DNA of 56,497 nucleotides from an uncultured Clostridia bacterium (lineage in GTDB: Bacteria > Bacillota > Clostridia > Oscillospirales > Oscillospiraceae): the NCBI GenBank assembly GCA_946412355.1, contig CAMKGX010000007.1, positions 1 to 56,497 on the forward strand, given 5' to 3'. Below are positions 1-56,497 of the stretch, in pieces; the first letter of the stretch is position 1; every line of letters starts with the position of its first letter. The translations under genes were made by a program, and so were the position numbers. The notes below the pieces were generated by a model that saw only the letters and a program-made list of their open reading frames with translations, was not told where the DNA came from and searched no databases.

Positions 1-860
1 TCCGCTTTGACTGGAAGTGGCTCGTAGAGTCCGGCCTTTCCGTAAAGGACTTCATTGCTCCTACGGCCTTTGCCTTTCCCGGCAGCCGTACCTTCCAGAT
101 GGGAAGCCTCTTCGGCGCTATGAGCTATCTGCAGATCACGGCGTCAGACCTTTCGGATCAGCTTCTGAAGGATTTCCTGGACATGGATTCTTCTCAGATC
201 ATCACGATGCACATCCAGTCCGTGGACCAGACGGAAGCGATCAAGACCATCAAGCATACGATCACGGAGCTTGACCGGTCGAAGATCGAGGAGCAGAAAA
301 AGGCTGTCCGTTCCGGCTACGACATGGACATCATCCCTTCGGACCTGGCCACCTACGGCAAGGACGCCAAGTCGCTCCTGAAAGAACTGCAGAGCCAGAA
401 CGAGCGCATGTTCATGCTGACGATGTTGATCATGAATACCGGCAGGACCCAGCAGGAACTGGACACCAACGTATTTCAGGCAAGTTCCATCGCACAGAAA
501 CACAACTGCAACTTAAGGAGGCTGGACTTCCAGCAGGAAAACGCCCTTATGAGCTGCCTGCCGCTGGCCAGCTGCCTCATCGATATCCGCCGTGCTCTTA
601 CGACTTCGAGTACGGCGATTTTTGTTCCCTTTACCACCCAGGAGTTGTTCCAGGCCGGGAAGGAATCCCTGTATTACGGTCTGAACGCTCTCAGCAATAA
701 CCTGATCATGGTGGACCGGAAGGCACTGAAGAACCCGAACGGCCTGATCCTCGGCACCCCCGGTTCCGGTAAGTCCTTCAGTGCCAAGCGGGAGATCGCT
801 AATGCCTTCCTGGTGACGGATGACGATGTGATTATCTGTGATCCGGAGGCAGAGTATTGA
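1..860 (+). pseudogene. VirB4-like conjugation ATPase fragment of an integrative element
   Basis: The frame is open from base 3, so the 5' end lies outside the window. The translation resembles the VirB4/TrsE-type ATPases of Tn916/Tn1549-class conjugative elements, which power the mating-pair secretion channel at the inner face of the membrane. A clear Walker A motif (GTPGSGKS, near 757-780) is followed by the DPEAEY segment, where these proteins normally continue with most of the ATPase domain. Here a TGA at 858-860 ends the frame just after DPEAEY, so the Walker B half is missing. Directly after it comes a serine recombinase tail in another frame. I read this as an internally deleted conjugative-element remnant; an assembly chimera is the alternative. 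Confidence 0.8.
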
Positions 861-1198
861 AGCTTGAAGAGGAACGCGGTGATAATTCACAGATCATTGA
901 GGACCTCTCACAGGTCAAGAAAAAACTGACGGATTTCAAGGAATCGTGGAAGACGTCAACACCGGAAGAACTCATGTCGATGGTCCGGGCAGTCGTCGAA
1001 AGAGTATATGTCGTCTATGAAGACGAAGAACCTATTGCTCACATCTTTTTGAAAGGTTGTATCAAGGAAGACTACACCAGCTTCTTTGATACAGCTGGTT
1101 ACATACCTTTTACAGGAAATGGGGTATTAAAGGTCAATTTGTGTGTGATTCAGAACCATGAAAATGACGAAAAAGAAGGAATACACACACACAAATGA
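857..1198 (+). pseudogene. C-terminal tail of a large serine recombinase
   Basis: About 113 codons resemble the extreme C-terminus of large serine recombinases (TnpX/Tn5397 integrase class): a charged helical stretch (KLEEERGD...), then the SMVRAVVERVYV segment, ending IHTHK before TGA at 1196-1198. The catalytic resolvase domain and zinc-ribbon domain are absent, so it cannot be active. The TTG at 857 is only the first possible start; there is no ribosome-binding site, and the frame is simply what remains after fusion to the VirB4 fragment. Large serine recombinase genes usually sit at one end of their element with the attachment junction just beyond the stop. Here the stop is followed immediately by chromosomal macrodomain sequence, which fits an element end at about 1199-1215. 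Confidence 0.7.
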
Positions 1199-1642
1199 GC
1201 CAAGCGGACCAGACGCGGGAACTGCATCCACACCTATGCCGGCGTCCAGCTCCGCAGCGACTGCGCCGCCCTCATGGCCCGCCAGGGCCACCCGGAGCCC
1301 ACCGGCCGGGCCAAAATCACCCCGGCCTACAACCTGCCCTGCCGCTACGTCGTCCACACCGTGGGCCCCATCGTGGAGGGCCGCCTGACCCAGCGCCACT
1401 GCGACTTGCTGGCCGCCTCCTACCGCGCCTGCCTCGCCGCCGCGGCGGAAAAGGGCTGCCAAAGCATCGCCTTTTGCTGCATCTCCACCGGCGTCTTCGG
1501 CTTCCCCAAGCGGGAGGCGGCGGAGATCGCCGTGGCGACGGTGGAGGGGTGGAAGCGGGAGACCGCCAGCGCCATGCAGGTCATCTTCAACGTGTTCCAA
1601 GACGAGGATTTGGCCATCTATCAGAACATTTTAACCCAATAA
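1199..1642 (+). pseudogene. 5'-truncated macrodomain (ADP-ribosyl hydrolase family) remnant
   Basis: From about 1220 the frame reads NCIHTYAGVQLRSDC, EPTGRAKITPAYNLP, VVHTVGPI and STGVFGFPK, the C-terminal half of a macrodomain. It fits the zinc-containing Firmicutes type that removes ADP-ribose from proteins and is often encoded beside a class M sirtuin, as is the case here. The N-terminal ~130-150 residues, including the first ADP-ribose-binding loop, are gone, replaced by the recombinase tail in the same reading frame across one TGA (1196-1198). The first internal ATG is at 1274, giving 122 aa without a convincing ribosome-binding site. I infer a gene interrupted by integration of the upstream element; activity is unlikely. 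Confidence 0.75.
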
Positions 1643-1670
1643 AAAGGGGAGCGCCGCGGCGCTCCCTTTT
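1642..1670. terminator. Bidirectional terminator between macrodomain remnant and sirtuin
   Basis: An A-rich arm, a GGAGCGCC/GGCGCTCC stem and a T-tract form a symmetrical hairpin that can end transcription from both convergent genes. Confidence 0.75.
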
Positions 1671-1673
1671 GCA

Positions 1674-2654
1674 TTATAGTATCTCGTCCAATATTTCCCC
1701 AATGTCCCCGTCCAAACAGATGGACCGGCCCTCAATCTCCCGGGGGCACACCGCGTCGCCGTAGTTGAGGCAGGCGTACACGGCGTCCCCATTCTCCGCC
1801 GTCATGGCCCAGAAGGGGTACTTGACGATCACCGGGGTGTTGCTGCCCACGCCCAGCTCCAAAAACACCACCTTTTTGCCCTCAAACCGTTGCAAAAAGT
1901 GGGCGTACCGGGCCGCTGCCGCCTGCCACCCGGCGTCCTCCACAAACGTATCGTCCACCCGCAGATTGGTGGTGGCCCTGGACCCGTCAGGGCACCGGGG
2001 GATCAGCTCTGTGGGCAGCCGCAGGGAGAGGCATCGGTCCTTGGGCACCTGGAAAATCCCCTGCTCGTCCGGCAAAAACCGCTGGGCCGCCATGGCCCTG
2101 CGCACCCATTCCTCGTTGTCGTAGGTGCGTTTCACCCGCCCGTCCGTGCTCTGGAACAGGCCGTAGTCCCCCTGGGTGTAGAAAAGCCGCTCCTTGTCAA
2201 ACCCCGCCTTCTGGAACTGGTGGTCCACGTTGGTGGTGATGACGAAGTATTCCTTCCCCCGCACCAATTCCAGCAGCCGGTCATACACCGGCTTGGGGGC
2301 GGGCACGTAGCGGTTGAAATAGATGTTTCTGGCCCACCAGGCCCACTTCGTCTCCTGGTCGGGGAAGGGGTAAAAGCCACCGGAATACATATCCCGGATG
2401 CCGAATTTCTGGTGAAAATCGAAGAAATACCGCTCAAACCGCTCTCCATTATACACAAAACCGGCGGAGGTGGAGAGCCCCGCCCCCGCGCCGATGACCA
2501 CGGCGTCCGCCCCGTCGATGGCCTGCCGCAGCCGCGCCAGCCGCTCCTCCCGGCTGCCCCGGCCCCGGGTCAACCCACTGAAGCGATCCAGCGCCGCTAC
2601 GCCCTTTTGAATGGCGTCTGCGTAGCCGTTTTTCTCCTGTCTGAAAATACCCAT
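1674..2654 (-). CDS. Class M-like sirtuin (SirTM-type NAD-dependent Sir2 family protein)
   Basis: This 326-aa protein has the Sir2 NAD fold: VVIGAGAGLSTSAGF at residues 52-66 and TTNVDHQF at 140-147. Where deacetylase sirtuins carry the catalytic His-Gly, this one has Gln161-Gly162 (TQGDYGLFQ), the substitution known for SirTM proteins, which act as protein ADP-ribosyltransferases in some pathogens. No Cys4 zinc module is evident. SirTM genes typically form an operon with a macrodomain, GcvH-L and a lipoate ligase; here only the convergent macrodomain remnant is present, so the reversing enzyme appears lost. The start at 2654 has GAGAAGGG upstream. A promoter and a palindrome overlapping its likely start site point to repression by an unknown regulator. 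ADP-ribosyltransfer activity is inferred from family. Confidence 0.85.
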   Translation of the reverse strand: MGIFRQEKNGYADAIQKGVAALDRFSGLTRGRGSREERLARLRQAIDGADAVVIGAGAGLSTSAGFVYNGERFERYFFDFHQKFGIRDMYSGGFYPFPDQETKWAWWARNIYFNRYVPAPKPVYDRLLELVRGKEYFVITTNVDHQFQKAGFDKERLFYTQGDYGLFQSTDGRVKRTYDNEEWVRRAMAAQRFLPDEQGIFQVPKDRCLSLRLPTELIPRCPDGSRATTNLRVDDTFVEDAGWQAAAARYAHFLQRFEGKKVVFLELGVGSNTPVIVKYPFWAMTAENGDAVYACLNYGDAVCPREIEGRSICLDGDIGEILDEIL

Positions 2655-2696
2655 GGCAAACCCTTCTCTCTTGCCGCCCCCGGCGGCGGGATTATC

Positions 2697-2717
2697 TTGT
2701 AATAATACTTATTACAA
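2697..2717. promoter_or_regulatory. Perfect palindromic operator at the sirtuin promoter
   Basis: Two 9-bp arms, TTGTAATAA and TTATTACAA, are separated by 3 bp. The site lies immediately downstream of the sirtuin -10 box, over the predicted transcription start, which is a repressor position. I do not recognise the regulator. Confidence 0.65.
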
Positions 2718-2721
2718 CTAA

Positions 2722-2750
2722 ACATTACCACATCCCACGACCCCTGTCAA
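2722..2750 (-). promoter_or_regulatory. Sirtuin promoter
   Basis: On the minus strand there is TTGACA (2745-2750), a 17-bp spacer and TAATGT (2722-2727). It is divergent from the small-peptide promoter at 2789. Confidence 0.6.
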
Positions 2751-2788
2751 TAGGGAAAAGGGACGTTTTTCCATGGAAATCATTACAT

Positions 2789-2818
2789 TTGACGGCCCAA
2801 CTCCCGCCGTGGTATGAT
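2789..2818 (+). promoter_or_regulatory. Promoter of the 23-residue peptide gene
   Basis: TTGACG (2789-2794), an 18-bp spacer and TATGAT (2813-2818) lie 43 bp upstream of the small ORF at 2862. Confidence 0.65.
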
Positions 2819-2861
2819 AAACCCGTCCTCGAGAGACGAAATCTTGACAGGAGGTGCCATC

Positions 2862-2933
2862 ATGTGCCATTTCAACTTTAACTGCAACTCCCTGTGGGCC
2901 ATGCTGTGCCGCATGTTCGGCTTCGGCTGCTGA
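2862..2933 (+). CDS. Putative 23-aa Cys-rich small protein
   Basis: This tiny ORF begins MCHFNFNCN and ends FGFGC: four cysteines, five aromatic residues and one arginine in 23 residues. It is too short for standard gene calling, but its context is complete: a sigma-A-like promoter at 2789-2818, an AGGAGGT ribosome-binding site ending 8 bases before the ATG, and a hairpin terminator 22 bases after the stop. It sits alone between the divergent sirtuin and a hypothetical gene. I do not recognise the family. Metal binding or a membrane-associated role is possible from composition but unsupported. The alternative is that this is a small RNA with an incidental ORF. Confidence 0.6.
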   Translation: MCHFNFNCNSLWAMLCRMFGFGC

Positions 2934-2955
2934 TAAAGAGAGACGCCCAACCACG

Positions 2956-2984
2956 CCCCGCCGCCTCGCCGCGGCGGGGTTTTC
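2956..2984 (+). terminator. Terminator after the small-peptide gene
   Basis: A 9-bp stem (CCCCGCCGC/GCGGCGGGG) with a 6-nt loop is followed by TTTT. Confidence 0.75.
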
Positions 2985-3039
2985 CTCTGTTGCGCCGTTG
3001 CGCCGGATGTGGTAGAGTAGAGAAAAAGGAGGGATGACC

Positions 3040-3684
3040 ATGGACTATACCGCCATTCCCACCGGAGGCATCGGCCACCTGGCGGAGCTGGAGGGCAGCG
3101 GCGGCTGGTACTGGGGCAGCGACTTCGCCCAGGGCGACCTGTACGAAGCGGAGGAGCTGTACCGGGACGGCCACCCCGTCCGGTGTAACCGCCTTATCTT
3201 CGTCCACGCCCGGGAGGCCAGGGTCCACGAGCCCCTGCCGCCCCGGGAGGGCTGCTATTTCGGCACGCCCCTCTATGACGGCGGCACGCTGGTGATTCTC
3301 CGGGCGGATTTCCCCGCCGGGGCGCTGGAATTGCTGCGCTACGACCCGGCCACGTGGGAAGTCACCCCCATCGTCACCCTGCCCCGCTCCGCCGTAAAGG
3401 ACTGCTACAATCTCATGCCCTCCGGCTGGCCTCTGATGTTGACCCGCCAGGCGGAGAACACCTTTCAGATCCTCTGGCCCATCCGGGCGGAGTTCCCCAT
3501 GGGCGGCAGGGAGACCTTCTATTTCCGCCGGGGGGACGAGCTGGTGTTCAGCCGCTGGTTTGAGGACCCGGACTACCGGGAGGAGACGGTGGTGCGCCGC
3601 TTCCCCGACGGCGCGGTGCTGTCCGTCCACCGGGCGGCATCCAAGCTGCTGCCGGACGGGCGGCTGTGGCTGCTGGAGGAGTGA
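3040..3684 (+). CDS. Hypothetical protein
   Basis: This is a 214-aa soluble protein with no signal peptide or membrane segment. I chose the ATG at 3040 because AAGGAGGG (3026-3033) is well spaced for it and too close to the ATG at 3034. The sequence is rich in aromatic and acidic residues (GGWYWGSDFAQGDLYEAEELY near the start), with several beta-strand-like segments (GTLVILRADF, FQILWPI, ETFYFRRGDELVFSRWF). I do not recognise the family and see no catalytic motif. A 73-aa gene follows 64 bp later in the same direction and may be cotranscribed. Confidence 0.7.
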   Translation: MDYTAIPTGGIGHLAELEGSGGWYWGSDFAQGDLYEAEELYRDGHPVRCNRLIFVHAREARVHEPLPPREGCYFGTPLYDGGTLVILRADFPAGALELLRYDPATWEVTPIVTLPRSAVKDCYNLMPSGWPLMLTRQAENTFQILWPIRAEFPMGGRETFYFRRGDELVFSRWFEDPDYREETVVRRFPDGAVLSVHRAASKLLPDGRLWLLEE

Positions 3685-3748
3685 GGGTTGTCGAAAGGCG
3701 GCGAATGTGGTATAATGGCCCCATCCTACGAAAGCGAGGCGATGCACC

Positions 3749-3970
3749 GTGCAGATCGGTGATCTTTTCAAGGTAAAGCAGGCGTGGAACACCTTCCGCA
3801 ATAACCACCCCCAGTTCCCCGCCTTTCTCAACGATGTCAACCGCAAGGGCCTGGCCCCCGGCACCGACATCACCATCTCCGTCACCTTCCCCGACGGGGA
3901 GAAAAAGGAGGCCGGCCTCCACGTGAAGCCGGAGGACGTGCAGCTGCTGCAAATGCTGCAATCTATGTAA
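3749..3970 (+). CDS. Hypothetical protein, 73 aa
   Basis: A small soluble protein starting with GTG at 3749. It contains a basic N-terminal part (VKQAWNTFRNNHPQFPAFLNDV) and a beta-strand-like second half (TDITISVTFPDGEKKEAGLHVKPEDVQLLQML). The ribosome-binding site (GCGAGG) is weak. A strong hairpin (3981-4004) follows 10 bp after the stop, which supports a real transcription unit end. I do not recognise the family. Confidence 0.6.
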   Translation: MQIGDLFKVKQAWNTFRNNHPQFPAFLNDVNRKGLAPGTDITISVTFPDGEKKEAGLHVKPEDVQLLQMLQSM

Positions 3971-3980
3971 ATCCCAAAAC

Positions 3981-4004
3981 AGCGCCGCCCATCCGGGCGG
4001 CGCT
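3981..4004 (+). terminator. Hairpin after the 73-aa gene
   Basis: A 10-bp stem (AGCGCCGCCC/GGGCGGCGCT) with a 4-nt loop; there is no clean T-tract, so termination efficiency is uncertain. Confidence 0.5.
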
Positions 4005-4026
4005 GCGCTGTCATAAATAATATTAA

Positions 4027-4115
4027 GTAGGGGCGGGGCAGAGCCTCGCCCCTACAAACCTTTTCTCATCGGGGGGCGAGACAGCCTGCGTAGGGCGGGA
4101 CCTATGTGTCCCGCC
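4027..4115. repeat. Two small intergenic palindromes (GTAGGGGCG type)
   Basis: An inverted repeat GTAGGGGCG/CGCCCCTAC (4027-4035 and 4047-4055) is followed by GGCGGGAC/GTCCCGCC (4094-4101 and 4108-4115). Both lie in the non-coding gap before the Nudix gene. They look like small dispersed palindromic elements; no further copies occur in this window. Confidence 0.5.
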
Positions 4116-4120
4116 ATTCG

Positions 4121-4513
4121 TCACCTGTCCCCGTATTCCGCCCTGATCCGCGCCAATATGGTCTCATCCGCCGGACAGAAGGCGTAATGCGCTATCTCCC
4201 CCGGCGTAATCCACGCCATGGCCTCGTGCTCCAGCAGCCGGGGCGTGCCGCCGGCGATGGCGGCGTGGAACAGCGTCAGATGCACGGTGATGTCCGGATA
4301 TTCGTGTACCACGTCCATGAATACCTCCCCCACCGCCAACTGAATATCCAATTCCTCCCGGCACTCCCGGATGAGGGCCTGCTCCTTCGTCTCTCCCGGC
4401 TCCACCTTGCCGCCTACGAACTCCCACAGGTGCCCCCGGGCCTTGTGCCCCGGCCGTTGGCAGATGAGAAACCGATTGTCCTCCCAGATCAGCGCCGCCA
4501 CCACTTCAACCAT
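4121..4513 (-). CDS. MutT-like Nudix hydrolase
   Basis: This 130-aa protein contains the Nudix box G-x5-E-x7-REEL-type sequence: GGKVEPGETKEQALIREC followed by REELDI. The box coordinates the divalent metal used to cleave nucleoside diphosphates linked to another moiety. The small single-domain form and WEFVGGK entry are typical of MutT/8-oxo-dGTPase-like proteins that clean the nucleotide pool, although substrate cannot be fixed from sequence. I placed the start at 4513 (MVEVVAALIW) because AAGGAG lies about 10 bases upstream; an in-frame ATG at 4546 would lie upstream of that site. It is transcribed leftward on its own, separated from hsp20 by a terminator. Confidence 0.85.
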   Translation of the reverse strand: MVEVVAALIWEDNRFLICQRPGHKARGHLWEFVGGKVEPGETKEQALIRECREELDIQLAVGEVFMDVVHEYPDITVHLTLFHAAIAGGTPRLLEHEAMAWITPGEIAHYAFCPADETILARIRAEYGDR

Positions 4514-4563
4514 TCGCGCCACGCTCCTTTCCTTTGCCCCCATCATACCACGTTTTTCCCCAT

Positions 4564-4593
4564 AAAAAAAGATGCCCCGCAGGGCATCTTTTT
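4564..4593. terminator. Terminator downstream of hsp20
   Basis: GATGCCC/GGGCATC stem flanked by A7 and T5; it ends the leftward hsp20 transcript. Confidence 0.75.
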
Positions 4594-4618
4594 AACGCGA
4601 TATTTTGGCGCGGCACCA

Positions 4619-5065
4619 TCAGTCGCCGATGGCGATGGTGGTCTTCTTGGGCAGGGCCTTGGGGTCCTTCTTGGGCAGCGTCAGCCGCAGCACGCCGTTT
4701 TCAAACCGGGCGCTCACATCCTCGGCGGTGAGCTGCTCGCCCACGTAGAAGCTGCGCTGCATGGCCCCGGCATACCGCTCCTGACGGATGACCTTGCCGG
4801 CGTCGTTGGTCTTGGTGTTGTCCAGGCCCTTGGCGGCCTTCACGGTCAGATAGCCGTTCTCCAGGTCCAGGCTGATTTCGTCCTTGGTGAAGCCGGGCAG
4901 ATCCATGTCCAGCTCAAAGCGGTCGCCGTGCTCCCGCACGTCGGTCTTCATCATGTGGTCGGCCCGCTTGCCGTACAGCTTGCGGTCCACGTCCCGCAGC
5001 TCGGGGAAACCGGGGAAGCCAAACCAATCGTCAAACAGATTCTCACCAAAAATACTCGGCAACAT
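4619..5065 (-). CDS. Hsp20/alpha-crystallin small heat-shock chaperone
   Basis: This 148-aa cytosolic chaperone holds unfolding proteins until ATP-dependent chaperones act. The alpha-crystallin domain runs from about residue 40 (KTDVREHGDRFELDMDLPG) to 140, with the conserved GFTKDEISLDLENGYLTV strand pair and the C-terminal GVLRLTLPKK (the GVL motif). Length is normal for the family. The ATG at 5065 follows AAGGAGGA. The gene is single, with its own terminator, and is preceded by a sigma-A-type promoter overlapped by a CIRCE operator, so HrcA repression relieved by heat is strongly indicated. Confidence 0.95.
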   Translation of the reverse strand: MLPSIFGENLFDDWFGFPGFPELRDVDRKLYGKRADHMMKTDVREHGDRFELDMDLPGFTKDEISLDLENGYLTVKAAKGLDNTKTNDAGKVIRQERYAGAMQRSFYVGEQLTAEDVSARFENGVLRLTLPKKDPKALPKKTTIAIGD

Positions 5066-5159
5066 ACTTCATTCCTCCTTAAAAGTCTAACGCGTGTTGT
5101 TACCTGAGCAGGGGGTGCGGGCGCTGCCCATCAGCGTCCGTTCCTTTTGTTCAACACGT

Positions 5160-5187
5160 AGTATACCACCAAAATTAGCACTGTCAA
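5160..5187 (-). promoter_or_regulatory. hsp20 promoter
   Basis: On the minus strand: TTGACA (5182-5187), a 16-bp spacer and TATACT (5160-5165). The -35 box is embedded in the CIRCE element. Confidence 0.75.
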
Positions 5188-5201
5188 GCGGAGAGTGCTA
5201 A
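5175..5201. promoter_or_regulatory. CIRCE operator for HrcA
   Basis: TTAGCACTG-N9-GAGTGCTAA matches the 27-bp CIRCE consensus (TTAGCACTC-N9-GAGTGCTAA) at 17 of 18 arm positions. The single changed base completes the TTGACA -35 box of the hsp20 promoter read on the minus strand. Confidence 0.9.
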
Positions 5202-5334
5202 TTTTCCGGTGAACAGAATGTAAACAATTTTAAGCGAAAATATGAAGTCAATTTCTGGAAAAGGAAAAGGGCTTGCGCCGGGGCGCGGAAAGGAGTATGG
5301 TATAGAAAAATATCACCGCAAGGAGGGCCATCCC

Positions 5335-6510
5335 ATGCAATACCGCACCGACCGCTACGGCAACCCCATCTCCCAGCTGGGCTTCGGCTGTATGCGCTTT
5401 GCCAAAAAGGGCGCCGCCATCGACTATGAAAAGGCCCAGCGCCAGGTGCTGCTGGCCATGGAGCGGGGCGTCAACTACTTTGACACCGCCTACATCTACC
5501 CCGGCAGCGAGGAGTGTCTGGGCCGCATTTTGCAGGAAAACGGCGTCCGGGACCGTGTGAACATCGCCACCAAGCTGCCCCAGTACGTCATGCGCAGCCA
5601 AAAGGCCATCGACAAGACCTTCCGGGAGGAGCTGCAGCGCCTCCGCACCGACCATATCGACTACTACCTTATGCACATGTTCACCGATTTTTCCCAGTGG
5701 GAGAATCTTCAGGCCCTGGGCATCGAGGACTGGATCGCCGCCCGTAAAGCCGAGGGCAGCGTCCGGCAGATCGGCTTTTCCTACCACGGCGGCACCGACG
5801 CGTTCTTGCAGATTTTGAACGCCTACGACTGGGATTTCTGCCAGATTCAGTATAATTATCTGGACGAGCACTCCCAGGCGGGCCGGGCCGGACTGGAGGC
5901 CGCCCAGGCCAAGGGCATCCCGGTCATCATCATGGAGCCTCTCCGGGGCGGCAAGCTGGTGCGGTTGAGCCAGGAGGCCCGCGAGGAACTCTCGAATAGC
6001 GGCACCGGCTACTCCGCCGCCGCACTGGGCCTGCGGTGGCTGTGGGACCAGAGCGGCGTCACCTGCGTCCTCTCCGGCATGAACAGCGAGGCCATGGTGG
6101 AGGAGAACTGCCGCATCGCGGACGCCGCCCGCCCCGGCTGCCTGACGGAGGCGGACCGCGCCCTGGTGGGCCGCATCCGGGCCATTTTAAGGGCCCGGGA
6201 AAAGGTGGGCTGCACCGGCTGCCGCTACTGCATGCCCTGCCCACAGGGGGTGGATATCCCCGCCATCTTCCACTATTATAATTTGATGTATCTGGAGAAA
6301 AAGACGGCGGCCCGGTTTGAATTTGCCCGCAATGTGGGCATCCGCCGGGGCAACAGCTTTGCCACCGCCTGCGTGGGCTGCGGCAAGTGCGAGAGCCACT
6401 GCCCCCAGCACCTGCCCATCCGGGACCTGCTGCGCCAGGCCGACCGCGACCTGCGCCCCGCCCCCTACCGCCTGGGCATCGACATCGCCCGGAAGGTGAT
6501 GAACAGATAA
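5335..6510 (+). CDS. Aldo/keto reductase with C-terminal 2x[4Fe-4S] ferredoxin module
   Basis: This 391-aa protein has an aldo/keto reductase barrel (about residues 1-270: GFGCMRF, NYFDTAYIYPGSE with the catalytic Tyr, KLPQYV with Lys, LMHMF with the His region). A ferredoxin-like tail carries two cysteine clusters, CTGCRYCMPCP and CVGCGKCESHCP, each able to hold a [4Fe-4S] centre. Such fused proteins are common in anaerobes and probably couple carbonyl reduction to electron carriers; the substrate is unknown. I chose 5335 because AAGGAGGG lies upstream; the frame is open further upstream but that part has no Shine-Dalgarno. An acyl-CoA synthetase-like gene with its own promoter follows. Confidence 0.9.
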   Translation: MQYRTDRYGNPISQLGFGCMRFAKKGAAIDYEKAQRQVLLAMERGVNYFDTAYIYPGSEECLGRILQENGVRDRVNIATKLPQYVMRSQKAIDKTFREELQRLRTDHIDYYLMHMFTDFSQWENLQALGIEDWIAARKAEGSVRQIGFSYHGGTDAFLQILNAYDWDFCQIQYNYLDEHSQAGRAGLEAAQAKGIPVIIMEPLRGGKLVRLSQEAREELSNSGTGYSAAALGLRWLWDQSGVTCVLSGMNSEAMVEENCRIADAARPGCLTEADRALVGRIRAILRAREKVGCTGCRYCMPCPQGVDIPAIFHYYNLMYLEKKTAARFEFARNVGIRRGNSFATACVGCGKCESHCPQHLPIRDLLRQADRDLRPAPYRLGIDIARKVMNR

Positions 6511-6517
6511 AAACCGA

Positions 6518-6546
6518 TTGACGAACGCCCGTCTTTCGACTATGAT
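6518..6546 (+). promoter_or_regulatory. Promoter of the acyl-CoA synthetase-like gene
   Basis: TTGACG (6518-6523), a 17-bp spacer and TATGAT (6541-6546). It lies inside the frame upstream of 6617, which argues against the longer start at 6518. Confidence 0.7.
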
Positions 6547-6616
6547 AGACAGGTCGAAATGCGACGAATATTACCGGCGCGGCCTCGGGCTGCGCCGCGA
6601 GAAAGCAGGAAACAGC

Positions 6617-8335
6617 ATGATTACTGCCAAGACCCCCTGGGCCCCCTATGTGGGGGACGTGCCCCTGCATCTGGACTACTTTGACGGCTCCATGTGCGAC
6701 ATGGTGGAGGACGTGGCCCGCCGCTACCCCACCAACGTGGCCTTCGACTTCATGGGCAAGTCCACCACCTACCGTGACCTGGTGCAGGAGATACACCGCT
6801 GCGCCAAGGCCCTGAAGACCATCGGCGTCCGGGAGGGCGACCGGGTCACCATCGCCATGCCCAACTGCCCCCAGGCCATCTATATGTTCTACGCCGTCAA
6901 CCTGGTGGGCGGCATCGCCAACATGATTCACCCCCTGTCGGCGGAAAAGGAGATTGAGTTCTACCTCAACGAGTCCCAGTCCGTCACCGCCATCACCCTG
7001 GACCAGTTCTACCACAAGTTTGAGTCCATCCGGGAGAACACCAAGGTTGTAAACATCATCATCGCCTCGGTGAAGGACGCCCTCAGCAAGCCGGTGCGGG
7101 CCGGGTATATGCTCACCGAGGGCCGCAAAATCAAAAAGATTCCCAAGGACGCCCCGGTCATCCGCTGGAAGGAGTTTATGAAGCTGTCCGACCACTGCTT
7201 CTACCACTACCGGGTGCAGCGCAAGAGTGAGGACCCCGCCGTTATCCTCTACTCCGGCGGCACCACCGGCACCACCAAGGGCATCGTCCTCACCAACCGC
7301 AACTTCAACGCCCTCTCTTCCCAGATTGTGGCCACCAACCCCATGTTCCGCCCCGGCGACAAGATGCTCTCTGCCATGCCCCTGTTCCACGGCTTCGGCC
7401 TGGGCGTATGCATCCACTCCATGCTGGCCCAGGGCGGCCGCTGCATTCTGGTGCCCCGGTTCACCGCCCAGAGCTACGCCAAGCTGATTGTGAAATACCG
7501 CTGCAACTTCATCGCCGGCGTGCCCACGCTGTACGAGGCCCTGCTGCGGCTCAAGAGCATGGACGGCGCCGATTTGAGCTGCCTCAAGGGCGTGTTTTCC
7601 GGCGGCGACAGCCTCAGCATCGAGCTGAAAAAGAAGTTTGACAAATTCCTCTATGACCATAAGGCGTCCATCCAGGTCCGGGAGGGCTACGGCACCACCG
7701 AGACTGTCACCGCCTGCTGCCTCACCCCCATCCACATGGCCAAGGAGGGCTCCATCGGCGTGCCCTTCCCCGACACCTATATTAAAATCGTGGAGCCGGG
7801 CACCGACAACGAGCTGCCCTACGGTGAAGAGGGCGAAATCCTGCTGGCGGGCCCCACGGTGATGAAGGAATACATGAACCACCCCGACGAGACCGCCCAG
7901 ACTCTCCGCACCCACGCCGACGGCCTCACCTGGGTCTACACCGGCGACCTGGGCACCATGGACGACCAGGGGTTCATCTACTTCAAGGGCCGCGCCAAGC
8001 GGATGATTATCTCCTCCGGCTACAACGTCTATCCCGGCCAGCTGGAGAACATTCTGGACGCCCACGAAAAGGTGCAGATGAGCTGCGTCATCGGCGTGCC
8101 GGACCCCTACCGTATGCAAAAGGTAAAGGCCTTCGTCATGCCCGCTCCCGGCGTTGCCCCCGACGAGGCCACGAAGCAGGAGCTGATGGACTACTGCCGC
8201 AAGCACATCGCCAAGTACGCCATGCCCTACGACATCGAGTTCCGCGCCGAGATGCCCAAGACCCTGGTGGGCAAGGTGGCCTACCGGGTGCTGGAGGAAG
8301 AGGAGCTGGCCAAGGAGGCCGCCAAAGGGGAATAA
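6617..8335 (+). CDS. Acyl-CoA synthetase-like AMP-binding ligase
   Basis: This 572-aa ANL-superfamily enzyme activates a carboxylate with ATP to an acyl-adenylate and would then transfer it to CoA. Visible motifs are the P-loop YSGGTTGTTKGI, the acyl pocket segment MPLFHGFGLG, EGYGTTET, the YTGDLG aspartate, the hinge segment KGRAKRMIISSGYNVYP, and the C-terminal LVGKVAYR, whose lysine is the adenylation-step residue. Length fits long- or medium-chain fatty acid ligases, but the chain-length preference cannot be read. The start at 6617 is set by the promoter at 6518-6546 and AGCAGGAAAC upstream. The gene appears monocistronic; a MATE exporter follows after a structured leader. Confidence 0.9.
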   Translation: MITAKTPWAPYVGDVPLHLDYFDGSMCDMVEDVARRYPTNVAFDFMGKSTTYRDLVQEIHRCAKALKTIGVREGDRVTIAMPNCPQAIYMFYAVNLVGGIANMIHPLSAEKEIEFYLNESQSVTAITLDQFYHKFESIRENTKVVNIIIASVKDALSKPVRAGYMLTEGRKIKKIPKDAPVIRWKEFMKLSDHCFYHYRVQRKSEDPAVILYSGGTTGTTKGIVLTNRNFNALSSQIVATNPMFRPGDKMLSAMPLFHGFGLGVCIHSMLAQGGRCILVPRFTAQSYAKLIVKYRCNFIAGVPTLYEALLRLKSMDGADLSCLKGVFSGGDSLSIELKKKFDKFLYDHKASIQVREGYGTTETVTACCLTPIHMAKEGSIGVPFPDTYIKIVEPGTDNELPYGEEGEILLAGPTVMKEYMNHPDETAQTLRTHADGLTWVYTGDLGTMDDQGFIYFKGRAKRMIISSGYNVYPGQLENILDAHEKVQMSCVIGVPDPYRMQKVKAFVMPAPGVAPDEATKQELMDYCRKHIAKYAMPYDIEFRAEMPKTLVGKVAYRVLEEEELAKEAAKGE

Positions 8336-8404
8336 AACCAACTTTTTTCCGCATTTTGCCGTAAAATCAGCAAAATAACGGTGGAAATCCCCGCATTTCT
8401 GTGC

Positions 8405-8483
8405 TATGATAGCGCCCTGCCGGAAAAACTTCGGCAGGGCGCTGCCCTATCTATCACGTTTTTCAAAAATCGAGGCGATTTTT
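8405..8483 (+). promoter_or_regulatory. Structured 5' leader of the MATE gene
   Basis: A TATGAT -10 box (8405-8410) is followed by a perfect 12-bp hairpin (8411-8422 with 8432-8443). A second 8-bp hairpin, AAAAATCG/CGATTTTT (8465-8472 and 8476-8483), has a 3-nt loop made of the AGG of the Shine-Dalgarno. The ribosome-binding site of the exporter is therefore folded into a hairpin ending 1 base before its ATG. Confidence 0.5.
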
Positions 8484-8484
8484 T

Positions 8485-9840
8485 ATGCATCAGCAACATG
8501 ACCTGACGGTGGGCGTGGTGTGGAAGCGGCTGTTGGTGTTCTTCCTGCCCATCGCCGCCGGCACCTGCATCCAGCAGCTTTATAACGCGGTGGACGGTCT
8601 CATCGTGGGCCGCTTTGTGGGCACCGTGGCCCTGGCCGCCGTAGGTGGCAGCGCCGCCCAGATCATCAACGTGCTCATCGGCTTCTTCGTGGCCATGACG
8701 GCGGGGGCCTCCGTGGTCATCGCCCAGGTCTACGGCGCCGGCCGCCGGGAGGCCGTCCGCGCCGCCACAGGCAACGCCATAGTGGCCTTTGCCCTGCTGG
8801 GAGTGGTGCTGATGGCGGTGGGCCTCATCGCCGCCCCGGCCATGCTGCGGCTGCTCCAGACCCCCGAGGACACCATCGCCGCCTCGGTGCTGTACCTGCG
8901 CATCTACTTCTTGGGCGTGCCCTTCATCCTGGTGCTGAACATGGAGAGCAATATGCTCCGTGCCGTAGGCGACTCTGTCAGCCCGTTTTTGTACATGGTG
9001 GTGGGCTGCGTCACCAATATCGTGCTGGACGCGGTGTTCGTCATTGTGTGCCGCTGGGGCGTGGCGGGGGTCGCCATCGCCACGGTGCTGGCCCAGGTGG
9101 TGAATATGCTGCTCTTAACGGTGCGGCTCCTCCGTGGGGAGGAGGCCACCCGGCCCGACTTCCGCAGCTTCTCCCTCCGCAGCGGCTACTTAAAAAGCAT
9201 GCTCCGCATCGGTCTGCCCGCCGGTGCCCAGAACGCCATGTACGGCGTGTCCAATATGATTGTCCAGGTGGGCGTCAACTCCCTGGGCACCGTGGTGGTG
9301 GCCTCCTGGGCCATGACCTCCAAGACCGACGGCATCTTCTGGGCCGTCAGCAACGCCCTGGGCGCCGCCATCACCAGCTTCGTGGGCCAGAACCTGGGGG
9401 CCGGTCGGGAGGACCGGGTCCGCCAGTGCGTCCGCCAGGGCATGGTGCTGTCCCTCCTCATCTCCGTGGGCCTCAGCACCCTCATTATGGTGCTGGCCCA
9501 TCCGCTGCTCCACCTGCTCACCACCGACGCCGCCGTCATTGACACCACCTATGAGATGATGACCTACTTCGTGCCCTTCTACGTCACCTGGTCGGTCATC
9601 GAGGTGCTGTCCGCCGTCCTCCGCGGCGCAGGCGACGCCGTCCGCCCCGTCATCATCATCGGCCTGGGCGTGTGCTTGCTGCGTGTGGTGTGGATCTTCA
9701 CCATCTTCGTCTGGTACCACACCCTCCCTGTGCTGTGCTGGTGCTACCCGGTGAGCTGGGCCGTCACCGCCGCCGCCATCTTTGTCTACTTCCGCCGTGG
9801 CCACTGGATGGAGCGCTCCCGCAGCGCCCTCCGGGCCTGA
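8485..9840 (+). CDS. MATE family efflux transporter
   Basis: This 451-aa integral membrane protein has about twelve hydrophobic segments and the internal two-fold repeat typical of the MATE/NorM/DinF family. These proteins export cationic drugs and metabolites using a Na+ or H+ gradient. Diagnostic segments include PIAAGTCIQQLYNAVDGLIVGRF at the first helix, GGSAAQIINVLIG, AMTAGASVVIAQVYGAG, and in the second half GAQNAMYGVSNMIVQ and SFVGQNLGAG. Length is normal. Translation may be limited by the hairpin that contains its GAGG ribosome-binding site. A bidirectional terminator follows at 9852. The substrate is not inferable. Confidence 0.9.
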   Translation: MHQQHDLTVGVVWKRLLVFFLPIAAGTCIQQLYNAVDGLIVGRFVGTVALAAVGGSAAQIINVLIGFFVAMTAGASVVIAQVYGAGRREAVRAATGNAIVAFALLGVVLMAVGLIAAPAMLRLLQTPEDTIAASVLYLRIYFLGVPFILVLNMESNMLRAVGDSVSPFLYMVVGCVTNIVLDAVFVIVCRWGVAGVAIATVLAQVVNMLLLTVRLLRGEEATRPDFRSFSLRSGYLKSMLRIGLPAGAQNAMYGVSNMIVQVGVNSLGTVVVASWAMTSKTDGIFWAVSNALGAAITSFVGQNLGAGREDRVRQCVRQGMVLSLLISVGLSTLIMVLAHPLLHLLTTDAAVIDTTYEMMTYFVPFYVTWSVIEVLSAVLRGAGDAVRPVIIIGLGVCLLRVVWIFTIFVWYHTLPVLCWCYPVSWAVTAAAIFVYFRRGHWMERSRSALRA

Positions 9841-9851
9841 CGCCGCCACAT

Positions 9852-9881
9852 AAAAACCGCCCTCTCCGGAGGGCGGTTTTT
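9852..9881. terminator. Terminator after the MATE gene
   Basis: CCGCCCTC/GAGGGCGG stem, TCCG loop, flanked by A5 and T5. Confidence 0.85.
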
Positions 9882-10010
9882 GCGTAAAGCGAATACAGTT
9901 TATAATATCCTGTCGAAATATAACCTTTTGTAATCGGTTTTTCACCAGAATCCGTCGCCGCCGCCCCTCCCCACCGCCGCAAAAAAGTCCCCCGCCGGCG
10001 TGGGAAAATC

Positions 10011-10039
10011 TTGACATTACCCCCGCTTTTTACTATGCT
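10011..10039 (+). promoter_or_regulatory. Promoter of the flavoprotein gene
   Basis: TTGACA (10011-10016), a 17-bp spacer and TATGCT (10034-10039), leaving a leader of about 70 nt before the ATG at 10116. Confidence 0.75.
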
Positions 10040-10115
10040 TGATGCAGGAAGAAACGGCGGCGCGGAGAGGGGGGTTTCCCCGCCCTGGCCCCACCGTTTG
10101 TGAGGAGGATGAGAG

Positions 10116-12218
10116 ATGAAAAAGAAGATTTCCCCGGCCTGGCTGCTCCGCGGCACGTTCCTTGTGCTGACGGTGGTGCTGGGCGTTTTCCTGGCGGTGC
10201 GCGCCGTCGGCAATGCCGCCGCCAGGGCCAACCGGGAGGGCGGCTATGCCCCCGGCGTCTACACCGCCTCGGCCAGTGGCTTCGGCGGCGTGGTGGACGT
10301 CACCGTCACCATCGGCGACAAGGGCGGCATCACCGACGTCACCGCCGTGGGCCCGGATGAGACCCCCGACGTGGGCGGCGCCGCCATCCCCACTCTGGTG
10401 AGCCAGATTCTCCAGCGCCAGAGCGCCGACGTGGACGTGGTCAGCGGCGCCACCTATACCAGTAACGCCGTCCGTGAGGCGGCGGCCGCCGCCCTGGCCC
10501 AGGCCTCCGGCGAGACGGGCGCGGCCCGGCCCACCCCCGAGGGGGATAACCTGTTCATCCCCGGCACCTATGTGGGCGTGTCCAAGGGCTTCGGCGGCGA
10601 CGTGGAGGTCACCGTTACGGTGTCGGAGAACGCCATCGAGTCCATTGCCATCGGCGGCGAACACGAGACGGAGAACATCGGCACCTTTGCCGTGGAGATG
10701 CTGGGTGAGCGCATCCTCTCCGCCCAGAGCCCCAAGGTGGACGTGCTCACCGGCGCCACCGTCACCAGCAACGCCATTCTCCGCGCCCTCAACGACGCCC
10801 TCACCCAGGCCGGCGCCGATTTGAAGCGCTTCCCCGACGCCACCGACAGCGGCGAGGCCGTAAACCGGGTGGCGGTGAACATGGACGCCGACATCGTCAT
10901 CATCGGTGCCGGCGGCGCGGGCATGACCGCCGCCATTGACGCCACCCAGGCGGGCAAGAGCGTGATTCTCCTGGAGAAGATGCCCTATGCCGGCGGCAAC
11001 ACCACCAAGGCCACCGGCGGCATGAACGCCGCCGAGACCCACTACCAGGCCGAGCAGGGCATCGAGGACTCGGTGGAGCAGTTCGTGGAGGACACCATGA
11101 AGGGCGGCCACGACCTCAATAACCGGGATCTGGTCACCGTCATGGCCCAGAACTCCGCCGCCGCCATCGACTGGCTGGATTCCATCGGCGCGCCCCTGCC
11201 CAAGGTGTCCTTCTCCGGCGGCGCCACCAATAAGCGCATCCACGCCCCCGAGGACGGCTCCGGCGTAGGCGCGTACCTGGTCACCGCCTTCCGCCGCAAT
11301 CTGGACGAGCTGGGCGTCACCGTCCTCTACGACACCTGTGCCACCGACATTCTCACCGAAAATGGCGCCGTGTCCGGCGTCAAGGCCCAGAGCAAGACCC
11401 AGGACGTCACCATCACCACCCGTGCCGTCATTCTGGCCACCGGCGGCTTCGGCAACAATGAGGACATGATTGTCCGGTACCGCCCCGACCTGAAGGGTAC
11501 CGTCACCACCTCCGCCCCCGGCATCACCGGCGACGGCATCGTCATGGCCCAGGCCATCGGCGCCGATTTGGTGGACATCGAGCAGATTCAGCTCCACCCC
11601 ACCGTGGAGCAGGCCACCAGTATGCTGATCACCGAGAGCGTCCGGGGCGACGGCGCCATCCTGGTGAACCAGGAGGGCAAGCGCTTCACCAACGAGCTGC
11701 TGACCCGTGACGTGGTCTCCGCCGCCGAGCTGGAACAGACCGGTAGCTACGCCTACATCATCTTCGACCAGCGCCTGCGGGAGGGCTTGAAGGCCACCGA
11801 GAAGTATATCTCCACCGGCATCACCGTCCAGGGCGACACCATTGAAGACCTGGCCGCCCAGCTGGACATCGACCCCGCCACCCTGGCCCAGACCCTGGCG
11901 GATTGGAACGGCTACGTGGCCGCCCAGGAGGATCCCGACTTCGGCCGCACCACCGGAATGGAGGCCGATTTGTCTCAGGCCCCCTACTACGCCATCAAGA
12001 TCGCCCCCGGCATCCACCACACCATGGGCGGCGTGAAGATCGACACCCAGGCCCGGGTCATCGACACCCAGGGCAACCCCATCCCCGGCCTGTTCGCCGC
12101 CGGTGAGGTCACAGGCGGCGTCCACGGCGGCAACCGCATCGGCGGCAACGCCGTGGCGGACATCGTGGTGTTCGGCAAGGTGGCTGCCCAGAGCGCCATC
12201 GCCTACCTGGCACAATAA
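10116..12218 (+). CDS. Membrane-anchored flavoprotein reductase: two FMN-binding domains plus fumarate-reductase-type FAD domain
   Basis: This 700-aa protein has one N-terminal membrane segment (residues 9-30). Two FMN_bind domains follow, each ending in an ApbE-type flavinylation motif: SGATYTS at 110-116 and TGATVTS at 212-218. Then comes a flavocytochrome-c-type FAD reductase domain, with the dinucleotide motif GAGGAG at 264-269, IQLHPT, ESVRGDGAILVN, NELLTRD, IHHTMGG and the C-terminal GNRIGGNAVAD. Established relatives (fumarate, urocanate and similar reductases) sit outside the cytoplasmic membrane and take electrons through covalent FMN. Two tandem FMN carriers suggest an electron wire from the membrane to the FAD site. 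The acceptor is not determinable. ApbE is not in this window. The gene is single with a strong promoter. Confidence 0.88.
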   Translation: MKKKISPAWLLRGTFLVLTVVLGVFLAVRAVGNAAARANREGGYAPGVYTASASGFGGVVDVTVTIGDKGGITDVTAVGPDETPDVGGAAIPTLVSQILQRQSADVDVVSGATYTSNAVREAAAAALAQASGETGAARPTPEGDNLFIPGTYVGVSKGFGGDVEVTVTVSENAIESIAIGGEHETENIGTFAVEMLGERILSAQSPKVDVLTGATVTSNAILRALNDALTQAGADLKRFPDATDSGEAVNRVAVNMDADIVIIGAGGAGMTAAIDATQAGKSVILLEKMPYAGGNTTKATGGMNAAETHYQAEQGIEDSVEQFVEDTMKGGHDLNNRDLVTVMAQNSAAAIDWLDSIGAPLPKVSFSGGATNKRIHAPEDGSGVGAYLVTAFRRNLDELGVTVLYDTCATDILTENGAVSGVKAQSKTQDVTITTRAVILATGGFGNNEDMIVRYRPDLKGTVTTSAPGITGDGIVMAQAIGADLVDIEQIQLHPTVEQATSMLITESVRGDGAILVNQEGKRFTNELLTRDVVSAAELEQTGSYAYIIFDQRLREGLKATEKYISTGITVQGDTIEDLAAQLDIDPATLAQTLADWNGYVAAQEDPDFGRTTGMEADLSQAPYYAIKIAPGIHHTMGGVKIDTQARVIDTQGNPIPGLFAAGEVTGGVHGGNRIGGNAVADIVVFGKVAAQSAIAYLAQ

Positions 12219-12231
12219 CCCCATTTCATAC

Positions 12232-12249
12232 AAAACCCCCGGCTCCCAA
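12232..12249. repeat. Degenerate left copy of the terminator flanking element copy 1
   Basis: The 18 bp here are identical to 12465-12482. The following GGAGGCGGGG resembles the right-hand stem GGAGCCGGGG, but the T-tract is lost. This looks like a decayed duplicate of the terminator on the other side of the repeat element. Confidence 0.65.
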
Positions 12250-12262
12250 TGGAGGCGGGGAG

Positions 12263-12464
12263 AGCCTGTCAAAAAACGGCTCTGCCGTTTTTTGACAATG
12301 GGATTGCAGTCTACTACGCGCACGAATAGTGCGCCGTTGGCGCACTATTCGCACACTTCGTAGCCTGAGAAGTGAAAAAAGTGACGTACACGCCGTCAGT
12401 TTTTTCGGATTTCATGGGTTCGCGCCTTGCGAGGCGCGAAATCTGCGATGCTTTTGACAATCTG
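12263..12464 (-). repeat. Terminator-associated structured element, copy 1
   Basis: This is a 202-bp member of a four-copy family (others at 26870, 43099 and 52049). Read from right to left it starts CAGATTGTC and ends GACAGGCT. It contains four nested hairpins, including a TTCGCGCC/GGCGCGAA stem, a GAAAAAACTGACG-type stem, a CGAATAGTGCGCC stem and a terminal GTCAAAAAACGGC/GCCGTTTTTTGAC stem with a 3-nt loop. It follows the terminator of the leftward lipoprotein gene (12519-13451) and is followed by a second, decayed terminator. No ORF is conserved between copies. This copy has a C-C mismatch in the second stem where other copies pair. Confidence 0.85.
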
Positions 12465-12498
12465 AAAACCCCCGGCTCCCAAAGGAGCCGGGGGTTTT
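12465..12498. terminator. Terminator of the lipoprotein gene beside element copy 1
   Basis: A-tract, CCCCCGGCTCC/GGAGCCGGGGG stem and T-tract; functional in both directions. Confidence 0.85.
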
Positions 12499-12518
12499 AA
12501 TTTAGCAGGGAAACGGCG

Positions 12519-13451
12519 TTATTCCAACCCGCTGACGGCGATCACCGCCAGGTTGGGCTCGCCCTGGCCGGTGGCGGCGTCAAAGCCGCTGTCCCGCAGC
12601 CACAGCTGGCCGCTGCCCATGCAGATGCCCTCGCCGTTGACGAACATGTTGTGGCAGCTCTCGTCCGTCAGCGCCTGACGGTCGCTTTCGCTCATGTGCT
12701 TGCCCTCCATGTACTGCAGGAACTCCGCCGGGTCGTGGGCCACGTAATCGGGATACAGGGTGATGGGGTATTCCACCACCTGGGACATGGCCTCCCAGTC
12801 CTCGTCCAGGTAGAACTCCTTCACCATCTTGGCGAAGCTGTCCACGTCCCGGGCGTCCATGTTGGTGAGGGAGGCGTAGTGATCCGCGTCGGTAATCAGG
12901 TCCCCGGCGTCCGCCAGCAACTCCTCCGCGGTGCAGGCGGTAAGGCCGCTGTTGTCGGCCAGGAAGGTGTCGGGTACGGTGTCGGCCCAGGCGTTCATGG
13001 CGCTCCACTGGTCCATGGCGGCGTCCATGGCGTCGTTATCCTCCCGCACCAGGCGCACGTCGGTGGGGTAGTCGGCCACGAAGTAATAGCCCGCGTCATC
13101 CTTGGCGAACACTCTCTCACCGGGGATGTCGTACACTACGTTGTCCACGGCCTCGCCCTTGGTGATGCGGCGGATGGTCACCAGGTTGCCGGCGCCATCG
13201 TCCTCCCAGCCCTGGGCCTTGGCGGCGTCCAGAGAGGCCGTCTCCGCCACGGCGAACACCGTGCCCCGGTCGTTCTCTTCCGGCGTCTCCACCGTCAGCA
13301 GATCCTTGTATTCCGCCGGGATGGTGAGGGTATACCCCTGGTTGGTGACGGTCTCGTTTTCGTTATCCACGGCGGGGGTGTCGGCCTTGCTGCCGCAGCC
13401 CGCCAGCAGCACCAGCGCCAGTGCCGGCGCCAGCCATTTTGTCAGTTTCAT
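12519..13451 (-). CDS. Hypothetical secreted lipoprotein
   Basis: This 310-aa protein has a signal peptide (MKLTKWLAPALALVLLAGC) ending in the lipobox LLAGC, so it should be lipidated on Cys19 and anchored to the outer face of the membrane. After an acidic linker the mature part contains GYTLTIPAEYKDLLTV and VFAVAETASLDAAKA segments, as in small domains of Firmicute lipoproteins of unknown role, then a mostly acidic helical region and a C-terminal GEPNLAVIAVSGLE. I cannot assign a ligand. AAGGAGGA precedes the ATG; a TTGACA/CATAAT promoter lies just upstream. It is monocistronic. Confidence 0.8.
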   Translation of the reverse strand: MKLTKWLAPALALVLLAGCGSKADTPAVDNENETVTNQGYTLTIPAEYKDLLTVETPEENDRGTVFAVAETASLDAAKAQGWEDDGAGNLVTIRRITKGEAVDNVVYDIPGERVFAKDDAGYYFVADYPTDVRLVREDNDAMDAAMDQWSAMNAWADTVPDTFLADNSGLTACTAEELLADAGDLITDADHYASLTNMDARDVDSFAKMVKEFYLDEDWEAMSQVVEYPITLYPDYVAHDPAEFLQYMEGKHMSESDRQALTDESCHNMFVNGEGICMGSGQLWLRDSGFDAATGQGEPNLAVIAVSGLE

Positions 13452-13477
13452 ATTGCATTCCTCCTTGTTGGGACCTC

Positions 13478-13506
13478 ATTATGCACTTGAAATATGGCAA
13501 TGTCAA
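13478..13506 (-). promoter_or_regulatory. Promoter of the lipoprotein gene
   Basis: On the minus strand: TTGACA (13501-13506), a 17-bp spacer and CATAAT (13478-13483). Confidence 0.65.
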
Positions 13507-13592
13507 CGGGAATAGTGACGAAAAACGGCAAGGGAAACCGGATAAGACCCATTCATACTGCCGCCGCCATGCGCCGTTTTTTCACAAAGCCG

Positions 13593-14294
13593 TCACAGCA
13601 GCGCCATAAGGGCGCGGATGCGCCGGCAGTTTTTCGGCAGCGCTTCCCGCCCCTTGGGTGACTGTGCCGTGTGGATAAAGGCGCTGTCCATCCCCACCGC
13701 CGCCGCGCCGCCGCAGTCGCATACCGGGTCGTTGCCCACCATGAGGGAGTCCTCCGCCCGGCAGCCCAGACCCGCCAACAGCCCGAAAAAGGCGGGGGAG
13801 GGCTTCTTCACCCCGGCGTCGCTGGACAGGAGAACGCGGTCAAACCGATGATACAGCCCCAACGACCGCAGCTCCGGCTCCGTGAAGCACCGCTGGGCGT
13901 TGGACAGCAGTACCACCCGCTTGCCCCGCCGCCGCAGCTCGTCCAGCACCTCCGCCGCCCCGGGGTATAGCCGCAAGTGCCGCAGCGACAGCGCCCGGAA
14001 GGCGAGAGCCATGTGGCGGCCCTCCTCCGCCGTCAGCGTCTGCCCGAAGGCTGCCCCCAGCCGGGGCCACACCGCCGCCAGGTCGATTTCCGCGTTGCCA
14101 ACCCCCATGGCTTCCTCCGCCTCCCGACACAGCCGCAGGTACGCCTCCCGCAGCGTGTCCGCCCGGCAGTCCATGCCCAGAAACCGGCAGTAGTGGCAAA
14201 ATCGCTCCCAGAACAGGGGGCTTTCCTCGTCGGTGCGGATGTCCACCAACGTGCCATACAGGTCAAAAATGTAATTGTCGTATTCTTTTTTCAT
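13593..14294 (-). CDS. HAD-superfamily hydrolase, YjjG/nucleotidase-like
   Basis: This 233-aa cytosolic phosphatase-type protein has the HAD motifs in order: nucleophile motif I YIFDLYGTLVD (residues 7-17), motif II VVLLSNAQRC, motif III lysine in GVKKPSPAFF, and motif IV MVGNDPVCDCGGA. The DLYGT form of motif I and the cap domain arrangement resemble YjjG-type nucleotidases and related small-phosphate hydrolases; the substrate is not fixed by sequence. I chose the ATG at 14294 (MKKEYDNYIF) with AGAGGTGG upstream; the frame extends further upstream without a ribosome-binding site. It is divergent from the membrane-protein gene at 14438. Confidence 0.85.
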   Translation of the reverse strand: MKKEYDNYIFDLYGTLVDIRTDEESPLFWERFCHYCRFLGMDCRADTLREAYLRLCREAEEAMGVGNAEIDLAAVWPRLGAAFGQTLTAEEGRHMALAFRALSLRHLRLYPGAAEVLDELRRRGKRVVLLSNAQRCFTEPELRSLGLYHRFDRVLLSSDAGVKKPSPAFFGLLAGLGCRAEDSLMVGNDPVCDCGGAAAVGMDSAFIHTAQSPKGREALPKNCRRIRALMALL

Positions 14295-14374
14295 GGCGCT
14301 CCACCTCTTTTGCCCCCACTCTACCAAAATTTCGCCCCCTCCGCAAGATAAACCGCCCATCTTTCCCGCCCGTC

Positions 14375-14403
14375 TTGCACAACGGGGGCAAAGCGGGTAT
14401 AAT
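14375..14403 (+). promoter_or_regulatory. Promoter of the 280-aa membrane protein gene
   Basis: TTGCAC (14375-14380), a 17-bp spacer and a perfect TATAAT (14398-14403). Confidence 0.7.
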
Positions 14404-14437
14404 ATGGGCAAATCCCCTATCCATAAGGAGAAACGAT

Positions 14438-15280
14438 ATGTTGAAAAAGCTGTTCCCCGGCAGGATATCCTGGTGGGAAGTCATCATTTTTGCCGTGGTT
14501 ACCGCCCTTATGACGGCGGCGTTCCTCATTGTCCCCATCTTTGAAAACACCTCCTTCCAGCGCATGGGCGTGTATCTGGAGGCGTGGATCTTTTTTGCCG
14601 TCCTCATTATGGCAAATTGCCAAAAGCCCCTGGAGTCGGCCTTGAAAACCTTCGTTTTCTTCCTGGTCAGCCAGCCCCTCATCTACCTCTTCCAGGTGCC
14701 CTTCAGCGCCATGGGCTGGGGCCTGTTCGGCTATTATCGCACCTGGTTTATCTGGACGCTTTTTACCTTTCCCATGGCCTTTGTGGGCTGGTATATTACG
14801 AAAAAGAATTGGCTCTCCCTGCTGATCCTCTCCCCGGTACTGGTCTTCCTGGCCTACACGGCGCTGGACGCCGCCCACTCCCCCCGCCTGCTGGTGACGG
14901 CCCTCTTCTGCCTGGGGCAGATCGTGCTGTACCTCTGGGCCTTCACGTCCAAGCCCCTCCAGAAGCTGCTGGGCCTGGCGGTGCCTCTGGCGGTGGCGGC
15001 GGTGGTGCTTCTGCTGCGCACGGCGGCGGTGGAGGTGGACTGCGCCGTGTTCTTCCCCGACTACCCGGTGTTCTCCGAAAGCGCCACCGTCACCGAGGAC
15101 AACGACAACCTCACCCTTTCCCTCGAGCCCTATGACGACAGCGCCATGCTCCGCGTCCACGCCACCGCCTACGGCGACACCGACTTCACCGTCACCGACG
15201 GCGGCGCCACCTATGCTTACACCCTGCAAATCCGCCTGGACGACGGCGGCAGCGTCGTCGTCAACGTGGTAAAACGCTGA
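14438..15280 (+). CDS. Hypothetical polytopic membrane protein with C-terminal extracytoplasmic domain
   Basis: This is a 280-aa protein with about seven hydrophobic segments in the first ~200 residues (for example WWEVIIFAVVTALMTAAFLIV, LLILSPVLVFLAYTALD and LLGLAVPLAVAAVVLLLR). They are followed by an ~80-residue, Asp/Thr-rich beta-type tail (ESATVTEDNDNLTLSLEPYDD...VNVVKR) that is probably outside the cell. I do not recognise the family. AAGGAG precedes the ATG at 14438, which excludes the longer frame from 14375 that overlaps the promoter. A strong bidirectional hairpin terminates it against the convergent histidine kinase gene. Confidence 0.75.
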   Translation: MLKKLFPGRISWWEVIIFAVVTALMTAAFLIVPIFENTSFQRMGVYLEAWIFFAVLIMANCQKPLESALKTFVFFLVSQPLIYLFQVPFSAMGWGLFGYYRTWFIWTLFTFPMAFVGWYITKKNWLSLLILSPVLVFLAYTALDAAHSPRLLVTALFCLGQIVLYLWAFTSKPLQKLLGLAVPLAVAAVVLLLRTAAVEVDCAVFFPDYPVFSESATVTEDNDNLTLSLEPYDDSAMLRVHATAYGDTDFTVTDGGATYAYTLQIRLDDGGSVVVNVVKR

Positions 15281-15294
15281 CGCGAATTCCAAAT

Positions 15295-15339
15295 AAAAAT
15301 ACCGCTTTTGCCGAAATAATCAGCAAAAGCGGTATTTTT
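15295..15339. terminator. Bidirectional terminator
   Basis: A 17-bp perfect stem (AAAAATACCGCTTTTGC and its complement) with an 11-nt loop, between convergent genes. Confidence 0.85.
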
Positions 15340-15349
15340 GCAATCAAAA

Positions 15350-17163
15350 TCAAATTCTGTCAAACATCATCTGGGCTTTGAACAGATCGCCGTCCACCGT
15401 CAGGTTGAATTCCCCCTTTTGCAGCTTCACCAGGCTGGCGGCGATGTTCAGCCCCAGGCCGCTGCCCTCGGTGGAGCGGGAGGCGTCCCCCCGGACGAAC
15501 CGCTCCGTCAGCTCGTCGGCGGACACTTTAGAGGTGTGCGGGAGATGTTTTTCACCGTCAGCCGCACCTTGTAGCCCTGCAAGCTGGCGGACACATACAC
15601 CCGCGTCCCCGGCAGGGCGTATTTGCACACGTTGCCCAGCAGGTTGTCCATCACCCGCCACAGCAGCCGCCCGTCCGCCATGATGCGGGGCGCCGCCTCG
15701 TCCGTTGTCAGCACCGGCTCCAGCCCGGCCTGCCGCAGCCGCTGCTCATATTCACCCATCACCTGGTGGAGAAATACATTCACGTCCGTGGCCTCCCAGC
15801 TGACAGCCACGTTGCCGGTGGCGGCCTTGGCCGCCTCCACCAGATCCTCTGTCAGCCGCCGCAGCCGCTGGGACTGGCGATCCAGCACGTCGATATACTC
15901 CCGGGCCGCGGCGTTTTCCACGTCCTCCTTTTTCAGCAGATCCACATAGTTGACAATGGAGGTCAGGGGCGTCTTGATGTCGTGGCTCACGTTGGTAATC
16001 AGCTCCGTTTTCAGCCGCTCCGACTTCATCTGCTCCGCCACCGCCTTCTGCACGCCCTGCTGCACCGCGTTCAGATTCTCCCCGTGGCGGCGGAAGTCGC
16101 CCCACAGCCGGGTGGTGTCCACCGCCCGGTCATACTGCCCCTCCGCCAGGGCTTGCCCCCCTTTTTGCAGCTTTCGCAAGCCGATGGCCAGATAGAGAAT
16201 CCCAACGCCCAGGAGCGCGTGTACCACCAGCAGCAACAGCAAAAAGGCCCCGTCGTGCCCAAAGCTGACGCACACGAAGTCAAACACCAGCACCGCCGCC
16301 ACCCCGACGGCGGTTTTCGCTACTAGCGGCAGATGGCGCACCACGTACCCCAGCCACCGCAGCAGCTGCCAGAGGCCCCGCAGACCGTAGCCGATGATGG
16401 CCCGCCGTGTCACTTCGCCCGCCTTGCACTGGGCGGCGAAGGCGATCAGCGTCAAGAGGCCCCAGGCCACCGCCGCCGTCAACAGCACCACCGCTTCGTC
16501 AAAGGGGGCGTCCATCATCATCGCCACCAGCAGTAATATCGCCGCCACCGCGCCGTCCATGGGCAGCTTGTCAAACCACGTCAGGTGGATGCCCTCGTGG
16601 CCCTGCCAGTGCCCGGCGGACGCCAGGGAAAACACAAGGAAAAACAGGGTCAGCCCCACCGCCGCCAGCCCTGCCGTCACCGGTGCGGCCCGGTGATCCG
16701 CCAGGTAGAGCATCACCATGGTCTCCGGGCTGTCGGGCCGGAAATCCTCTTTCAGCGAGGCGGTGATGTGCCATCCGGCAAAATTCTCCGCGGTGTAATC
16801 CGACATAGCCGCCGTCACCGTAATCAGCACAGCCCCGTCATATTCCGCCGTCCGGGCCACCACCTGCCCCTGGTCGTCCGTCACCACCAGCACGCAGTTG
16901 TCGGCGGCGAAGCTGCGGGCAAACCGGGTCTCGACGTCCTCGCTGTCCGCTGTGTCCGCCAGATACCACGCCGCCCGCTCCAGCGAGCCGCTGCACAGCC
17001 GGGTATAGTAGCCCTGCCGCAGCCGCTCGCCGCCATCGGCCCAGGCGTTGGTATCCGCCAGCAGCACCACCCCCGCAGCGCAGGCCAGCGCCGCCGCCAG
17101 GCAGAGAAGCGCCAGCGCAAAGGCCAGTATTTTGGCCCATACCTTGTCCAAACACCGCTTCAT
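15350..17163 (-). pseudogene. Sensor histidine kinase, frameshifted near the C-terminus
   Basis: Membrane sensor kinase: TM1 at residues 10-36, an extracytoplasmic domain of about 120 residues, several further membrane segments (about 160-325), the H-box NVSHDIKTPLTSIV with His394, and the N-box DNLLGNVCKYA at 506-516. The frame then breaks: it reads SRTPLKCPPTS and stops at 15508. The missing ATP-lid part (VSADELTERF, GSGLGLNIA, ending MFDRI) continues in another frame to 15350. Adding one G in the AAAG run near 15525 restores a 604-aa kinase, so this is a single-base deletion or a sequencing error. Its start overlaps the response regulator stop by 4 bp, as for a coexpressed pair. Confidence 0.85.
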
Positions 17164-17852
17164 CTCTGGGTTCCCTCCATTTTATAGCCCTTGCCCCACA
17201 CTACCTTCAGATACCGTGGCTCGGCGGGGTTAATCTCAATTTTCTCCCGGATGTGCCGGATGTGTACCGCCACGGGATTGTCTCCCGCAGGTTCCTCGTG
17301 CCATACCCGGCGGTAGATCTCCTGGGGGGAGAACACCGTCCCCGCGTTCTGCATGAGGAAGCACAGGATGTCGTATTCCAGCGGCGTCAGCGCCACGATT
17401 TCGCCGTCCACGGTGACGGTCTTGGCGTTGTCGTCCAGGGCCACCGCCCCCACCGTTACCGTGCTGGGCCGCACCGCGCCGCCGCCCAGCAGCATGTACC
17501 GCCGCAGCTGCGACCGCACCCTGGCCAGCAGCTCCACCGGCTGAAAGGGCTTGGTCACATAGTCGTCGGCCCCCATGTTCAGCCCCAGTACCTTGTCGCC
17601 GTCCTCGCTCTTGGCCGTCAGCAGGATCACCGGCACGTTGCACGCCTGCCGCAGCCGGGCCAGGGCGGTAATGCCGTCCATCTCCGGCATCATCACGTCC
17701 AGCAGCACCAGGTGGATGTCCTCCCGGGCCACGGTGTCCAGCGCCTCCCGGCCGTTGGCAGCGGTAAACACCCGATAGCCGTCGCCCCGGAGATAGATGG
17801 TCAGGGCAGACACGATGTCCTTTTCATCGTCGCAGACAAGAATGTGATACAT
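17160..17852 (-). CDS. OmpR/PhoB-family response regulator
   Basis: This 230-aa protein has a receiver domain (residues 1-118) with Asp8-Asp9, phosphoacceptor Asp52 in LLDVMMPEMDG, Thr79 in LLTAK and Lys101 in YVTKPF. A winged-helix DNA-binding domain (about 130-230) ends VVWGKGYKMEG. The pair structure (regulator first, kinase overlapping by 4 bp) is the usual VanR/PhoB-like arrangement in Firmicutes. The target genes are unknown; the glycosyltransferase immediately upstream is in the same direction, 36 bp away, and may be cotranscribed. AGGAGG precedes the ATG. With its kinase frameshifted, signalling through it may be altered. Confidence 0.93.
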   Translation of the reverse strand: MYHILVCDDEKDIVSALTIYLRGDGYRVFTAANGREALDTVAREDIHLVLLDVMMPEMDGITALARLRQACNVPVILLTAKSEDGDKVLGLNMGADDYVTKPFQPVELLARVRSQLRRYMLLGGGAVRPSTVTVGAVALDDNAKTVTVDGEIVALTPLEYDILCFLMQNAGTVFSPQEIYRRVWHEEPAGDNPVAVHIRHIREKIEINPAEPRYLKVVWGKGYKMEGTQR

Positions 17853-17888
17853 TTGGGGCCTCCTGTGGGAAAAATCAATTATTTTTCA

Positions 17889-19157
17889 TTAAAATGGCAA
17901 CAAATCCTGCTCTGACCGCTGCCGCAGCGCCGCGGCGGAAACGCGGTGGGTAATGGGCTTCCACTCCCCGGCGGAGAACAGGGCGCACACCGCAATGGGG
18001 AGATAGGTGGCCATGAACAGGGGGAAGGTGAAGGCGTAGGCCACCTTTTTCCAGCCCGCTGTGCAGATGGCCCGCCATTCGGTGGCGGTGGTGACGGCGC
18101 CGATGACGAACAGCGTGGCGTACATCCCCAGGGCCATCTCCCCCACCGATTGGGCCGCTGCCCACAAGGAGCCGCCGGTGGCCGCGCCGTACACCGCCAG
18201 CGCCAGCGTGCATAGAACGCTGACGGTGGACAGCACAAAGGCGGGCATAATGGCCATCATCATGTCGTAGCAGGCGAAGCGGCCCCGGAAGACCCCCTGC
18301 ACCAGCGCCCCGCCGTACCGGGCGAACACCTGGCAGTACCCTTTGGACCAGCGGCTGCGCTGCCGCCAGGACTGGCGGAAGGCGGTGGGCTGCTCGTCGT
18401 AGAGCACCGCCTCCGGGCAAAAGGCGATGGTGCGGCCCTGGAGAATTTGCCAAACGGAGAACTCAATGTCCTCCGTCAGGGTGTGGAAGGGCCAGGGGCC
18501 CATCTCCTCCGCCACCGCCCGGGAGAAGAGAAAGCCTGTGCCGCCCACGCAGCAGCTGGTGCCCAGCAGCATCCGGGCGTGGTTCAGGTACCGGCTCTCC
18601 CGCAAAAACCACAGGGCGTACCCGGCGCTGATCCAGTTGTCGCCGTAGTTTTTGCTGTTGCGGTAGCCGGTGACGATGGGGCAGCCCCGGGAGAAGACTT
18701 CGTTCATCCGCTCTATGTAGTCCGGGGCCAGGATGTTGTCGGCGTCGAACACGAAATAGCCGTCAAAGCCGTCGGGATAGTCCTCCGCGATGTGGCGCAT
18801 CAGGGCGCTCAGGGCGTAACCCTTGCCCACGCAGTCTGCGCTGCGCCGCCGGTATACCACCGCCCCCGCCTCCCGGGCGATGACGGCGGTGCGGTCGGTG
18901 CAGTTGTCCGCCATCACGAACACCGTCACCGTTCCCCGGTGGTACGTCTGCCGCCGAAGGCTTTCCAATAGATCTCCGATGACGGCCTCCTCGTTCCTGG
19001 CGCAAATCAGCACGGCGAACCGGTGGCTCAGGGGCGCGGCAGGGGGTAGCGCCCGCCGCCTCCGCCGCCACACCAGCGGGATATAGCAGAATTGATAGCT
19101 GTAACACAGCAGAAAAATGATGCCGATAAGGCGATTGAGTAACGTCAGCGTTTCCAT
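17889..19157 (-). CDS. Membrane glycosyltransferase family 2 (processive, cellulose-synthase-like)
   Basis: This is a 422-aa protein. One N-terminal membrane helix (LIGIIFLLCYSYQFCYIPLV) precedes a GT-A catalytic domain with VLICARNEEAVIG, MADNCTDRTAVIA and the metal-binding FDADNILAPDY. The acceptor/processivity motif QRSRWSKGY follows, and then four or five C-terminal membrane segments. This layout matches GT2 enzymes that polymerise and extrude polysaccharides or transfer sugars to lipid carriers (cellulose, hyaluronan, poly-GlcNAc synthase class); the sugar is not determinable. The start at 19157 (METLTLLNRL) is supported by AAAGGAA; a longer frame to 19187 lacks a site. It lies upstream of and parallel to the two-component genes. 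Confidence 0.88.
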   Translation of the reverse strand: METLTLLNRLIGIIFLLCYSYQFCYIPLVWRRRRRALPPAAPLSHRFAVLICARNEEAVIGDLLESLRRQTYHRGTVTVFVMADNCTDRTAVIAREAGAVVYRRRSADCVGKGYALSALMRHIAEDYPDGFDGYFVFDADNILAPDYIERMNEVFSRGCPIVTGYRNSKNYGDNWISAGYALWFLRESRYLNHARMLLGTSCCVGGTGFLFSRAVAEEMGPWPFHTLTEDIEFSVWQILQGRTIAFCPEAVLYDEQPTAFRQSWRQRSRWSKGYCQVFARYGGALVQGVFRGRFACYDMMMAIMPAFVLSTVSVLCTLALAVYGAATGGSLWAAAQSVGEMALGMYATLFVIGAVTTATEWRAICTAGWKKVAYAFTFPLFMATYLPIAVCALFSAGEWKPITHRVSAAALRQRSEQDLLPF

Positions 19158-19187
19158 GTGAGTTCCTTTCTCCGCCCACGCCCGCAA

Positions 19188-19420
19188 AACGCCCCCCGCA
19201 AAAAAGGGCGCCCTGCGCTGTGGTGATTCGTTGTAGCGTGAGATCTCACATGCCTGCTGAGGATAAGTATAGGCGGATTCGGGTTAAGAAACAAGTGCCG
19301 GGAAGATTAAGATTTGATAAAGCCGCCACGGCACAAAAGGGTAGAAAAAGGGTAGAAAAAGGGTAGAAACCGTTCCGTATGAATTCCGCACAGCGCCACA
19401 TATAAGCGGCAAATAAACAC
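19188..19420. other. Non-coding gap with a short tandem repeat
   Basis: I see no supported gene here. A GGGTAGAAAAA unit is repeated in tandem (three GGGTAGAAA cores) at about 19340-19370, and a 38-codon ORF from 19250 lacks a ribosome-binding site. The gap lies between the glycosyltransferase and tRNA-Pro. Confidence 0.5.
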
Positions 19421-19457
19421 AAAAAGTACCGAAATCCAAAGGATTTCGGTACTTTTT
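19421..19457 (-). terminator. Terminator of tRNA-Pro
   Basis: 17-bp stem (AAAAAGTACCGAAATCC and complement), AAA loop, T-tract; it lies 3 bp beyond the tRNA 3' end on the minus strand. Confidence 0.85.
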
Positions 19458-19460
19458 TGG

Positions 19461-19534
19461 TCCGAGTGTCGAGATTCGAACTCGAGGCCTCTTGAACCCC
19501 ATTCAAGCGCGATACCAAACTTCGCCACACCCGG
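19461..19534 (-). tRNA. tRNA-Pro (anticodon GGG)
   Basis: On the minus strand the 74-nt sequence has acceptor arms TCCGGGT/ACTCGGA, an anticodon stem CTTGA/TCAAG enclosing ATGGGGT with anticodon GGG, and the T-loop GTTCGAATC. The CCA end is not encoded. A TTGCAA-17-TATTGT promoter lies upstream. Confidence 0.93.
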
Positions 19535-19572
19535 ATATGCAATTATGCGGCGCTCATTGCGTCAGCTTGATT

Positions 19573-19601
19573 ACAATACCACAGTTTCAAACGAATTGCA
19601 A
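19573..19601 (-). promoter_or_regulatory. tRNA-Pro promoter
   Basis: On the minus strand: TTGCAA (19596-19601), a 17-bp spacer and TATTGT (19573-19578). Confidence 0.5.
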
Positions 19602-19643
19602 GAGGTAATTTCAAAAAATAATGAAATTTTCGTTTTCTTTTTG

Positions 19644-19673
19644 TTGACAAACCGTGCCCCCTCATGGTACACT
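19644..19673 (+). promoter_or_regulatory. Promoter of the tRNA-Ser pair
   Basis: TTGACA (19644-19649), an 18-bp spacer and TACACT (19668-19673), about 43 bp before the first tRNA. Confidence 0.65.
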
Positions 19674-19715
19674 ATGCTCTGCGATTGAGGGAGTGGCCCC
19701 GCCGCTTTTATATCC

Positions 19716-19803
19716 GGAGAGATGGCTGAGTGGTCGAAAGCACCGGTCTTGAAAACCGGCGATGTGAAAGCATCCGTGGGTTCGAATCCCACTCTCTCCG
19801 CCA
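19716..19803 (+). tRNA. tRNA-Ser (anticodon TGA)
   Basis: The 88-nt class II tRNA has acceptor arms GGAGAGA/TCTCTCC, an anticodon loop CTTGAAA with anticodon TGA, a long variable arm (GATGTGAAAGCATC), the T-loop GTTCGAATC and an encoded CCA. Confidence 0.95.
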
Positions 19804-19825
19804 ATTTGATACCAACCGGCTATGT

Positions 19826-19919
19826 GCAGAAGTACCCAAGTGGCCGAAGGGGCTCCCCTGCTAAGGGAGTAGGGTGTGTAAAAAGCGCCGCGAGGGTTCA
19901 AATCCCTCCTTCTGCGCCA
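19826..19919 (+). tRNA. tRNA-Ser (anticodon GCT)
   Basis: The 94-nt class II tRNA has acceptor arms GCAGAAG/CTTCTGC, anticodon stem CTCCC/GGGAG with loop CTGCTAA (anticodon GCT), a long variable arm and an encoded CCA. It lies 22 nt after tRNA-Ser(TGA), probably in one transcript. Its 3' tail is duplicated downstream. Confidence 0.95.
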
Positions 19920-19974
19920 ACAAAATCCCCCCGCCGTCAGGCGGGGGGATTTTGTTGGCATTTGGAGGGATTTG
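19900..19974 (+). repeat. tRNA-Ser tail/terminator repeat, copy A
   Basis: A 15-bp block (the tRNA 3' tail, 19900-19914) and a 47-bp block (19928-19974) both recur exactly at 20163-20177 and 20184-20230. The second block ends in an inverted copy of the tRNA tail: TTGGC...GGAGGGATTTGAA at 19955-19976 mirrors TTCAAATCCCTCC...GCCAA at 19897-19920. Confidence 0.8.
19922..19953 (+). terminator. Terminator of the tRNA-Ser operon
   Basis: A-tract, CCCCCCGCC/GGCGGGGGG stem with GTCA loop, then TTTT. Confidence 0.85.
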
Positions 19975-20019
19975 AAGACGAACTCCAATGGCCGGCCCCC
20001 AAAGGGGCCGGGCTTGGGA

Positions 20020-20149
20020 GCAACATACGGTGTCTGCCGCCGAAGCGCCGCCGGTGGCGGAGAAAGCGAGGCGGCAGAAAGGAAGTGCCCCGACGCCGGG
20101 TGTGCCGGCAGCACACCTGGCGTCGGCTGGCACGACGAGACCATGTTGC
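20020..20149. other. Multi-branched structured segment between the tRNA-tail repeats
   Basis: The outer stem GCAACAT (20020-20026) pairs with ATGTTGC (20143-20149) and continues GGT/ACC. Inside are a TCTGCCGCC/GGCGGCAGA hairpin (20033-20078, with an inner CCGCC/GGCGG) and a 15-bp hairpin with one wobble pair (20091-20125). No ORF with a ribosome-binding site covers it. It could be a small RNA, an attachment-type structure or a relic of an inserted element. I do not recognise it as SRP, 6S, RNase P or tmRNA. Confidence 0.45.
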
Positions 20150-20162
20150 GTTCGTGAGTGGA

Positions 20163-20230
20163 AAATCCCTCCTTCTGACTACACCCCCGCCGTCAGGCGG
20201 GGGGATTTTGTTGGCATTTGGAGGGATTTG
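20163..20230 (+). repeat. tRNA-Ser tail/terminator repeat, copy B
   Basis: This is a second copy of the tRNA-tail block (20163-20177) and the terminator-plus-inverted-tail block (20184-20230), 263 bp after copy A. The joint is shortened from 13 to 6 bp. No tRNA body precedes it. Confidence 0.8.
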
Positions 20231-20357
20231 CCGCCGGAGGGCAAGTGTCATTTTCTCCCTCGTCCTCTGGGAAGTTTCCTGTGAGTAAAAATACACAACT
20301 GCCATTTCATGTGCGCTTGGCATGTGCATGTTTCTTCACAAGAAAATACGCAAACGG

Positions 20358-20419
20358 AATTGTGCATTTTGCGCTACGAACGCGCCATGGGCGGCGTCAG
20401 TTTGATAGAATTGTGCATT
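20358..20419. promoter_or_regulatory. Direct repeat upstream of the NSS transporter
   Basis: AATTGTGCATT occurs at 20358-20368 and again at 20409-20419, 51 bp apart. The second copy overlaps the -35 box, so it may bind a regulator. Confidence 0.35.
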
Positions 20420-20447
20420 GTCACCGCCGCCGTCTTGGTAGTATAAT
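20418..20447 (+). promoter_or_regulatory. Promoter of the NSS transporter gene
   Basis: TTGTCA (20418-20423), an 18-bp spacer and a perfect TATAAT (20442-20447). Confidence 0.65.
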
Positions 20448-20500
20448 GTATTCACGTTTTTGAATAACTACCCAAAAGGAAAGAGAGGATATTCAACGTT

Positions 20501-21841
20501 ATGAGTCAACAAAGAGAACGTCTGGGCAGCCGTTTAGGCTTCATCATGCTCAGTGCCGGCTGCGCCATCGGCTGCGGCAACGTGTGGAAGTTCCCCTGGA
20601 TGACCGGCCAGTTTGGCGGCGGCGGCTTCGTGCTGGTGTACATTCTGTGCCTGATCATTCTGGGCCTGCCTGTTATGACCATGGAGTTTGCCATGGGCCG
20701 CGCCTCCCAGGCCAGCCCTGTGGGTATGTACCAGAAGCTGGAGAAGCCCGGCCAGAAGTGGCACATCCACGGCTATTTCGCCCTGTTGGGCAATATCGCC
20801 CTTATGGCCTTCTACACCGTGGTCACCGGCTGGATGATCTACTATTTCGTCATGTTCCTCCTGGGCCGCACCGCGAACCTGGGCTTCGTGACCATGATCA
20901 CCAACCCCACCGTCAACGTGGTCTATCTGGCCATCGCCGTGGTCGTGGGCTTCCTGGTGCTGAGCTTTAATCTCCAGGGCGGCCTGGAGCGGGTCACCAA
21001 GTACATGATGACCGCCCTCCTGGTGCTGATGATCGTCCTGCTGGTCCACAGCGCCACCTTGCCCGGCGCCAAGGCCGGCCTCAGCTTCTACCTGGTGCCC
21101 GATTTCAGCAAAATCAATCTGTCCGTCATCGTGGGCGCCATGAACCAGGCCTTCTTCACCCTCAGCGTGGGCATCGGCTCCATGGCCATCTTCGGCAGCT
21201 ACATCGGCAAGGATCGCGCCCTCATGGGCGAGTCCGTCAACGTCATCGCCCTGGATACCCTGGTGGCCATTATGGCCGGCTTCATCATCTTCCCCGCCTG
21301 CATGACCTATAACATCGAGGTGGGCGCCGGCCCCGCCCTGCTGTTCGACACCATGGCCACCGTGTTCAACAACATGGCCGGCGGCCGCATCTGGGGCACG
21401 CTGTTCTTCCTGTTCATGGTGTTCGCCGCCATGTCCACGGAGCTGGCCGTGTTTGAGAACATTCTGGCCTGCGTCCGCGAGCTCACCGGCTGGAGCCGCC
21501 CCAAGGGCAGCATCATCTGCGGCGTGGGCATCTTCCTGCTGGCCCTCACCACCGCCCTGGGTTACAGCGTCTTCACCTTCCAGCCCTTTGCGGAGGGCAC
21601 CGCCTGGCTGGACTTCTGGGATTTCATCGTCAGCACCAACCTGCTGCCCATCGGCTCCTTTATCTTCGCCGTGTTCTGCTGCTGGAACTTCGGCTGGGGC
21701 TGGGACAAGTTCGTCCTGGAGGCCAACACCGGCAAGGGCATGAAGGTGCAGGCCTGGATGAAGCCCATCTTCAAGTTCGTGGTGCCTATCATCGTCATCG
21801 CCCTGTATGTCTACGGCCTGGTGACCTTTAAGTGGAACTGA
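20501..21841 (+). CDS. Sodium-dependent NSS/SNF family amino-acid transporter
   Basis: This 446-aa membrane protein has about eleven hydrophobic helices and the LeuT/NSS fold. The first helix carries GFIMLSAGCAIGCGNVWKFPW, the Na+ and substrate binding segment; MTMEFAMGRASQASPVG and the unwound helix-6 region FFTLSVGIGSMAIFGSYIGKD follow. Bacterial members import amino acids or related amines with Na+; the substrate (often Trp, Tyr or Leu) is not readable here. Length and topology fit the 11-helix bacterial form. A GAGAGG site about 13 bases upstream is somewhat distant from the ATG. The gene is single, with its own promoter and a bidirectional terminator. Confidence 0.93.
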   Translation: MSQQRERLGSRLGFIMLSAGCAIGCGNVWKFPWMTGQFGGGGFVLVYILCLIILGLPVMTMEFAMGRASQASPVGMYQKLEKPGQKWHIHGYFALLGNIALMAFYTVVTGWMIYYFVMFLLGRTANLGFVTMITNPTVNVVYLAIAVVVGFLVLSFNLQGGLERVTKYMMTALLVLMIVLLVHSATLPGAKAGLSFYLVPDFSKINLSVIVGAMNQAFFTLSVGIGSMAIFGSYIGKDRALMGESVNVIALDTLVAIMAGFIIFPACMTYNIEVGAGPALLFDTMATVFNNMAGGRIWGTLFFLFMVFAAMSTELAVFENILACVRELTGWSRPKGSIICGVGIFLLALTTALGYSVFTFQPFAEGTAWLDFWDFIVSTNLLPIGSFIFAVFCCWNFGWGWDKFVLEANTGKGMKVQAWMKPIFKFVVPIIVIALYVYGLVTFKWN

Positions 21842-21861
21842 CGCTTTCATTGCAATAATAC

Positions 21862-21893
21862 AAAATGGCTCCACCTTTCGGCGGAGCCATTTT
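21862..21893. terminator. Bidirectional terminator
   Basis: AAAATGGCTCC/GGAGCCATTTT stem between the convergent transporter and small-protein genes. Confidence 0.85.
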
Positions 21894-21902
21894 GCTGTTT
21901 TT

Positions 21903-22076
21903 TCACCGCAGCCGGTCGCTGACGTCGTCAATGGCCGTGTCCACGGCGTTGCCCACCTTCTGCATGGCCTTGCCCACGGTGGTTTTCCGCCCGCCGATAC
22001 TGGGCGCCACCATGTCCAACGCCACGCCGGCCACCATGCCGATGGCCATGCCTCTGATAAAGGCTGTCGCTTTCAT
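21903..22076 (-). CDS. Small YtxH-like hydrophobic protein, 57 aa
   Basis: The short protein has one Gly/Ala-rich hydrophobic segment (FIRGMAIGMVAGVALDMVAP) followed by a polar helix (KAMQKVGNAVDTAIDDVSDRLR). Small single-pass proteins of the YtxH/gas-vesicle-like type look similar, but the match is only compositional. I prefer ATG at 22076 to the GTG at 22085, because AAAGGAG is correctly spaced for the ATG. It is divergent from the OMP-decarboxylase-like gene. Confidence 0.6.
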   Translation of the reverse strand: MKATAFIRGMAIGMVAGVALDMVAPSIGGRKTTVGKAMQKVGNAVDTAIDDVSDRLR

Positions 22077-22146
22077 TTCGCTCACTCTCCTTTTCCTGCC
22101 ACGCTGTCAGTTTGCCCCGCGGCGCTGAAAAAACACGGTGTAATCA

Positions 22147-22175
22147 TTGCCAAATGAGTCGAAACACGGTATAAT
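22147..22175 (+). promoter_or_regulatory. Promoter of the OMPDC-like/ygiQ operon
   Basis: TTGCCA (22147-22152), a 17-bp spacer and TATAAT (22170-22175). Confidence 0.65.
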
Positions 22176-22219
22176 ACCATATTAATGTTTACTTGCTTGA
22201 TTTGCCAAAGGAGTCCGTT

Positions 22220-22969
22220 ATGTCCATCAAAGCGTTGCAGGAAGCCATCCGCGCCAAAAAGACCCCCATCGCCCTGGGCCTGCGCCCGGAGCCGGATAAA
22301 ATCGCGCCCCAGATTCTGAAACAATTCACCGAAATGTACGGCCCCGGCCCTATGGCGGAGGCGGAGGCGCTGCGCTATCACGGTACTCAGGCCATCGCCG
22401 CCGCGGCGGAAAAGCTGAGCGCCGTCATGGTGTGCGCCGACAGCTATCTCCGCCTGGGCCCTATAGGTATGGACGTGCTGTATAATCTGATTTCCGCCGC
22501 CAAGAGCCAGGGCCTTTACGTCATTCTGGACGTGGCCGCCCGCTGCGGCGATACCTGGTGGCCCACCGGCTGCGACGCCGTCACTGTCAACCCCTACGTG
22601 GGGGCGGAGGTGTGCGCCGTGCCGGAGGATAAGGCGGCCTTCGCCCTGTGCCGCACCGGCGCCGCCGGTGCTCACGACGTGCAAAAGCTGATTGCCGGCG
22701 ACCGCCACCTCTACCTGGCCCTGGCCCAGCAGATGGCCCGCCGGGGCGCCGGCATCGTGGTGGAGACGGGCTACTCCCTGGACGTGAAGGAGCTGCGCCG
22801 CCGCTGCCCCGACGCCTTTTTGCTGCTGCCCGGCTGCGACGGCGACAACGCCCTCCCCGGTTTCGATTCCTACGGCCACGGCGCCATGACCGTGGATTAT
22901 GACCTGCAGTACACCGGTGACTACGACGGCGCCATCCGGGCTATGAAGTCCATGGTGCAGGTGCTGTGA
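22220..22969 (+). CDS. Orotidine-5'-phosphate decarboxylase-like protein lacking the catalytic lysine motif
   Basis: This 249-aa protein has the layout of the longer (type 2) PyrF family: an N-terminal IALGLRPEPDKIAP where PyrF has VAGLDP-type sequence, YVILDVAARCGDTWW where PyrF has the catalytic D-x-K-R-G-D-I, DAVTVNPYVGAE matching LTVN-Y-G, and a C-terminal FLLLPGCDGDN in place of FLVPGYG. The lysine of the D-x-K-x-x-D tetrad is replaced by Ala, and an extra Cys is inserted. UMP synthesis by this protein is therefore doubtful; a catalytically altered paralogue is more likely. AAAGGAG precedes the ATG at 22220. It is followed 27 bp later by ygiQ, probably in one operon. Confidence 0.75.
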   Translation: MSIKALQEAIRAKKTPIALGLRPEPDKIAPQILKQFTEMYGPGPMAEAEALRYHGTQAIAAAAEKLSAVMVCADSYLRLGPIGMDVLYNLISAAKSQGLYVILDVAARCGDTWWPTGCDAVTVNPYVGAEVCAVPEDKAAFALCRTGAAGAHDVQKLIAGDRHLYLALAQQMARRGAGIVVETGYSLDVKELRRRCPDAFLLLPGCDGDNALPGFDSYGHGAMTVDYDLQYTGDYDGAIRAMKSMVQVL

Positions 22970-22996
22970 CCCATCCCCACCAGTAAAGGAGACACC

Positions 22997-24979
22997 ATGC
23001 GAGGAACGGAATTTTTGCCCGTCAGCCGGGAGGATATGGCCCGGCGGGACTGGTACTACTATGATTTTCTGGTGGTCACCGCCGACGCCTACATCGACCA
23101 CCCCAGCTTCGGCACCACCCTCATCGCCCGCACCCTGGAGGCGGAGGGGTACCGCGTGGCCATCCTGGCCCAGCCCGACTGGCACGACTGCGAAGCCTTC
23201 CGGGCCATGGGCAAGCCCCGGTACGGCGTGCTCATCGGTGGCGGCAACCTGGACTCCATGGTGGCCCATTACACCGTGGCCAAGCGCCGCCGCACCACGG
23301 ATCTGTACAGCCCCGGCGGCAAAATGGGCCTGCGCCCCGACCGGGCCACCATCGTCTATGCCAACCGGGCCCGTGAGGCCTTCCCCGACACCCCCATCGT
23401 CATCGGCGGCCTGGAGGCCAGCCTCCGCCGCTTCGCCCATTACGACTACTGGGACGACAAGGTGCGCCGCAGCATCCTGTTCGACGCCCCGGCGGATCTG
23501 CTGGTGTACGGCATGGGGGAGAGCGCCACAAGGGAGATCGCCCGGCGCCTGGCGAAAAAGACCCCCGTGAACGAAATTACCGACGTCCCCGGCACGGCCT
23601 ACATCGCCCAGGATGACAGCGGCTGTATCTTCCACCGGGTGGAATGTCCCTCCTATGAGGCGGTGTGCCAGGATAAGGAAGCCTACGCCCGGGCCACCAA
23701 AATCCAGTACGACGAGCACGACCCCATCCGGGGCAAGGCCATTTTGCAGCCCTGCCAGGGCCGTCTGCTGGTGGTGAATCCCCCGGCCCGCCCTCTGAGC
23801 CGGGAGGCCCTGGACGCTCTCTACGACCTGCCCTACGTCCGGGAGGTCCACCCTATGTACACCGAACCCGTCCCCGCCATCGAGGAGGTCCGCTTTTCCA
23901 TCACCCACAACCGTGGCTGCTTCGGCGGCTGCAACTTCTGCGCCCTGGCCTTCCATCAGGGCCGCATGGTCACCTCCCGCTCCATCGCATCCGTCCTCCG
24001 GGAGGCGGAGGAGCTGACCCATGACCCCCAGTTCAAGGGCTATATCCACGACGTGGGCGGCCCCAGCGCCAACTTCCGCCACCCCTCCTGCGCCAAGCAG
24101 AAGAAGTGCGGCATGTGCGCCCACCGCTCCTGCCTGGCCCCGGAGCCCTGCCCTAACCTGGACGCCGACCACAGCGAGTACACCGAGCTGCTGCGCCGTA
24201 TGCGCGCCCTTCCCGGCGTGAAAAAGGTGTTCGTTCGCAGCGGCGTGCGGTACGATTACCTGCTGCAGGATAAGAATAAAGAATTCTTCTCCGAGCTGGT
24301 GAAATACCACATCTCCGGCCAGCTAAAGGTGGCCCCGGAGCACTGCGTCTCCTCGGTGCTGGACTACATGGGCAAGCCCCATTTCGACGTGTTTTTGAAG
24401 TTCTGGCGCCAGTACCAGAAGATGAACGAGTCGGACGCCAAGGAGCAGTATCTGGTGCCCTACCTCATGTCCTCCCACCCCGGCTGCACCTTGCAGGACG
24501 CCGTGGAGCTGGCGGTGTTCATAAAGCGCACCGGCCACATTCCCGAGCAGGTCCAGGATTTCTACCCCACCCCCGGCACGGTGTCCACCTGCATGTACTA
24601 TACCGGCCTTGACCCCCGCACCATGGCGCCGGTCTATGTGGCCCGGGACCCCCACCAGAAGGCGCTGCAGCGTGCCCTCCTCCAGTGGGGCCGCAAGGAA
24701 AAGCGCGCTCTCGTCATCGAAGCCCTGGAGCAGGCGGAGCGCACGGACCTCATCGGCTTCGGCCCGGAGTGCCTGGTCCGCCCGGTGAAAGGGGAGAAGT
24801 ACTTCCCGGAAAAGGGGGCGGTAAAGGCCGCCGCCAAGACCCCCAAAAAGGACGGCCGGGGCCCCAAGCCGGAGGGCACCGTCCACCGTGGCCGCCCCAA
24901 AAACGGCGCCAAGGGCAAAATGTCCCCCAAGAAAAAGGCGGATTTCGCCCGCCAGCGGGCCAAAAAGGCCGCCAAGTAG
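22997..24979 (+). CDS. ygiQ: YgiQ-family radical SAM protein
   Basis: This is a 660-aa cytosolic protein. The N-terminal part resembles a cobalamin-binding-like fold without the cofactor histidine (FLVVTADAYIDHPSFG, IGGLEASLRRFAHYDYWD). The radical SAM domain has the cluster motif CFGGCNFC near residue 312, the spacing CxxxCxxC for one [4Fe-4S] cluster that cleaves S-adenosylmethionine. A second Cys-rich stretch (CAKQKKCGMCAHRSC) may bind another cluster. It ends in a Lys/Arg/Pro-rich tail. YgiQ is widespread and its reaction is not established. AAAGGAG precedes the ATG. The gene runs to a strong terminator. Confidence 0.93.
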   Translation: MRGTEFLPVSREDMARRDWYYYDFLVVTADAYIDHPSFGTTLIARTLEAEGYRVAILAQPDWHDCEAFRAMGKPRYGVLIGGGNLDSMVAHYTVAKRRRTTDLYSPGGKMGLRPDRATIVYANRAREAFPDTPIVIGGLEASLRRFAHYDYWDDKVRRSILFDAPADLLVYGMGESATREIARRLAKKTPVNEITDVPGTAYIAQDDSGCIFHRVECPSYEAVCQDKEAYARATKIQYDEHDPIRGKAILQPCQGRLLVVNPPARPLSREALDALYDLPYVREVHPMYTEPVPAIEEVRFSITHNRGCFGGCNFCALAFHQGRMVTSRSIASVLREAEELTHDPQFKGYIHDVGGPSANFRHPSCAKQKKCGMCAHRSCLAPEPCPNLDADHSEYTELLRRMRALPGVKKVFVRSGVRYDYLLQDKNKEFFSELVKYHISGQLKVAPEHCVSSVLDYMGKPHFDVFLKFWRQYQKMNESDAKEQYLVPYLMSSHPGCTLQDAVELAVFIKRTGHIPEQVQDFYPTPGTVSTCMYYTGLDPRTMAPVYVARDPHQKALQRALLQWGRKEKRALVIEALEQAERTDLIGFGPECLVRPVKGEKYFPEKGAVKAAAKTPKKDGRGPKPEGTVHRGRPKNGAKGKMSPKKKADFARQRAKKAAK

Positions 24980-24990
24980 CGTGTCATTTC

Positions 24991-25031
24991 GCCGCCGCTC
25001 TCCGAAATACGGAGGGCGGCGCCATTTTTTC
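24991..25031 (+). terminator. Terminator of the ygiQ operon
   Basis: GCCGCCGCTCTCCG pairs with CGGAGGGCGGCG around an AAATA loop, with one bulge; six Ts follow a few bases later. Confidence 0.75.
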
Positions 25032-25089
25032 GCCTGCGCGGTTGCTTTTGGCAAACTTATCTGGTAAAATACTGTGCTTGACGAGAACT

Positions 25090-25132
25090 GTTGCAAATGC
25101 AACCGATATTTTCCGGCAAAAAGTGGTATACT
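25090..25132 (+). promoter_or_regulatory. Promoter region of the suf-like pair with a small palindrome
   Basis: GTTGC-AAAT-GCAAC (25090-25103) lies just upstream of an extended -10 TGGTATACT (TATACT at 25127-25132). A convincing -35 hexamer is lacking, which fits activator use or a weak promoter; this is inference. Confidence 0.4.
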
Positions 25133-25166
25133 TTAGCCGAAAAAACCGCAAAGGAGGCGGCGCCCC

Positions 25167-25907
25167 ATGCTGGAGCTGCAAAACATTTCCTACCGCGTCT
25201 CCACCCCCGAGGGGGAGACGGATATTTTGAAAGACGTGAGCCTTACCGTGCCCGACGGCAAGCTGGTGGTGTTCACCGGCCCCAACGGCGGCGGCAAGAC
25301 CACCTTGGCCAAAATCATCATGGGCCTGGCCACCCCCACCGCCGGCCGAGTCATCTGGAACGGCGAGGACGTCACCGACCTGGACATCACGGAGCGGGCC
25401 CGCCGGGGCATCAGCTACGGCTTCCAGCAGCCGCCCCGGTTCAAGGGCATCACCGTCCACGACCTGCTGCTGCTGGCGGCAGGGGAGGAGAAGCTCAGCA
25501 AGGACCGCTGCTGCCAGTATCTCACCCGTGTGGGCCTGTGCGCCAACGACTATCTGGACCGGGAGGTGGACGCCTCTCTCTCCGGCGGCGAGGTGAAGCG
25601 CATCGAGATCGCCACCATCCTGGCCCGCAACGCCCAGCTGATGATTTTCGACGAGCCCGAGGCCGGCATCGACCTGTGGAGCTTCGCCCGTCTCACCGAG
25701 ACCTTCGAGCAGATTCACGCCAAGCATGCGTCCACTATGATTATCATCTCCCACCAGGAGCGCATCATCCGCCTGGCGGACGAGATCGCCGTGGTAGCCG
25801 GCGGGCAGATTGCCCACCGTGGCACCACCGATGAGGTGTTCCCCATGATTCTGGCGGACACCCTGGGCGGCTGCCCCGTCATTGAGCGAAAGGAGGTCAC
25901 ATTATGA
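25167..25907 (+). CDS. sufC: SufC-like ABC ATPase of a minimal Suf (SMS-type) Fe-S system
   Basis: The 246-aa soluble ATPase has Walker A GPNGGGKTT (residues 39-47), Q-loop YGFQQPPRFKG, signature SLSGGEVKR, Walker B LMIFDEPEAGID and switch His in IIISHQE. The EAGID and SGGEVKR forms are typical of SufC, which drives the SufB/D scaffold that builds Fe-S clusters rather than a membrane transporter. The downstream SufB/D-like gene overlaps it by 4 bp (ATGA), so the two are translationally coupled. No sufS, sufU or second scaffold gene is nearby, matching the two-gene SMS layout described for many anaerobes. Confidence 0.92.
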   Translation: MLELQNISYRVSTPEGETDILKDVSLTVPDGKLVVFTGPNGGGKTTLAKIIMGLATPTAGRVIWNGEDVTDLDITERARRGISYGFQQPPRFKGITVHDLLLLAAGEEKLSKDRCCQYLTRVGLCANDYLDREVDASLSGGEVKRIEIATILARNAQLMIFDEPEAGIDLWSFARLTETFEQIHAKHASTMIIISHQERIIRLADEIAVVAGGQIAHRGTTDEVFPMILADTLGGCPVIERKEVTL

Positions 25908-26836
25908 TTACCGAGATCGACCGGGACCTTCTGGAGAAGATCGCCGACCTGACGGGCCAGCCCGTAGGCGCCATCAACATCCGCAAGGACGGTGGCTGCG
26001 AGGTGCGCCAGTCCACGGAGCATATCAAGATCGAGCCCCAGACGGAGGAGGGCCGCCAGGGCATCGTCATCCGCATCCTCCCCGGCACCCGGGGCGAGAC
26101 GTGCCACATCCCCGTCATCATCAGCAAGTCCGGCCACAGCGAGCTGGTGTATAACGATTTCTATGTGGGCGACGACTGCGACGTGGAGATCGTGGCCGGC
26201 TGCGGCATCCACAACTCCGGCTGCAACGAGAGCCGCCATGACGGCGTCCACACCTTCTACATCGGCAAAAACAGCCGCGTCCGCTACGCCGAGAAGCACT
26301 ACGGCGAGAACGACCCCGGCCAGACCGGCGCCAACATTATGAACCCCAAAACCGTGGTCTATCTGGGCCAGGGCAGCACCATGCAGATGGACACCGTCCA
26401 GATCCGGGGCATCGATTCCACCCATCGTACCACCCAGTTCGTCTGCGAGGCGGGCAGCGAGGTGGTGGTCACCGAGCGCCTGCTGACCCACGGCAGGCAG
26501 TTGGCCGAGAGCGATATGGAGATTCAGCTCAACGGCGACGACGCCAAGGGCCGGGTCATCTCCCGCTCCGTGGCCCAGGACGACAGCCACCAGATTTTCC
26601 GCCCCGTGGTGGTGGGCAACGCCGCCTGCTTCGGCCACGTCCAGTGCGACAGCATCATCATGGGCCACGCCTGCGTGGAGTCCGTCCCCGCCATCACCGC
26701 CAACTCCACCGAGGCCCAGCTCATCCACGAGGCCGCCATCGGCAAAATCGCCGGCGACCAGCTTTTGAAGCTGGAGACCCTGGGCCTCACCGCCGAGGAG
26801 GCGGAGGACACCATCCTCAAAGGCTTCCTGGCGTGA
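25904..26836 (+). CDS. SufB/SufD-family scaffold of a minimal Suf (SMS-type) system
   Basis: This 310-aa protein forms the predicted partner of the SufC-like ATPase. The central part is the right-handed beta-helix of SufB/D proteins: repeated short strands such as SELVYNDFYVGDDCDVEIVAG, SRVRYAEKHYGEN, STMQMDTVQIRGIDS and GRVISRSVAQDDSHQIFRP. The C-terminal segment AITANSTEAQLIHEAAIGKI plus LGLTAEEAEDTILKGFL is the SufC-binding helix-strand region. It is shorter than SufB (about 470 aa) because the N-terminal domain is nearly absent. Whether it nucleates clusters itself is inferred from the lack of another scaffold. Element copy 2 follows its terminator. Confidence 0.88.
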   Translation: MITEIDRDLLEKIADLTGQPVGAINIRKDGGCEVRQSTEHIKIEPQTEEGRQGIVIRILPGTRGETCHIPVIISKSGHSELVYNDFYVGDDCDVEIVAGCGIHNSGCNESRHDGVHTFYIGKNSRVRYAEKHYGENDPGQTGANIMNPKTVVYLGQGSTMQMDTVQIRGIDSTHRTTQFVCEAGSEVVVTERLLTHGRQLAESDMEIQLNGDDAKGRVISRSVAQDDSHQIFRPVVVGNAACFGHVQCDSIIMGHACVESVPAITANSTEAQLIHEAAIGKIAGDQLLKLETLGLTAEEAEDTILKGFLA

Positions 26837-26845
26837 TCTCTCCAT

Positions 26846-26869
26846 AAAAAGGCCGCCCTCCAGCGGCCT
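26846..26869 (+). terminator. Terminator hairpin preceding element copy 2
   Basis: AGGCCGC/GCGGCCT stem after an A-tract; the T-tail is absent because element copy 2 begins at once. Confidence 0.55.
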
Positions 26870-27070
26870 CAGATTGTCAAAAAAGCATCGCAGATTTCGC
26901 GCCCGCAGGCGCGAACCATTGAAATCCGAAAAAAGTGACGACATGCGCGTCACTTTTTTCACTTCTCAGGCTACGAAGTGTGCGAATAGTGCGCCGGAGG
27001 CGTACTATTCGTGCGCGTAGTAGACTGCAATCCCATTGTCAAAAAACGGCAGAGCCGTTTTTTGACAGGC
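26870..27070 (+). repeat. Terminator-associated structured element, copy 2
   Basis: This 201-bp copy runs CAGATTGTC...GACAGGC with the same four hairpins as the other copies. It follows the sufC-sufB transcript terminator with the shared polarity, and is followed by a second hairpin (GCCGCC/GGCGGC then CTTTT, 27075-27093). The third stem has a G-U wobble (CGAATAGTGCGCC against GGCGTACTATTCG) where copies 1 and 4 have G-C; read on the other strand it would be an A-C mismatch. Confidence 0.87.
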
Positions 27071-27074
27071 GCAA

Positions 27075-27093
27075 GCCGCCGGCGGCCTTTTCC
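27075..27093 (+). terminator. Second terminator hairpin after element copy 2
   Basis: GCCGCC/GGCGGC palindrome followed by CTTTT; a compact version of the hairpin at 26846. Confidence 0.5.
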
Positions 27094-27111
27094 TTTTATC
27101 TCCGCCGCCCC

Positions 27112-27140
27112 TTGCCATCCGCTCCCCGCTGCGCTATACT
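27112..27140 (+). promoter_or_regulatory. Promoter of the 171-aa membrane-anchored protein gene
   Basis: TTGCCA (27112-27117), a 17-bp spacer and TATACT (27135-27140). Confidence 0.65.
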
Positions 27141-27173
27141 ATTATAAAATCAACCACCAAAGGAGGCGCCGCC

Positions 27174-27689
27174 ATGGCAGAGAAACGACACATTCCCCGG
27201 GACTGGCTGCTGCGGGGCGCCATTGCGCTGGTGGTTGTGGCCTTCATCCTGGCTCTGACGCCTATCGTCCTCTCCGTCCACCTGAACCGCCGCTATGAGG
27301 TCTTTGGCCGCGACCTGGCGGAGAGCGTGGCCTACGGCCAGGATAACGACACCACATACGTCCAAGGCCGGGGCCTTGACCGCCCCGTCACCGATGCCCA
27401 GTCGGGCATGATGCTGTTCTACATCATGCGGGCCGGCCTGGGCCGCCCCACCCGCCACGCCCCCGACGAGGAGGGGGTGCTGGTCACCTTCGGCGACGGC
27501 AGCTCCCTGTGGATGTGTCCCACCGCCATCACCCGCCATAACCGCCTCAGCGACGTGGGCACCTACTTCCGCTACACCGGCTCCGACGGCAAAGTCTACG
27601 CCTACGACACCGACCGCCTATGGCTGCGCACGGTGCTGTGGGGCCTGGGGGAGCCCTTCAGCGACAATCCCTCCGGCGCCAATCCGTAG
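27174..27689 (+). CDS. Hypothetical membrane-anchored protein
   Basis: This 171-aa protein has one N-terminal membrane helix (WLLRGAIALVVVAFILALTPIVLSV, about residues 11-35) and an extracytoplasmic domain of about 135 residues containing DAQSGMMLFYIMRAGLG, VLVTFGDGSSLWMCPTAI and VGTYFRYTGSDGKVYAYDTDRLW. The last segments suggest a small beta-sheet domain. I do not recognise the family. AAAGGAGG precedes the ATG, and a terminator follows at 27705. It is monocistronic, convergent with the Lys/Ala-rich gene. Confidence 0.75.
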   Translation: MAEKRHIPRDWLLRGAIALVVVAFILALTPIVLSVHLNRRYEVFGRDLAESVAYGQDNDTTYVQGRGLDRPVTDAQSGMMLFYIMRAGLGRPTRHAPDEEGVLVTFGDGSSLWMCPTAITRHNRLSDVGTYFRYTGSDGKVYAYDTDRLWLRTVLWGLGEPFSDNPSGANP

Positions 27690-27704
27690 AAATACCCATA
27701 AAAA

Positions 27705-27737
27705 AATACCCGGCCTGTACGAAACAGGTCGGGTATT
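27705..27737. terminator. Bidirectional terminator
   Basis: AATACCCGGCCTGT pairs with ACAGGTCGGGTATT (one G-T pair); A- and T-rich flanks, between convergent genes. Confidence 0.8.
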
Positions 27738-27754
27738 CTTATGCCAATGGATTC

Positions 27755-28261
27755 TTACAGCTCCACCTTGCCGGTGAACTCGTCGTTCACCACGTAGTAG
27801 GCGGCGTGATCCTCGGGCTTCACGTACACGGTCATGGACTTGACGGCGGTGCGCTTGTGTTCGGCCTTGAAGGCGTCCAGTGCCTTGGTCTCCACGTCGG
27901 CCACGCTGTACTCCATGCCGGCGAACTGCACCAGGGTGTTCACCTTGGCCACCTTGGCCTCGGCGGTCTTCACCGCCTTCTTGGCCTTGGTCTCCACGGC
28001 CTTCGCGTCCTTCTTCACCTTGGTCTCGGCGGCCTTCACGGCCTTCTTGGCCTTGGTCTCGGCGGCCTTGGCCTCCTTCTTCACCTTCTCGCCGGCGGCC
28101 TTCACGTCCTTCTTCACGTCGGCCTTGACGGTTGCCTCGGCGGTCTTCACGGCATCGGCGGCCTTGGCCACCTCTTCCTTGGTCTCCAGCACGGCTACCT
28201 GGGCAGCCACCTTGGCCTCCTGGGCCACTTTGACGGCCTCGGCCTTCTTATCCTTGCTCAT
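27755..28261 (-). CDS. Lys/Ala-rich repetitive protein with C-terminal DUF6465-like domain
   Basis: The 168-aa protein has two parts. Residues 1-105 are almost entirely Ala, Lys, Val, Glu and Thr in helical repeats of the type KKAVKAAETKVKKDA and ETKAKKAVKTAEAKV, resembling the basic tails of histone H1-like bacterial proteins. Residues 107-168 form a small conserved domain (VQFAGMEYSVADVETKALDAF...SMTVYVKPEDHAAYYVVNDEFTGKVEL) of unknown function found in Clostridia. DNA or polyphosphate binding by the basic part is an inference from composition. GGAGG precedes the ATG at 28261. It is a single gene divergent from ychF. Confidence 0.8.
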   Translation of the reverse strand: MSKDKKAEAVKVAQEAKVAAQVAVLETKEEVAKAADAVKTAEATVKADVKKDVKAAGEKVKKEAKAAETKAKKAVKAAETKVKKDAKAVETKAKKAVKTAEAKVAKVNTLVQFAGMEYSVADVETKALDAFKAEHKRTAVKSMTVYVKPEDHAAYYVVNDEFTGKVEL

Positions 28262-28407
28262 TGTGTATTACCTCCAATAGGATGATTTTTTACTTGCCTG
28301 CGTCGCTATGGCGGCGCAACAAGGCTTATTATACCCCTTTTTTCCGTAAATGCAAGTTTTTCCCACAGGGCGGCAAAAAGTCCTCTTTTTCGCGCCCTTT
28401 CCGCCAC

Positions 28408-28436
28408 TTGCGCGCCGGGCCAAATCATGGTACAAT
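28408..28436 (+). promoter_or_regulatory. Promoter of ychF
   Basis: TTGCGC (28408-28413), a 17-bp spacer and TACAAT (28431-28436). Confidence 0.6.
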
Positions 28437-28471
28437 ATCCGTTCAGAGAAAATAAAAGGAGGCCATTCCTT

Positions 28472-29584
28472 ATGAAATTAGGTATCGTCGGCCTGCCCAA
28501 CGTGGGCAAGTCCACCCTGTTCAACGCCATCACCTCTGCCGGCGCCGAGAGCGCCAACTATCCCTTCTGCACCATCGAGCCCAACGTGGGCGTGGTGGCG
28601 GTGCCGGATGCGCGGCTGGACAAGCTGGCGGAGATGTATGAGCCGGACAAAAAGACCCCCGCCGTCATCGAGTTCGTGGACATCGCCGGTCTGGTAAAGG
28701 GCGCCAGCCAGGGCGCCGGCCTGGGCAACAAGTTCCTGGAGAACATCCGCCGCACCGACGCCATCGTCCACGTGGTCCGCTGCTTCGACGATGAGAACAT
28801 CATGCACGTGGTGGCCGACGCCTCCCAGAACGTGCCCGTGGACCCCCTGGGGGACATTGAGACCATCGACCTGGAGCTGGTGATGGCCGACCTGGAGCTG
28901 GTGAACCGCCGTGTGGACAAGGCTGCCAAGGCCGCCAAGGGCGACAAGAAGTTCCTCCACGAGGCGGAGCTGTTCAAGGCCCTGGCGGCCCATCTGGACA
29001 GCGGCAAGTCCGCCCGCACCTTCGAATGCGACAAGGACGACGCCGCCCTGCTGGCCACCGCCGACCTTTTGAGCCTCAAGCCCATCATCTTCGCCGCCAA
29101 CATGGATGAGGACGGCTTCGCCCACTATGAGGATAACCCCTATTTCCAGCAGGTCCAGACCCTGGCCCGGCAGGAGGGCGCCCAGGTGCTGCCCATCTGC
29201 GCCAAGCTGGAGCAGGACATCGCCGAGCTGGACGACCCCGAGGAGCGGGCCATGTTCCTGGCGGACATGGGCATTGAAGCCTCCGGCCTTGACCGGCTCA
29301 TCCAGTGCTCCTATGAGCTGCTGGGCCTCATCTCCTTCCTGACCTACGGCAAGGACGAGTGCCGTGCCTGGACCATCCGCAAGGGCACCAAGGCCCCCCA
29401 GGCCGCCGGCAAGATCCACAGCGACATTGAGCGGGGCTTCATCCGGGCCGAGACCATCAACTTCGACGAGATGATCGCCTGCGGCAGCGTGGCCGCCGCC
29501 AAGGAAAAGGGCCTCCTGCGGTCCGAGGGCAAGGACTACGTGGTGAAGGACGGCGACATGATTTATTTCCGCTTCAACGTGTAA
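28472..29584 (+). CDS. ychF: Redox-regulated ATPase/GTPase YchF (OLA1 family)
   Basis: This 370-aa Obg-family P-loop protein has G1 GLPNVGKST (residues 7-15), G3 DIAGLVKGAS and the G4 region FAANMDEDG, where YchF carries NMDE-type sequence in place of NKxD and so prefers ATP. A coiled-coil insertion and a C-terminal TGS-like domain follow (RAWTIRKGTKAPQAAGKIHSDIERGFIRAE). It associates with ribosomes and is implicated in stress responses. Length and motifs are standard. AAAGGAGG precedes the ATG at 28472; the upstream frame overlaps the promoter. A phosphatase gene starts 5 bp after its stop. Confidence 0.97.
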   Translation: MKLGIVGLPNVGKSTLFNAITSAGAESANYPFCTIEPNVGVVAVPDARLDKLAEMYEPDKKTPAVIEFVDIAGLVKGASQGAGLGNKFLENIRRTDAIVHVVRCFDDENIMHVVADASQNVPVDPLGDIETIDLELVMADLELVNRRVDKAAKAAKGDKKFLHEAELFKALAAHLDSGKSARTFECDKDDAALLATADLLSLKPIIFAANMDEDGFAHYEDNPYFQQVQTLARQEGAQVLPICAKLEQDIAELDDPEERAMFLADMGIEASGLDRLIQCSYELLGLISFLTYGKDECRAWTIRKGTKAPQAAGKIHSDIERGFIRAETINFDEMIACGSVAAAKEKGLLRSEGKDYVVKDGDMIYFRFNV

Positions 29585-29588
29585 GCCT

Positions 29589-30221
29589 ATGTATCAGACG
29601 TATTTGTTCGATATGGACGGCACCGTGCTGGACACCGCCGGCGACCTGTGCGACGCGGTGAACCACACCCTCCGGGCCTACGGCTATCCGCCCCGGACAC
29701 AGCAGCAGATCATCGACGCCACCGGCAACGGTGCCGCCCGGCTCATGGCCGCCAGCCTGCCGGAAGGGGAGGCCACGGCGGATTTTGAAAAGATCCTGGC
29801 CGATTATAAGGCCTATTACCAGGCCCACAACTGCGTCCGCACCGCCCCCTATCCCGGCATCCCGGAATTGCTCTCGGCGCTGCAGCGCCGGGGAGCCAAG
29901 GTGGCCATCGTCAGCAATAAGCCCCACGGCGCCGCCGCGGCGCTGGGACAGCGGTTCTTCCCCGGCGTCCCCGTGTGGGGCGAGTCGGCGGAAAGAGCCC
30001 GCAAGCCCGCCCCCGACATGGTGCGCCACGCTCTGGCGGCGCTGGACGCCGACGCTGCCACCGCCGTCTATGTAGGCGACAGCGAGGTGGACGTGGCCAC
30101 CGCTCAAAACGCCGGCCTGCCCCTCATCGCCGTCACCTGGGGCTTCCGCTCCGCCGACGCCCTGCGGCAGTGCGGCGCCGCCCAAATCGCCGCCACGGCC
30201 GAGGATATTTTGACCTTTTAA
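29589..30221 (+). CDS. gph: Phosphoglycolate phosphatase-like HAD hydrolase
   Basis: This 210-aa protein has HAD motif I FDMDGTVLDTAGDL (nucleophile Asp8), motif II AIVSNKPHG, motif III Lys in ARKPAPDMV and motif IV VYVGDSEVDVATAQNAG. The DTAGDL sequence and C1 helical cap match the Gph/PGP branch, which dephosphorylates 2-phosphoglycolate formed during DNA-end repair or by rubisco; other small phosphates are possible. The start lies 5 bp after the ychF stop without a clear Shine-Dalgarno, so translation is probably coupled to ychF. The symbol is tentative. Confidence 0.85.
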   Translation: MYQTYLFDMDGTVLDTAGDLCDAVNHTLRAYGYPPRTQQQIIDATGNGAARLMAASLPEGEATADFEKILADYKAYYQAHNCVRTAPYPGIPELLSALQRRGAKVAIVSNKPHGAAAALGQRFFPGVPVWGESAERARKPAPDMVRHALAALDADAATAVYVGDSEVDVATAQNAGLPLIAVTWGFRSADALRQCGAAQIAATAEDILTF

Positions 30222-30255
30222 GGGCAAAATTGGCCCCGTTTCCCCATTTTCCGCC

Positions 30256-30283
30256 TTGACAAACGGCAAATGGGCGATATAAT
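30256..30283 (+). promoter_or_regulatory. Promoter of the thrS T-box transcript
   Basis: Both hexamers are consensus: TTGACA (30256-30261), a 16-bp spacer and TATAAT (30278-30283). Confidence 0.8.
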
Positions 30284-30289
30284 AAGACG

Positions 30290-30540
30290 TGATTTGAAAA
30301 TGCGACGACGGAGAAGAGATCCGGCAGACCCCACCATGCAGAGAGAGGCGCCCTTTGGCTGCAAGCGCCTCGCGGTGGCGGCGCCGGGTCGGTACCACTC
30401 CACCAGCGGCCCGCGACGAGCGGGACGGGCGCTCCCGTTACAGGGCTCACGAGCGATGGCGTCAACCGCCATAAGCAGGGTGGAACCGTGGAATACCTTC
30501 GTATCCCACCCCTGACACATTATCAGGGGTGGGATTTTTA
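30290..30540 (+). ncRNA. T-box riboswitch leader (Thr)
   Basis: The leader has Stem I closed by GGAG/CTCC with a specifier loop containing ACC (30394-30396, a Thr codon), the conserved T-box sequence GGGTGGAACCGTGG (30478-30491), and a terminator hairpin whose 5' arm (CCCACCCC) can instead pair with the T-box to form the antiterminator. Uncharged tRNA-Thr should stabilise the antiterminator and permit thrS expression. The specifier assignment comes from its place in the loop and agrees with the downstream gene. Confidence 0.93.
30504..30539 (+). terminator. T-box-controlled terminator of thrS
   Basis: 12-bp stem (TCCCACCCCTGA and complement) with a 7-nt loop, then TTTTT. Confidence 0.9.
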
Positions 30541-30571
30541 TGCCCATCCCAATCTGAAAGGAGATACCCCT

Positions 30572-32350
30572 ATGTCCGAAGAAAACCTGTACAGCTTTGA
30601 CAACCCCGAATACCGCCGCACCTATTGGCACACCTGCTCCCACGTGCTGGCCCAGGCCGTCAAGCGCCTGTACCCTGAGGTGAAGCTGGCCATCGGCCCC
30701 AGCATCGAAAACGGTTTCTACTACGACCTGGATTCCCCCTTCGCCTTCACCCGGGAGCACATGGACGCCATCGAGGCCGAAATGCGCAAGATCTGCAAGG
30801 AGAAGCTGAAGCTGGAGCGGTTCGAGCTGCCCCGTGAGGAGGCCGTGGCCTACATGGAAAGCCGTGAGGAGCCCTACAAGGTGGAGCTCATCCACGACCT
30901 GCCGGAGGATGCCGTCATCAGCTTCTACCGCCAGGGCGAGTTTGTGGACCTGTGCGCCGGCCCCCATATCGACTCCACCGGCCGCATCAAGGGCAACGCC
31001 ATCAAGCTGACGGCCTGCAACGCCGCCTATTGGCGTGGCGACGCCAAGCGCCAGACCCTCCAGCGCATCTACGGCATCGCCTTCCCCAAGAAGGAGCAGC
31101 TGGACGAGTACCTCCAGAAGCTGGAGGAGGCCAAAATGCGTGACCACCGCAAGCTGGGCCGTGAGCTGGGCCTGTTTATGACCGACGAGCTGGTGGGCCG
31201 GGGCATGCCCATGTTCCTGCCCAAGGGCTACACCGTCTGGCGCATCCTGGAGAACTACATCCGGGATAAGGAGCTGAAGCTGGGCTATCAGCACGTGCTG
31301 ACCCCCTGCGTGGGCACCATCGACCTGTACAAGACCTCCGGCCACTGGGACCATTACCAGAAGAACATGTTCCCCGCCATGGAGGTGGAGGACGAGATGT
31401 ACGTCCTCCGTCCCATGAATTGCCCCCACCACATGCGCATCTACGCCAACCAGCCCCACTCCTACCGCAACCTGCCTGTCCGCATCGGCGAGATCGCCCA
31501 TGACTTCCGCTATGAGGCCTCCGGCACGTTGAAGGGCATCGAGCGTGGCCGCCACTTCTGCCAGAACGACGCCCACCTGTTCGTCACCCCCGAGCAGATT
31601 AAAGAGGAAGTTGCCAAGGTCTGCGACCTGATTTTCGAGACCTATAAGGACTTCGGCATCACCGATTACCGCTGCGTCCTGTCCCTGCGCGACCCCGCCG
31701 ACAAGGAGAAGTATCACGACGACGACCAGATGTGGAACACCGCCGAGACCGCCCTCCGGGACGTGCTGGTGGACCTGGGCCTGGAATTCACCGAGGAGAT
31801 CGGCGAGGCCGCCTTCTACGGCCCCAAGCTGGACGTGAACGTAAAGCCCGCCGTGGGCGCCGAGTACACCCTGTCCACCTGCCAGCTGGACTTCTGCCTG
31901 CCCGCCAAGTTCCAGCTCACCTACGTGGACCGGGACGGCGTGGAGCGCACCCCCGTGGTGATTCACCGGGCCATCCTGGGCTCTCTGGACCGCTTCATGG
32001 CCTACCTCATCGAGGAGACCATGGGCGCCTTCCCCACGTGGCTTGCCCCCGTGCAGGTCAAATTCCTGCCCGTCACCGACCGTGCCAACGACTACTGCTG
32101 CCGCTTTGCCGACAAGCTCAACGACCTGGGCTTCCGCACCGAGGTGGACGACCGCAACGAGAAGATCAGCCGCAAGATCCGTGACGCCCAGATGGAGAAG
32201 ATTCCCTACATGGTGGTGGTGGGCGACCGGGATATGGAGAACGGCACCGTCTCTCCCCGCCACCGCACCGACGGCGACCTGGGCGCCATGTCCATGGACG
32301 ATTTCACCAAATTGCTCCGGGAAGTGGTGGACACCAAGGCCCAGAAGTAA
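30572..32350 (+). CDS. thrS: Threonyl-tRNA synthetase (short form without TGS domain)
   Basis: This 592-aa class II synthetase charges tRNA-Thr. It opens directly with the editing domain (HTCSHVLAQA with the HxxxH zinc/editing motif; FVDLCAGPH), so the usual N-terminal TGS domain of about 60 residues is missing. The catalytic domain shows RPMNCPHHM (zinc Cys), the motif 2 segment FRYEASGTLKGIERGRHFCQNDAH (zinc His) and motif 3 IHRAILGSLDRFMAYLIEE (zinc His and Arg). The anticodon-binding domain is at the C-terminus (APVQVKFLPVTDRA onward). AAGGAGATA precedes the ATG at 30572. It is regulated by the T-box leader. Confidence 0.97.
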   Translation: MSEENLYSFDNPEYRRTYWHTCSHVLAQAVKRLYPEVKLAIGPSIENGFYYDLDSPFAFTREHMDAIEAEMRKICKEKLKLERFELPREEAVAYMESREEPYKVELIHDLPEDAVISFYRQGEFVDLCAGPHIDSTGRIKGNAIKLTACNAAYWRGDAKRQTLQRIYGIAFPKKEQLDEYLQKLEEAKMRDHRKLGRELGLFMTDELVGRGMPMFLPKGYTVWRILENYIRDKELKLGYQHVLTPCVGTIDLYKTSGHWDHYQKNMFPAMEVEDEMYVLRPMNCPHHMRIYANQPHSYRNLPVRIGEIAHDFRYEASGTLKGIERGRHFCQNDAHLFVTPEQIKEEVAKVCDLIFETYKDFGITDYRCVLSLRDPADKEKYHDDDQMWNTAETALRDVLVDLGLEFTEEIGEAAFYGPKLDVNVKPAVGAEYTLSTCQLDFCLPAKFQLTYVDRDGVERTPVVIHRAILGSLDRFMAYLIEETMGAFPTWLAPVQVKFLPVTDRANDYCCRFADKLNDLGFRTEVDDRNEKISRKIRDAQMEKIPYMVVVGDRDMENGTVSPRHRTDGDLGAMSMDDFTKLLREVVDTKAQK

Positions 32351-32380
32351 CCCTTTTTCACAATTTTGTAGACTTGCACC

Positions 32381-32411
32381 AAAAGCGCCTCCCCGCCGGG
32401 AGGCGCTTTTT
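32381..32411 (+). terminator. Terminator of thrS
   Basis: AAAAGCGCCTCCC/GGGAGGCGCTTTT with a short CGCC loop, followed by further Ts. Confidence 0.85.
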
Positions 32412-32713
32412 CTATTTTGCATAACCATGCACCCCGGGTTCACTGAAACACCGCCGCCACCTCTGCAAAAATCCTGCGAAAAACCGCCCATTTTGCAAGA
32501 TTTGATTTACAGTTATTCAAATTTTGCAAGATGACCGCCGAAAAATGACGGAGAATCCCGGTTCTTTGCCCTGCTAAAACGGTACATTTTGCATTTTTGA
32601 AAATTTGTACTTGCAAAATGAATCAGCCTGTGCTATGATGACCACGTCGCAGGCGGAGAGGAATACGCCCGGCATTTCTAACGGATATTCATTGATGAAA
32701 AGGAGAATATAGG
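32412..32713 (+). promoter_or_regulatory. TRAP operon upstream region with repeated ATTTTGCA sites
   Basis: ATTTTGCAAGAT occurs at 32490-32501 and 32521-32532, 31 bp apart. ATTTTGCAT occurs at 32414-32422 and 32586-32594, and the inverted TTGCAAAAT at 32611-32619 overlaps the -35 box. Such repeated, phased sites suggest cooperative binding of a regulator. The promoter is TTGCAA (32611-32616), 17 bp and TATGAT (32634-32639). Confidence 0.5.
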
Positions 32714-33724
32714 ATGAAAAAGTTTCTTGCTCTCGTGCTGGCGCTGGTCATGGCGCTGAGCCTGGTGGCCTGCGGCGGCAGCACCACCAATACCAACACC
32801 AACGATAACGCCGCCTCCGGCGACGATGCCGCCACCACCGTCAGCGACAACCTGCGCCTGGTCACCGGCGGCGAGTCCGGCACCTATTATGCCTTCGGCT
32901 CCGTCATCGCCCAGCACGCCACCAACAACGCCGGCGTCAACATCGTGGGCCTGGTGGGCAACGGCTCCCAGTCCAACATCTTCGAGCTGGACGACGGCAA
33001 CGCCGAGCTGGCCTTCTGCCAGAGCGACGTGATGGCCTACGCCTACAACGGCACCAACCTCTTTGCCGATACCGGCGCCGTCAACTGCTTCTCCACCGTG
33101 GCCGCCCTCTACACCGAGCAGGTGCAGATTGTCACCCTGGACGACTCCATCAAGACCGTGGCTGACCTGAAGGGCAAGAACGTGTCCATCGGCGCCGCCG
33201 GCTCCGGCGTGTACTTCAACGCCATCGACATCCTGGGCGCCTATGACCTGACCGAGGCCGACATCAAGCCCACCTACCAGTCCTTCGGCGACAGCGCCGA
33301 CGCCCTGAAGAACGGCCAGATCGACGCCGCCTTCATCGTGGCCGGCGCCCCCACCAACGCCGTCACCGACCTTGCCACCACCAAGGCCGTCCACCTGGTG
33401 AGCCTGGACGACGAGCACGTGGCCAAGCTCCTGGCCTCCTCCCCCTACTACACCGCCTGCACCATCTCTGCCGACACCTACGGCACCGACGGTGACGTGA
33501 CCACCGTGGGCGTGGGCGCCGTGCTGCTGGCCCGCAACGACGTGTCCGAGGATGCCGTGTACGCCCTGGTGGCCGACATCTTCGACAACGCCGCCAACCT
33601 GACCTCCAGCCACGCCAAGTACGGCGAGGTCAGCCTGGACTACGGCGCCTCCATCACCTCCGTGCCCTACCATCCCGGCGCCGCCAAGTACTTCGCCGAG
33701 AAGGGCCTGACCGTGGCGGACTAA
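32714..33724 (+). CDS. TAXI-family TRAP transporter solute-binding lipoprotein
   Basis: This 336-aa lipoprotein has a signal peptide ending LVACG (lipidated Cys20), a Thr/Asn-rich linker, then the TAXI domain: RLVTGGESGTYYAFGSVIA, the conserved GLVGNGSQSNIFELDDG, LAFCQSDVMAYAYNG, DLKGKNVSIGAAGSGVYFNA and QIDAAFIVAGAPTNAV. It binds the substrate outside the membrane and hands it to the permease encoded next. TAXI systems often carry glutamate, 2-oxoglutarate or related acids; the ligand here is unknown. AAAAGGAG precedes the ATG. A hairpin between this gene and the permease could reduce permease expression relative to the binding protein. Confidence 0.92.
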   Translation: MKKFLALVLALVMALSLVACGGSTTNTNTNDNAASGDDAATTVSDNLRLVTGGESGTYYAFGSVIAQHATNNAGVNIVGLVGNGSQSNIFELDDGNAELAFCQSDVMAYAYNGTNLFADTGAVNCFSTVAALYTEQVQIVTLDDSIKTVADLKGKNVSIGAAGSGVYFNAIDILGAYDLTEADIKPTYQSFGDSADALKNGQIDAAFIVAGAPTNAVTDLATTKAVHLVSLDDEHVAKLLASSPYYTACTISADTYGTDGDVTTVGVGAVLLARNDVSEDAVYALVADIFDNAANLTSSHAKYGEVSLDYGASITSVPYHPGAAKYFAEKGLTVAD

Positions 33725-33741
33725 ACCTGATTTTACCGGCG

Positions 33742-33768
33742 GGGGACTGCGGCGCTGCCGTGGTCCCC
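33742..33768 (+). promoter_or_regulatory. Intercistronic hairpin in the TRAP operon
   Basis: GGGGAC/GTCCCC flank a GC-rich loop followed by TTT; a possible partial terminator or mRNA-stabilising hairpin downstream of the binding-protein gene. Confidence 0.4.
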
Positions 33769-33809
33769 TTTCCGCACTCCATTCATTTTGACCGTTGGGA
33801 GGACTCCTT

Positions 33810-35834
33810 ATGAGCCTGTTGAAGAAAAAGAACACCGCCGCCCCCCAGATGGACGCTTCCGATCTGGACGCGGTGATGCGTAAATACGACCGGGAGTCCA
33901 ATACCCGCGTCTGGGAGGGCACCCCCGCCATCGTCATCAAGGTGATTATGGCCCTCTTCGCCCTCTACTGCATCGGCATGACCCTGTTCTCCACCGCCAT
34001 GCCGGAAATTCGCCTGCCCCTGTTCCTGGGCTTTATCATCATCATGGGCTTTTTGACCTACCCCGCCAAAAAGGGCCACGTCCGGGTGAACTTCATCCCC
34101 TGGTATGACATTGTGCTGATGGTGCTGGGCGCCGGGGCGTTCTTCTATTTCGCCCTGAACGCCATGACCATGATTCGCCTGGCCACCCGCATCCACACCA
34201 TCCATATCGTCATCGGCTGCGTAGGCATCCTGGTGCTGGTGGAGCTGTGCCGCCGCTGTGTGGGCCTGCCCATCCTGTGCGTGGCCGGCGCCCTGGTGGC
34301 CTACGCCTTCTATAACCAGCTCAGCTATAACCCCAGCGTGTATCTGGCCCTGCGGAACATCGTCTATAAGCTGTTCTACACCACCTCCGGCGTCATCGGC
34401 ACCCCCATCAGCGTGTGCTACACCTACATCGTGCTGTTCATCATCTTCGGCGCGTTCTTGGAGCGCACCGGCATCGCCAATTTCTTCATCAGCTTCGCCA
34501 ACCGTCTGGCGGGCTGGTCCAGCGGCGGCCCCGCCAAGGTGGCGGTCATCTCCTCGGCGCTGTGCGGTATGGTGTCCGGCTCCTCCGTGGGCAACACCGT
34601 TACCACCGGCTCCGTCACCATCCCCATGATGAAGAAAACCGGCTACAAGCCGGAGTTCGCCGGGGCGGTGGAAGCCGCCGCCTCCACCGGCGGCCAGATT
34701 ATGCCCCCCATCATGGGCGCCGCCGCCTTCTTAATGGCGGAGTATATGGGCCTGCCCTACGCCCAGGTGGCGGTGAAGGCCATCCTGCCCGCCGTCCTCT
34801 ACTTTGCCGGCATCTTCATCGCCGTCCATCTGGAGGCCAAAAAGCTGGGCTTGCAGGGCATCCCCCGCGATCAGCTCCCCAAGTGGAAGCTGCTGGCCCG
34901 GGATTGCTACCTGATTCTCCCCCTGGTGCTGCTGGTGTACCTGGTAGCCTCCGGCAGCAAGACCATGTCCCACTCCGCCGCCTATTCCATCCTGGCGGCC
35001 GTGGCGGTGGGCGGCGTCAACTTCTTCCTCACCCGCCTCCGTGGCACCGCTGACCGCCCCGCCCAAAAAACGGGCCCGGCCCTGGCCGGAGCGGGGAAGG
35101 ACACCTTCTTCTCCGCCGTGGACGCTTTGGAGGCCGGCTCCAAGGGCGCCATCACCGTGGCGGTGGCCTGCGCCATGGCGGGCATCATCGCCGGCTGCAT
35201 CACCGTGACGGGCCTTGCCTCCATCCTCATCAACGCCATCGTCCGCGTGGCGGGCAACGCCACCATCGTGGGCCTGGTGCTCACCATGCTGTGCTGCATC
35301 GTGCTGGGCATGGGCGTCCCCACCACCGCCAACTACTGCATCATGGCCTCCACCTGCGCCCCCATTCTGGTGCAGCTGGGCTTCCCCGTGGTGGCGGCTC
35401 ACTTCTTCGTGTTCTACTTCGGCATCGTGGCGGACATCACGCCCCCCGTGGCCCTGGCAGCCTACGCCGGCTCCGCCATCGCCAAGGCCAACCCCATGAA
35501 GACCGGCCTCAACGCCACCAAGCTGGCTATCGCCGCCTTCATCGTGCCCTACATCTTCGCGTACAGCCCCGCCATGCTGTTCGACGGCGTGTCCGGCGTG
35601 CTGACCGTGGCGCAGATCGCCATCAGCGCCGTGGTGGGCCTGTTCGGCGTGGCCGCCGCCCTCAACGGCCATCTGGGCGCCAAAATCAACGTGGTCTTCC
35701 GCCTGCTGCTGGCCGCCGGCGGCCTGTGCATGATGATCCCCGGCACCATGTCCGACCTCATCGGTCTGGCCGTCATCGCCGCCATCACCGTCTTCCAGCT
35801 CTCCCTGGGCAAAAAGCAGAAAGCAGCGGCGTAA
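33810..35834 (+). CDS. TRAP transporter fused permease (DctQ-DctM type)
   Basis: This is a 674-aa integral membrane protein. The N-terminal ~190 residues hold four hydrophobic helices equivalent to the small DctQ subunit. The rest is a DctM-like large subunit with the characteristic GMVSGSSVGNTVTTGSVTIPMMKKTGYKPEFAGAVEAAASTGGQIMPPIMGAAAF region and the repeat-like MGVPTTANYCIMAS with DITPPVALAAYAGSAIAKANPM. It uses a Na+ gradient to import the solute delivered by the upstream TAXI protein. GGGAGGA precedes the ATG at 33810. It is the last gene of the two-gene operon, closed by the hairpin at 35851. Confidence 0.94.
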   Translation: MSLLKKKNTAAPQMDASDLDAVMRKYDRESNTRVWEGTPAIVIKVIMALFALYCIGMTLFSTAMPEIRLPLFLGFIIIMGFLTYPAKKGHVRVNFIPWYDIVLMVLGAGAFFYFALNAMTMIRLATRIHTIHIVIGCVGILVLVELCRRCVGLPILCVAGALVAYAFYNQLSYNPSVYLALRNIVYKLFYTTSGVIGTPISVCYTYIVLFIIFGAFLERTGIANFFISFANRLAGWSSGGPAKVAVISSALCGMVSGSSVGNTVTTGSVTIPMMKKTGYKPEFAGAVEAAASTGGQIMPPIMGAAAFLMAEYMGLPYAQVAVKAILPAVLYFAGIFIAVHLEAKKLGLQGIPRDQLPKWKLLARDCYLILPLVLLVYLVASGSKTMSHSAAYSILAAVAVGGVNFFLTRLRGTADRPAQKTGPALAGAGKDTFFSAVDALEAGSKGAITVAVACAMAGIIAGCITVTGLASILINAIVRVAGNATIVGLVLTMLCCIVLGMGVPTTANYCIMASTCAPILVQLGFPVVAAHFFVFYFGIVADITPPVALAAYAGSAIAKANPMKTGLNATKLAIAAFIVPYIFAYSPAMLFDGVSGVLTVAQIAISAVVGLFGVAAALNGHLGAKINVVFRLLLAAGGLCMMIPGTMSDLIGLAVIAAITVFQLSLGKKQKAAA

Positions 35835-35850
35835 AATTGCATCATCCCCC

Positions 35851-35887
35851 GCGCACCGTTCGGTTTTCCCGGACGGTGCGCTTTTTT
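35851..35887 (+). terminator. Terminator of the TRAP operon
   Basis: GCGCACCGTTC pairs with GGACGGTGCGC (one G-T pair), followed by six Ts. Confidence 0.85.
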
Positions 35888-35911
35888 CTATACAAATTAA
35901 AAATAATATGT

Positions 35912-35917
35912 TATAAT
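35912..35917 (+). promoter_or_regulatory. -10 box of the polysaccharide exporter operon
   Basis: TATAAT preceded by TGT, in an A/T-rich stretch unlike the surrounding GC-rich sequence. I see no good -35 hexamer. Confidence 0.45.
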
Positions 35918-35950
35918 GACATGAATTATTTCGGGAAAGGGGGCGGCACC

Positions 35951-36784
35951 ATGCAGCATACCCACATCAGCGCACATCATAATCTGCTGGATTTACACCT
36001 GGGCGAGGTCTGGCAATACCGGGAGCTGATCTGGCTCTTCACCCGCCGCTCCTTTGCCGTCAGCTACAAGCAGACGGTGCTGGGCCCGGCCTGGCTGGTC
36101 ATCAACCCTCTGCTCACCTCCCTGGTCTACGTGGTGCTCTTCGGCAACATCGCCAAATTGGGCACCGACGGCGTCCCCCAGCTTCTGTTCTATCTGGCGG
36201 GCCACGCGGTGTGGAGCTATTTCTCCGCCTGCGTCAATAACAACGCCTCCACCTTCACCGGCAACGCCCGCCTTTTCGGCAAAGTCTATTTCCCCCGCCT
36301 GGTGGTGCCCATCTCGTCGGTGCTGGGCGCGGTGCTCCGCTTTGCCATCCAGCTGCTGCCCGCCCTTATACTGCTGGTGTACTACGTGGCGGTGGGCCGT
36401 GTCCGCCCCTGCTGGGCGCTGTGGCCGCTGCTGCCGCTGCTGCTGGCGGCGCTGGGTGTCATGGGCATGTCCGTGGGTATCATCATCTCCAGCCTCACCA
36501 CCAAGTATCGTGACCTCCAGGTGCTGGTCAGCTTCGGCCTGTCGCTGTGGATGTACGCCACCCCTGTGGTCTACCCGCTCAGCACCGTGTCCGGCCCCCT
36601 GCGCACCCTGCTGCTGTGGAACCCGGTCACCGCCCCGTCGGAGCTGCTGCGGCGCTGCCTGCTGGGCGTGGGCGGCGTGCCCGGGTGGAGCCTGGTGTGG
36701 AGCGGCTGCTTCACCCTGGCCGCCGCCCTCATCGGCATCATGATTTTCAACAAGGTGGAGCGCACCTTTATGGATACGGTGTAA
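35951..36784 (+). CDS. ABC-2 type polysaccharide export permease (Wzm/TagG-like)
   Basis: This 277-aa protein has a cytoplasmic N-terminus with the family pattern WQYRELIWLFTRRSFAVSYKQTVLGPAWLVINPLLTSLVYVVLFG and six predicted membrane helices. The end, WNPVTAPSELLRRC to FNKVERTFMDTV, is the usual ABC-2 export permease C-terminus. Family members pair with a Wzt/TagH-like ATPase to move lipid-linked O-antigen, teichoic acid or capsule chains outward. The partner ATPase begins 41 bp downstream. AAGGGGG serves as ribosome-binding site. The glycan itself cannot be inferred; no synthesis cluster surrounds the pair. Confidence 0.9.
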   Translation: MQHTHISAHHNLLDLHLGEVWQYRELIWLFTRRSFAVSYKQTVLGPAWLVINPLLTSLVYVVLFGNIAKLGTDGVPQLLFYLAGHAVWSYFSACVNNNASTFTGNARLFGKVYFPRLVVPISSVLGAVLRFAIQLLPALILLVYYVAVGRVRPCWALWPLLPLLLAALGVMGMSVGIIISSLTTKYRDLQVLVSFGLSLWMYATPVVYPLSTVSGPLRTLLLWNPVTAPSELLRRCLLGVGGVPGWSLVWSGCFTLAAALIGIMIFNKVERTFMDTV

Positions 36785-36824
36785 CCCTATTTTTCTGAAA
36801 AAACCCCGAAGGAGGTGTCCGCCT

Positions 36825-38078
36825 GTGGCATCCATCCCCTATGCCATCCGCATGGAGGGCGTGAAAAAGGAATACCGCCTGGGCGCCATCGGCGGCCGCA
36901 CTCTCCAGGCCGATCTCCAATCCTGGTGGGCCCAAAAGCGGGGCAGGGAGGACCCCAATCAGCGTATCGGCCAGCGTGCGCTGTCCGGCGACGCCTTCTA
37001 TGCCCTGGACGGCATCGACCTGACGGTGCAGCCCGGTGAGCGCCTGGGCATCATCGGCCCCAACGGCGCGGGCAAATCCACCCTTCTCAAGCTGCTGTGC
37101 CGCATCACCGCCCCCACGGAGGGCGATATCGACATCTACGGTCGGGTGGCCTCCATGCTGGAGGTGGGCACCGGCTTCCACGGCGAGCTGACCGGCCGTG
37201 AGAACATCTATATGAACGGCGCCATCCTGGGCATGACCCGGGCCGAGATTGACCGCCGCATGGAGGAAATCATCGACTTCTCCGAGGTCCGGGAGTTCAT
37301 CGACACCCCCGTCAAGCGCTATTCCTCCGGCATGTACGTCAAGCTGGCCTTCTCCGTAGCCGCCCATCTCACCAGCGAGATTATGATTATGGACGAGGTG
37401 CTGGCGGTGGGGGACATGGCCTTCCAGCACAAGTGCCTGGACCGTATGCGTGCCGCCGCCGACGAGGAGGGCCGCACGGTGCTGTACGTCAGCCATAATA
37501 TGAGCACCATCCGCCGCCTGTGCGACCGCTGTATCGTGCTGCAAAAGGGCAAAATCATCTTCGACGGGGCGCCGGAAAAGGCCATCGCCGCCTATATGGA
37601 CAGCGGCATGGGCCGGGGCACCGTGGACATGGACCTGTCCGCCCTGCCCCGGGCGGTGGCGGCCCCGGTAGGCGCCCCCCGGATGACCCATCTCCTCCTC
37701 CCCGGCAAGGACACCCCCACCTACGCCCCCGGCGAGCCGCTGCGCCTTGCCCTGACGGTGGACGCACCTGCGCCCATCCCCGGCGTGTCCGTCCGCCTCA
37801 CGCTCCGCAACGGCGAGGACATCGGCCTTGCCACCGCCTGGTCGGAGCCCCGGGATCTGCCGGAGGGCGTGTCGGAGCTGCGCCTGACGCTGCCCCTGGA
37901 CACCGTGGCCAAGGGGGAGTTCTACGTCAGCCTGGGTCTTTACCAGACCGACGAGCTGGGCCGCCCCCGAACGCTGGACCACCTGACCCGGGCCTGCCGC
38001 ATCGACTGCCAGGGCCTGCCCACCTGGGCCGTCCCCGCCCACGGCTATTTCCGCCTGCCGCCTCTGCAATGGCTGTGA
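36825..38078 (+). CDS. ABC polysaccharide exporter ATPase (Wzt/TagH-like) with C-terminal sugar-binding-type domain
   Basis: This is a 417-aa protein. The ATPase half has Walker A GPNGAGKST (residues 78-86), the family signature KRYSSGMYVKLAFSVAAHL, Walker B IMIMDEVLAVGD and switch His in YVSHN. After about residue 260 comes a beta-rich extension (PTYAPGEPLRLALTVDAPAPIPGVSVRLTLRNGEDIGLATAW...), comparable to the Wzt C-terminal domain that reads the end of the exported chain. Translation starts at GTG 36825, supported by GGAGG 10 bases upstream; an in-frame ATG at 36852 is the alternative. It is cotranscribed with the permease. Confidence 0.92.
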   Translation: MASIPYAIRMEGVKKEYRLGAIGGRTLQADLQSWWAQKRGREDPNQRIGQRALSGDAFYALDGIDLTVQPGERLGIIGPNGAGKSTLLKLLCRITAPTEGDIDIYGRVASMLEVGTGFHGELTGRENIYMNGAILGMTRAEIDRRMEEIIDFSEVREFIDTPVKRYSSGMYVKLAFSVAAHLTSEIMIMDEVLAVGDMAFQHKCLDRMRAAADEEGRTVLYVSHNMSTIRRLCDRCIVLQKGKIIFDGAPEKAIAAYMDSGMGRGTVDMDLSALPRAVAAPVGAPRMTHLLLPGKDTPTYAPGEPLRLALTVDAPAPIPGVSVRLTLRNGEDIGLATAWSEPRDLPEGVSELRLTLPLDTVAKGEFYVSLGLYQTDELGRPRTLDHLTRACRIDCQGLPTWAVPAHGYFRLPPLQWL

Positions 38079-38085
38079 CCGGCCC

Positions 38086-38114
38086 TTGACCGGACCGCCC
38101 CTTTGGGCTATACT
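38086..38114 (+). promoter_or_regulatory. Promoter of telA
   Basis: TTGACC (38086-38091), a 17-bp spacer and TATACT (38109-38114). Confidence 0.7.
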
Positions 38115-38175
38115 ATATGGGTAATATCAGCGGCTTGCCGCTTTTGTGTATCGGACAAAAGAGAGGAGCATTGTG

Positions 38176-39360
38176 ATGACTGACAACATGACCCCCGAGC
38201 TGACCCTCACCCCCAATGAGGACGCCGCCACCGCCACTGCCGCCGCCGTCCCCCAGCTGACCCTGGAGCCCCAGGCCCCCGTCACCCCCGCCACCCCCGC
38301 CGAGGCCAAGCCCATCGAGCCCGTGGTGCTGGATGACAGCATGCTCACCGCCGAGGAAAAGGCCGCCGTGGACAACTTCGCCAAGAAGATTGACATCCGC
38401 GACACCAACCAGGTGCTGCAATACGGCGCCGCCGCCCAGAAGAGCGTGGCCACCTTCTCCGAGAACGCTTTGAGCAACGTCCGCAATAAGGACATGGGCG
38501 AAATCGGCGAGGATTTGAGCCGCCTGGTGACGGAGCTGAAGGGCTTCGGCGCTCTGGAGCAGGCCAAGGGCCTCAAGGGCCTGTTCCACAAGGCCGCCAA
38601 CCCCCTGGCTGTCATGAAGGCCCAGTACAGCAAGGTGGAGACCAACGTGGAGAAAATCGCCCAGAATCTGGAGCAGCATCAGCTTACCCTGCTGAAAGAC
38701 GTGGCTATGTTCGACCAGATGTATGAGCTGAATCTCAAATATTATAAAGAGCTGACCATGTATATCCTGGCGGGCAAGAAGCGGCTCAACGAAGTCCGCA
38801 CCACCGAGCTGGAGGCCCTGCGCAAAAAGGCCGCCGAGTCTGGCACCTCCGAGGACGCCCAGGCGTATAACGACCTGGCCAACCTGTGCAACCGGTTTGA
38901 AAAGAAGCTCCACGACCTGGAGCTGACCCGCATGGTGTCGGTGCAGATGGGCCCCCAGACCCGCCTGTTGCAGAATAACGACACCCTCATGATTGAGAAG
39001 ATTCAGTCCTCCCTGGTCAACACCATTCCTCTCTGGAAGAGCCAGATGGTGCTGGCCCTGGGCCTGGAGCACGGCCGCCAGGCCACCGCCGCCCAGAACC
39101 AGGTGACGGAGATGACCAACCAGCTTCTCAAGAAGAACGCCGATGCCCTGAAGATGGGCACCATCGCCACCGCCAAGGAGGCGGAGCGCTCCATCGTGGA
39201 CATCGAGACGCTGCAGCACACCAACCAGCAGCTCATCTCCACCCTGGACGAGGTGGCCCGCATCCAGACCGAGGGCGCTGCCAAGCGCAAGGCCGCCGAG
39301 GCGGAGCTGGGCCGCATCGAGGGCGAGCTGAAGCAGAAGCTGATGGAGCTGCGCAGCTGA
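38176..39360 (+). CDS. telA: TelA/KlaA family toxic-anion resistance protein
   Basis: This 394-aa protein has a Pro/Ala-rich, probably disordered N-terminus (residues 1-50) followed by long amphipathic helices through to the end, typical of TelA. Recognisable family segments are VDNFAKKIDIRDTNQVLQYGAAAQKSVATFSE, AKGLKGLFHKAANPLAVMKAQYSKVE, LEQHQLTLLKDVAMFDQMYELNLKYYKELTMYI and IPLWKSQMVLALGL. TelA proteins are linked with tellurite and membrane-stress tolerance; the mechanism is not established. The usual XpaC partner gene is absent here. GAGAGGAG precedes the ATG at 38176. Confidence 0.92.
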   Translation: MTDNMTPELTLTPNEDAATATAAAVPQLTLEPQAPVTPATPAEAKPIEPVVLDDSMLTAEEKAAVDNFAKKIDIRDTNQVLQYGAAAQKSVATFSENALSNVRNKDMGEIGEDLSRLVTELKGFGALEQAKGLKGLFHKAANPLAVMKAQYSKVETNVEKIAQNLEQHQLTLLKDVAMFDQMYELNLKYYKELTMYILAGKKRLNEVRTTELEALRKKAAESGTSEDAQAYNDLANLCNRFEKKLHDLELTRMVSVQMGPQTRLLQNNDTLMIEKIQSSLVNTIPLWKSQMVLALGLEHGRQATAAQNQVTEMTNQLLKKNADALKMGTIATAKEAERSIVDIETLQHTNQQLISTLDEVARIQTEGAAKRKAAEAELGRIEGELKQKLMELRS

Positions 39361-39434
39361 CACAACAATACCCACACTCTACAACTGTAAACAAAGGTTA
39401 TTTGTGGACAGCTTTTCGACACGCATGGGGGATT

Positions 39435-39572
39435 GTGAAGGGGGACGGGAGTCCCCCTTCACGTGAAATCCATGCAAATGCAGAAGCATGTTTCCATGCT
39501 TCCGCATTTGCGCTTCATGCTGCCGACAGCGTGTCGGCAGCATGAAGCGGGCGGCGCCGCCGCCCGCTTTTT
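39435..39572. repeat. Cluster of four consecutive hairpins upstream of tmk
   Basis: In order: a 12-bp hairpin (39435-39462), a 17-bp hairpin with one mismatch (39474-39511, arms GCAAATGC...CATG), a perfect 17-bp hairpin (39512-39548, GCTTCATGCTGCCGACA arm, 3-nt loop), and a 9-bp GC-rich hairpin followed by five Ts (39547-39572), which would terminate transcription before tmk. The last two overlap by 2 bases. It has no coding potential and appears once in this window. Confidence 0.7.
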
Positions 39573-39597
39573 CACGTTAACAACAGGAGGTACTACC

Positions 39598-40257
39598 ATG
39601 GCCGGTAAATTGATTGTCATCGAAGGGCTGGATGGCAGCGGCAAGGCCACCCAGGCGGCGCTGCTTGCGGAAAACCTGCGTAAAAAGGGCTATTCCGTCC
39701 GCCAGATTACGTTTCCCAATTATGAGAGCGACTCCTCTGCCCTGATTAAAATGTACCTGCGGGGCGACTTCGGCCAGCATCCCGGCGATGTCAACGCCTA
39801 CGCCGCCTCCAGCTTCTACGCCGTGGACCGCTACGCCGGCTTCAAAAGCGACTGGGGCCAGTTCTACCGTGACGGCGGCGTCATCGTGGCCGACCGCTAC
39901 ACCACCTCCAACGCCGTCCACCAGTGCGCCAAGCTGCCCCAAGAGCAGTGGAGCCACTTCCTGCAGTGGCTGTTCGACTATGAATACGGCCTGCTGGGCA
40001 TCCCCGCCCCGGACCGTGTCATCTATCTCCAGGTGGACCCCACCCTCAGCCAGAAGCTGATGTCGCAGCGCTACCACGGCGACGAGACCAAGAAGGACAT
40101 CCACGAGCGTGACCTGGCCTACCTGGCCTCCGCCCGGGCGGCGGCGGAGTACTGCGCCGGCCTGCTGGGCTGGGACACCGTGGCCTGCGCCAGCGGCGGC
40201 GCCATGCGAAGCGTGGAGGATATTGCCGCCGACGTGCTGGGCCGGGTGCTTTCCTGA
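39598..40257 (+). CDS. tmk: Thymidylate kinase-like dNMP kinase
   Basis: This 219-aa P-loop kinase would convert dTMP to dTDP. Seen: P-loop EGLDGSGKAT (residues 9-18), TFPNYESDSSALIKMYL (substrate-binding Tyr/Phe region), the DRY motif in IVADRYTTSNAVHQ and a lid with SQRYHGDETKKDIHE. The length is close to Tmk. The lid and NYESDSS segments are of the divergent type found in many Clostridia, so a broader nucleoside-monophosphate role is possible. AGGAGG precedes the ATG at 39598, and the strong terminator-like hairpin lies just upstream. Confidence 0.88.
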   Translation: MAGKLIVIEGLDGSGKATQAALLAENLRKKGYSVRQITFPNYESDSSALIKMYLRGDFGQHPGDVNAYAASSFYAVDRYAGFKSDWGQFYRDGGVIVADRYTTSNAVHQCAKLPQEQWSHFLQWLFDYEYGLLGIPAPDRVIYLQVDPTLSQKLMSQRYHGDETKKDIHERDLAYLASARAAAEYCAGLLGWDTVACASGGAMRSVEDIAADVLGRVLS

Positions 40258-40371
40258 GGTAAAAACCTCCATAGCCAGTCCTTCCCTGTTGCTTTTTGCC
40301 GAATAGTTTGTTATATTTACGATGCGCTGGTTTTCCCCGGGGCGATTCTTTTGTGCAAGGAGAGGTTCACC

Positions 40372-42315
40372 ATGGAGCTTACAAAGACATATAACTTCAT
40401 GCGTATTGCCCTCATCGCGTTTTTGGATATGGTCATCGTGGCCGCCGGCGGGCTGCTTGCCCTGCTGGTGCGGTTCGACTTTCGGTATTCCAGTGTGCCC
40501 GCCGAGTATCTGGGCGCCATGCTTCGTTTCGCGCCCATGGCCTGCGTCATCACGGTGGCGGTCTTCCTCTTCACCCGTATGTACCGCTACGTCTGGCGCA
40601 CGGTGGGGCTCCACGATGTGATTCGCATGGTGCTGTCCGTGGTGGCCGACTTCGTCTTTTGCGCCGTGGCGGCGCTGGTGTGCGCCATCCGCCTGCCCAT
40701 CAGCGTGTGGTTTTCCATGGCGTTTTTCTGCGCCGTGGGCTTTGTGGGTATGCGCTGCGCCCCCCGGGCGTATATCGAGCTTGTCCGCTATGCCTATCGC
40801 AGCCGCCGCAGCACCGGCCAGCGTATCCTGCTGGTAGGCGGCGGTGCCGCCGGCCGCGCTCTGGTGCAGGAGAGCCTCTCCGGCAACACCTCCACCGGTA
40901 CGATCTGCTGCATTGTGGACGATAACCCTGCCAAGGAGGGCAAGTACATCGAGGGCGTCAAGATCATCGGCGGCCGGGAGCGTATCCCCTGGGCGGTGGA
41001 GCAGTATGACATCGACCAGATTATTCTGGCCCTGCCCTCCGCCTCGGCAGAGCAGCAGCGCAGCCTGCTGCAAATCTGCCAGAACACGGGCTGTAAGGTC
41101 CGCACGGTGCCGGGTATGTCCCAGCTGATGAACGGCGAGGTCACCATGCGCATGGTCCGTGACGTGGAGATTGAGGACCTGCTGGGCCGTGACAGCGTCC
41201 ACCTGGACGAGAGCGCCCTCCATAGCTTCCTGGGCGGCAAGGTGGTGCTGGTCACCGGCGGTGGAGGCTCCATCGGCAGCGAGCTGTGCCGCCAGATTGC
41301 CAAATATCGCCCCCGCCTCCTCATCGTGCTGGACATCTACGAGAATAACGCCTACGATTTGCAGCAGGAGCTGCGGCAGACCTACGGCGACACGCTGCCC
41401 CTCCGGGTGGAGATTGCCTCCGTCCGGGATAAGGCCCGTATCTACCAGATTTTCGAGCAGTACCACCCCCAGCTGGTGTTCCACGCCGCCGCCCACAAGC
41501 ACGTCCCCCTGATGGAGAACTGCTGCGCCGAGGCGGTGAAGAACAACGTCTTCGGCACCTACCACGTGGTGCGGGCGGCGGAGAAGTTCGGCGCCGAGAA
41601 GTTTGTCATGATTTCCACCGACAAGGCCGTCAACCCCACCAACATCATGGGCGCCACCAAGCGTTTCTGCGAGATGGTGCTCCAGAGCCGGTTTGACAGC
41701 CCCACCGAGTATTGCGCTGTCCGCTTCGGCAACGTGCTGGGCTCCAACGGCAGCGTGGTGCCCCTGTTCAAGCGGCAGATTGCCGCCGGCGGCCCCGTCA
41801 CCATCACCGATAAGCGCATCATCCGCTATTTCATGACCATCCCCGAGGCGGCCTCCCTGGTGCTCCAGGCCGGCGCCATGGCCCGCCAGGGCCAGGTGTT
41901 CGTGCTGGACATGGGGGAGCCCGTGAAGATTCTGGACCTGGCGGAGAATCTCATCCGCCTCAGCGGCTACCAGCCCTACCGGGACATCGACATTCAGGAA
42001 ATCGGCCTTCGCCCCGGCGAAAAGCTGTATGAGGAGCTGCTCATGGCCAGTAACGACCTGTTGCCCACCGACAATAAGAAGATTTTCGTGGAGCAGCAGC
42101 CGGAGATTGACCGCGCCGCCATTATGGCGGGCCTGGAGCAGTTGGACGCCGCAGTCACCACCGAGCCGCCCCTGGGCAACGAGCAGATTATCGCCCTCAT
42201 GCGCCGTCTGGTGCCCACGTACCACAGCCCCCAGGAGGTCAACCGCAACGCCGAATCCGCCCCGGAGATGCGCTCCGCCCAAAAGGAGGGCGACAAAGAG
42301 CTGACGGCGGTGTAA
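40372..42315 (+). CDS. Membrane-bound nucleotide-sugar 4,6-dehydratase (CapD/PglF/FlaA1-like)
   Basis: The 647-aa protein has four N-terminal membrane helices (residues 8-125), then a first Rossmann-like domain (ILLVGGGAAGRALVQE) and the catalytic SDR domain: VTGGGGSIGSELCRQ (NAD binding), HAAAHKHVPLME, FVMISTDKAVNPTNIMGATKR and VRFGNVLGSNGSVVPLF. The TDKAVNP form, with Met in place of the usual Tyr of YxxxK, is typical of the inverting/PglF-type 4,6-dehydratases acting on UDP-GlcNAc. Products feed glycans or protein glycosylation. AAGGAGAGG precedes the ATG at 40372. It is monocistronic with a terminator at 42343. Confidence 0.92.
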   Translation: MELTKTYNFMRIALIAFLDMVIVAAGGLLALLVRFDFRYSSVPAEYLGAMLRFAPMACVITVAVFLFTRMYRYVWRTVGLHDVIRMVLSVVADFVFCAVAALVCAIRLPISVWFSMAFFCAVGFVGMRCAPRAYIELVRYAYRSRRSTGQRILLVGGGAAGRALVQESLSGNTSTGTICCIVDDNPAKEGKYIEGVKIIGGRERIPWAVEQYDIDQIILALPSASAEQQRSLLQICQNTGCKVRTVPGMSQLMNGEVTMRMVRDVEIEDLLGRDSVHLDESALHSFLGGKVVLVTGGGGSIGSELCRQIAKYRPRLLIVLDIYENNAYDLQQELRQTYGDTLPLRVEIASVRDKARIYQIFEQYHPQLVFHAAAHKHVPLMENCCAEAVKNNVFGTYHVVRAAEKFGAEKFVMISTDKAVNPTNIMGATKRFCEMVLQSRFDSPTEYCAVRFGNVLGSNGSVVPLFKRQIAAGGPVTITDKRIIRYFMTIPEAASLVLQAGAMARQGQVFVLDMGEPVKILDLAENLIRLSGYQPYRDIDIQEIGLRPGEKLYEELLMASNDLLPTDNKKIFVEQQPEIDRAAIMAGLEQLDAAVTTEPPLGNEQIIALMRRLVPTYHSPQEVNRNAESAPEMRSAQKEGDKELTAV

Positions 42316-42342
42316 AGCGCCATAACAGTACACAAAAACAAT

Positions 42343-42369
42343 AAAAACCGGCCCATCGGGCCGGTTTTT
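42343..42369. terminator. Bidirectional terminator
   Basis: CCGGCCC/GGGCCGG stem, ATC loop, flanked by A5 and T5, between convergent genes. Confidence 0.88.
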
Positions 42370-42408
42370 CTCTGTTATAAAGGCGGAAAAAGTGCTGCTT
42401 TTTGCGCC

Positions 42409-42942
42409 TTACGTCTCCATGTGCTTCCCCAAAAAGGACGCCACCGCCTGCCCCAGCTTGTATTCCGCGTCGCCGGGCCGCCTGTCGCCCTCGGCGGCGA
42501 ACAGCACCAGCCCCAGCACGTCCCCCTGGCACAATATGGGGGCCGCCAGGGCGGCGCAGTAGTCCGCCTCGCCCTCGCAGGCGGCCACGGCCTCGTCCCC
42601 CCGCTGCCAGATGCCCCGCTGCTCCATGATGTCCCCCAGGGCGGGGGTCAGGGTTTTGCCCAGCAATCTCCGTCGCCCCGGCCCCGCCGCGGCGATCACC
42701 GTGTCCCGGTCCGTCACTGCCACGGTGAAGTCGGTGGTGCGGCTGAGGGTGTCGCAAAACTGCTCCGCAAAGTCCTCCAGCCCGCCCAGCAGCGAGTATT
42801 TTTTGAAGATGACCTCCCCGTCTTTGCTGGTGTAAATTTCCAGCGGGTCGCCCACCCGAATGTGAAACGTCCGGCGGATTTCCTTGGGGATGACCACCCT
42901 GCCCAAGTCGTCAATCCGCCGCACGATGCCTGTTGCTTTCAT
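42409..42942 (-). CDS. spoVT: Stage V sporulation protein T (AbrB-type regulator)
   Basis: This 177-aa DNA-binding protein has an N-terminal AbrB swapped-hairpin domain (MKATGIVRRIDDLGRVVIPKEIRRTFHIRVGDPLEIYT, residues 1-38) and a C-terminal GAF-like domain (about 55-177). That is the SpoVT layout, which tunes forespore sigma-G genes in Bacillus and related endospore formers. Its presence supports an endospore-forming lineage. The conserved GIVRRIDDLGRVVIPKE is nearly invariant in the family. It is transcribed leftward as a single gene, with upstream sequence shared with element copy 3. Confidence 0.93.
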   Translation of the reverse strand: MKATGIVRRIDDLGRVVIPKEIRRTFHIRVGDPLEIYTSKDGEVIFKKYSLLGGLEDFAEQFCDTLSRTTDFTVAVTDRDTVIAAAGPGRRRLLGKTLTPALGDIMEQRGIWQRGDEAVAACEGEADYCAALAAPILCQGDVLGLVLFAAEGDRRPGDAEYKLGQAVASFLGKHMET

Positions 42943-43067
42943 GCCCTTCTATCCTTTCCGATGGTGAAAATTTGCGCCGCCGCGCCATGCCATCCCGTTC
43001 ACTTTCGCCCTTATTATCCGCAGTTTCCGCTGGGTTATTCTGTTCAATTTCCGTTTTTTTTCGTCAA

Positions 43068-43097
43068 AAAAAGAGATGCCTTCTGGCATCTCTTTTT
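43068..43097. terminator. Second terminator hairpin beside element copy 3
   Basis: GAGATGCC/GGCATCTC stem with TTCT loop, A-tract and T-tract. Confidence 0.8.
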
Positions 43098-43098
43098 G

Positions 43099-43300
43099 AG
43101 CCTGTCAAAAAACGGCTATGCCGTTTTTTGACAATGGGATTGCAGTCTACTACGCGCACGAATAGTACGCCTCCGGCGCACTATTCGCACACTTCGTAGC
43201 CTGAGAAGTGAAAAAACTGACGCGCATGTCGTCAGTTTTTTCGGATTTCATGGGTTCGCGCCTGCGGGCGCGAAATCTGCGATGCTTTTTTGACAATCTG
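43099..43300 (-). repeat. Terminator-associated structured element, copy 3
   Basis: This 202-bp copy, read right to left as CAGATTGTC...GACAGGCT, follows the terminator (43301-43329) of the leftward zinc-ribbon gene and is followed by another terminator hairpin (43068-43097). Its second stem is GAAAAAACTGACG/CGTCAGTTTTTTC, whereas copies 2 and 4 have GAAAAAAGTGACG/CGTCACTTTTTTC: both partners of one pair have changed. The two flanking terminators are not identical here. Confidence 0.87.
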
Positions 43301-43329
43301 AAAAGGAGACGCCGTGGGAGTCTCCTTTT
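43301..43329 (-). terminator. Terminator of the zinc-ribbon gene
   Basis: AAAAGGAGAC pairs with GTCTCCTTTT around a 9-nt loop. Confidence 0.7.
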
Positions 43330-43371
43330 CTCGCGGTATCAGATTTTGAGCAAAATGACGCCCTCCGCCTC

Positions 43372-43812
43372 TTATTGCAGCGGCGCGCCGCACTTGGCGC
43401 AGAACTTGCCCCGGCTCATCTCGTGGCACACCGGGCACTCCACCTCCGGCTCCTCGGCCGCGGCTTCCGCTCCACTCTCCGCCAGGTCCACAGCCTCCAC
43501 GCAGCCGCCGTTTTCCTTGGCGGCCTTCAGCTTTTCGATGCGGCGGCGGTTTGCCTCCACGGCGGAGAGCACGTCCCGCAGCGCCTCGGGGATCTCCCCC
43601 TTGTACTCCTGGCAGAACCACTGGCCGATGGCCTGGTAGTTCCGCTCCAGCTCCCGCTGCTCCTGGGCCAGGGCCACGGCCAGCTTGGCGGAGTCCGCCA
43701 CGTCCCGGGCCTTGTCCCCGGCCACCTCTGCCACGTCCCGCACCTTCTCGGTGGCCAGCTCAGCCATGCCCTTTGCCTTATCCTTCAGTCCGTCCAGATT
43801 GATGAATGCCAT
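43372..43812 (-). CDS. Zinc-ribbon protein with amphipathic helical N-terminus
   Basis: The 146-aa protein begins with repeat-like amphipathic helices (KDKAKGMAELATEKVRDVAEVAGDKARDVADSAKLAVALAQEQRELE), has a middle segment AIGQWFCQEYKGEIPEALRDVLSAVEANRRRIEKLK, and ends in a zinc ribbon, CPVCHEMSRGKFCAKCG, with four Cys in a CxxC-x8-CxxC pattern. Similar small proteins in Clostridia have no assigned function. GGAAGGAGA precedes the ATG at 43812. It lies 51 bp downstream of glpK in the same direction and could be partly cotranscribed with it. Element copy 3 follows its terminator. Confidence 0.8.
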   Translation of the reverse strand: MAFINLDGLKDKAKGMAELATEKVRDVAEVAGDKARDVADSAKLAVALAQEQRELERNYQAIGQWFCQEYKGEIPEALRDVLSAVEANRRRIEKLKAAKENGGCVEAVDLAESGAEAAAEEPEVECPVCHEMSRGKFCAKCGAPLQ

Positions 43813-43863
43813 AGTGATAATCTCCTTCCTCTATGATGGTTTTTATATGCCGATACGGCACAA

Positions 43864-45357
43864 TCAATGCTCGATCCAGTCGGCGGCCCGGCCCACGGCC
43901 CGCTTCCACAGGCGGTATTCCGCGTCGGTGTCCGCCTGCACCCGCCGGGGCTGGAACACGGCGTCGCTGCGCCGCAGCGCGGCGATCTCGTCCAGGTCTT
44001 TCCACAGCCCGCAGCTCAAGCCCGCCAGGGCCGCCGCGCCGAAGGCGGTGGTCTCCACCATGGCGGGCCGGTCCACGTTGATGCGCAGCAGGTCGGCCTG
44101 CATTTGCAGCAGAATGTCGCTGACGGAGGCGCCGCCGTCCACCTTCAAGGTGGAGATGTCGCAGCCGGCATCCATCCGCATGGCCATCATCAGATCGGTG
44201 ACCTGGAAGGCGATACATTGCAGCACCGCCCGGGCCAGATGGTTGCGGTTGGTGCCCCGGGTGATGCCCAGCACGGCGCCCCGGGCGTACATATCCCAGT
44301 AGGGGGCGCCCAGGCCCGTAAAGGCCGGCACCACCACCACGCCGTTGGTGTCGGCCACCTTGGCGGCCAGGTCGTTGATCTGGGGGGCGGAGTCGATGAT
44401 GCCCATCTCATCCCGCAGCCACTGGATGGTGCTGCCGCCGTTGAAAACGCTGCCCTCCAGGGCATAGGTGGTGCTGCCGCCCACCTGCCAGCCCACGGAG
44501 CACACCAGCCCCGCCCGGGACCGGACGGGGGCGGCGCCCACGTTCATCAGCGTGAAGCAGCCGGTGCCGTAGGTGTTCTTTGCCTGGCCGGCGGTAAAGC
44601 AGGCCTGGCCGAACAGGGCCGACTGCTGGTCGCCCGCCGCGCCGCACACCGGCACACCCGCCAGGCTCTCCAGCCCGGGGATGCCCTCCTTCACATAGCC
44701 GTAAATCTCCGAGTTGCTGACAGGCCGGGGGAGAATGGAATGGGGGATCCGCAGCATGCCGCACAGCTCGTCATCCCAGCACAGGCGGTGGATGTCAAAG
44801 AGCATGGTGCGGCTGGCGTTGGACACGTCGGTGACGTGGGCCCCGGTGAGCTGCCAGATGAGCCAGGTTTCCACCGTGCCGAAGAGGATCTCCCCCTTCT
44901 CCGCCCGCTGACGCACGCCGGGCACGTTGTCCAGAATCCAGCGGATTTTGGTGGCGGAGAAGTAGGCGTCGATCAGCAGGCCGGTGGTGGACTGAATCCG
45001 CTCGTCCAGCCCCTCCTTTTTCAGCTCCTCGCACAGCTCCGCCGTCCGGCGGCACTGCCACACAATGGCGTTATACACCGGCTCGCCGGTGTTCTTGTCC
45101 CACAAAATGGTAGTCTCCCGCTGGTTGGTGACGCCGATGCCGGCGATGGCCCCGGGGGCCATGCCCGCAATGGCCTCGGCGGCGGCGATGCGCTCGCTGT
45201 TCCAGATGTCGTAGGGGTCGTGCTCCACCCAGCCGGGCCGGGGATAGTGCTGGGGGAAGTCGTGCTGTGCCATGGCGGCGATGTTGCCGCCCTTGTCGAA
45301 CACGATGGCCCGGGAGCTGGTGGTACCCTGATCCAATGCCAAGATGAACTGATCCAT
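43864..45357 (-). CDS. glpK: Glycerol kinase
   Basis: This 497-aa FGGY-family kinase phosphorylates glycerol to sn-glycerol-3-phosphate. It has the N-terminal ATP-binding loop DQGTTSSRAIVFD (residues 9-21), the glycerol-binding IGVTNQRETTILWDKNTG, GAAGDQQSALFGQ with the catalytic Asp, KNTYGTGCF, and the family signature near ALEGSVFNGGSTIQWLRD and FTGLGAPYWDMYARG. Length is standard. No glpF or glpD is adjacent. A lipase that can release glycerol is divergently transcribed from the same intergenic region (45358-45498), suggesting linked use of acylglycerols; that link is inference. AAGAGGA precedes the ATG. Confidence 0.97.
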   Translation of the reverse strand: MDQFILALDQGTTSSRAIVFDKGGNIAAMAQHDFPQHYPRPGWVEHDPYDIWNSERIAAAEAIAGMAPGAIAGIGVTNQRETTILWDKNTGEPVYNAIVWQCRRTAELCEELKKEGLDERIQSTTGLLIDAYFSATKIRWILDNVPGVRQRAEKGEILFGTVETWLIWQLTGAHVTDVSNASRTMLFDIHRLCWDDELCGMLRIPHSILPRPVSNSEIYGYVKEGIPGLESLAGVPVCGAAGDQQSALFGQACFTAGQAKNTYGTGCFTLMNVGAAPVRSRAGLVCSVGWQVGGSTTYALEGSVFNGGSTIQWLRDEMGIIDSAPQINDLAAKVADTNGVVVVPAFTGLGAPYWDMYARGAVLGITRGTNRNHLARAVLQCIAFQVTDLMMAMRMDAGCDISTLKVDGGASVSDILLQMQADLLRINVDRPAMVETTAFGAAALAGLSCGLWKDLDEIAALRRSDAVFQPRRVQADTDAEYRLWKRAVGRAADWIEH

Positions 45358-45393
45358 AGTGCAAATCCTCTTTTCAATAGCGGTGGAGTGTGG

Positions 45394-45399
45394 TATACT
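45394..45399 (+). promoter_or_regulatory. -10 box upstream of the lipase operon
   Basis: TATACT in the 141-bp divergent region between glpK and the lipase gene; the -35 is not clear. Confidence 0.45.
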
Positions 45400-45498
45400 A
45401 TATATGAAGATTCTGGCAGGAAAGGGAATCGCAGCCGCGCAAGATGCCGTGCCCTTCCTTTTCTCTCAACAGTATATCACAGAAAGGATGGTTTGACC

Positions 45499-46431
45499 AT
45501 GACAAAGTTGACGGAATTCACCTTTCTCTCCACCGACGGTAAGACCAGACTCCACGCCATGGAGTGGCGCCCGGAGGGAGACGTGCGGGCCGTGGTGCAG
45601 ATTCTCCACGGCGTCAGCGAGCATATCTCCCGCTACGACCATTTTGCCCGCTTCCTGTGCGACCATGGCTTCGCGGTGGTGGGCCATGACCACCTGGGCC
45701 ACGGCGACAGTGTAGGCGAGGGGGACACCCCCATCTTCTTCGGCCACGGCAACACCTGGAACACCGTGGTGGACGACGCCTATGCCCTTCACTGCCGCAT
45801 CAAGGAGTCCTACCCCGGCACCAAGCTGGTGCTGATGGGCCACTCCATGGGCTCCTTCCTGTGCCGCACCTACCTCATCCGCTACGCCGGCACGGTGGAC
45901 GCCGCCATCGTCATGGGCACGGGCTGGCAGTCGGGTGCCAAGCTCAGCGGCGGCCTGGCCATCGCCGGGCTGATGGCGAAAAAGGACCCCGCCAACGCCA
46001 GCGCCTTTGTGAACAACCTGGCCTTTGGCAGCTACAACGCCCCCTTCAAGCCCCAGCGCACGGCCTTTGACTGGCTCAGCGCCGACACCGACAACGTGGA
46101 CGCCTACATTGCCGACCCCAAGTGCGGCGAGCCGGCCACGGTGGGCCTGTTCCACGAGATGCTGTGGGGCATCCGGTTCAACCAGCGCTTTTCCAGCCTG
46201 GATAAGATGGACCGCCACACCCCCGTGCTGCTGATCTCCGGCGGCGACGACCCGGTGGGCGACATGGGCCGCGGCGTGCGCCAGACCTACACCGAGTTCA
46301 AGCGGGCCGGCGTGGCCGACTGCACCATCATTCTCTACCCGGGGCTGCGCCATGAGATTCTCAACGAGAAGTCCCAGCAGACCAAGGTATACGCCGACAT
46401 CCTCTCCTGGCTGGAGGACAAGGTGGGATGA
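45499..46431 (+). CDS. Alpha/beta hydrolase, monoacylglycerol lipase/lysophospholipase-like
   Basis: This 310-aa hydrolase has the oxyanion segment [19 protein letters not shown] (HGxxE form typical of lysophospholipases), [10 protein letters not shown], nucleophile motif GHSMGS (Ser near 118), an acid in [10 protein letters not shown] and the catalytic His in [10 protein letters not shown]. The sequence order matches PldB/monoacylglycerol lipase proteins acting on glycerolipids in the cytoplasm or at the membrane. The ATG at 45499 has AAAGGATGG upstream. Its stop overlaps the start of the uracil-DNA glycosylase gene by 4 bp (ATGA). Confidence 0.9.
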
Positions 46432-47003
46432 GCGGCTGGGACACGCTGCGGCAGGAGTGCCTGGACTGCCGCCGCTGCGGACTGGCCGATACCCGCACCC
46501 AGGTGGTGTTCGGCGTAGGCGACCCCCAGGCGGAGGTGCTGTTCATCGGCGAGGCCCCCGGCGCCCGGGAGGACGAGCAGGGCGAGCCCTTCGTGGGCCG
46601 GGCCGGCAAGCTGCTGGACGACATGCTGGCCATGATCGGCCTCAGCCGGGAGCATATCTATATCACCAACTCCGTCAAGTGCCGCCCCCCGGAGAACCGT
46701 GACCCCCTGCCGGAGGAGAAGGCCGCCTGCGCCCCCTGGCTGCAACAGCAGCTGGCCCAGATGCAGCCGAAAATCATGGTGTGCCTGGGCCGCATCAGCG
46801 CAAACGAGCTGATTCACGAGGATTTCAAAATCAGCCAGGAGCACGGGCAGTTCTTCCACAAGGACGGCGTGGAGATGATGGCCCTCTATCACCCCGCCGC
46901 GCTGCTGCGCTCCCCCGGCAAGAAGCCGGAGACCTTTGAGGACTTAAAGGCCCTTCGGGCCAAGATCCTGGAACTCTGCACCCATACCCCGCTGGCGTTC
47001 TGA
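46428..47003 (+). CDS. Family 4 uracil-DNA glycosylase
   Basis: The 191-aa Fe-S DNA repair enzyme removes uracil from DNA. Visible features: N-terminal [10 protein letters not shown] (two cluster Cys), [27 protein letters not shown] (active-site GEAPG and the FVGRAG loop), [15 protein letters not shown] (third Cys), then [11 protein letters not shown] (fourth Cys), VCLGRISAN and the catalytic-loop YHPAALLR. This pattern is typical of thermophile/anaerobe family 4 UDGs with one [4Fe-4S] cluster. It is translationally coupled to the upstream lipase and followed 31 bp later by a TrxR-like gene. Confidence 0.94.
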
Positions 47004-47034
47004 CGCCTTATTTTACAACAAGGAGGATGATCGC

Positions 47035-47844
47035 GTGCAGACCTATGACGTATTGATCATCGGCGGCGGCCCCGCCGCCACCAGCGCCGCCATGACGTTG
47101 AAAAACCGCAACAAGACCATGGCCGTGGTGGCCAACAAGGCCGAGACCGGCAACCTCTACAAGGCGGAGAAAATCACCAATTACCCCGGCCTGCCCCCCA
47201 TGTCCGGGGCGGAGATGGCGGAGCTGTTCCGCCGCCAGCTCATCGACACCGGGGCGGACATCATCGAGGGCCGTGCCCTGTCCGCCATGTCCATGGGCGA
47301 CACCTTCGGCGTGTCGGTGGGCAGCCAGTTCTACATGGCCCGCTGCCTCATCATCACCGCCGGCACCACCCGCGAGAAGCTCTATCCCGGCGAGGGCGAG
47401 TTTTTGGGTCGGGGCGTCAGCTACTGCGCCACCTGCGACGGCATGCTCTACCGGGGCAAGACGGTGGCGGTGGTAGGCGGCGGCGAGGAGGCCGCCCAGG
47501 ACGCCGACTTCCTGGAGGGCATCGGCTGCACCGTGCTGCGCTTCCCCCAGAACGGCCGCTACGAGATCTCCGGCGAGGCCAAGGCCAGCACCCTCACCTT
47601 CAACGGCGAGAGCCACAGCGTGGACGGCGTGTTCATCATCAAGGACACCGTCTCCGTCACCCGCCTGGTGCCGGGCCTGACCTATGAGGCAGGCGGCATT
47701 GTGGTGGACCGCCGCATGGCCACCGCCGTGCCCGGTGTGTTCGCCGCCGGGGACTGCACCGGCAAGCCCTTGCAGCTGGCCAAGGCGGTGGGGGAGGGCA
47801 ACGTAGCCGCCCTGTCCGCCTGCGACTATCTGGACAAAAAGTGA
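47035..47844 (+). CDS. Thioredoxin reductase-like flavoprotein, short NAD(P)H domain
   Basis: The 269-aa protein has the FAD motif IIGGGPAATSAA (residues 8-19), the redox disulfide YCATCDG (131-137), a second dinucleotide motif VVGGGEEAAQDADFL and the FAD-closing VFAAGDCTGKPLQLAKAVGEGNVAA. It is about 40 residues shorter than ordinary TrxB; the loss lies in the NADPH domain, and the HRRxxxR NADPH motif is absent. Ferredoxin-dependent flavin thioredoxin reductases of Clostridia also lack that motif, so this may take electrons from ferredoxin rather than NADPH. GTG start with AAGGAGGA. Last gene of the lipase-UDG operon. Confidence 0.85.
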   Translation: MQTYDVLIIGGGPAATSAAMTLKNRNKTMAVVANKAETGNLYKAEKITNYPGLPPMSGAEMAELFRRQLIDTGADIIEGRALSAMSMGDTFGVSVGSQFYMARCLIITAGTTREKLYPGEGEFLGRGVSYCATCDGMLYRGKTVAVVGGGEEAAQDADFLEGIGCTVLRFPQNGRYEISGEAKASTLTFNGESHSVDGVFIIKDTVSVTRLVPGLTYEAGGIVVDRRMATAVPGVFAAGDCTGKPLQLAKAVGEGNVAALSACDYLDKK

Positions 47845-47885
47845 TTCCACGCTGTAATCTTTTCGACAGATAATACGAAAAATAA

Positions 47886-47922
47886 TCAAAAAAGGCATCG
47901 GTTTTTTTAGCCGATGCCTTTT
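47886..47922. terminator. Bidirectional terminator
   Basis: AAAAGGCATCGG pairs with CCGATGCCTTTT around a T-rich loop; between convergent genes. Confidence 0.8.
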
Positions 47923-47931
47923 CATGTGGAT

Positions 47932-48894
47932 TCAATAGCCTAATTTTCTGTCCACCAGCCGCAGCAGGGGGAGACCTTTAGCGTACCGTTCCAAATCTTC
48001 GCAGAATAACGCCACGTCTCGGTCCCGTGTCACCGCCACGGAGAAGTTGCCGGCGCAGTGGGGGGTCAAAATGAGGTTCGGCGCCGTCCACAGGGGGCTG
48101 TCCTGCGGCAGCGGCTCCGGCACCATCACGTCCAGGGCCGCCCCGGCGATGGCGCCGGCGGTCAGGGCCGCCACCAGCGCGTCCTGGTCAATGGCGGTGC
48201 CACGGCCCACGTTGACCACAATGGCGTTTTCCGGCAGCAGGGCCAGCCGTTCCCGGCTGAGTATCCCCGCCGTCTCCGCCGTGCCGGGCAGGGCCATCAC
48301 CAGGATGTCCGTCCGGGGCAAGGCATCGTCCAGGGCCGTAAAGGGCAGGGTCTCGTCAAAGTCCGGGGCGGGCTTGCCGCTGCGCCGCACGCCGCAGAGG
48401 TGGGCGGCCCCCATGGCCCGGAACCGCCGGGCTACATTGCTGCCGATGTCGCCGGTGCCCAGCACCGTCACCCGGCTGCCGTAAATGGAACCCATGGGCA
48501 CCGGGGCGTGCCACTGCCGCCGCGCCATGCTCTGGGCGTACAGGGGGTAGCGCCGCAGCAGCAGCAGCGTCACCATCATCACGTGCTCGGCGATGGTGAC
48601 GCCGTAGGCCCCGGCGGAGTTGGTGAGGAGTACCCCCGGATGGGCATACAGCCCCTCGTCCACGTAGTTGTCCACCCCGGCAAAGCTGGCGCAGAACCAC
48701 CGCAGGGCCGTCATGTCCTTCAACTGTGCCGGTTTGGGCAGACCGTAGACGATTTCATATTCCGCCGCCTGGTCCGCCGTCAGATCGTCGGCGGTGGAGA
48801 AATCCACCGCAAAGCCCGTCTTTTCCGCGGCGGCGCGGATGATTTCGCGGTGGCCTTCGTCCATAAACTGTTCCAGCACAAGGATTTTTCTCAC
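47932..48894 (-). CDS. D-2-hydroxyacid dehydrogenase (NAD(P)-dependent)
   Basis: This is a 320-aa two-domain enzyme. The dinucleotide motif is VTVLGTGDIGSNVARRF; catalytic Arg is in VVNVGRGTAIDQD, Glu in the MVPEPLP region and His in LTPHCAGN. Substrate-domain features include SFAGVDNYVD and TNSAGAYGVTIAEHVM. It belongs to the phosphoglycerate/glyoxylate-hydroxypyruvate reductase-like branch; the substrate is not fixed. I chose the GTG at 48894, with AAGGAGGG 8 bases upstream, over the ATG at 48921 (no site) and a much longer frame to 49179 that overlaps the upstream gene. It lies 23 bp after the FAD dehydrogenase gene, so the two form an operon. Confidence 0.88.
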   Translation of the reverse strand: MRKILVLEQFMDEGHREIIRAAAEKTGFAVDFSTADDLTADQAAEYEIVYGLPKPAQLKDMTALRWFCASFAGVDNYVDEGLYAHPGVLLTNSAGAYGVTIAEHVMMVTLLLLRRYPLYAQSMARRQWHAPVPMGSIYGSRVTVLGTGDIGSNVARRFRAMGAAHLCGVRRSGKPAPDFDETLPFTALDDALPRTDILVMALPGTAETAGILSRERLALLPENAIVVNVGRGTAIDQDALVAALTAGAIAGAALDVMVPEPLPQDSPLWTAPNLILTPHCAGNFSVAVTRDRDVALFCEDLERYAKGLPLLRLVDRKLGY

Positions 48895-48917
48895 GGTTTC
48901 GCCCTCCTTATATCGTG

Positions 48918-50489
48918 TCATTGTCTCTCGTCGGCCAAAAGCTGCTCGGCGCAGCGCATGCCGTCGGCGGCGGCGGACAGGATGCCCCCGGCGTAGCCCG
49001 CCCCCTCGCCGCAGGGGAGCAGCCCCCGCAGGGCCGATTGATAATCCTCTCCCCGGGGCATCCGCACCGGGCTGGAGGAGCGGCTCTCCACCGCCGTCAG
49101 CACCGCGTCGGGGTGGGCAAAGCCCGGCAGCTTGCCGTCCAGAAGGGGCAGCGCCGCTTCCAGCGATTCCGTCATCCAAGGCGGCAGGCAGTCATGCAAG
49201 TCGCACCACTTGACACCCCTTGTGTAGCTGGGGATGACCCGGCCGGGGCCTGCGGAGGGCCGGTGGAGCAAGAAATCCTCCACCCGCTGGGCCGGGGCCA
49301 CGTAGTCGCCGCCCCCCAGGGCGTAGGCGTTTGCCTCCAGCGCCCGCTGCAAGGCGTATCCCGCCAGGGGGTGGGAGGAGGGGAAGTCGTCGGGGGTGAC
49401 GCTCACCAGCAATCCGCCATTACTATTCTCTCTGTCCCGGGCGTACTCGCTCATGCCGTTGGTGACGGCCCGACCCACCTCGCTGGCCGCCGCCACCACC
49501 TGGCCGCCGGGGCACACGCAGAAGGAGAACACCCCCCGGTCGCCTACGTGGCAGGCCAGCTTATAGGTGCTGGCGGGCAGGCCGGGGTGGCCCGCCATGG
49601 CCTTGTACTGCTGCGCGTCCATATCGGCCTGCCGGTGCTCGATGCGCACGCCCATGGCGAAGGGCTTGGCCTCCATGGGCACACCGGCGGCGTACAGGGC
49701 CTCCACCGTGTCCCGGGCGCTATGGCCCAGGGCCAGGATGCACCGGCGGCAGGGCAGGGTGTAGGGGCCGTCGGGGCCTGTCACCGTCAGGGCGGACAGG
49801 TGTCCGTCCTCCGTCTGGAGGCCCGTCAGCTTGTGGCCGAAGCGAATATCCGTGCCCAGGGCCAGCAGCTCCCGCCGCAGGTTTTGGAGCATCACGTGGA
49901 GATAATCGGTGCCCACGTGGGGCTTGGCGTCATATAAAATGGTCTCCGGCGCACCGTTTTGCACCATTTCCTCCAAAATGAAGCGGTGGCGCACGTCCCG
50001 GGTGCCGGTGTTCAGCTTGCCGTCGGAAAAAGCCCCGGCGCCGCCCTCGCCGAACTGGACGTTGCACTCCGTGTCCAGCTCGCCGGTGCGCCAGAACCGG
50101 GCCACCGTTTCCTGCCGGACTTCGGCGCATTGGCCCCGTTCCAGCAGAATGGGTGGCCGCCCGCATTTGGCCAGCACCAGCGCCGCAAAGAGGCCCGCCG
50201 GCCCTGCGCCCACCACCACCGGCGGCGCGGCATCGGAGGGCGCGGCAGGGGGGAGGGTATACCGCTCCGGGGCGTAGAGGGGTGCCTTTTTCCGGGGGCG
50301 GACGCCCTTTGCCAGGGCCACCGCTACGCTGTAAACATATTTTACCTCACGCCGGGCGTCGATGGAGCGGCGGAGGATTTGGAGGGCCGTAATGTCCCCC
50401 GGCTTTACGCCCAGCGCCCGGGCCGCCCCCACCTTTAATTGGGCCGCGTCCTGCCCCGGCGACAGCGTCAGGCCGTCAATGCGCAGCAT
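48918..50489 (-). CDS. FAD-dependent dehydrogenase of the COG2509 type
   Basis: The 523-aa protein starts with a small helical/basic domain (residues 1-80: GDITALQILRRSIDARREVKYVYSVAV), followed by an FAD-binding Rossmann core, VVVGAGPAGLFAALVLA (about 92-108), then NVQFGEGGAGAFSDGKLNT, and ends GLLPCGEGAGYAGGILSAAADGMRCAE. Proteins of this widespread family are annotated as NAD(FAD)-utilizing dehydrogenases; their reaction is unknown. AAAGGAGGC precedes the ATG at 50489. It is the first gene of a two-gene leftward operon with the hydroxyacid dehydrogenase. Confidence 0.9.
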   Translation of the reverse strand: MLRIDGLTLSPGQDAAQLKVGAARALGVKPGDITALQILRRSIDARREVKYVYSVAVALAKGVRPRKKAPLYAPERYTLPPAAPSDAAPPVVVGAGPAGLFAALVLAKCGRPPILLERGQCAEVRQETVARFWRTGELDTECNVQFGEGGAGAFSDGKLNTGTRDVRHRFILEEMVQNGAPETILYDAKPHVGTDYLHVMLQNLRRELLALGTDIRFGHKLTGLQTEDGHLSALTVTGPDGPYTLPCRRCILALGHSARDTVEALYAAGVPMEAKPFAMGVRIEHRQADMDAQQYKAMAGHPGLPASTYKLACHVGDRGVFSFCVCPGGQVVAAASEVGRAVTNGMSEYARDRENSNGGLLVSVTPDDFPSSHPLAGYALQRALEANAYALGGGDYVAPAQRVEDFLLHRPSAGPGRVIPSYTRGVKWCDLHDCLPPWMTESLEAALPLLDGKLPGFAHPDAVLTAVESRSSSPVRMPRGEDYQSALRGLLPCGEGAGYAGGILSAAADGMRCAEQLLADERQ

Positions 50490-50564
50490 GGCGACGCCTC
50501 CTTTCGTTCACAAAAAAAACACAAATCCGTCATAAGATTTTAACTCTCATTTCAGTTTTCGTGG

Positions 50565-50570
50565 TATAGT
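50565..50570 (+). promoter_or_regulatory. -10 box of the htrA gene
   Basis: TATAGT preceded by GTGG, about 60 bp upstream of the ATG; I see no strong -35. Confidence 0.4.
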
Positions 50571-50629
50571 ATGAATCGTGTCAAGGATATCTTATCATAA
50601 TGGCCTTTGAAAATAAAGGAGGAATCCGT

Positions 50630-51976
50630 ATGTATAACGATGAATTCAAAGAGTATCACTACGCCCGGGGCGAGACGGCCCGGGATGAGTACAGCCCCGT
50701 GGCCGCCCCGGCGGAGACCGCGCACCAGGTGGAGCGTGGCCCCGCGCCCAGGCAGGGCCTGGGGGTGAAGGCGGTGGCCCTGGTGCTGGTGTGCGCCCTG
50801 GTATCGGGCCTGTGCGGCTTCGGCGGCGCGGCGGCCTACGGCGCCTTCCACACCAACAAGACCTCCGTCAACCAGGCGGCCCAGACCGCCGAGGAGGTGG
50901 CCGTCACCGTCAAGCAGGTGGAGAGCGGCGAGAAGATGACCCCCGCCCAGGTGTACGCCAGCACCGTCAACAGCGTGGTGTCCATCAACTCCACCGGCAC
51001 CACCTATAACGTCTTCGGCCAGCAGAGCCAGTCCTCCTCCAGCGGCACCGGCTTTATCATCACCGCCGACGGCTACATTGTCACCAACCAGCATGTGGTT
51101 TCCTGCGCCGACACCGTGCAGGTCACGCTGTACAGCGGCCAGACCTATGCCGCCACCGTTATCGGCGGCGACAGCGACTACGACGTGGCTGTCATCAAGA
51201 TCGACGCCGCCGGCTTGCAGCCCGTCACCCTGGGCAGCAGCGAAAGCGTCAACGTGGGCGACACGGTGCTGGCCATCGGCAACCCCCTGGGGGAGCTGAC
51301 CTTCTCCATGAGCCAGGGCATCGTGTCCTCGGTGAACCGTGCCATCAACGTGGACGGCACGCCCTTTAACATGATCCAGGTGGACGCCTCCATCAACCCC
51401 GGCAACTCCGGCGGCCCCCTGATGAACCTGTACGGCCAGGTGGTGGGCATCGTGTCCGCCAAGTACAGCGAGTACTCCTCCACCACCGTGGAGGGCCTGG
51501 GCTTCGCCATCCCCATTGACGATGTCACCTCCGTCATCACCGAGATCATGGAGAGCGGCTCTGTGTCCGACAAGGCCTATATGGCCATCACCTGCGGCAC
51601 CATGACCGCCGAGATGGCCGCCCAGTACCAGTATGACGTGGATACCGGTGTGTTTGTGTACAGCGTAGTGTCCGGCGGCGCCGGCGAGAAAGCGGGGCTG
51701 CGGATGGGCGACGTCATCACCAAGCTGAATGACACCGCTATCACCACCCGCACCGACCTTACCGCCGCGCTGAAGAGCTTCCGCGCCGGCGACACTGCCA
51801 CCTTGCAGGTCTACCGGGAGGGCAGCTACGTGGACGTGACCATCACCTTCGACGCCCGGCCCCAGACCACCGGCACCGAGCAGCAACAGCAGCAGCCCCA
51901 GCAGCAGTACCCCTACGGCTACCAGACCCCCGGCATGGACGATTTCTTCCGCTACTTCTTCGGCAACCGGGGCTGA
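50630..51976 (+). CDS. htrA: HtrA/DegP-like S1C serine protease
   Basis: This 448-aa membrane-anchored protease degrades misfolded proteins at the cell surface. It has a short cytoplasmic N-terminus, one membrane helix (VKAVALVLVCALVSGLCGFGGAAAYGAF, about residues 46-73), and a trypsin-like domain with catalytic His in TNQHVVS, Asp in DYDVAVIKID and Ser in NPGNSGGPL. One PDZ domain follows (GVFVYSVVSGGAGEKAGLRMGDVITKLND). It ends in a Gln-rich tract and an aromatic tail, MDDFFRYFFGNRG. AAAGGAGGA precedes the ATG at 50630. Element copy 4 follows its terminator. Confidence 0.95.
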   Translation: MYNDEFKEYHYARGETARDEYSPVAAPAETAHQVERGPAPRQGLGVKAVALVLVCALVSGLCGFGGAAAYGAFHTNKTSVNQAAQTAEEVAVTVKQVESGEKMTPAQVYASTVNSVVSINSTGTTYNVFGQQSQSSSSGTGFIITADGYIVTNQHVVSCADTVQVTLYSGQTYAATVIGGDSDYDVAVIKIDAAGLQPVTLGSSESVNVGDTVLAIGNPLGELTFSMSQGIVSSVNRAINVDGTPFNMIQVDASINPGNSGGPLMNLYGQVVGIVSAKYSEYSSTTVEGLGFAIPIDDVTSVITEIMESGSVSDKAYMAITCGTMTAEMAAQYQYDVDTGVFVYSVVSGGAGEKAGLRMGDVITKLNDTAITTRTDLTAALKSFRAGDTATLQVYREGSYVDVTITFDARPQTTGTEQQQQQPQQQYPYGYQTPGMDDFFRYFFGNRG

Positions 51977-52014
51977 CGCAACAGCTTTTTCTCATCCTTT
52001 TTCTCTCCTCATAC

Positions 52015-52049
52015 AGAAAACGCGGCTCCGAAAGGGGCCGCGTTTTCCC
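52015..52049 (+). terminator. htrA terminator, first of two identical copies
   Basis: CGCGGCTCC/GGGGCCGCG stem with A- and T-tracts. The 35 bp are identical to 52253-52287. Confidence 0.88.
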
Positions 52050-52250
52050 AGATTGTCAAAAAAAGCATCGCAGATTTCGCGCCCGCAGGCGCGAACCATT
52101 GAAATCCGAAAAAAGTGACGACATGCGCGTCACTTTTTTCACTTCTCAGGCTACGAAGTGTGCGAATAGTGCGCCAGAGGCGCACTATTCGCGCGCGCAG
52201 TAGACTGCAATCCCATTGTCAAAAAACGGCATAGCCGTTTTTTGACAGGC
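52049..52250 (+). repeat. Terminator-associated structured element, copy 4
   Basis: A 202-bp copy (CAGATTGTC...GACAGGC) following the htrA terminator with the shared polarity. It is bracketed by 35-bp identical direct repeats of that terminator (52015-52049 and 52253-52287), so terminator plus element reads as a 238-bp unit followed by a second terminator. All four hairpins are intact, with a fully paired G-C in the third stem where copies 2 and 3 have a wobble. Flank identity suggests this is the most recent copy. Confidence 0.9.
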
Positions 52251-52252
52251 TT

Positions 52253-52287
52253 AGAAAACGCGGCTCCGAAAGGGGCCGCGTTTTCCC
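52253..52287 (+). terminator. htrA terminator, second identical copy
   Basis: Exact 35-bp duplicate of 52015-52049, on the far side of element copy 4. Confidence 0.88.
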
Positions 52288-52291
52288 GTGG

Positions 52292-52320
52292 TTGTGTTTT
52301 CTGCTCCGCCGTGTTATACT
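52292..52320 (+). promoter_or_regulatory. Promoter of the AIM24-family operon
   Basis: TTGTGT (52292-52297), a 17-bp spacer and TATACT (52315-52320), starting 5 bp after the duplicated terminator. Confidence 0.6.
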
Positions 52321-52385
52321 ATAATTGTAAAATGCCCCATGGCGGGAAATTATTTTATAAATAGTATGACAAGGAGGCTTTCATC

Positions 52386-53060
52386 ATGCAGTATGAGATC
52401 AAAGGCGAGCCTATGGGCGTGGTGGTGTGCCAGCTGGATGACGGCGAGACCATGATCACCGAGAGCGGTTCCATGGTGTGGATGAGCCCCAACATGGAGA
52501 TGCAGACCTCCGGCGGCGGCGTGGGCAAGGCCCTGGGCCGCCTGTTCTCCGGCGAGAACCTGTTCCAGAACCGCTACACCGCCCACGGCAGGGGCATGAT
52601 TGCCTTTGCCAGCAGCTTCCCCGGCTCCGTCCGGGCGGTGGAAATCACCCCCGACCGCCCCGTGATCTGCCAGAAGTCCGCCTTCCTGGCGGGCACCGCC
52701 GGGGTGGAGCTGAGCACCTTTTTCCACCAGCGGGCCGGGGCCGGCTTCTTCGGCGGCGAGGGCTTCATCATGCAAAAGCTCTCCGGCCGGGGCATGGCCT
52801 TTTTGGAGATCGACGGCTCCGCCGTGGAGTATGACCTCCAGCCGGGCCAGCAGATCATCATCGACACCGGCCACCTGGCCATGTGCGACAGCACCTGCAC
52901 CATCGACGTGCAGACCGTGAAGGGCGTGAAAAACGTGCTGTTCGGCGGCGAGGGATTGTTCAACACCGTGGTCACCGGCCCGGGCCGTGTAGTGCTGCAA
53001 ACCATGAGCATGGAGGAACTGATGGGCCAGATTATCTCCCGCATCCCGCAGAAGAGCTAA
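52386..53060 (+). CDS. AIM24 / TIGR00266 family protein
   Basis: The 224-aa all-beta protein has the double-strand, Gly-rich pattern of the TIGR00266 family: GETMITESGSMVWMSPNMEMQTS, GRLFSGENLFQNRYTAHGRGMIAFASSFPGSVRAVEI, GGEGFIMQKLSGRGMAFLEIDGSAVEYDL and FGGEGLFNTVVTGPGRVVLQTM. The function of bacterial members is not established. AAGGAGG precedes the ATG. A large membrane protein gene begins 15 bp after its stop, so the two form an operon under the promoter at 52292. Confidence 0.92.
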   Translation: MQYEIKGEPMGVVVCQLDDGETMITESGSMVWMSPNMEMQTSGGGVGKALGRLFSGENLFQNRYTAHGRGMIAFASSFPGSVRAVEITPDRPVICQKSAFLAGTAGVELSTFFHQRAGAGFFGGEGFIMQKLSGRGMAFLEIDGSAVEYDLQPGQQIIIDTGHLAMCDSTCTIDVQTVKGVKNVLFGGEGLFNTVVTGPGRVVLQTMSMEELMGQIISRIPQKS

Positions 53061-53075
53061 AAGGAGTGATTTGCC

Positions 53076-54860
53076 ATGAACGTGAATTGGAATGACCCGG
53101 ATTTTCAGGGCTTTGCCAAGAAAAACCCCTTCCAGAAGGACCCCGCCGCCCCCAAAAAGGCCCGCAAGGCCATCGGCAACGCCTTTGGGCGCACGGTGAT
53201 CAACCTGGTGGTGACGGTGCTGTTCGCCGCCGTGTACTACTATGTTGTCCTGCCGCCCATCAACCTCCACAGCGGCGATTTCTACACCTTCCTGGTGCTG
53301 ACCTGCGGCGTGTACGTGCTGTGCGCCATGCTGACCTCCGGCTTCCAGGGCACCGGCGCCAAGGGCTACTTCCAGTTTTTGAAGAAGCAGTGCGCCATCC
53401 CCACCGCCCTGGCGGCGCTGGCTATCGTGGTGGCCATTGTGGGCTCCGTGGCCGGCTGGCACGTGTTCCGGGCCGCCGCCTACCGCGATTTGCTGACGGT
53501 GGAGGAGGGCGACTTCGCCGCCGAGGTGGAGGAGATATCCTACCGCCAGATTCCCATGCTGGACCGTGACAGCGCCACCAAGCTGGGCAACCGCAAGTTG
53601 GGCGAGCTGGCCGACATGGTGAGCCAGTTTGAAGTGGCGCCGGACTATACCCAGATCAACTACCAGGGCCAGCCCGTCCGGGTGACGCCCCTGGAGTACG
53701 GCGACTGGATCAAGTGGCTCAATAACCGGGCTAAGGGCCTGCCGGCGTACCTGGTCATCGACATGGTGACCCAGAACGTGGACGTGGTGCGGCTGGAGGA
53801 CGGCATCCGCTACACCACGGCGGAGCACTTTTCCCGCAACCTCTACCGCTATCTGCGGTTCCGCTACCCCACCTATATCTTTGACGCCCCCGCCTTTGAG
53901 ATCGATGAGGAGGGCAATCCCTGGTGGGTCTGCCCCCGGATGACCCGCACCGTGGGCCTCTTCGGCGGCACGGACATCATCGGCGCCGTGCTGGTGAACG
54001 CCGTCACCGGCGAGCACAGCTATTACGATGTGGCCGACGTGCCCGAGTGGGTGGACCACGTGTTCACCGCCGAGCTGATTATCCGCCAGTACGACTACCA
54101 CGGCCGGTATATCAACGGCTGGCTCAACTCCATGTTCGGCCAGCGCAACGTCACCGAGACCACCGACGGCTACAACTACATCGCCATTGACGACGACGTG
54201 TATATGTACACCGGCATCACCTCCGTGGTCAGCGACGAGTCCAACATCGGCTTCATCCTGTCCAACCAGCGCACCAAGGAGACCCGGTTCTACTCCGTGG
54301 CCGGCGCCGAGGAGTATTCCGCCATGGACAGCGCCCAGGGCCAGGTGCAGCAGATGCGCTACACCGCCACCTTCCCCCTGCTGCTGAATATCTCCCGCCA
54401 GCCCACCTATTTCATGGCCTTGAAGGACGCGGCGGGCCTGGTGAAGATGTACGCCATGGTCAACGTCAGCCAGTATCAGATCGTGGCCACCGGCGCCACC
54501 GTGGCGGAGTGCGAGAGCAACTACCGGGTGATGCTGCTGCAAAACGGCCTGATCGAGGACGACACCGCTGTCTCCCCTGCGGAACAAGAGACCCTCTACA
54601 CCGTCACCGGCACCGTGGCGGAGATCCGCTCCGCCGTAGTGGAGGGCAACACCCACTATTACCTGCGGATAACCGGCGATGACCGCTGGTTTGAGGGCTC
54701 CGTGTCCGACGCGGCGGTGCTGCCCCTTGTAAACGTGGGCGACAAGGTGGAGCTGGTGATCTACGCCGCCGCCGGCGGCGTGGCCGAGCCCATCCACAGC
54801 GCCACCGTGGTGACGCCCGCCTCCGCTGTGACCCCCGCCGCCGTGACCCCCGGCGAATAA
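53076..54860 (+). CDS. Hypothetical membrane protein with large extracytoplasmic domain
   Basis: This is a 594-aa protein. After a polar, Lys/Pro-rich start (residues 1-38) there are three hydrophobic helices (about 39-61, 68-90 and 107-129). A soluble region of about 465 residues, probably outside the cell, follows. It contains YGDWIKWLNNRAKGLPAYLVIDM, FDAPAFEIDEEGNPWWVCP, GLFGGTDIIGAVLVNAVTGEH and GYNYIAIDDDVYMYTGITS, and ends in an OB-like segment and a Val/Thr/Pro-rich tail. I do not recognise a named family. AAAGGAG precedes the ATG. Cotranscription with the AIM24-family gene suggests a shared envelope role, which is inference only. Confidence 0.8.
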   Translation: MNVNWNDPDFQGFAKKNPFQKDPAAPKKARKAIGNAFGRTVINLVVTVLFAAVYYYVVLPPINLHSGDFYTFLVLTCGVYVLCAMLTSGFQGTGAKGYFQFLKKQCAIPTALAALAIVVAIVGSVAGWHVFRAAAYRDLLTVEEGDFAAEVEEISYRQIPMLDRDSATKLGNRKLGELADMVSQFEVAPDYTQINYQGQPVRVTPLEYGDWIKWLNNRAKGLPAYLVIDMVTQNVDVVRLEDGIRYTTAEHFSRNLYRYLRFRYPTYIFDAPAFEIDEEGNPWWVCPRMTRTVGLFGGTDIIGAVLVNAVTGEHSYYDVADVPEWVDHVFTAELIIRQYDYHGRYINGWLNSMFGQRNVTETTDGYNYIAIDDDVYMYTGITSVVSDESNIGFILSNQRTKETRFYSVAGAEEYSAMDSAQGQVQQMRYTATFPLLLNISRQPTYFMALKDAAGLVKMYAMVNVSQYQIVATGATVAECESNYRVMLLQNGLIEDDTAVSPAEQETLYTVTGTVAEIRSAVVEGNTHYYLRITGDDRWFEGSVSDAAVLPLVNVGDKVELVIYAAAGGVAEPIHSATVVTPASAVTPAAVTPGE

Positions 54861-54877
54861 AGACAAAGCCAACAAAG

Positions 54878-54910
54878 AAATGACCACCGCCATTCCGGCG
54901 GTGGTCATTT
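54878..54910 (+). terminator. Terminator of the AIM24-family operon
   Basis: AAATGACCACCGCC/GGCGGTGGTCATTT, 14-bp stem with a 5-nt loop. Confidence 0.85.
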
Positions 54911-54921
54911 TGCGTCTCTAT

Positions 54922-55017
54922 ATGAATCGCCGCATCATGCGCCGCAGCGCAATTCATGTGCCGCAGGCACAATTCACGGCAAATTGCCAATTCATGCGCC
55001 CTTGGGCGCAATTCATT
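54922..55017. repeat. Array of small hairpins separated by AATTCAY
   Basis: Four different short palindromes alternate with the constant spacer AATTCAT or AATTCAC: GCGC-CGCA-GCGC, GTGCC-GCA-GGCAC, GGCAA-A-TTGCC and GCGCCC-TT-GGGCGC, at a period of about 18-21 bp. An ATGAAT at 54922 mirrors the spacer at the far end. The last spacer (55011-55017) overlaps the ackA stop codon, so read on the minus strand the array begins at that stop codon. Confidence 0.75.
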
Positions 55018-56209
55018 TGGCCAGCGCCAGGGTATCCCGGGCGATCATCAGCTCCTCATTGGTGCAGATGGCGGCCACGGTGACACGGCTGCCGGGGGCG
55101 GAGATGTCGTTGATCTCCAGGCCGCGGCGCTGGTTCTTCTCCTGGTCGATTTGAACGCCCAGGAACTCCAGGCCCTGGCAGACCTCGCCGCGGGTCAGAG
55201 GATCGTTCTCACCGATGCCGCCGGTGAACACGATGGCGTCCAGCCCGCCCATGGCGGCAGCGTAGGCGCCGATGTACTTGCGAATCTGGTAGGCCAGCAT
55301 ATCCACCGCCAGCTGGGCCCGGGGATTGCCGCTCTGGGCGGCGGCGCGGACGTCGCGGTTGTCGCTGCTGACGCCGGACACGCCCAGCAGGCCGGACTTC
55401 TTGTTCATCACCGCGTCCACTTCGGCGGCGGTCATGCCGGTCTGCTGCATGAGATAGCCGGGGATGGAGGGGTCCATGTCGCCGGAGCGGGTGCCCATCA
55501 GCAGGCCGCCCAGGGGGGTCATGCCCATGCTGGTATCCAGCACCTTGCCGCCGTCCACCGCGGCGATGGAGGAGCCGTTGCCCAGGTGGCAGGTGACGAT
55601 CTTCACGTCCTCGGGCTTCTTGCCCAGATAGTTGGCCATGGCCAGGGACACGTAGCGGTGAGAGGTGCCGTGGAAGCCGTAGCGGCGCACACCGTACTTC
55701 TCGTAGTACTCATAGGGCAGGCCGTACATATAGGCCCGGGCGGGCATGGTGGCGTGGAAGGCGGTGTCGAACACCAGCACGTTGGGGATCTTGTCGCCAA
55801 ACACCTTGCGGGCGCAGCGCAGGCCCTGGACGCCGGCGGGGTTGTGCAGGGGGGCCAGGGGGGACAGCTTCTCGTATTCGGCGATGACCTCATCGGTCAC
55901 CAGCACGCTCTCGTGGAAGGCCTCGCCGCCATGGACGCCCCGGTGGCCGATGGCGCCGATCTCGCTGACGTCGTTGATGGCCTTGCCCTCGCCGGAGGTC
56001 ATCTTCTCCACCACCTTGTTGAAGGCCTCCACATGGGTGGGCATGGGGCAGGTCTCGGTCCACTTCTGACCGTCCTTCTGATGGGTGATGCAGCTGCCCT
56101 CGTCGCCGATGCGCTCGCACAGACCCTTGCACAGCAGCTTCTCATCGTTCATGTCGATGAGCTGATACTTCAGGGAAGAGGAACCGCAGTTGATGACCAG
56201 AATGTTCAT
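55013..56209 (-). CDS. ackA: Acetate kinase
   Basis: The 398-aa ASKHA-fold kinase interconverts acetyl phosphate plus ADP with acetate plus ATP, the ATP-yielding step of acetate fermentation. Seen: N-terminal NCGSSSLKYQL (residues 7-17), HRGVHGGEAFHESV, the acetate-binding and ATP loops HGTSHRYVS, CHLGNGSSIAAVDGGKVLDTSMGMTPLGGLLMGTRSGDMDP, and IVFTGGIGENDPLTR. Length is standard. AAGGAGAC precedes the ATG at 56209. The phosphotransacetylase gene is not adjacent within the window; a flavodoxin-family gene lies upstream in the same direction. The AATTCAY hairpin array starts at its stop codon. Confidence 0.97.
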   Translation of the reverse strand: MNILVINCGSSSLKYQLIDMNDEKLLCKGLCERIGDEGSCITHQKDGQKWTETCPMPTHVEAFNKVVEKMTSGEGKAINDVSEIGAIGHRGVHGGEAFHESVLVTDEVIAEYEKLSPLAPLHNPAGVQGLRCARKVFGDKIPNVLVFDTAFHATMPARAYMYGLPYEYYEKYGVRRYGFHGTSHRYVSLAMANYLGKKPEDVKIVTCHLGNGSSIAAVDGGKVLDTSMGMTPLGGLLMGTRSGDMDPSIPGYLMQQTGMTAAEVDAVMNKKSGLLGVSGVSSDNRDVRAAAQSGNPRAQLAVDMLAYQIRKYIGAYAAAMGGLDAIVFTGGIGENDPLTRGEVCQGLEFLGVQIDQEKNQRRGLEINDISAPGSRVTVAAICTNEELMIARDTLALAK

Positions 56210-56269
56210 AAAAATGTCTCCTTCTTTTGTGATTTCAAGTAAAATGTACGCCTTGCGGCGAAAATGCGC

Positions 56270-56497
56270 TCATTTGCCGTCGGGGAAGCTGGTGAAATTG
56301 CCCCGCTCCACTTCCGGCTCGCCCATGGCTTCCCTGCCCGCGGCGATGGCCTTGATGAGGAAGGCCATGTTGCGGCCCAGGTTCCGCATGGTCTGCAGGC
56401 CCTCGGCGTCCTTCTCCACGTCGGCGGCGGTGAAGCCGTGGACCTGGTTCCAGTAGGTGCTGGTGGCGATGGGCATGCCGGAGATGGAAAAATACTT
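56270..56497 (-). CDS. Flavodoxin-family / NADPH-dependent FMN reductase-like protein (C-terminal part)
   Basis: The last 75 codons of a gene that continues beyond the right edge. The segment KYFSISGMPIATSTYWNQVHGFTAADVEKDAEGLQTMRNLGRNMAFLIKAIAAGRE is characteristic of the C-terminus of the flavodoxin/iron-sulfur-flavoprotein-like family that binds FMN and shuttles electrons. The FMN-binding N-terminus lies outside. It ends 60 bp upstream of the ackA start in the same orientation, so cotranscription with ackA is possible. Confidence 0.75.
   Translation of the reverse strand, partial: KYFSISGMPIATSTYWNQVHGFTAADVEKDAEGLQTMRNLGRNMAFLIKAIAAGREAMGEPEVERGNFTSFPDGK

Follow-up and report, generated by a model that had tools for sequence, protein, structure and literature searches.

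A repeat of about 200 bp, found four times in a 56,497-bp stretch of DNA from an uncultured Clostridia bacterium (the window), is very probably a non-autonomous, MITE-like transposon that would be mobilised in trans by a DDE transposase of the IS1182 family, that duplicates the terminator hairpin at which it inserts, and whose core may act as an RNA. By sequence comparison, it shares its ends, its target and its target duplication with insertion sequences of the IS1182 family in related bacteria.

Copies in the window and across the genome

The copies at 12264, 43100 and 52049 show 93-98% identity to the copy at 26870. The window copies contain no ORF and no transposase of their own, and an alignment of 32 copies, including three of the four in the window, folds into several hairpins. 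Each copy starts with CAGATTGTC directly after a terminator hairpin and ends with GACAGGC, followed by a second hairpin. A sequence-only reading of the window had described these homologous, non-coding copies and their boundaries correctly, and its proposal of a dispersed element aimed at terminators, lacking an ORF or intron domain, is supported here. The second hairpin duplicates the first, exactly at copy 4 and with divergence at the other three, a relationship which that reading had overlooked.

Table 1. Positions of the element copies and adjoining hairpins in the window
Feature	Position	Strand	Remarks
Copy 1 of element	12264..12464	-	Core 12304-12451
Terminator hairpin upstream of copy 1	12465..12498	-	After gene 12519-13451 (-); 27/29 aligned columns identical to downstream hairpin
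Duplicated hairpin downstream of copy 1	12232..12260	-	5' arm diverged
Copy 2 of element	26870..27070	+	Core 26885-27030; empty site in G012, G016, G023
Terminator hairpin upstream of copy 2	26846..26869	+	After gene 25904-26836 (+)
Second hairpin downstream of copy 2, diverged	27073..27091	+	Flank score 9, too low to count as duplication
Copy 3 of element	43100..43300	-	Core 43140-43285; 257-bp form at same site in G023
Terminator hairpin upstream of copy 3	43301..43329	-	After gene 43372-43812 (-)
Second hairpin downstream of copy 3	43066..43097	-	Flank score 13, just below duplication threshold; one such hairpin at G012, G016 empty sites
Copy 4 of element	52049..52250	+	Core 52065-52210; empty site in G012, G016, G023
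Terminator hairpin upstream of copy 4 (target duplication)	52016..52048	+	After gene 50600-51976 (+)
Exact duplicate of 52016-52048	52254..52286	+	Identical over 33 bp

The bacterium's own genome, a 2.06-Mb draft, holds the element at 40 places including the four in the window; at 32 of these both flanks lie within the contig, and a contig edge truncates the other 8. The repeat is also a point at which draft genomes of these bacteria break. Folding energy of 50-mers proved a poor hairpin test at the high G+C content of this genome, with 291 of 600 controls passing, and a stem-length test was used instead. A stem of at least 9 bp within 40-45 nt was found on at least one side of 26 of the 32 copies and on both sides of 18, the background being 1.7-2.0% in random stretches and 4.8% in 777 overlapping stretches from the intergenic DNA of the window. 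The single polarity noted earlier held for all four window copies but not genome-wide. Among 31 full copies with both neighbours called, 8 lay between tandem genes pointing the same way as the element, 6 between tandem genes pointing the opposite way (p = 0.79 for 8 versus 6), 16 between convergent genes and 1 between divergent genes.

The structured core

The 147-nt interior was present in 128 of 250 genomes of the family, covering 68 of 106 genera; it may represent a structured RNA that is mobile and brings along a terminator hairpin of its own. No Rfam family matched the window or 20 loci with copies at the gathering score, in agreement with the earlier impression that no described RNA family is involved. 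A permissive Rfam search of copy 2 gave mir-9457 as the best hit (29.8 bits, E 0.0004; gathering score 90), and we ascribe this to chance similarity between hairpins. Should the core be an RNA, it would be a common structured RNA of the Oscillospiraceae without an Rfam entry.

A competing explanation treats the core as hitchhiking filler without RNA function, its structure being kept by descent from active copies and by self-correction of palindromes; we give it a chance only a little short of even. Template switching can homogenise hairpins, and both this and the mixed orientation relative to neighbouring genes fit such an origin. Against it, compensatory changes occur across genera at 26 of 38 core pairs, with 331 compensatory cells, where shuffles gave 91 and slid controls 52-88, in a model-fitted alignment that itself favours covariation. 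G-U cells likewise outnumber A-C cells by 326 to 19, though five pairs account for 292 of the 326 and G-U is favoured by the predicted structure itself.

Some element copies are orthologous between species, and eight orthologous pairs were compared. The core was more conserved than the upstream flank (60 columns) in seven of the eight, which speaks against filler, but it exceeded the downstream 60 columns in only four and the next 119 columns in four, and two of the eight cores were poorly conserved (86/146 and 119/151). In two of the seven pairs with the better-conserved core, the partners resemble each other far more than they do any paralogue compared, whereas the sequence closest to L292 is a paralogue (0.878) and not its orthologue, as filler would allow. 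The G230/G174 comparison took six pairs with matching flanks and left out L240/L273, where element distances differ, and L243/L277, which share one flank only.

A fuller reading holds that the core and its terminator-like hairpin form a new mobile non-coding RNA class of the order, carried on IS1182-type ends that insert into terminators with duplication, and that some end-decayed copies have been selected as resident RNAs or 3' modules. We put this forward tentatively, its probability standing somewhat below even. We infer that the core may be transcribed and may be useful.

Insertion into terminators and probable kinship with IS1182 elements

Judging from orthologous sites, the four copies are insertions, and the best-preserved cases carry the whole terminator hairpin on both sides. 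The comparison of empty and occupied sites that the sequence-only reading had proposed revealed one hairpin when the site is empty. Among three close relatives (G012, G016 and G023), the sites of copies 2 and 4 were empty in 3/3 and that of copy 3 in 2/3; at the site of copy 1 in G023 the hairpin was not alignable. The reverse case was also found, with a site occupied and flanked by two hairpins in G016 and holding one hairpin in the bacterium's own genome, G012 and G023. One copy in G012 lies at a site empty in the bacterium's own genome, yet has other hairpins on its sides.

A duplicated hairpin flanked 17 of 32 copies in the bacterium's own genome versus 6 of 992 mismatched flank pairs, and in a set of 72 copies drawn from 10 genomes 44 had it, against 47 of 5112 control pairs. 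The remaining 28 of these 72 copies showed no detectable duplication; among them are copies with unrelated hairpins on either side (L008, L027) or half hairpins (L010, L011, L188), and four old copies lacking recognisable ends (L031, L032, L033, L035). Six solo hairpins of about 42 bp had no duplicate, with an unrelated second hairpin at three of the six, and one copy in G174 (L261) was flanked by a non-folding repeat of a gene end. An automatic end search, from which L224, L231 and L277 were excluded, found both IS1182-type ends in 8 of 27 one-per-genome loci; the duplication was present in each of these 8 and in 10 of the 27. Corresponding counts were 1 and 3 in G230 (n=20) and 0 and 6 in G174 (n=19); in the genus of these two genomes the ends lie further out, and the hairpin duplication was seen in 8 of 14 loci re-read.

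These sites make it very unlikely that the element is a vertically inherited non-coding regulatory element or bidirectional terminator whose twin hairpins are convergent terminators that arose without insertion. Such an origin would suit the 16 of 31 copies between convergent genes, a hairpin 4 that is terminator-like in both directions and the copies orthologous between species, but it is at odds with the single hairpin of empty sites, with near-exact twin hairpins whose sequence differs from site to site, and with the same twin-hairpin pattern in IS1182 elements.

The element ends, CAGATTGTCAAAAAA.../...TTTTTTGACAGGCTC, are similar to the ends of insertion sequences that belong to the IS1182 family in related Clostridia. 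Two insertion sequence copies of the genus (L065 and L066) begin CAGTCTGTCAAAAAAC and CAGCTTGTCAAAGAAC directly after a terminator, a likeness to the element start judged by eye and pattern. The right end of the L066 copy itself is not recognisable; that of the element is CTC, CGC, CTT or CTG, compared with CTG in IS1182, and divergent IS1182 subfamilies read CAGCTTGTCAAAAAA...GACAGTCTC. The L066 transposase scored 397 bits against the IS1182 model NF033551 (cut-off 270).

Among the best 80 of 218 relatives of the L066 protein, both ends and flanks were available in 54 loci, and in 40 of these a duplication of 18-64 bp (median 29) abutted both ends, a count biased towards duplications, as the end patterns were set after examples and the end pair with the best duplication was taken. 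Within the same 80, 34 of the 40 duplications were nearly perfect hairpins, their median paired fraction was 0.84 versus 0.41 in controls, their length followed the number of paired bases (r = 0.97), and a duplication was missing in 14 of the 54 loci. Least likely of the accounts considered, and largely refuted for these members, is IS1272-like mobility by hairpin replacement on IS1182 ends with later convergence of the twin hairpins: reports on IS1272 and TnSha1 describe insertion into hairpins that are deleted, or replaced in the case of IS1272, and no duplication (PMC4923244, PMC5678879), and the 14 of 54 loci without duplication would agree, but the duplications flush with both ends in 40 of 54 (again among the best 80 of 218) and the empty sites at which one hairpin became two do not.

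We infer that the mover of the element is probably an IS1182-family transposase. A search for a relative of the L066 transposase in the bacterium's own genome and in G012, G016 and G023, where near-identical copies are present, found none; a DUF772 match was absent from its own genome and limited to a contig-edge fragment in G023. The drafts G000, G012 and G016 had no matching transposase, and drafts may miss multicopy insertion sequences. G030 carries an intact DUF772 transposase together with copies of the element. The core was sought in 79 IS1182/DUF772 transposase loci (6 DUF772 loci and 73 of the 80 drawn from the best 80 of 218; 409,793 bases) and gave no hit at E 0.001, so the core as part of an autonomous IS1182 element was rejected.

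In the proposed mechanism, the transposase would recognise the ends CAGNNTGTC(A/G)AA.../...TT(C/T)GACANNCTG and their MITE version. The target would be a perfect hairpin, usually an intrinsic terminator and probably extruded as a cruciform. The element ends would be joined to the two strands, one at either foot of the hairpin, the stagger thus equalling the hairpin length, and gap repair would leave the whole hairpin on both sides. The interior would be a conserved structured module with a terminator-like hairpin at its end and may act as an RNA. Since each neighbour would retain a terminator, such a mechanism suggests a way for the repeat to multiply at the ends of genes with little burden.

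Comparison with known systems

Copy 2 had no match in phage or plasmid collections, and a phage or plasmid origin was rejected. BOX, RUP, ERIC and Correia are small, multicopy, intergenic, non-coding, structured repeats of the MITE type. BrickBuilt is a further bacterial MITE-type repeat (PMC4596501). The element is like all five in being small, multicopy, intergenic, non-coding and structured, and unlike them in its terminator hairpin target, its hairpin-sized duplications and an interior found in 68 of 106 sampled genera.

Class C group II introns are found directly behind terminator hairpins and in an orientation fixed relative to transcription. The element shares the position, but has inverted ends and a target duplication and lacks intron domains, an ORF and a fixed orientation; with no Rfam match at the gathering score and 8 same versus 6 opposite tandem copies, this identity was rejected. 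The sequence-only reading had named such introns and terminator-targeting insertion sequences as possible parallels; the element is not intron-like. Omega RNA/HEARO and the IS110 bridge RNA are structured RNAs associated with mobile elements. The element resembles them in holding an RNA-like structured segment within a small mobile element, and differs in that its core was in 0 of 79 IS1182/DUF772 loci and no known transposase partner lies inside it. The core may also be an unnamed entry among the 3161 candidate structured RNAs listed in the supplements of PMC8040213.

Searches of the open-licence PMC literature turned up no account of an IS1182 MITE that duplicates hairpins. IS1272, of the IS1182 family, targets hairpins and terminators without sequence specificity and in unfixed orientation (PMC4923244). 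The element shares with IS1272 and TnSha1 its related ends, its hairpin or terminator target, its unfixed orientation and relatives whose DDE transposase scores as NF033551; unlike IS1272, it carries no transposase and its whole target hairpin is duplicated. Hairpin duplication appears in PMC5678879 only as hypothetical pathway b, a branch of the IS1272 model and so far the only other place where we have found such joining. Dozens of natural insertion sites are described here, and across them the length of a DDE-type element's target duplication tracks and matches that of the target hairpin, which provides evidence at the sequence level that joining at the two feet of the hairpin is guided by structure.

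Copies and genomic setting of the element

The four window copies of the element reported in the sequence-only reading align end to end, with boundaries within one or two bases of those proposed. Across the 2.06-Mb draft of its own genome (G000), which contributes the window as contig C7, the element was read at 40 places, these four included. Its length is ~201 bp as a rule, with shorter forms of 184-186 bp, four diverged copies of 73-74% identity and a 257-bp form that carries an additional 56 bp within stem 2. These 56 bases lie in the stem-2 loop at L018, L026, L027 and L160. Eight of the 40 places are cut by contig edges, and eight further 3' ends lie at such edges (L052, L054, L057, L059-L063). 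Copies or ends were found at the edges of C3, C10, C11, C30, C32, C47, C49, C50, C53, C60, C62, C68, C89 and C2, and the element therefore breaks the draft assembly. Six solo hairpins of ~42 bp (L048, L049, L050, L051, L055, L056) comprise both element ends directly 3' of a terminator, without a terminator duplicate; at L048, L050 and L051, the closing TCA is apparently the stop codon of the convergent gene in the gene call.

At E ≤1e-8, the element was matched in 16 of 32 genomes of the genus, its own counted. No Rfam match to the element at gathering score was found in the window and 20 loci with copies, and copy 2 as query gave no match in phage and plasmid collections. Neighboring genes were taken from a codon-model gene call for the 31 full copies with both neighbors, of which 16 lay between convergent genes, 1 between divergent genes, 8 between tandem genes running in the element's direction and 6 between tandem genes running against it. 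The single polarity proposed from four of four window copies, a small sample, does not extend to these genome-wide counts; the element is located at gene ends without fixed polarity to transcription.

Hairpin duplication at insertion sites

The element is an insertion that duplicates a hairpin. The hairpin preceding the element recurs after it, as 33 exact bases at copy 4. Flank alignments scored at least 14 in 17 of 32 G000 copies compared with 6 of 992 mismatched flank pairs, window copies 2 and 3 (scores 9 and 13) falling outside the 17. With 40 copies from nine genus relatives added, duplication was found in 44 of 72 copies compared with 47 of 5112 mismatched pairs. Among the 32 G000 copies, 19 had a stem of at least 9 bp upstream, 25 had one downstream and 26 had one on at least one side, compared with 1.7-2.0% of random and 4.8% of intergenic stretches. 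In four copies (L010, L011, L171, L188), the hairpin is complete on one side but only about half of it is present on the opposite side, perhaps through a cut in the loop or a subsequent deletion.

Orthologous sites were compared in three close relatives, G012, G016 and G023, and included a reverse case with the insertion in a relative.

Positions of features, with the state of orthologous sites in three close relatives
Feature	Sequence	Position	Observation
Copy 1	window	12264-12464 (-)	less clean: in G023, element absent, yet hairpin not alignable; in G016, unrelated insertion within hairpin
Copy 2	window	26870-27070 (+)	empty, single hairpin, in all three
Copy 3	window	43100-43300 (-)	empty in G012 and G016; occupied in G023 by 257-bp form, the 56-base stem-2 segment being the main difference
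Copy 4	window	52049-52250 (+)	empty in all three; the two flank alignments share 34 bp, namely the duplicated hairpin
Site near G012 copy	window	21841-21905	less clean: flanking hairpins differ from each other and from own hairpin
Reverse case	window	54877-54912	hairpin single here, in G012 and in G023; G016 occupied, element in other direction
Second small repeat (GCGCAATTCATGTGCC.. hairpins)	window	54947-55000	adjoins terminator; surrounding stretch present in own genome and G012, missing from G016 and G023 orthologues
257-bp form, L018	C11	25398-25654	
Fluoride riboswitch	L246 (G230)	300-372 (-)	near core copy

A longer insertion resembling the second small repeat lies inside the copy-1-site hairpin of G016 (L154).

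The conserved core

The presence of a conserved, structured core is less expected than the mobile part. In an alignment of 32 element copies from ten genomes, 23 of 53 predicted pairs had changed on both sides. The 147-position core was searched for with a covariance model (R1, threshold E 1e-6). Of 250 genomes and 106 genera sampled from the family, 128 and 68, respectively, contained it; of 295 genomes sampled from the order, 31 did, 13 of these lying outside the family. Four genomes searched more fully held 16, 23, 30 and 38 matches. Among 51 sequences, both-side changes occurred at 26 of 38 core pairs, and 98.1% of cells were paired compared with 79.5% for shuffled and 31-48% for slid alignments. 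G-U cells exceeded A-C cells by 326 to 19 overall and by 57 to 19 at Watson-Crick-majority pairs. Because five pairs hold 292 of the 326 G-U cells and the predicted structure allows G-U, this excess would only mildly support the core as RNA of this strand.

In G230 and G174, from another genus, the same core lies within longer elements with IS1182-type ends, and hairpin duplication was found in 8 of 14 such loci read. The core was missing from all 79 IS1182/DUF772 loci searched, and many core copies in the family lack recognisable ends. One G174 copy (L261) lies between direct repeats of a gene end, and these have no hairpin fold.

Eight orthologous core pairs between species of two genera were compared, with candidates L240/L273 and L243/L277 left out.

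Conserved columns in orthologous core pairs
Pair	Core	Upstream 60	Downstream 60 (hairpin 4)	Next 119 (mostly coding)
L230/L232	138/146	50	39	115
L242/L263	122/128	35	50	93
L254/L271	140/147	35	57	112
L251/L260	86/146	20	46	85
L213/L214	137/145	47	57	113
L287/L294	142/145	59	59	106
L292/L298	119/151	37	54	95
L293/L299	126/132	40	56	113

The conserved fraction of the core exceeded that of the upstream columns in seven of eight pairs and that of the downstream and of the next 119 columns in four each; two pairs showed poor core conservation. Downstream conservation may reflect either hairpin 4 belonging to the module or mere gene proximity. Since orthologue identity exceeded that of the best paralogue among those fetched at L230/L232 (94.5% compared with 83%) and L242/L263 (95.3% compared with 79%), paralogue exchange seems unlikely at these two. 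It may have occurred at L254/L271 (92-93%), and at L292 a paralogue (0.878) is closer than the orthologue. With slightly less than even confidence, we infer that the core functions as RNA.

Candidate mover and proposed insertion mechanism

DUF772 matches were found in five of the 32 genus genomes, together with element copies in G023 and G030 and without an element match at 1e-8 in G006, G007 and G027; G000 had none. Two IS copies start with terminator-CAGTCTGTCAAAAAAC (L065) and terminator-CAGCTTGTCAAAGAAC (L066), resembling the element start CAGATTGTCAAAAAA, and the other end of L066 was not recognisable. At 397 bits, above the cut-off of 270, the 499-aa L066 protein is scored as an IS1182 transposase. 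A scan of genome contigs yielded 218 relatives. The best 80 were retained, many of these loci coming from two complete genomes (AP018533 and CP092441). Both ends and enough flank were present at 54 of these 80 loci, and at 40 of the 54 a duplication adjoined each end directly or at a distance of one base, the end patterns having been fixed after examples were seen and the end pair with the best duplication chosen. Among these best 80, the 40 duplications measured 18-64 bp (median 29), their length correlated with the paired-base count (r = 0.97), and the paired fraction was at least 0.75 in 34 of 40 compared with zero random controls.

Because no relative of the L066 transposase turned up in G000, G012, G016 or G023 in a protein search, we only infer that an IS1182-type transposase moves the element. 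The mobile part is a MITE-like IS1182 derivative with hairpin duplication. A stagger equal to hairpin length, 18 to 64 bp, would be hard for a fixed-stagger transposase to produce on linear DNA. In PMC5678879, pathway b is presented as a possibility in which the 5' feet of a cruciform are attacked and the whole stem-loop would be duplicated, and the element and IS data agree with this pathway. IS1272, of the IS1182 family, reportedly inserts into hairpins and terminators and replaces the hairpin without duplication (PMC4923244, PMC5678879), whereas with the element described here the hairpin is duplicated.
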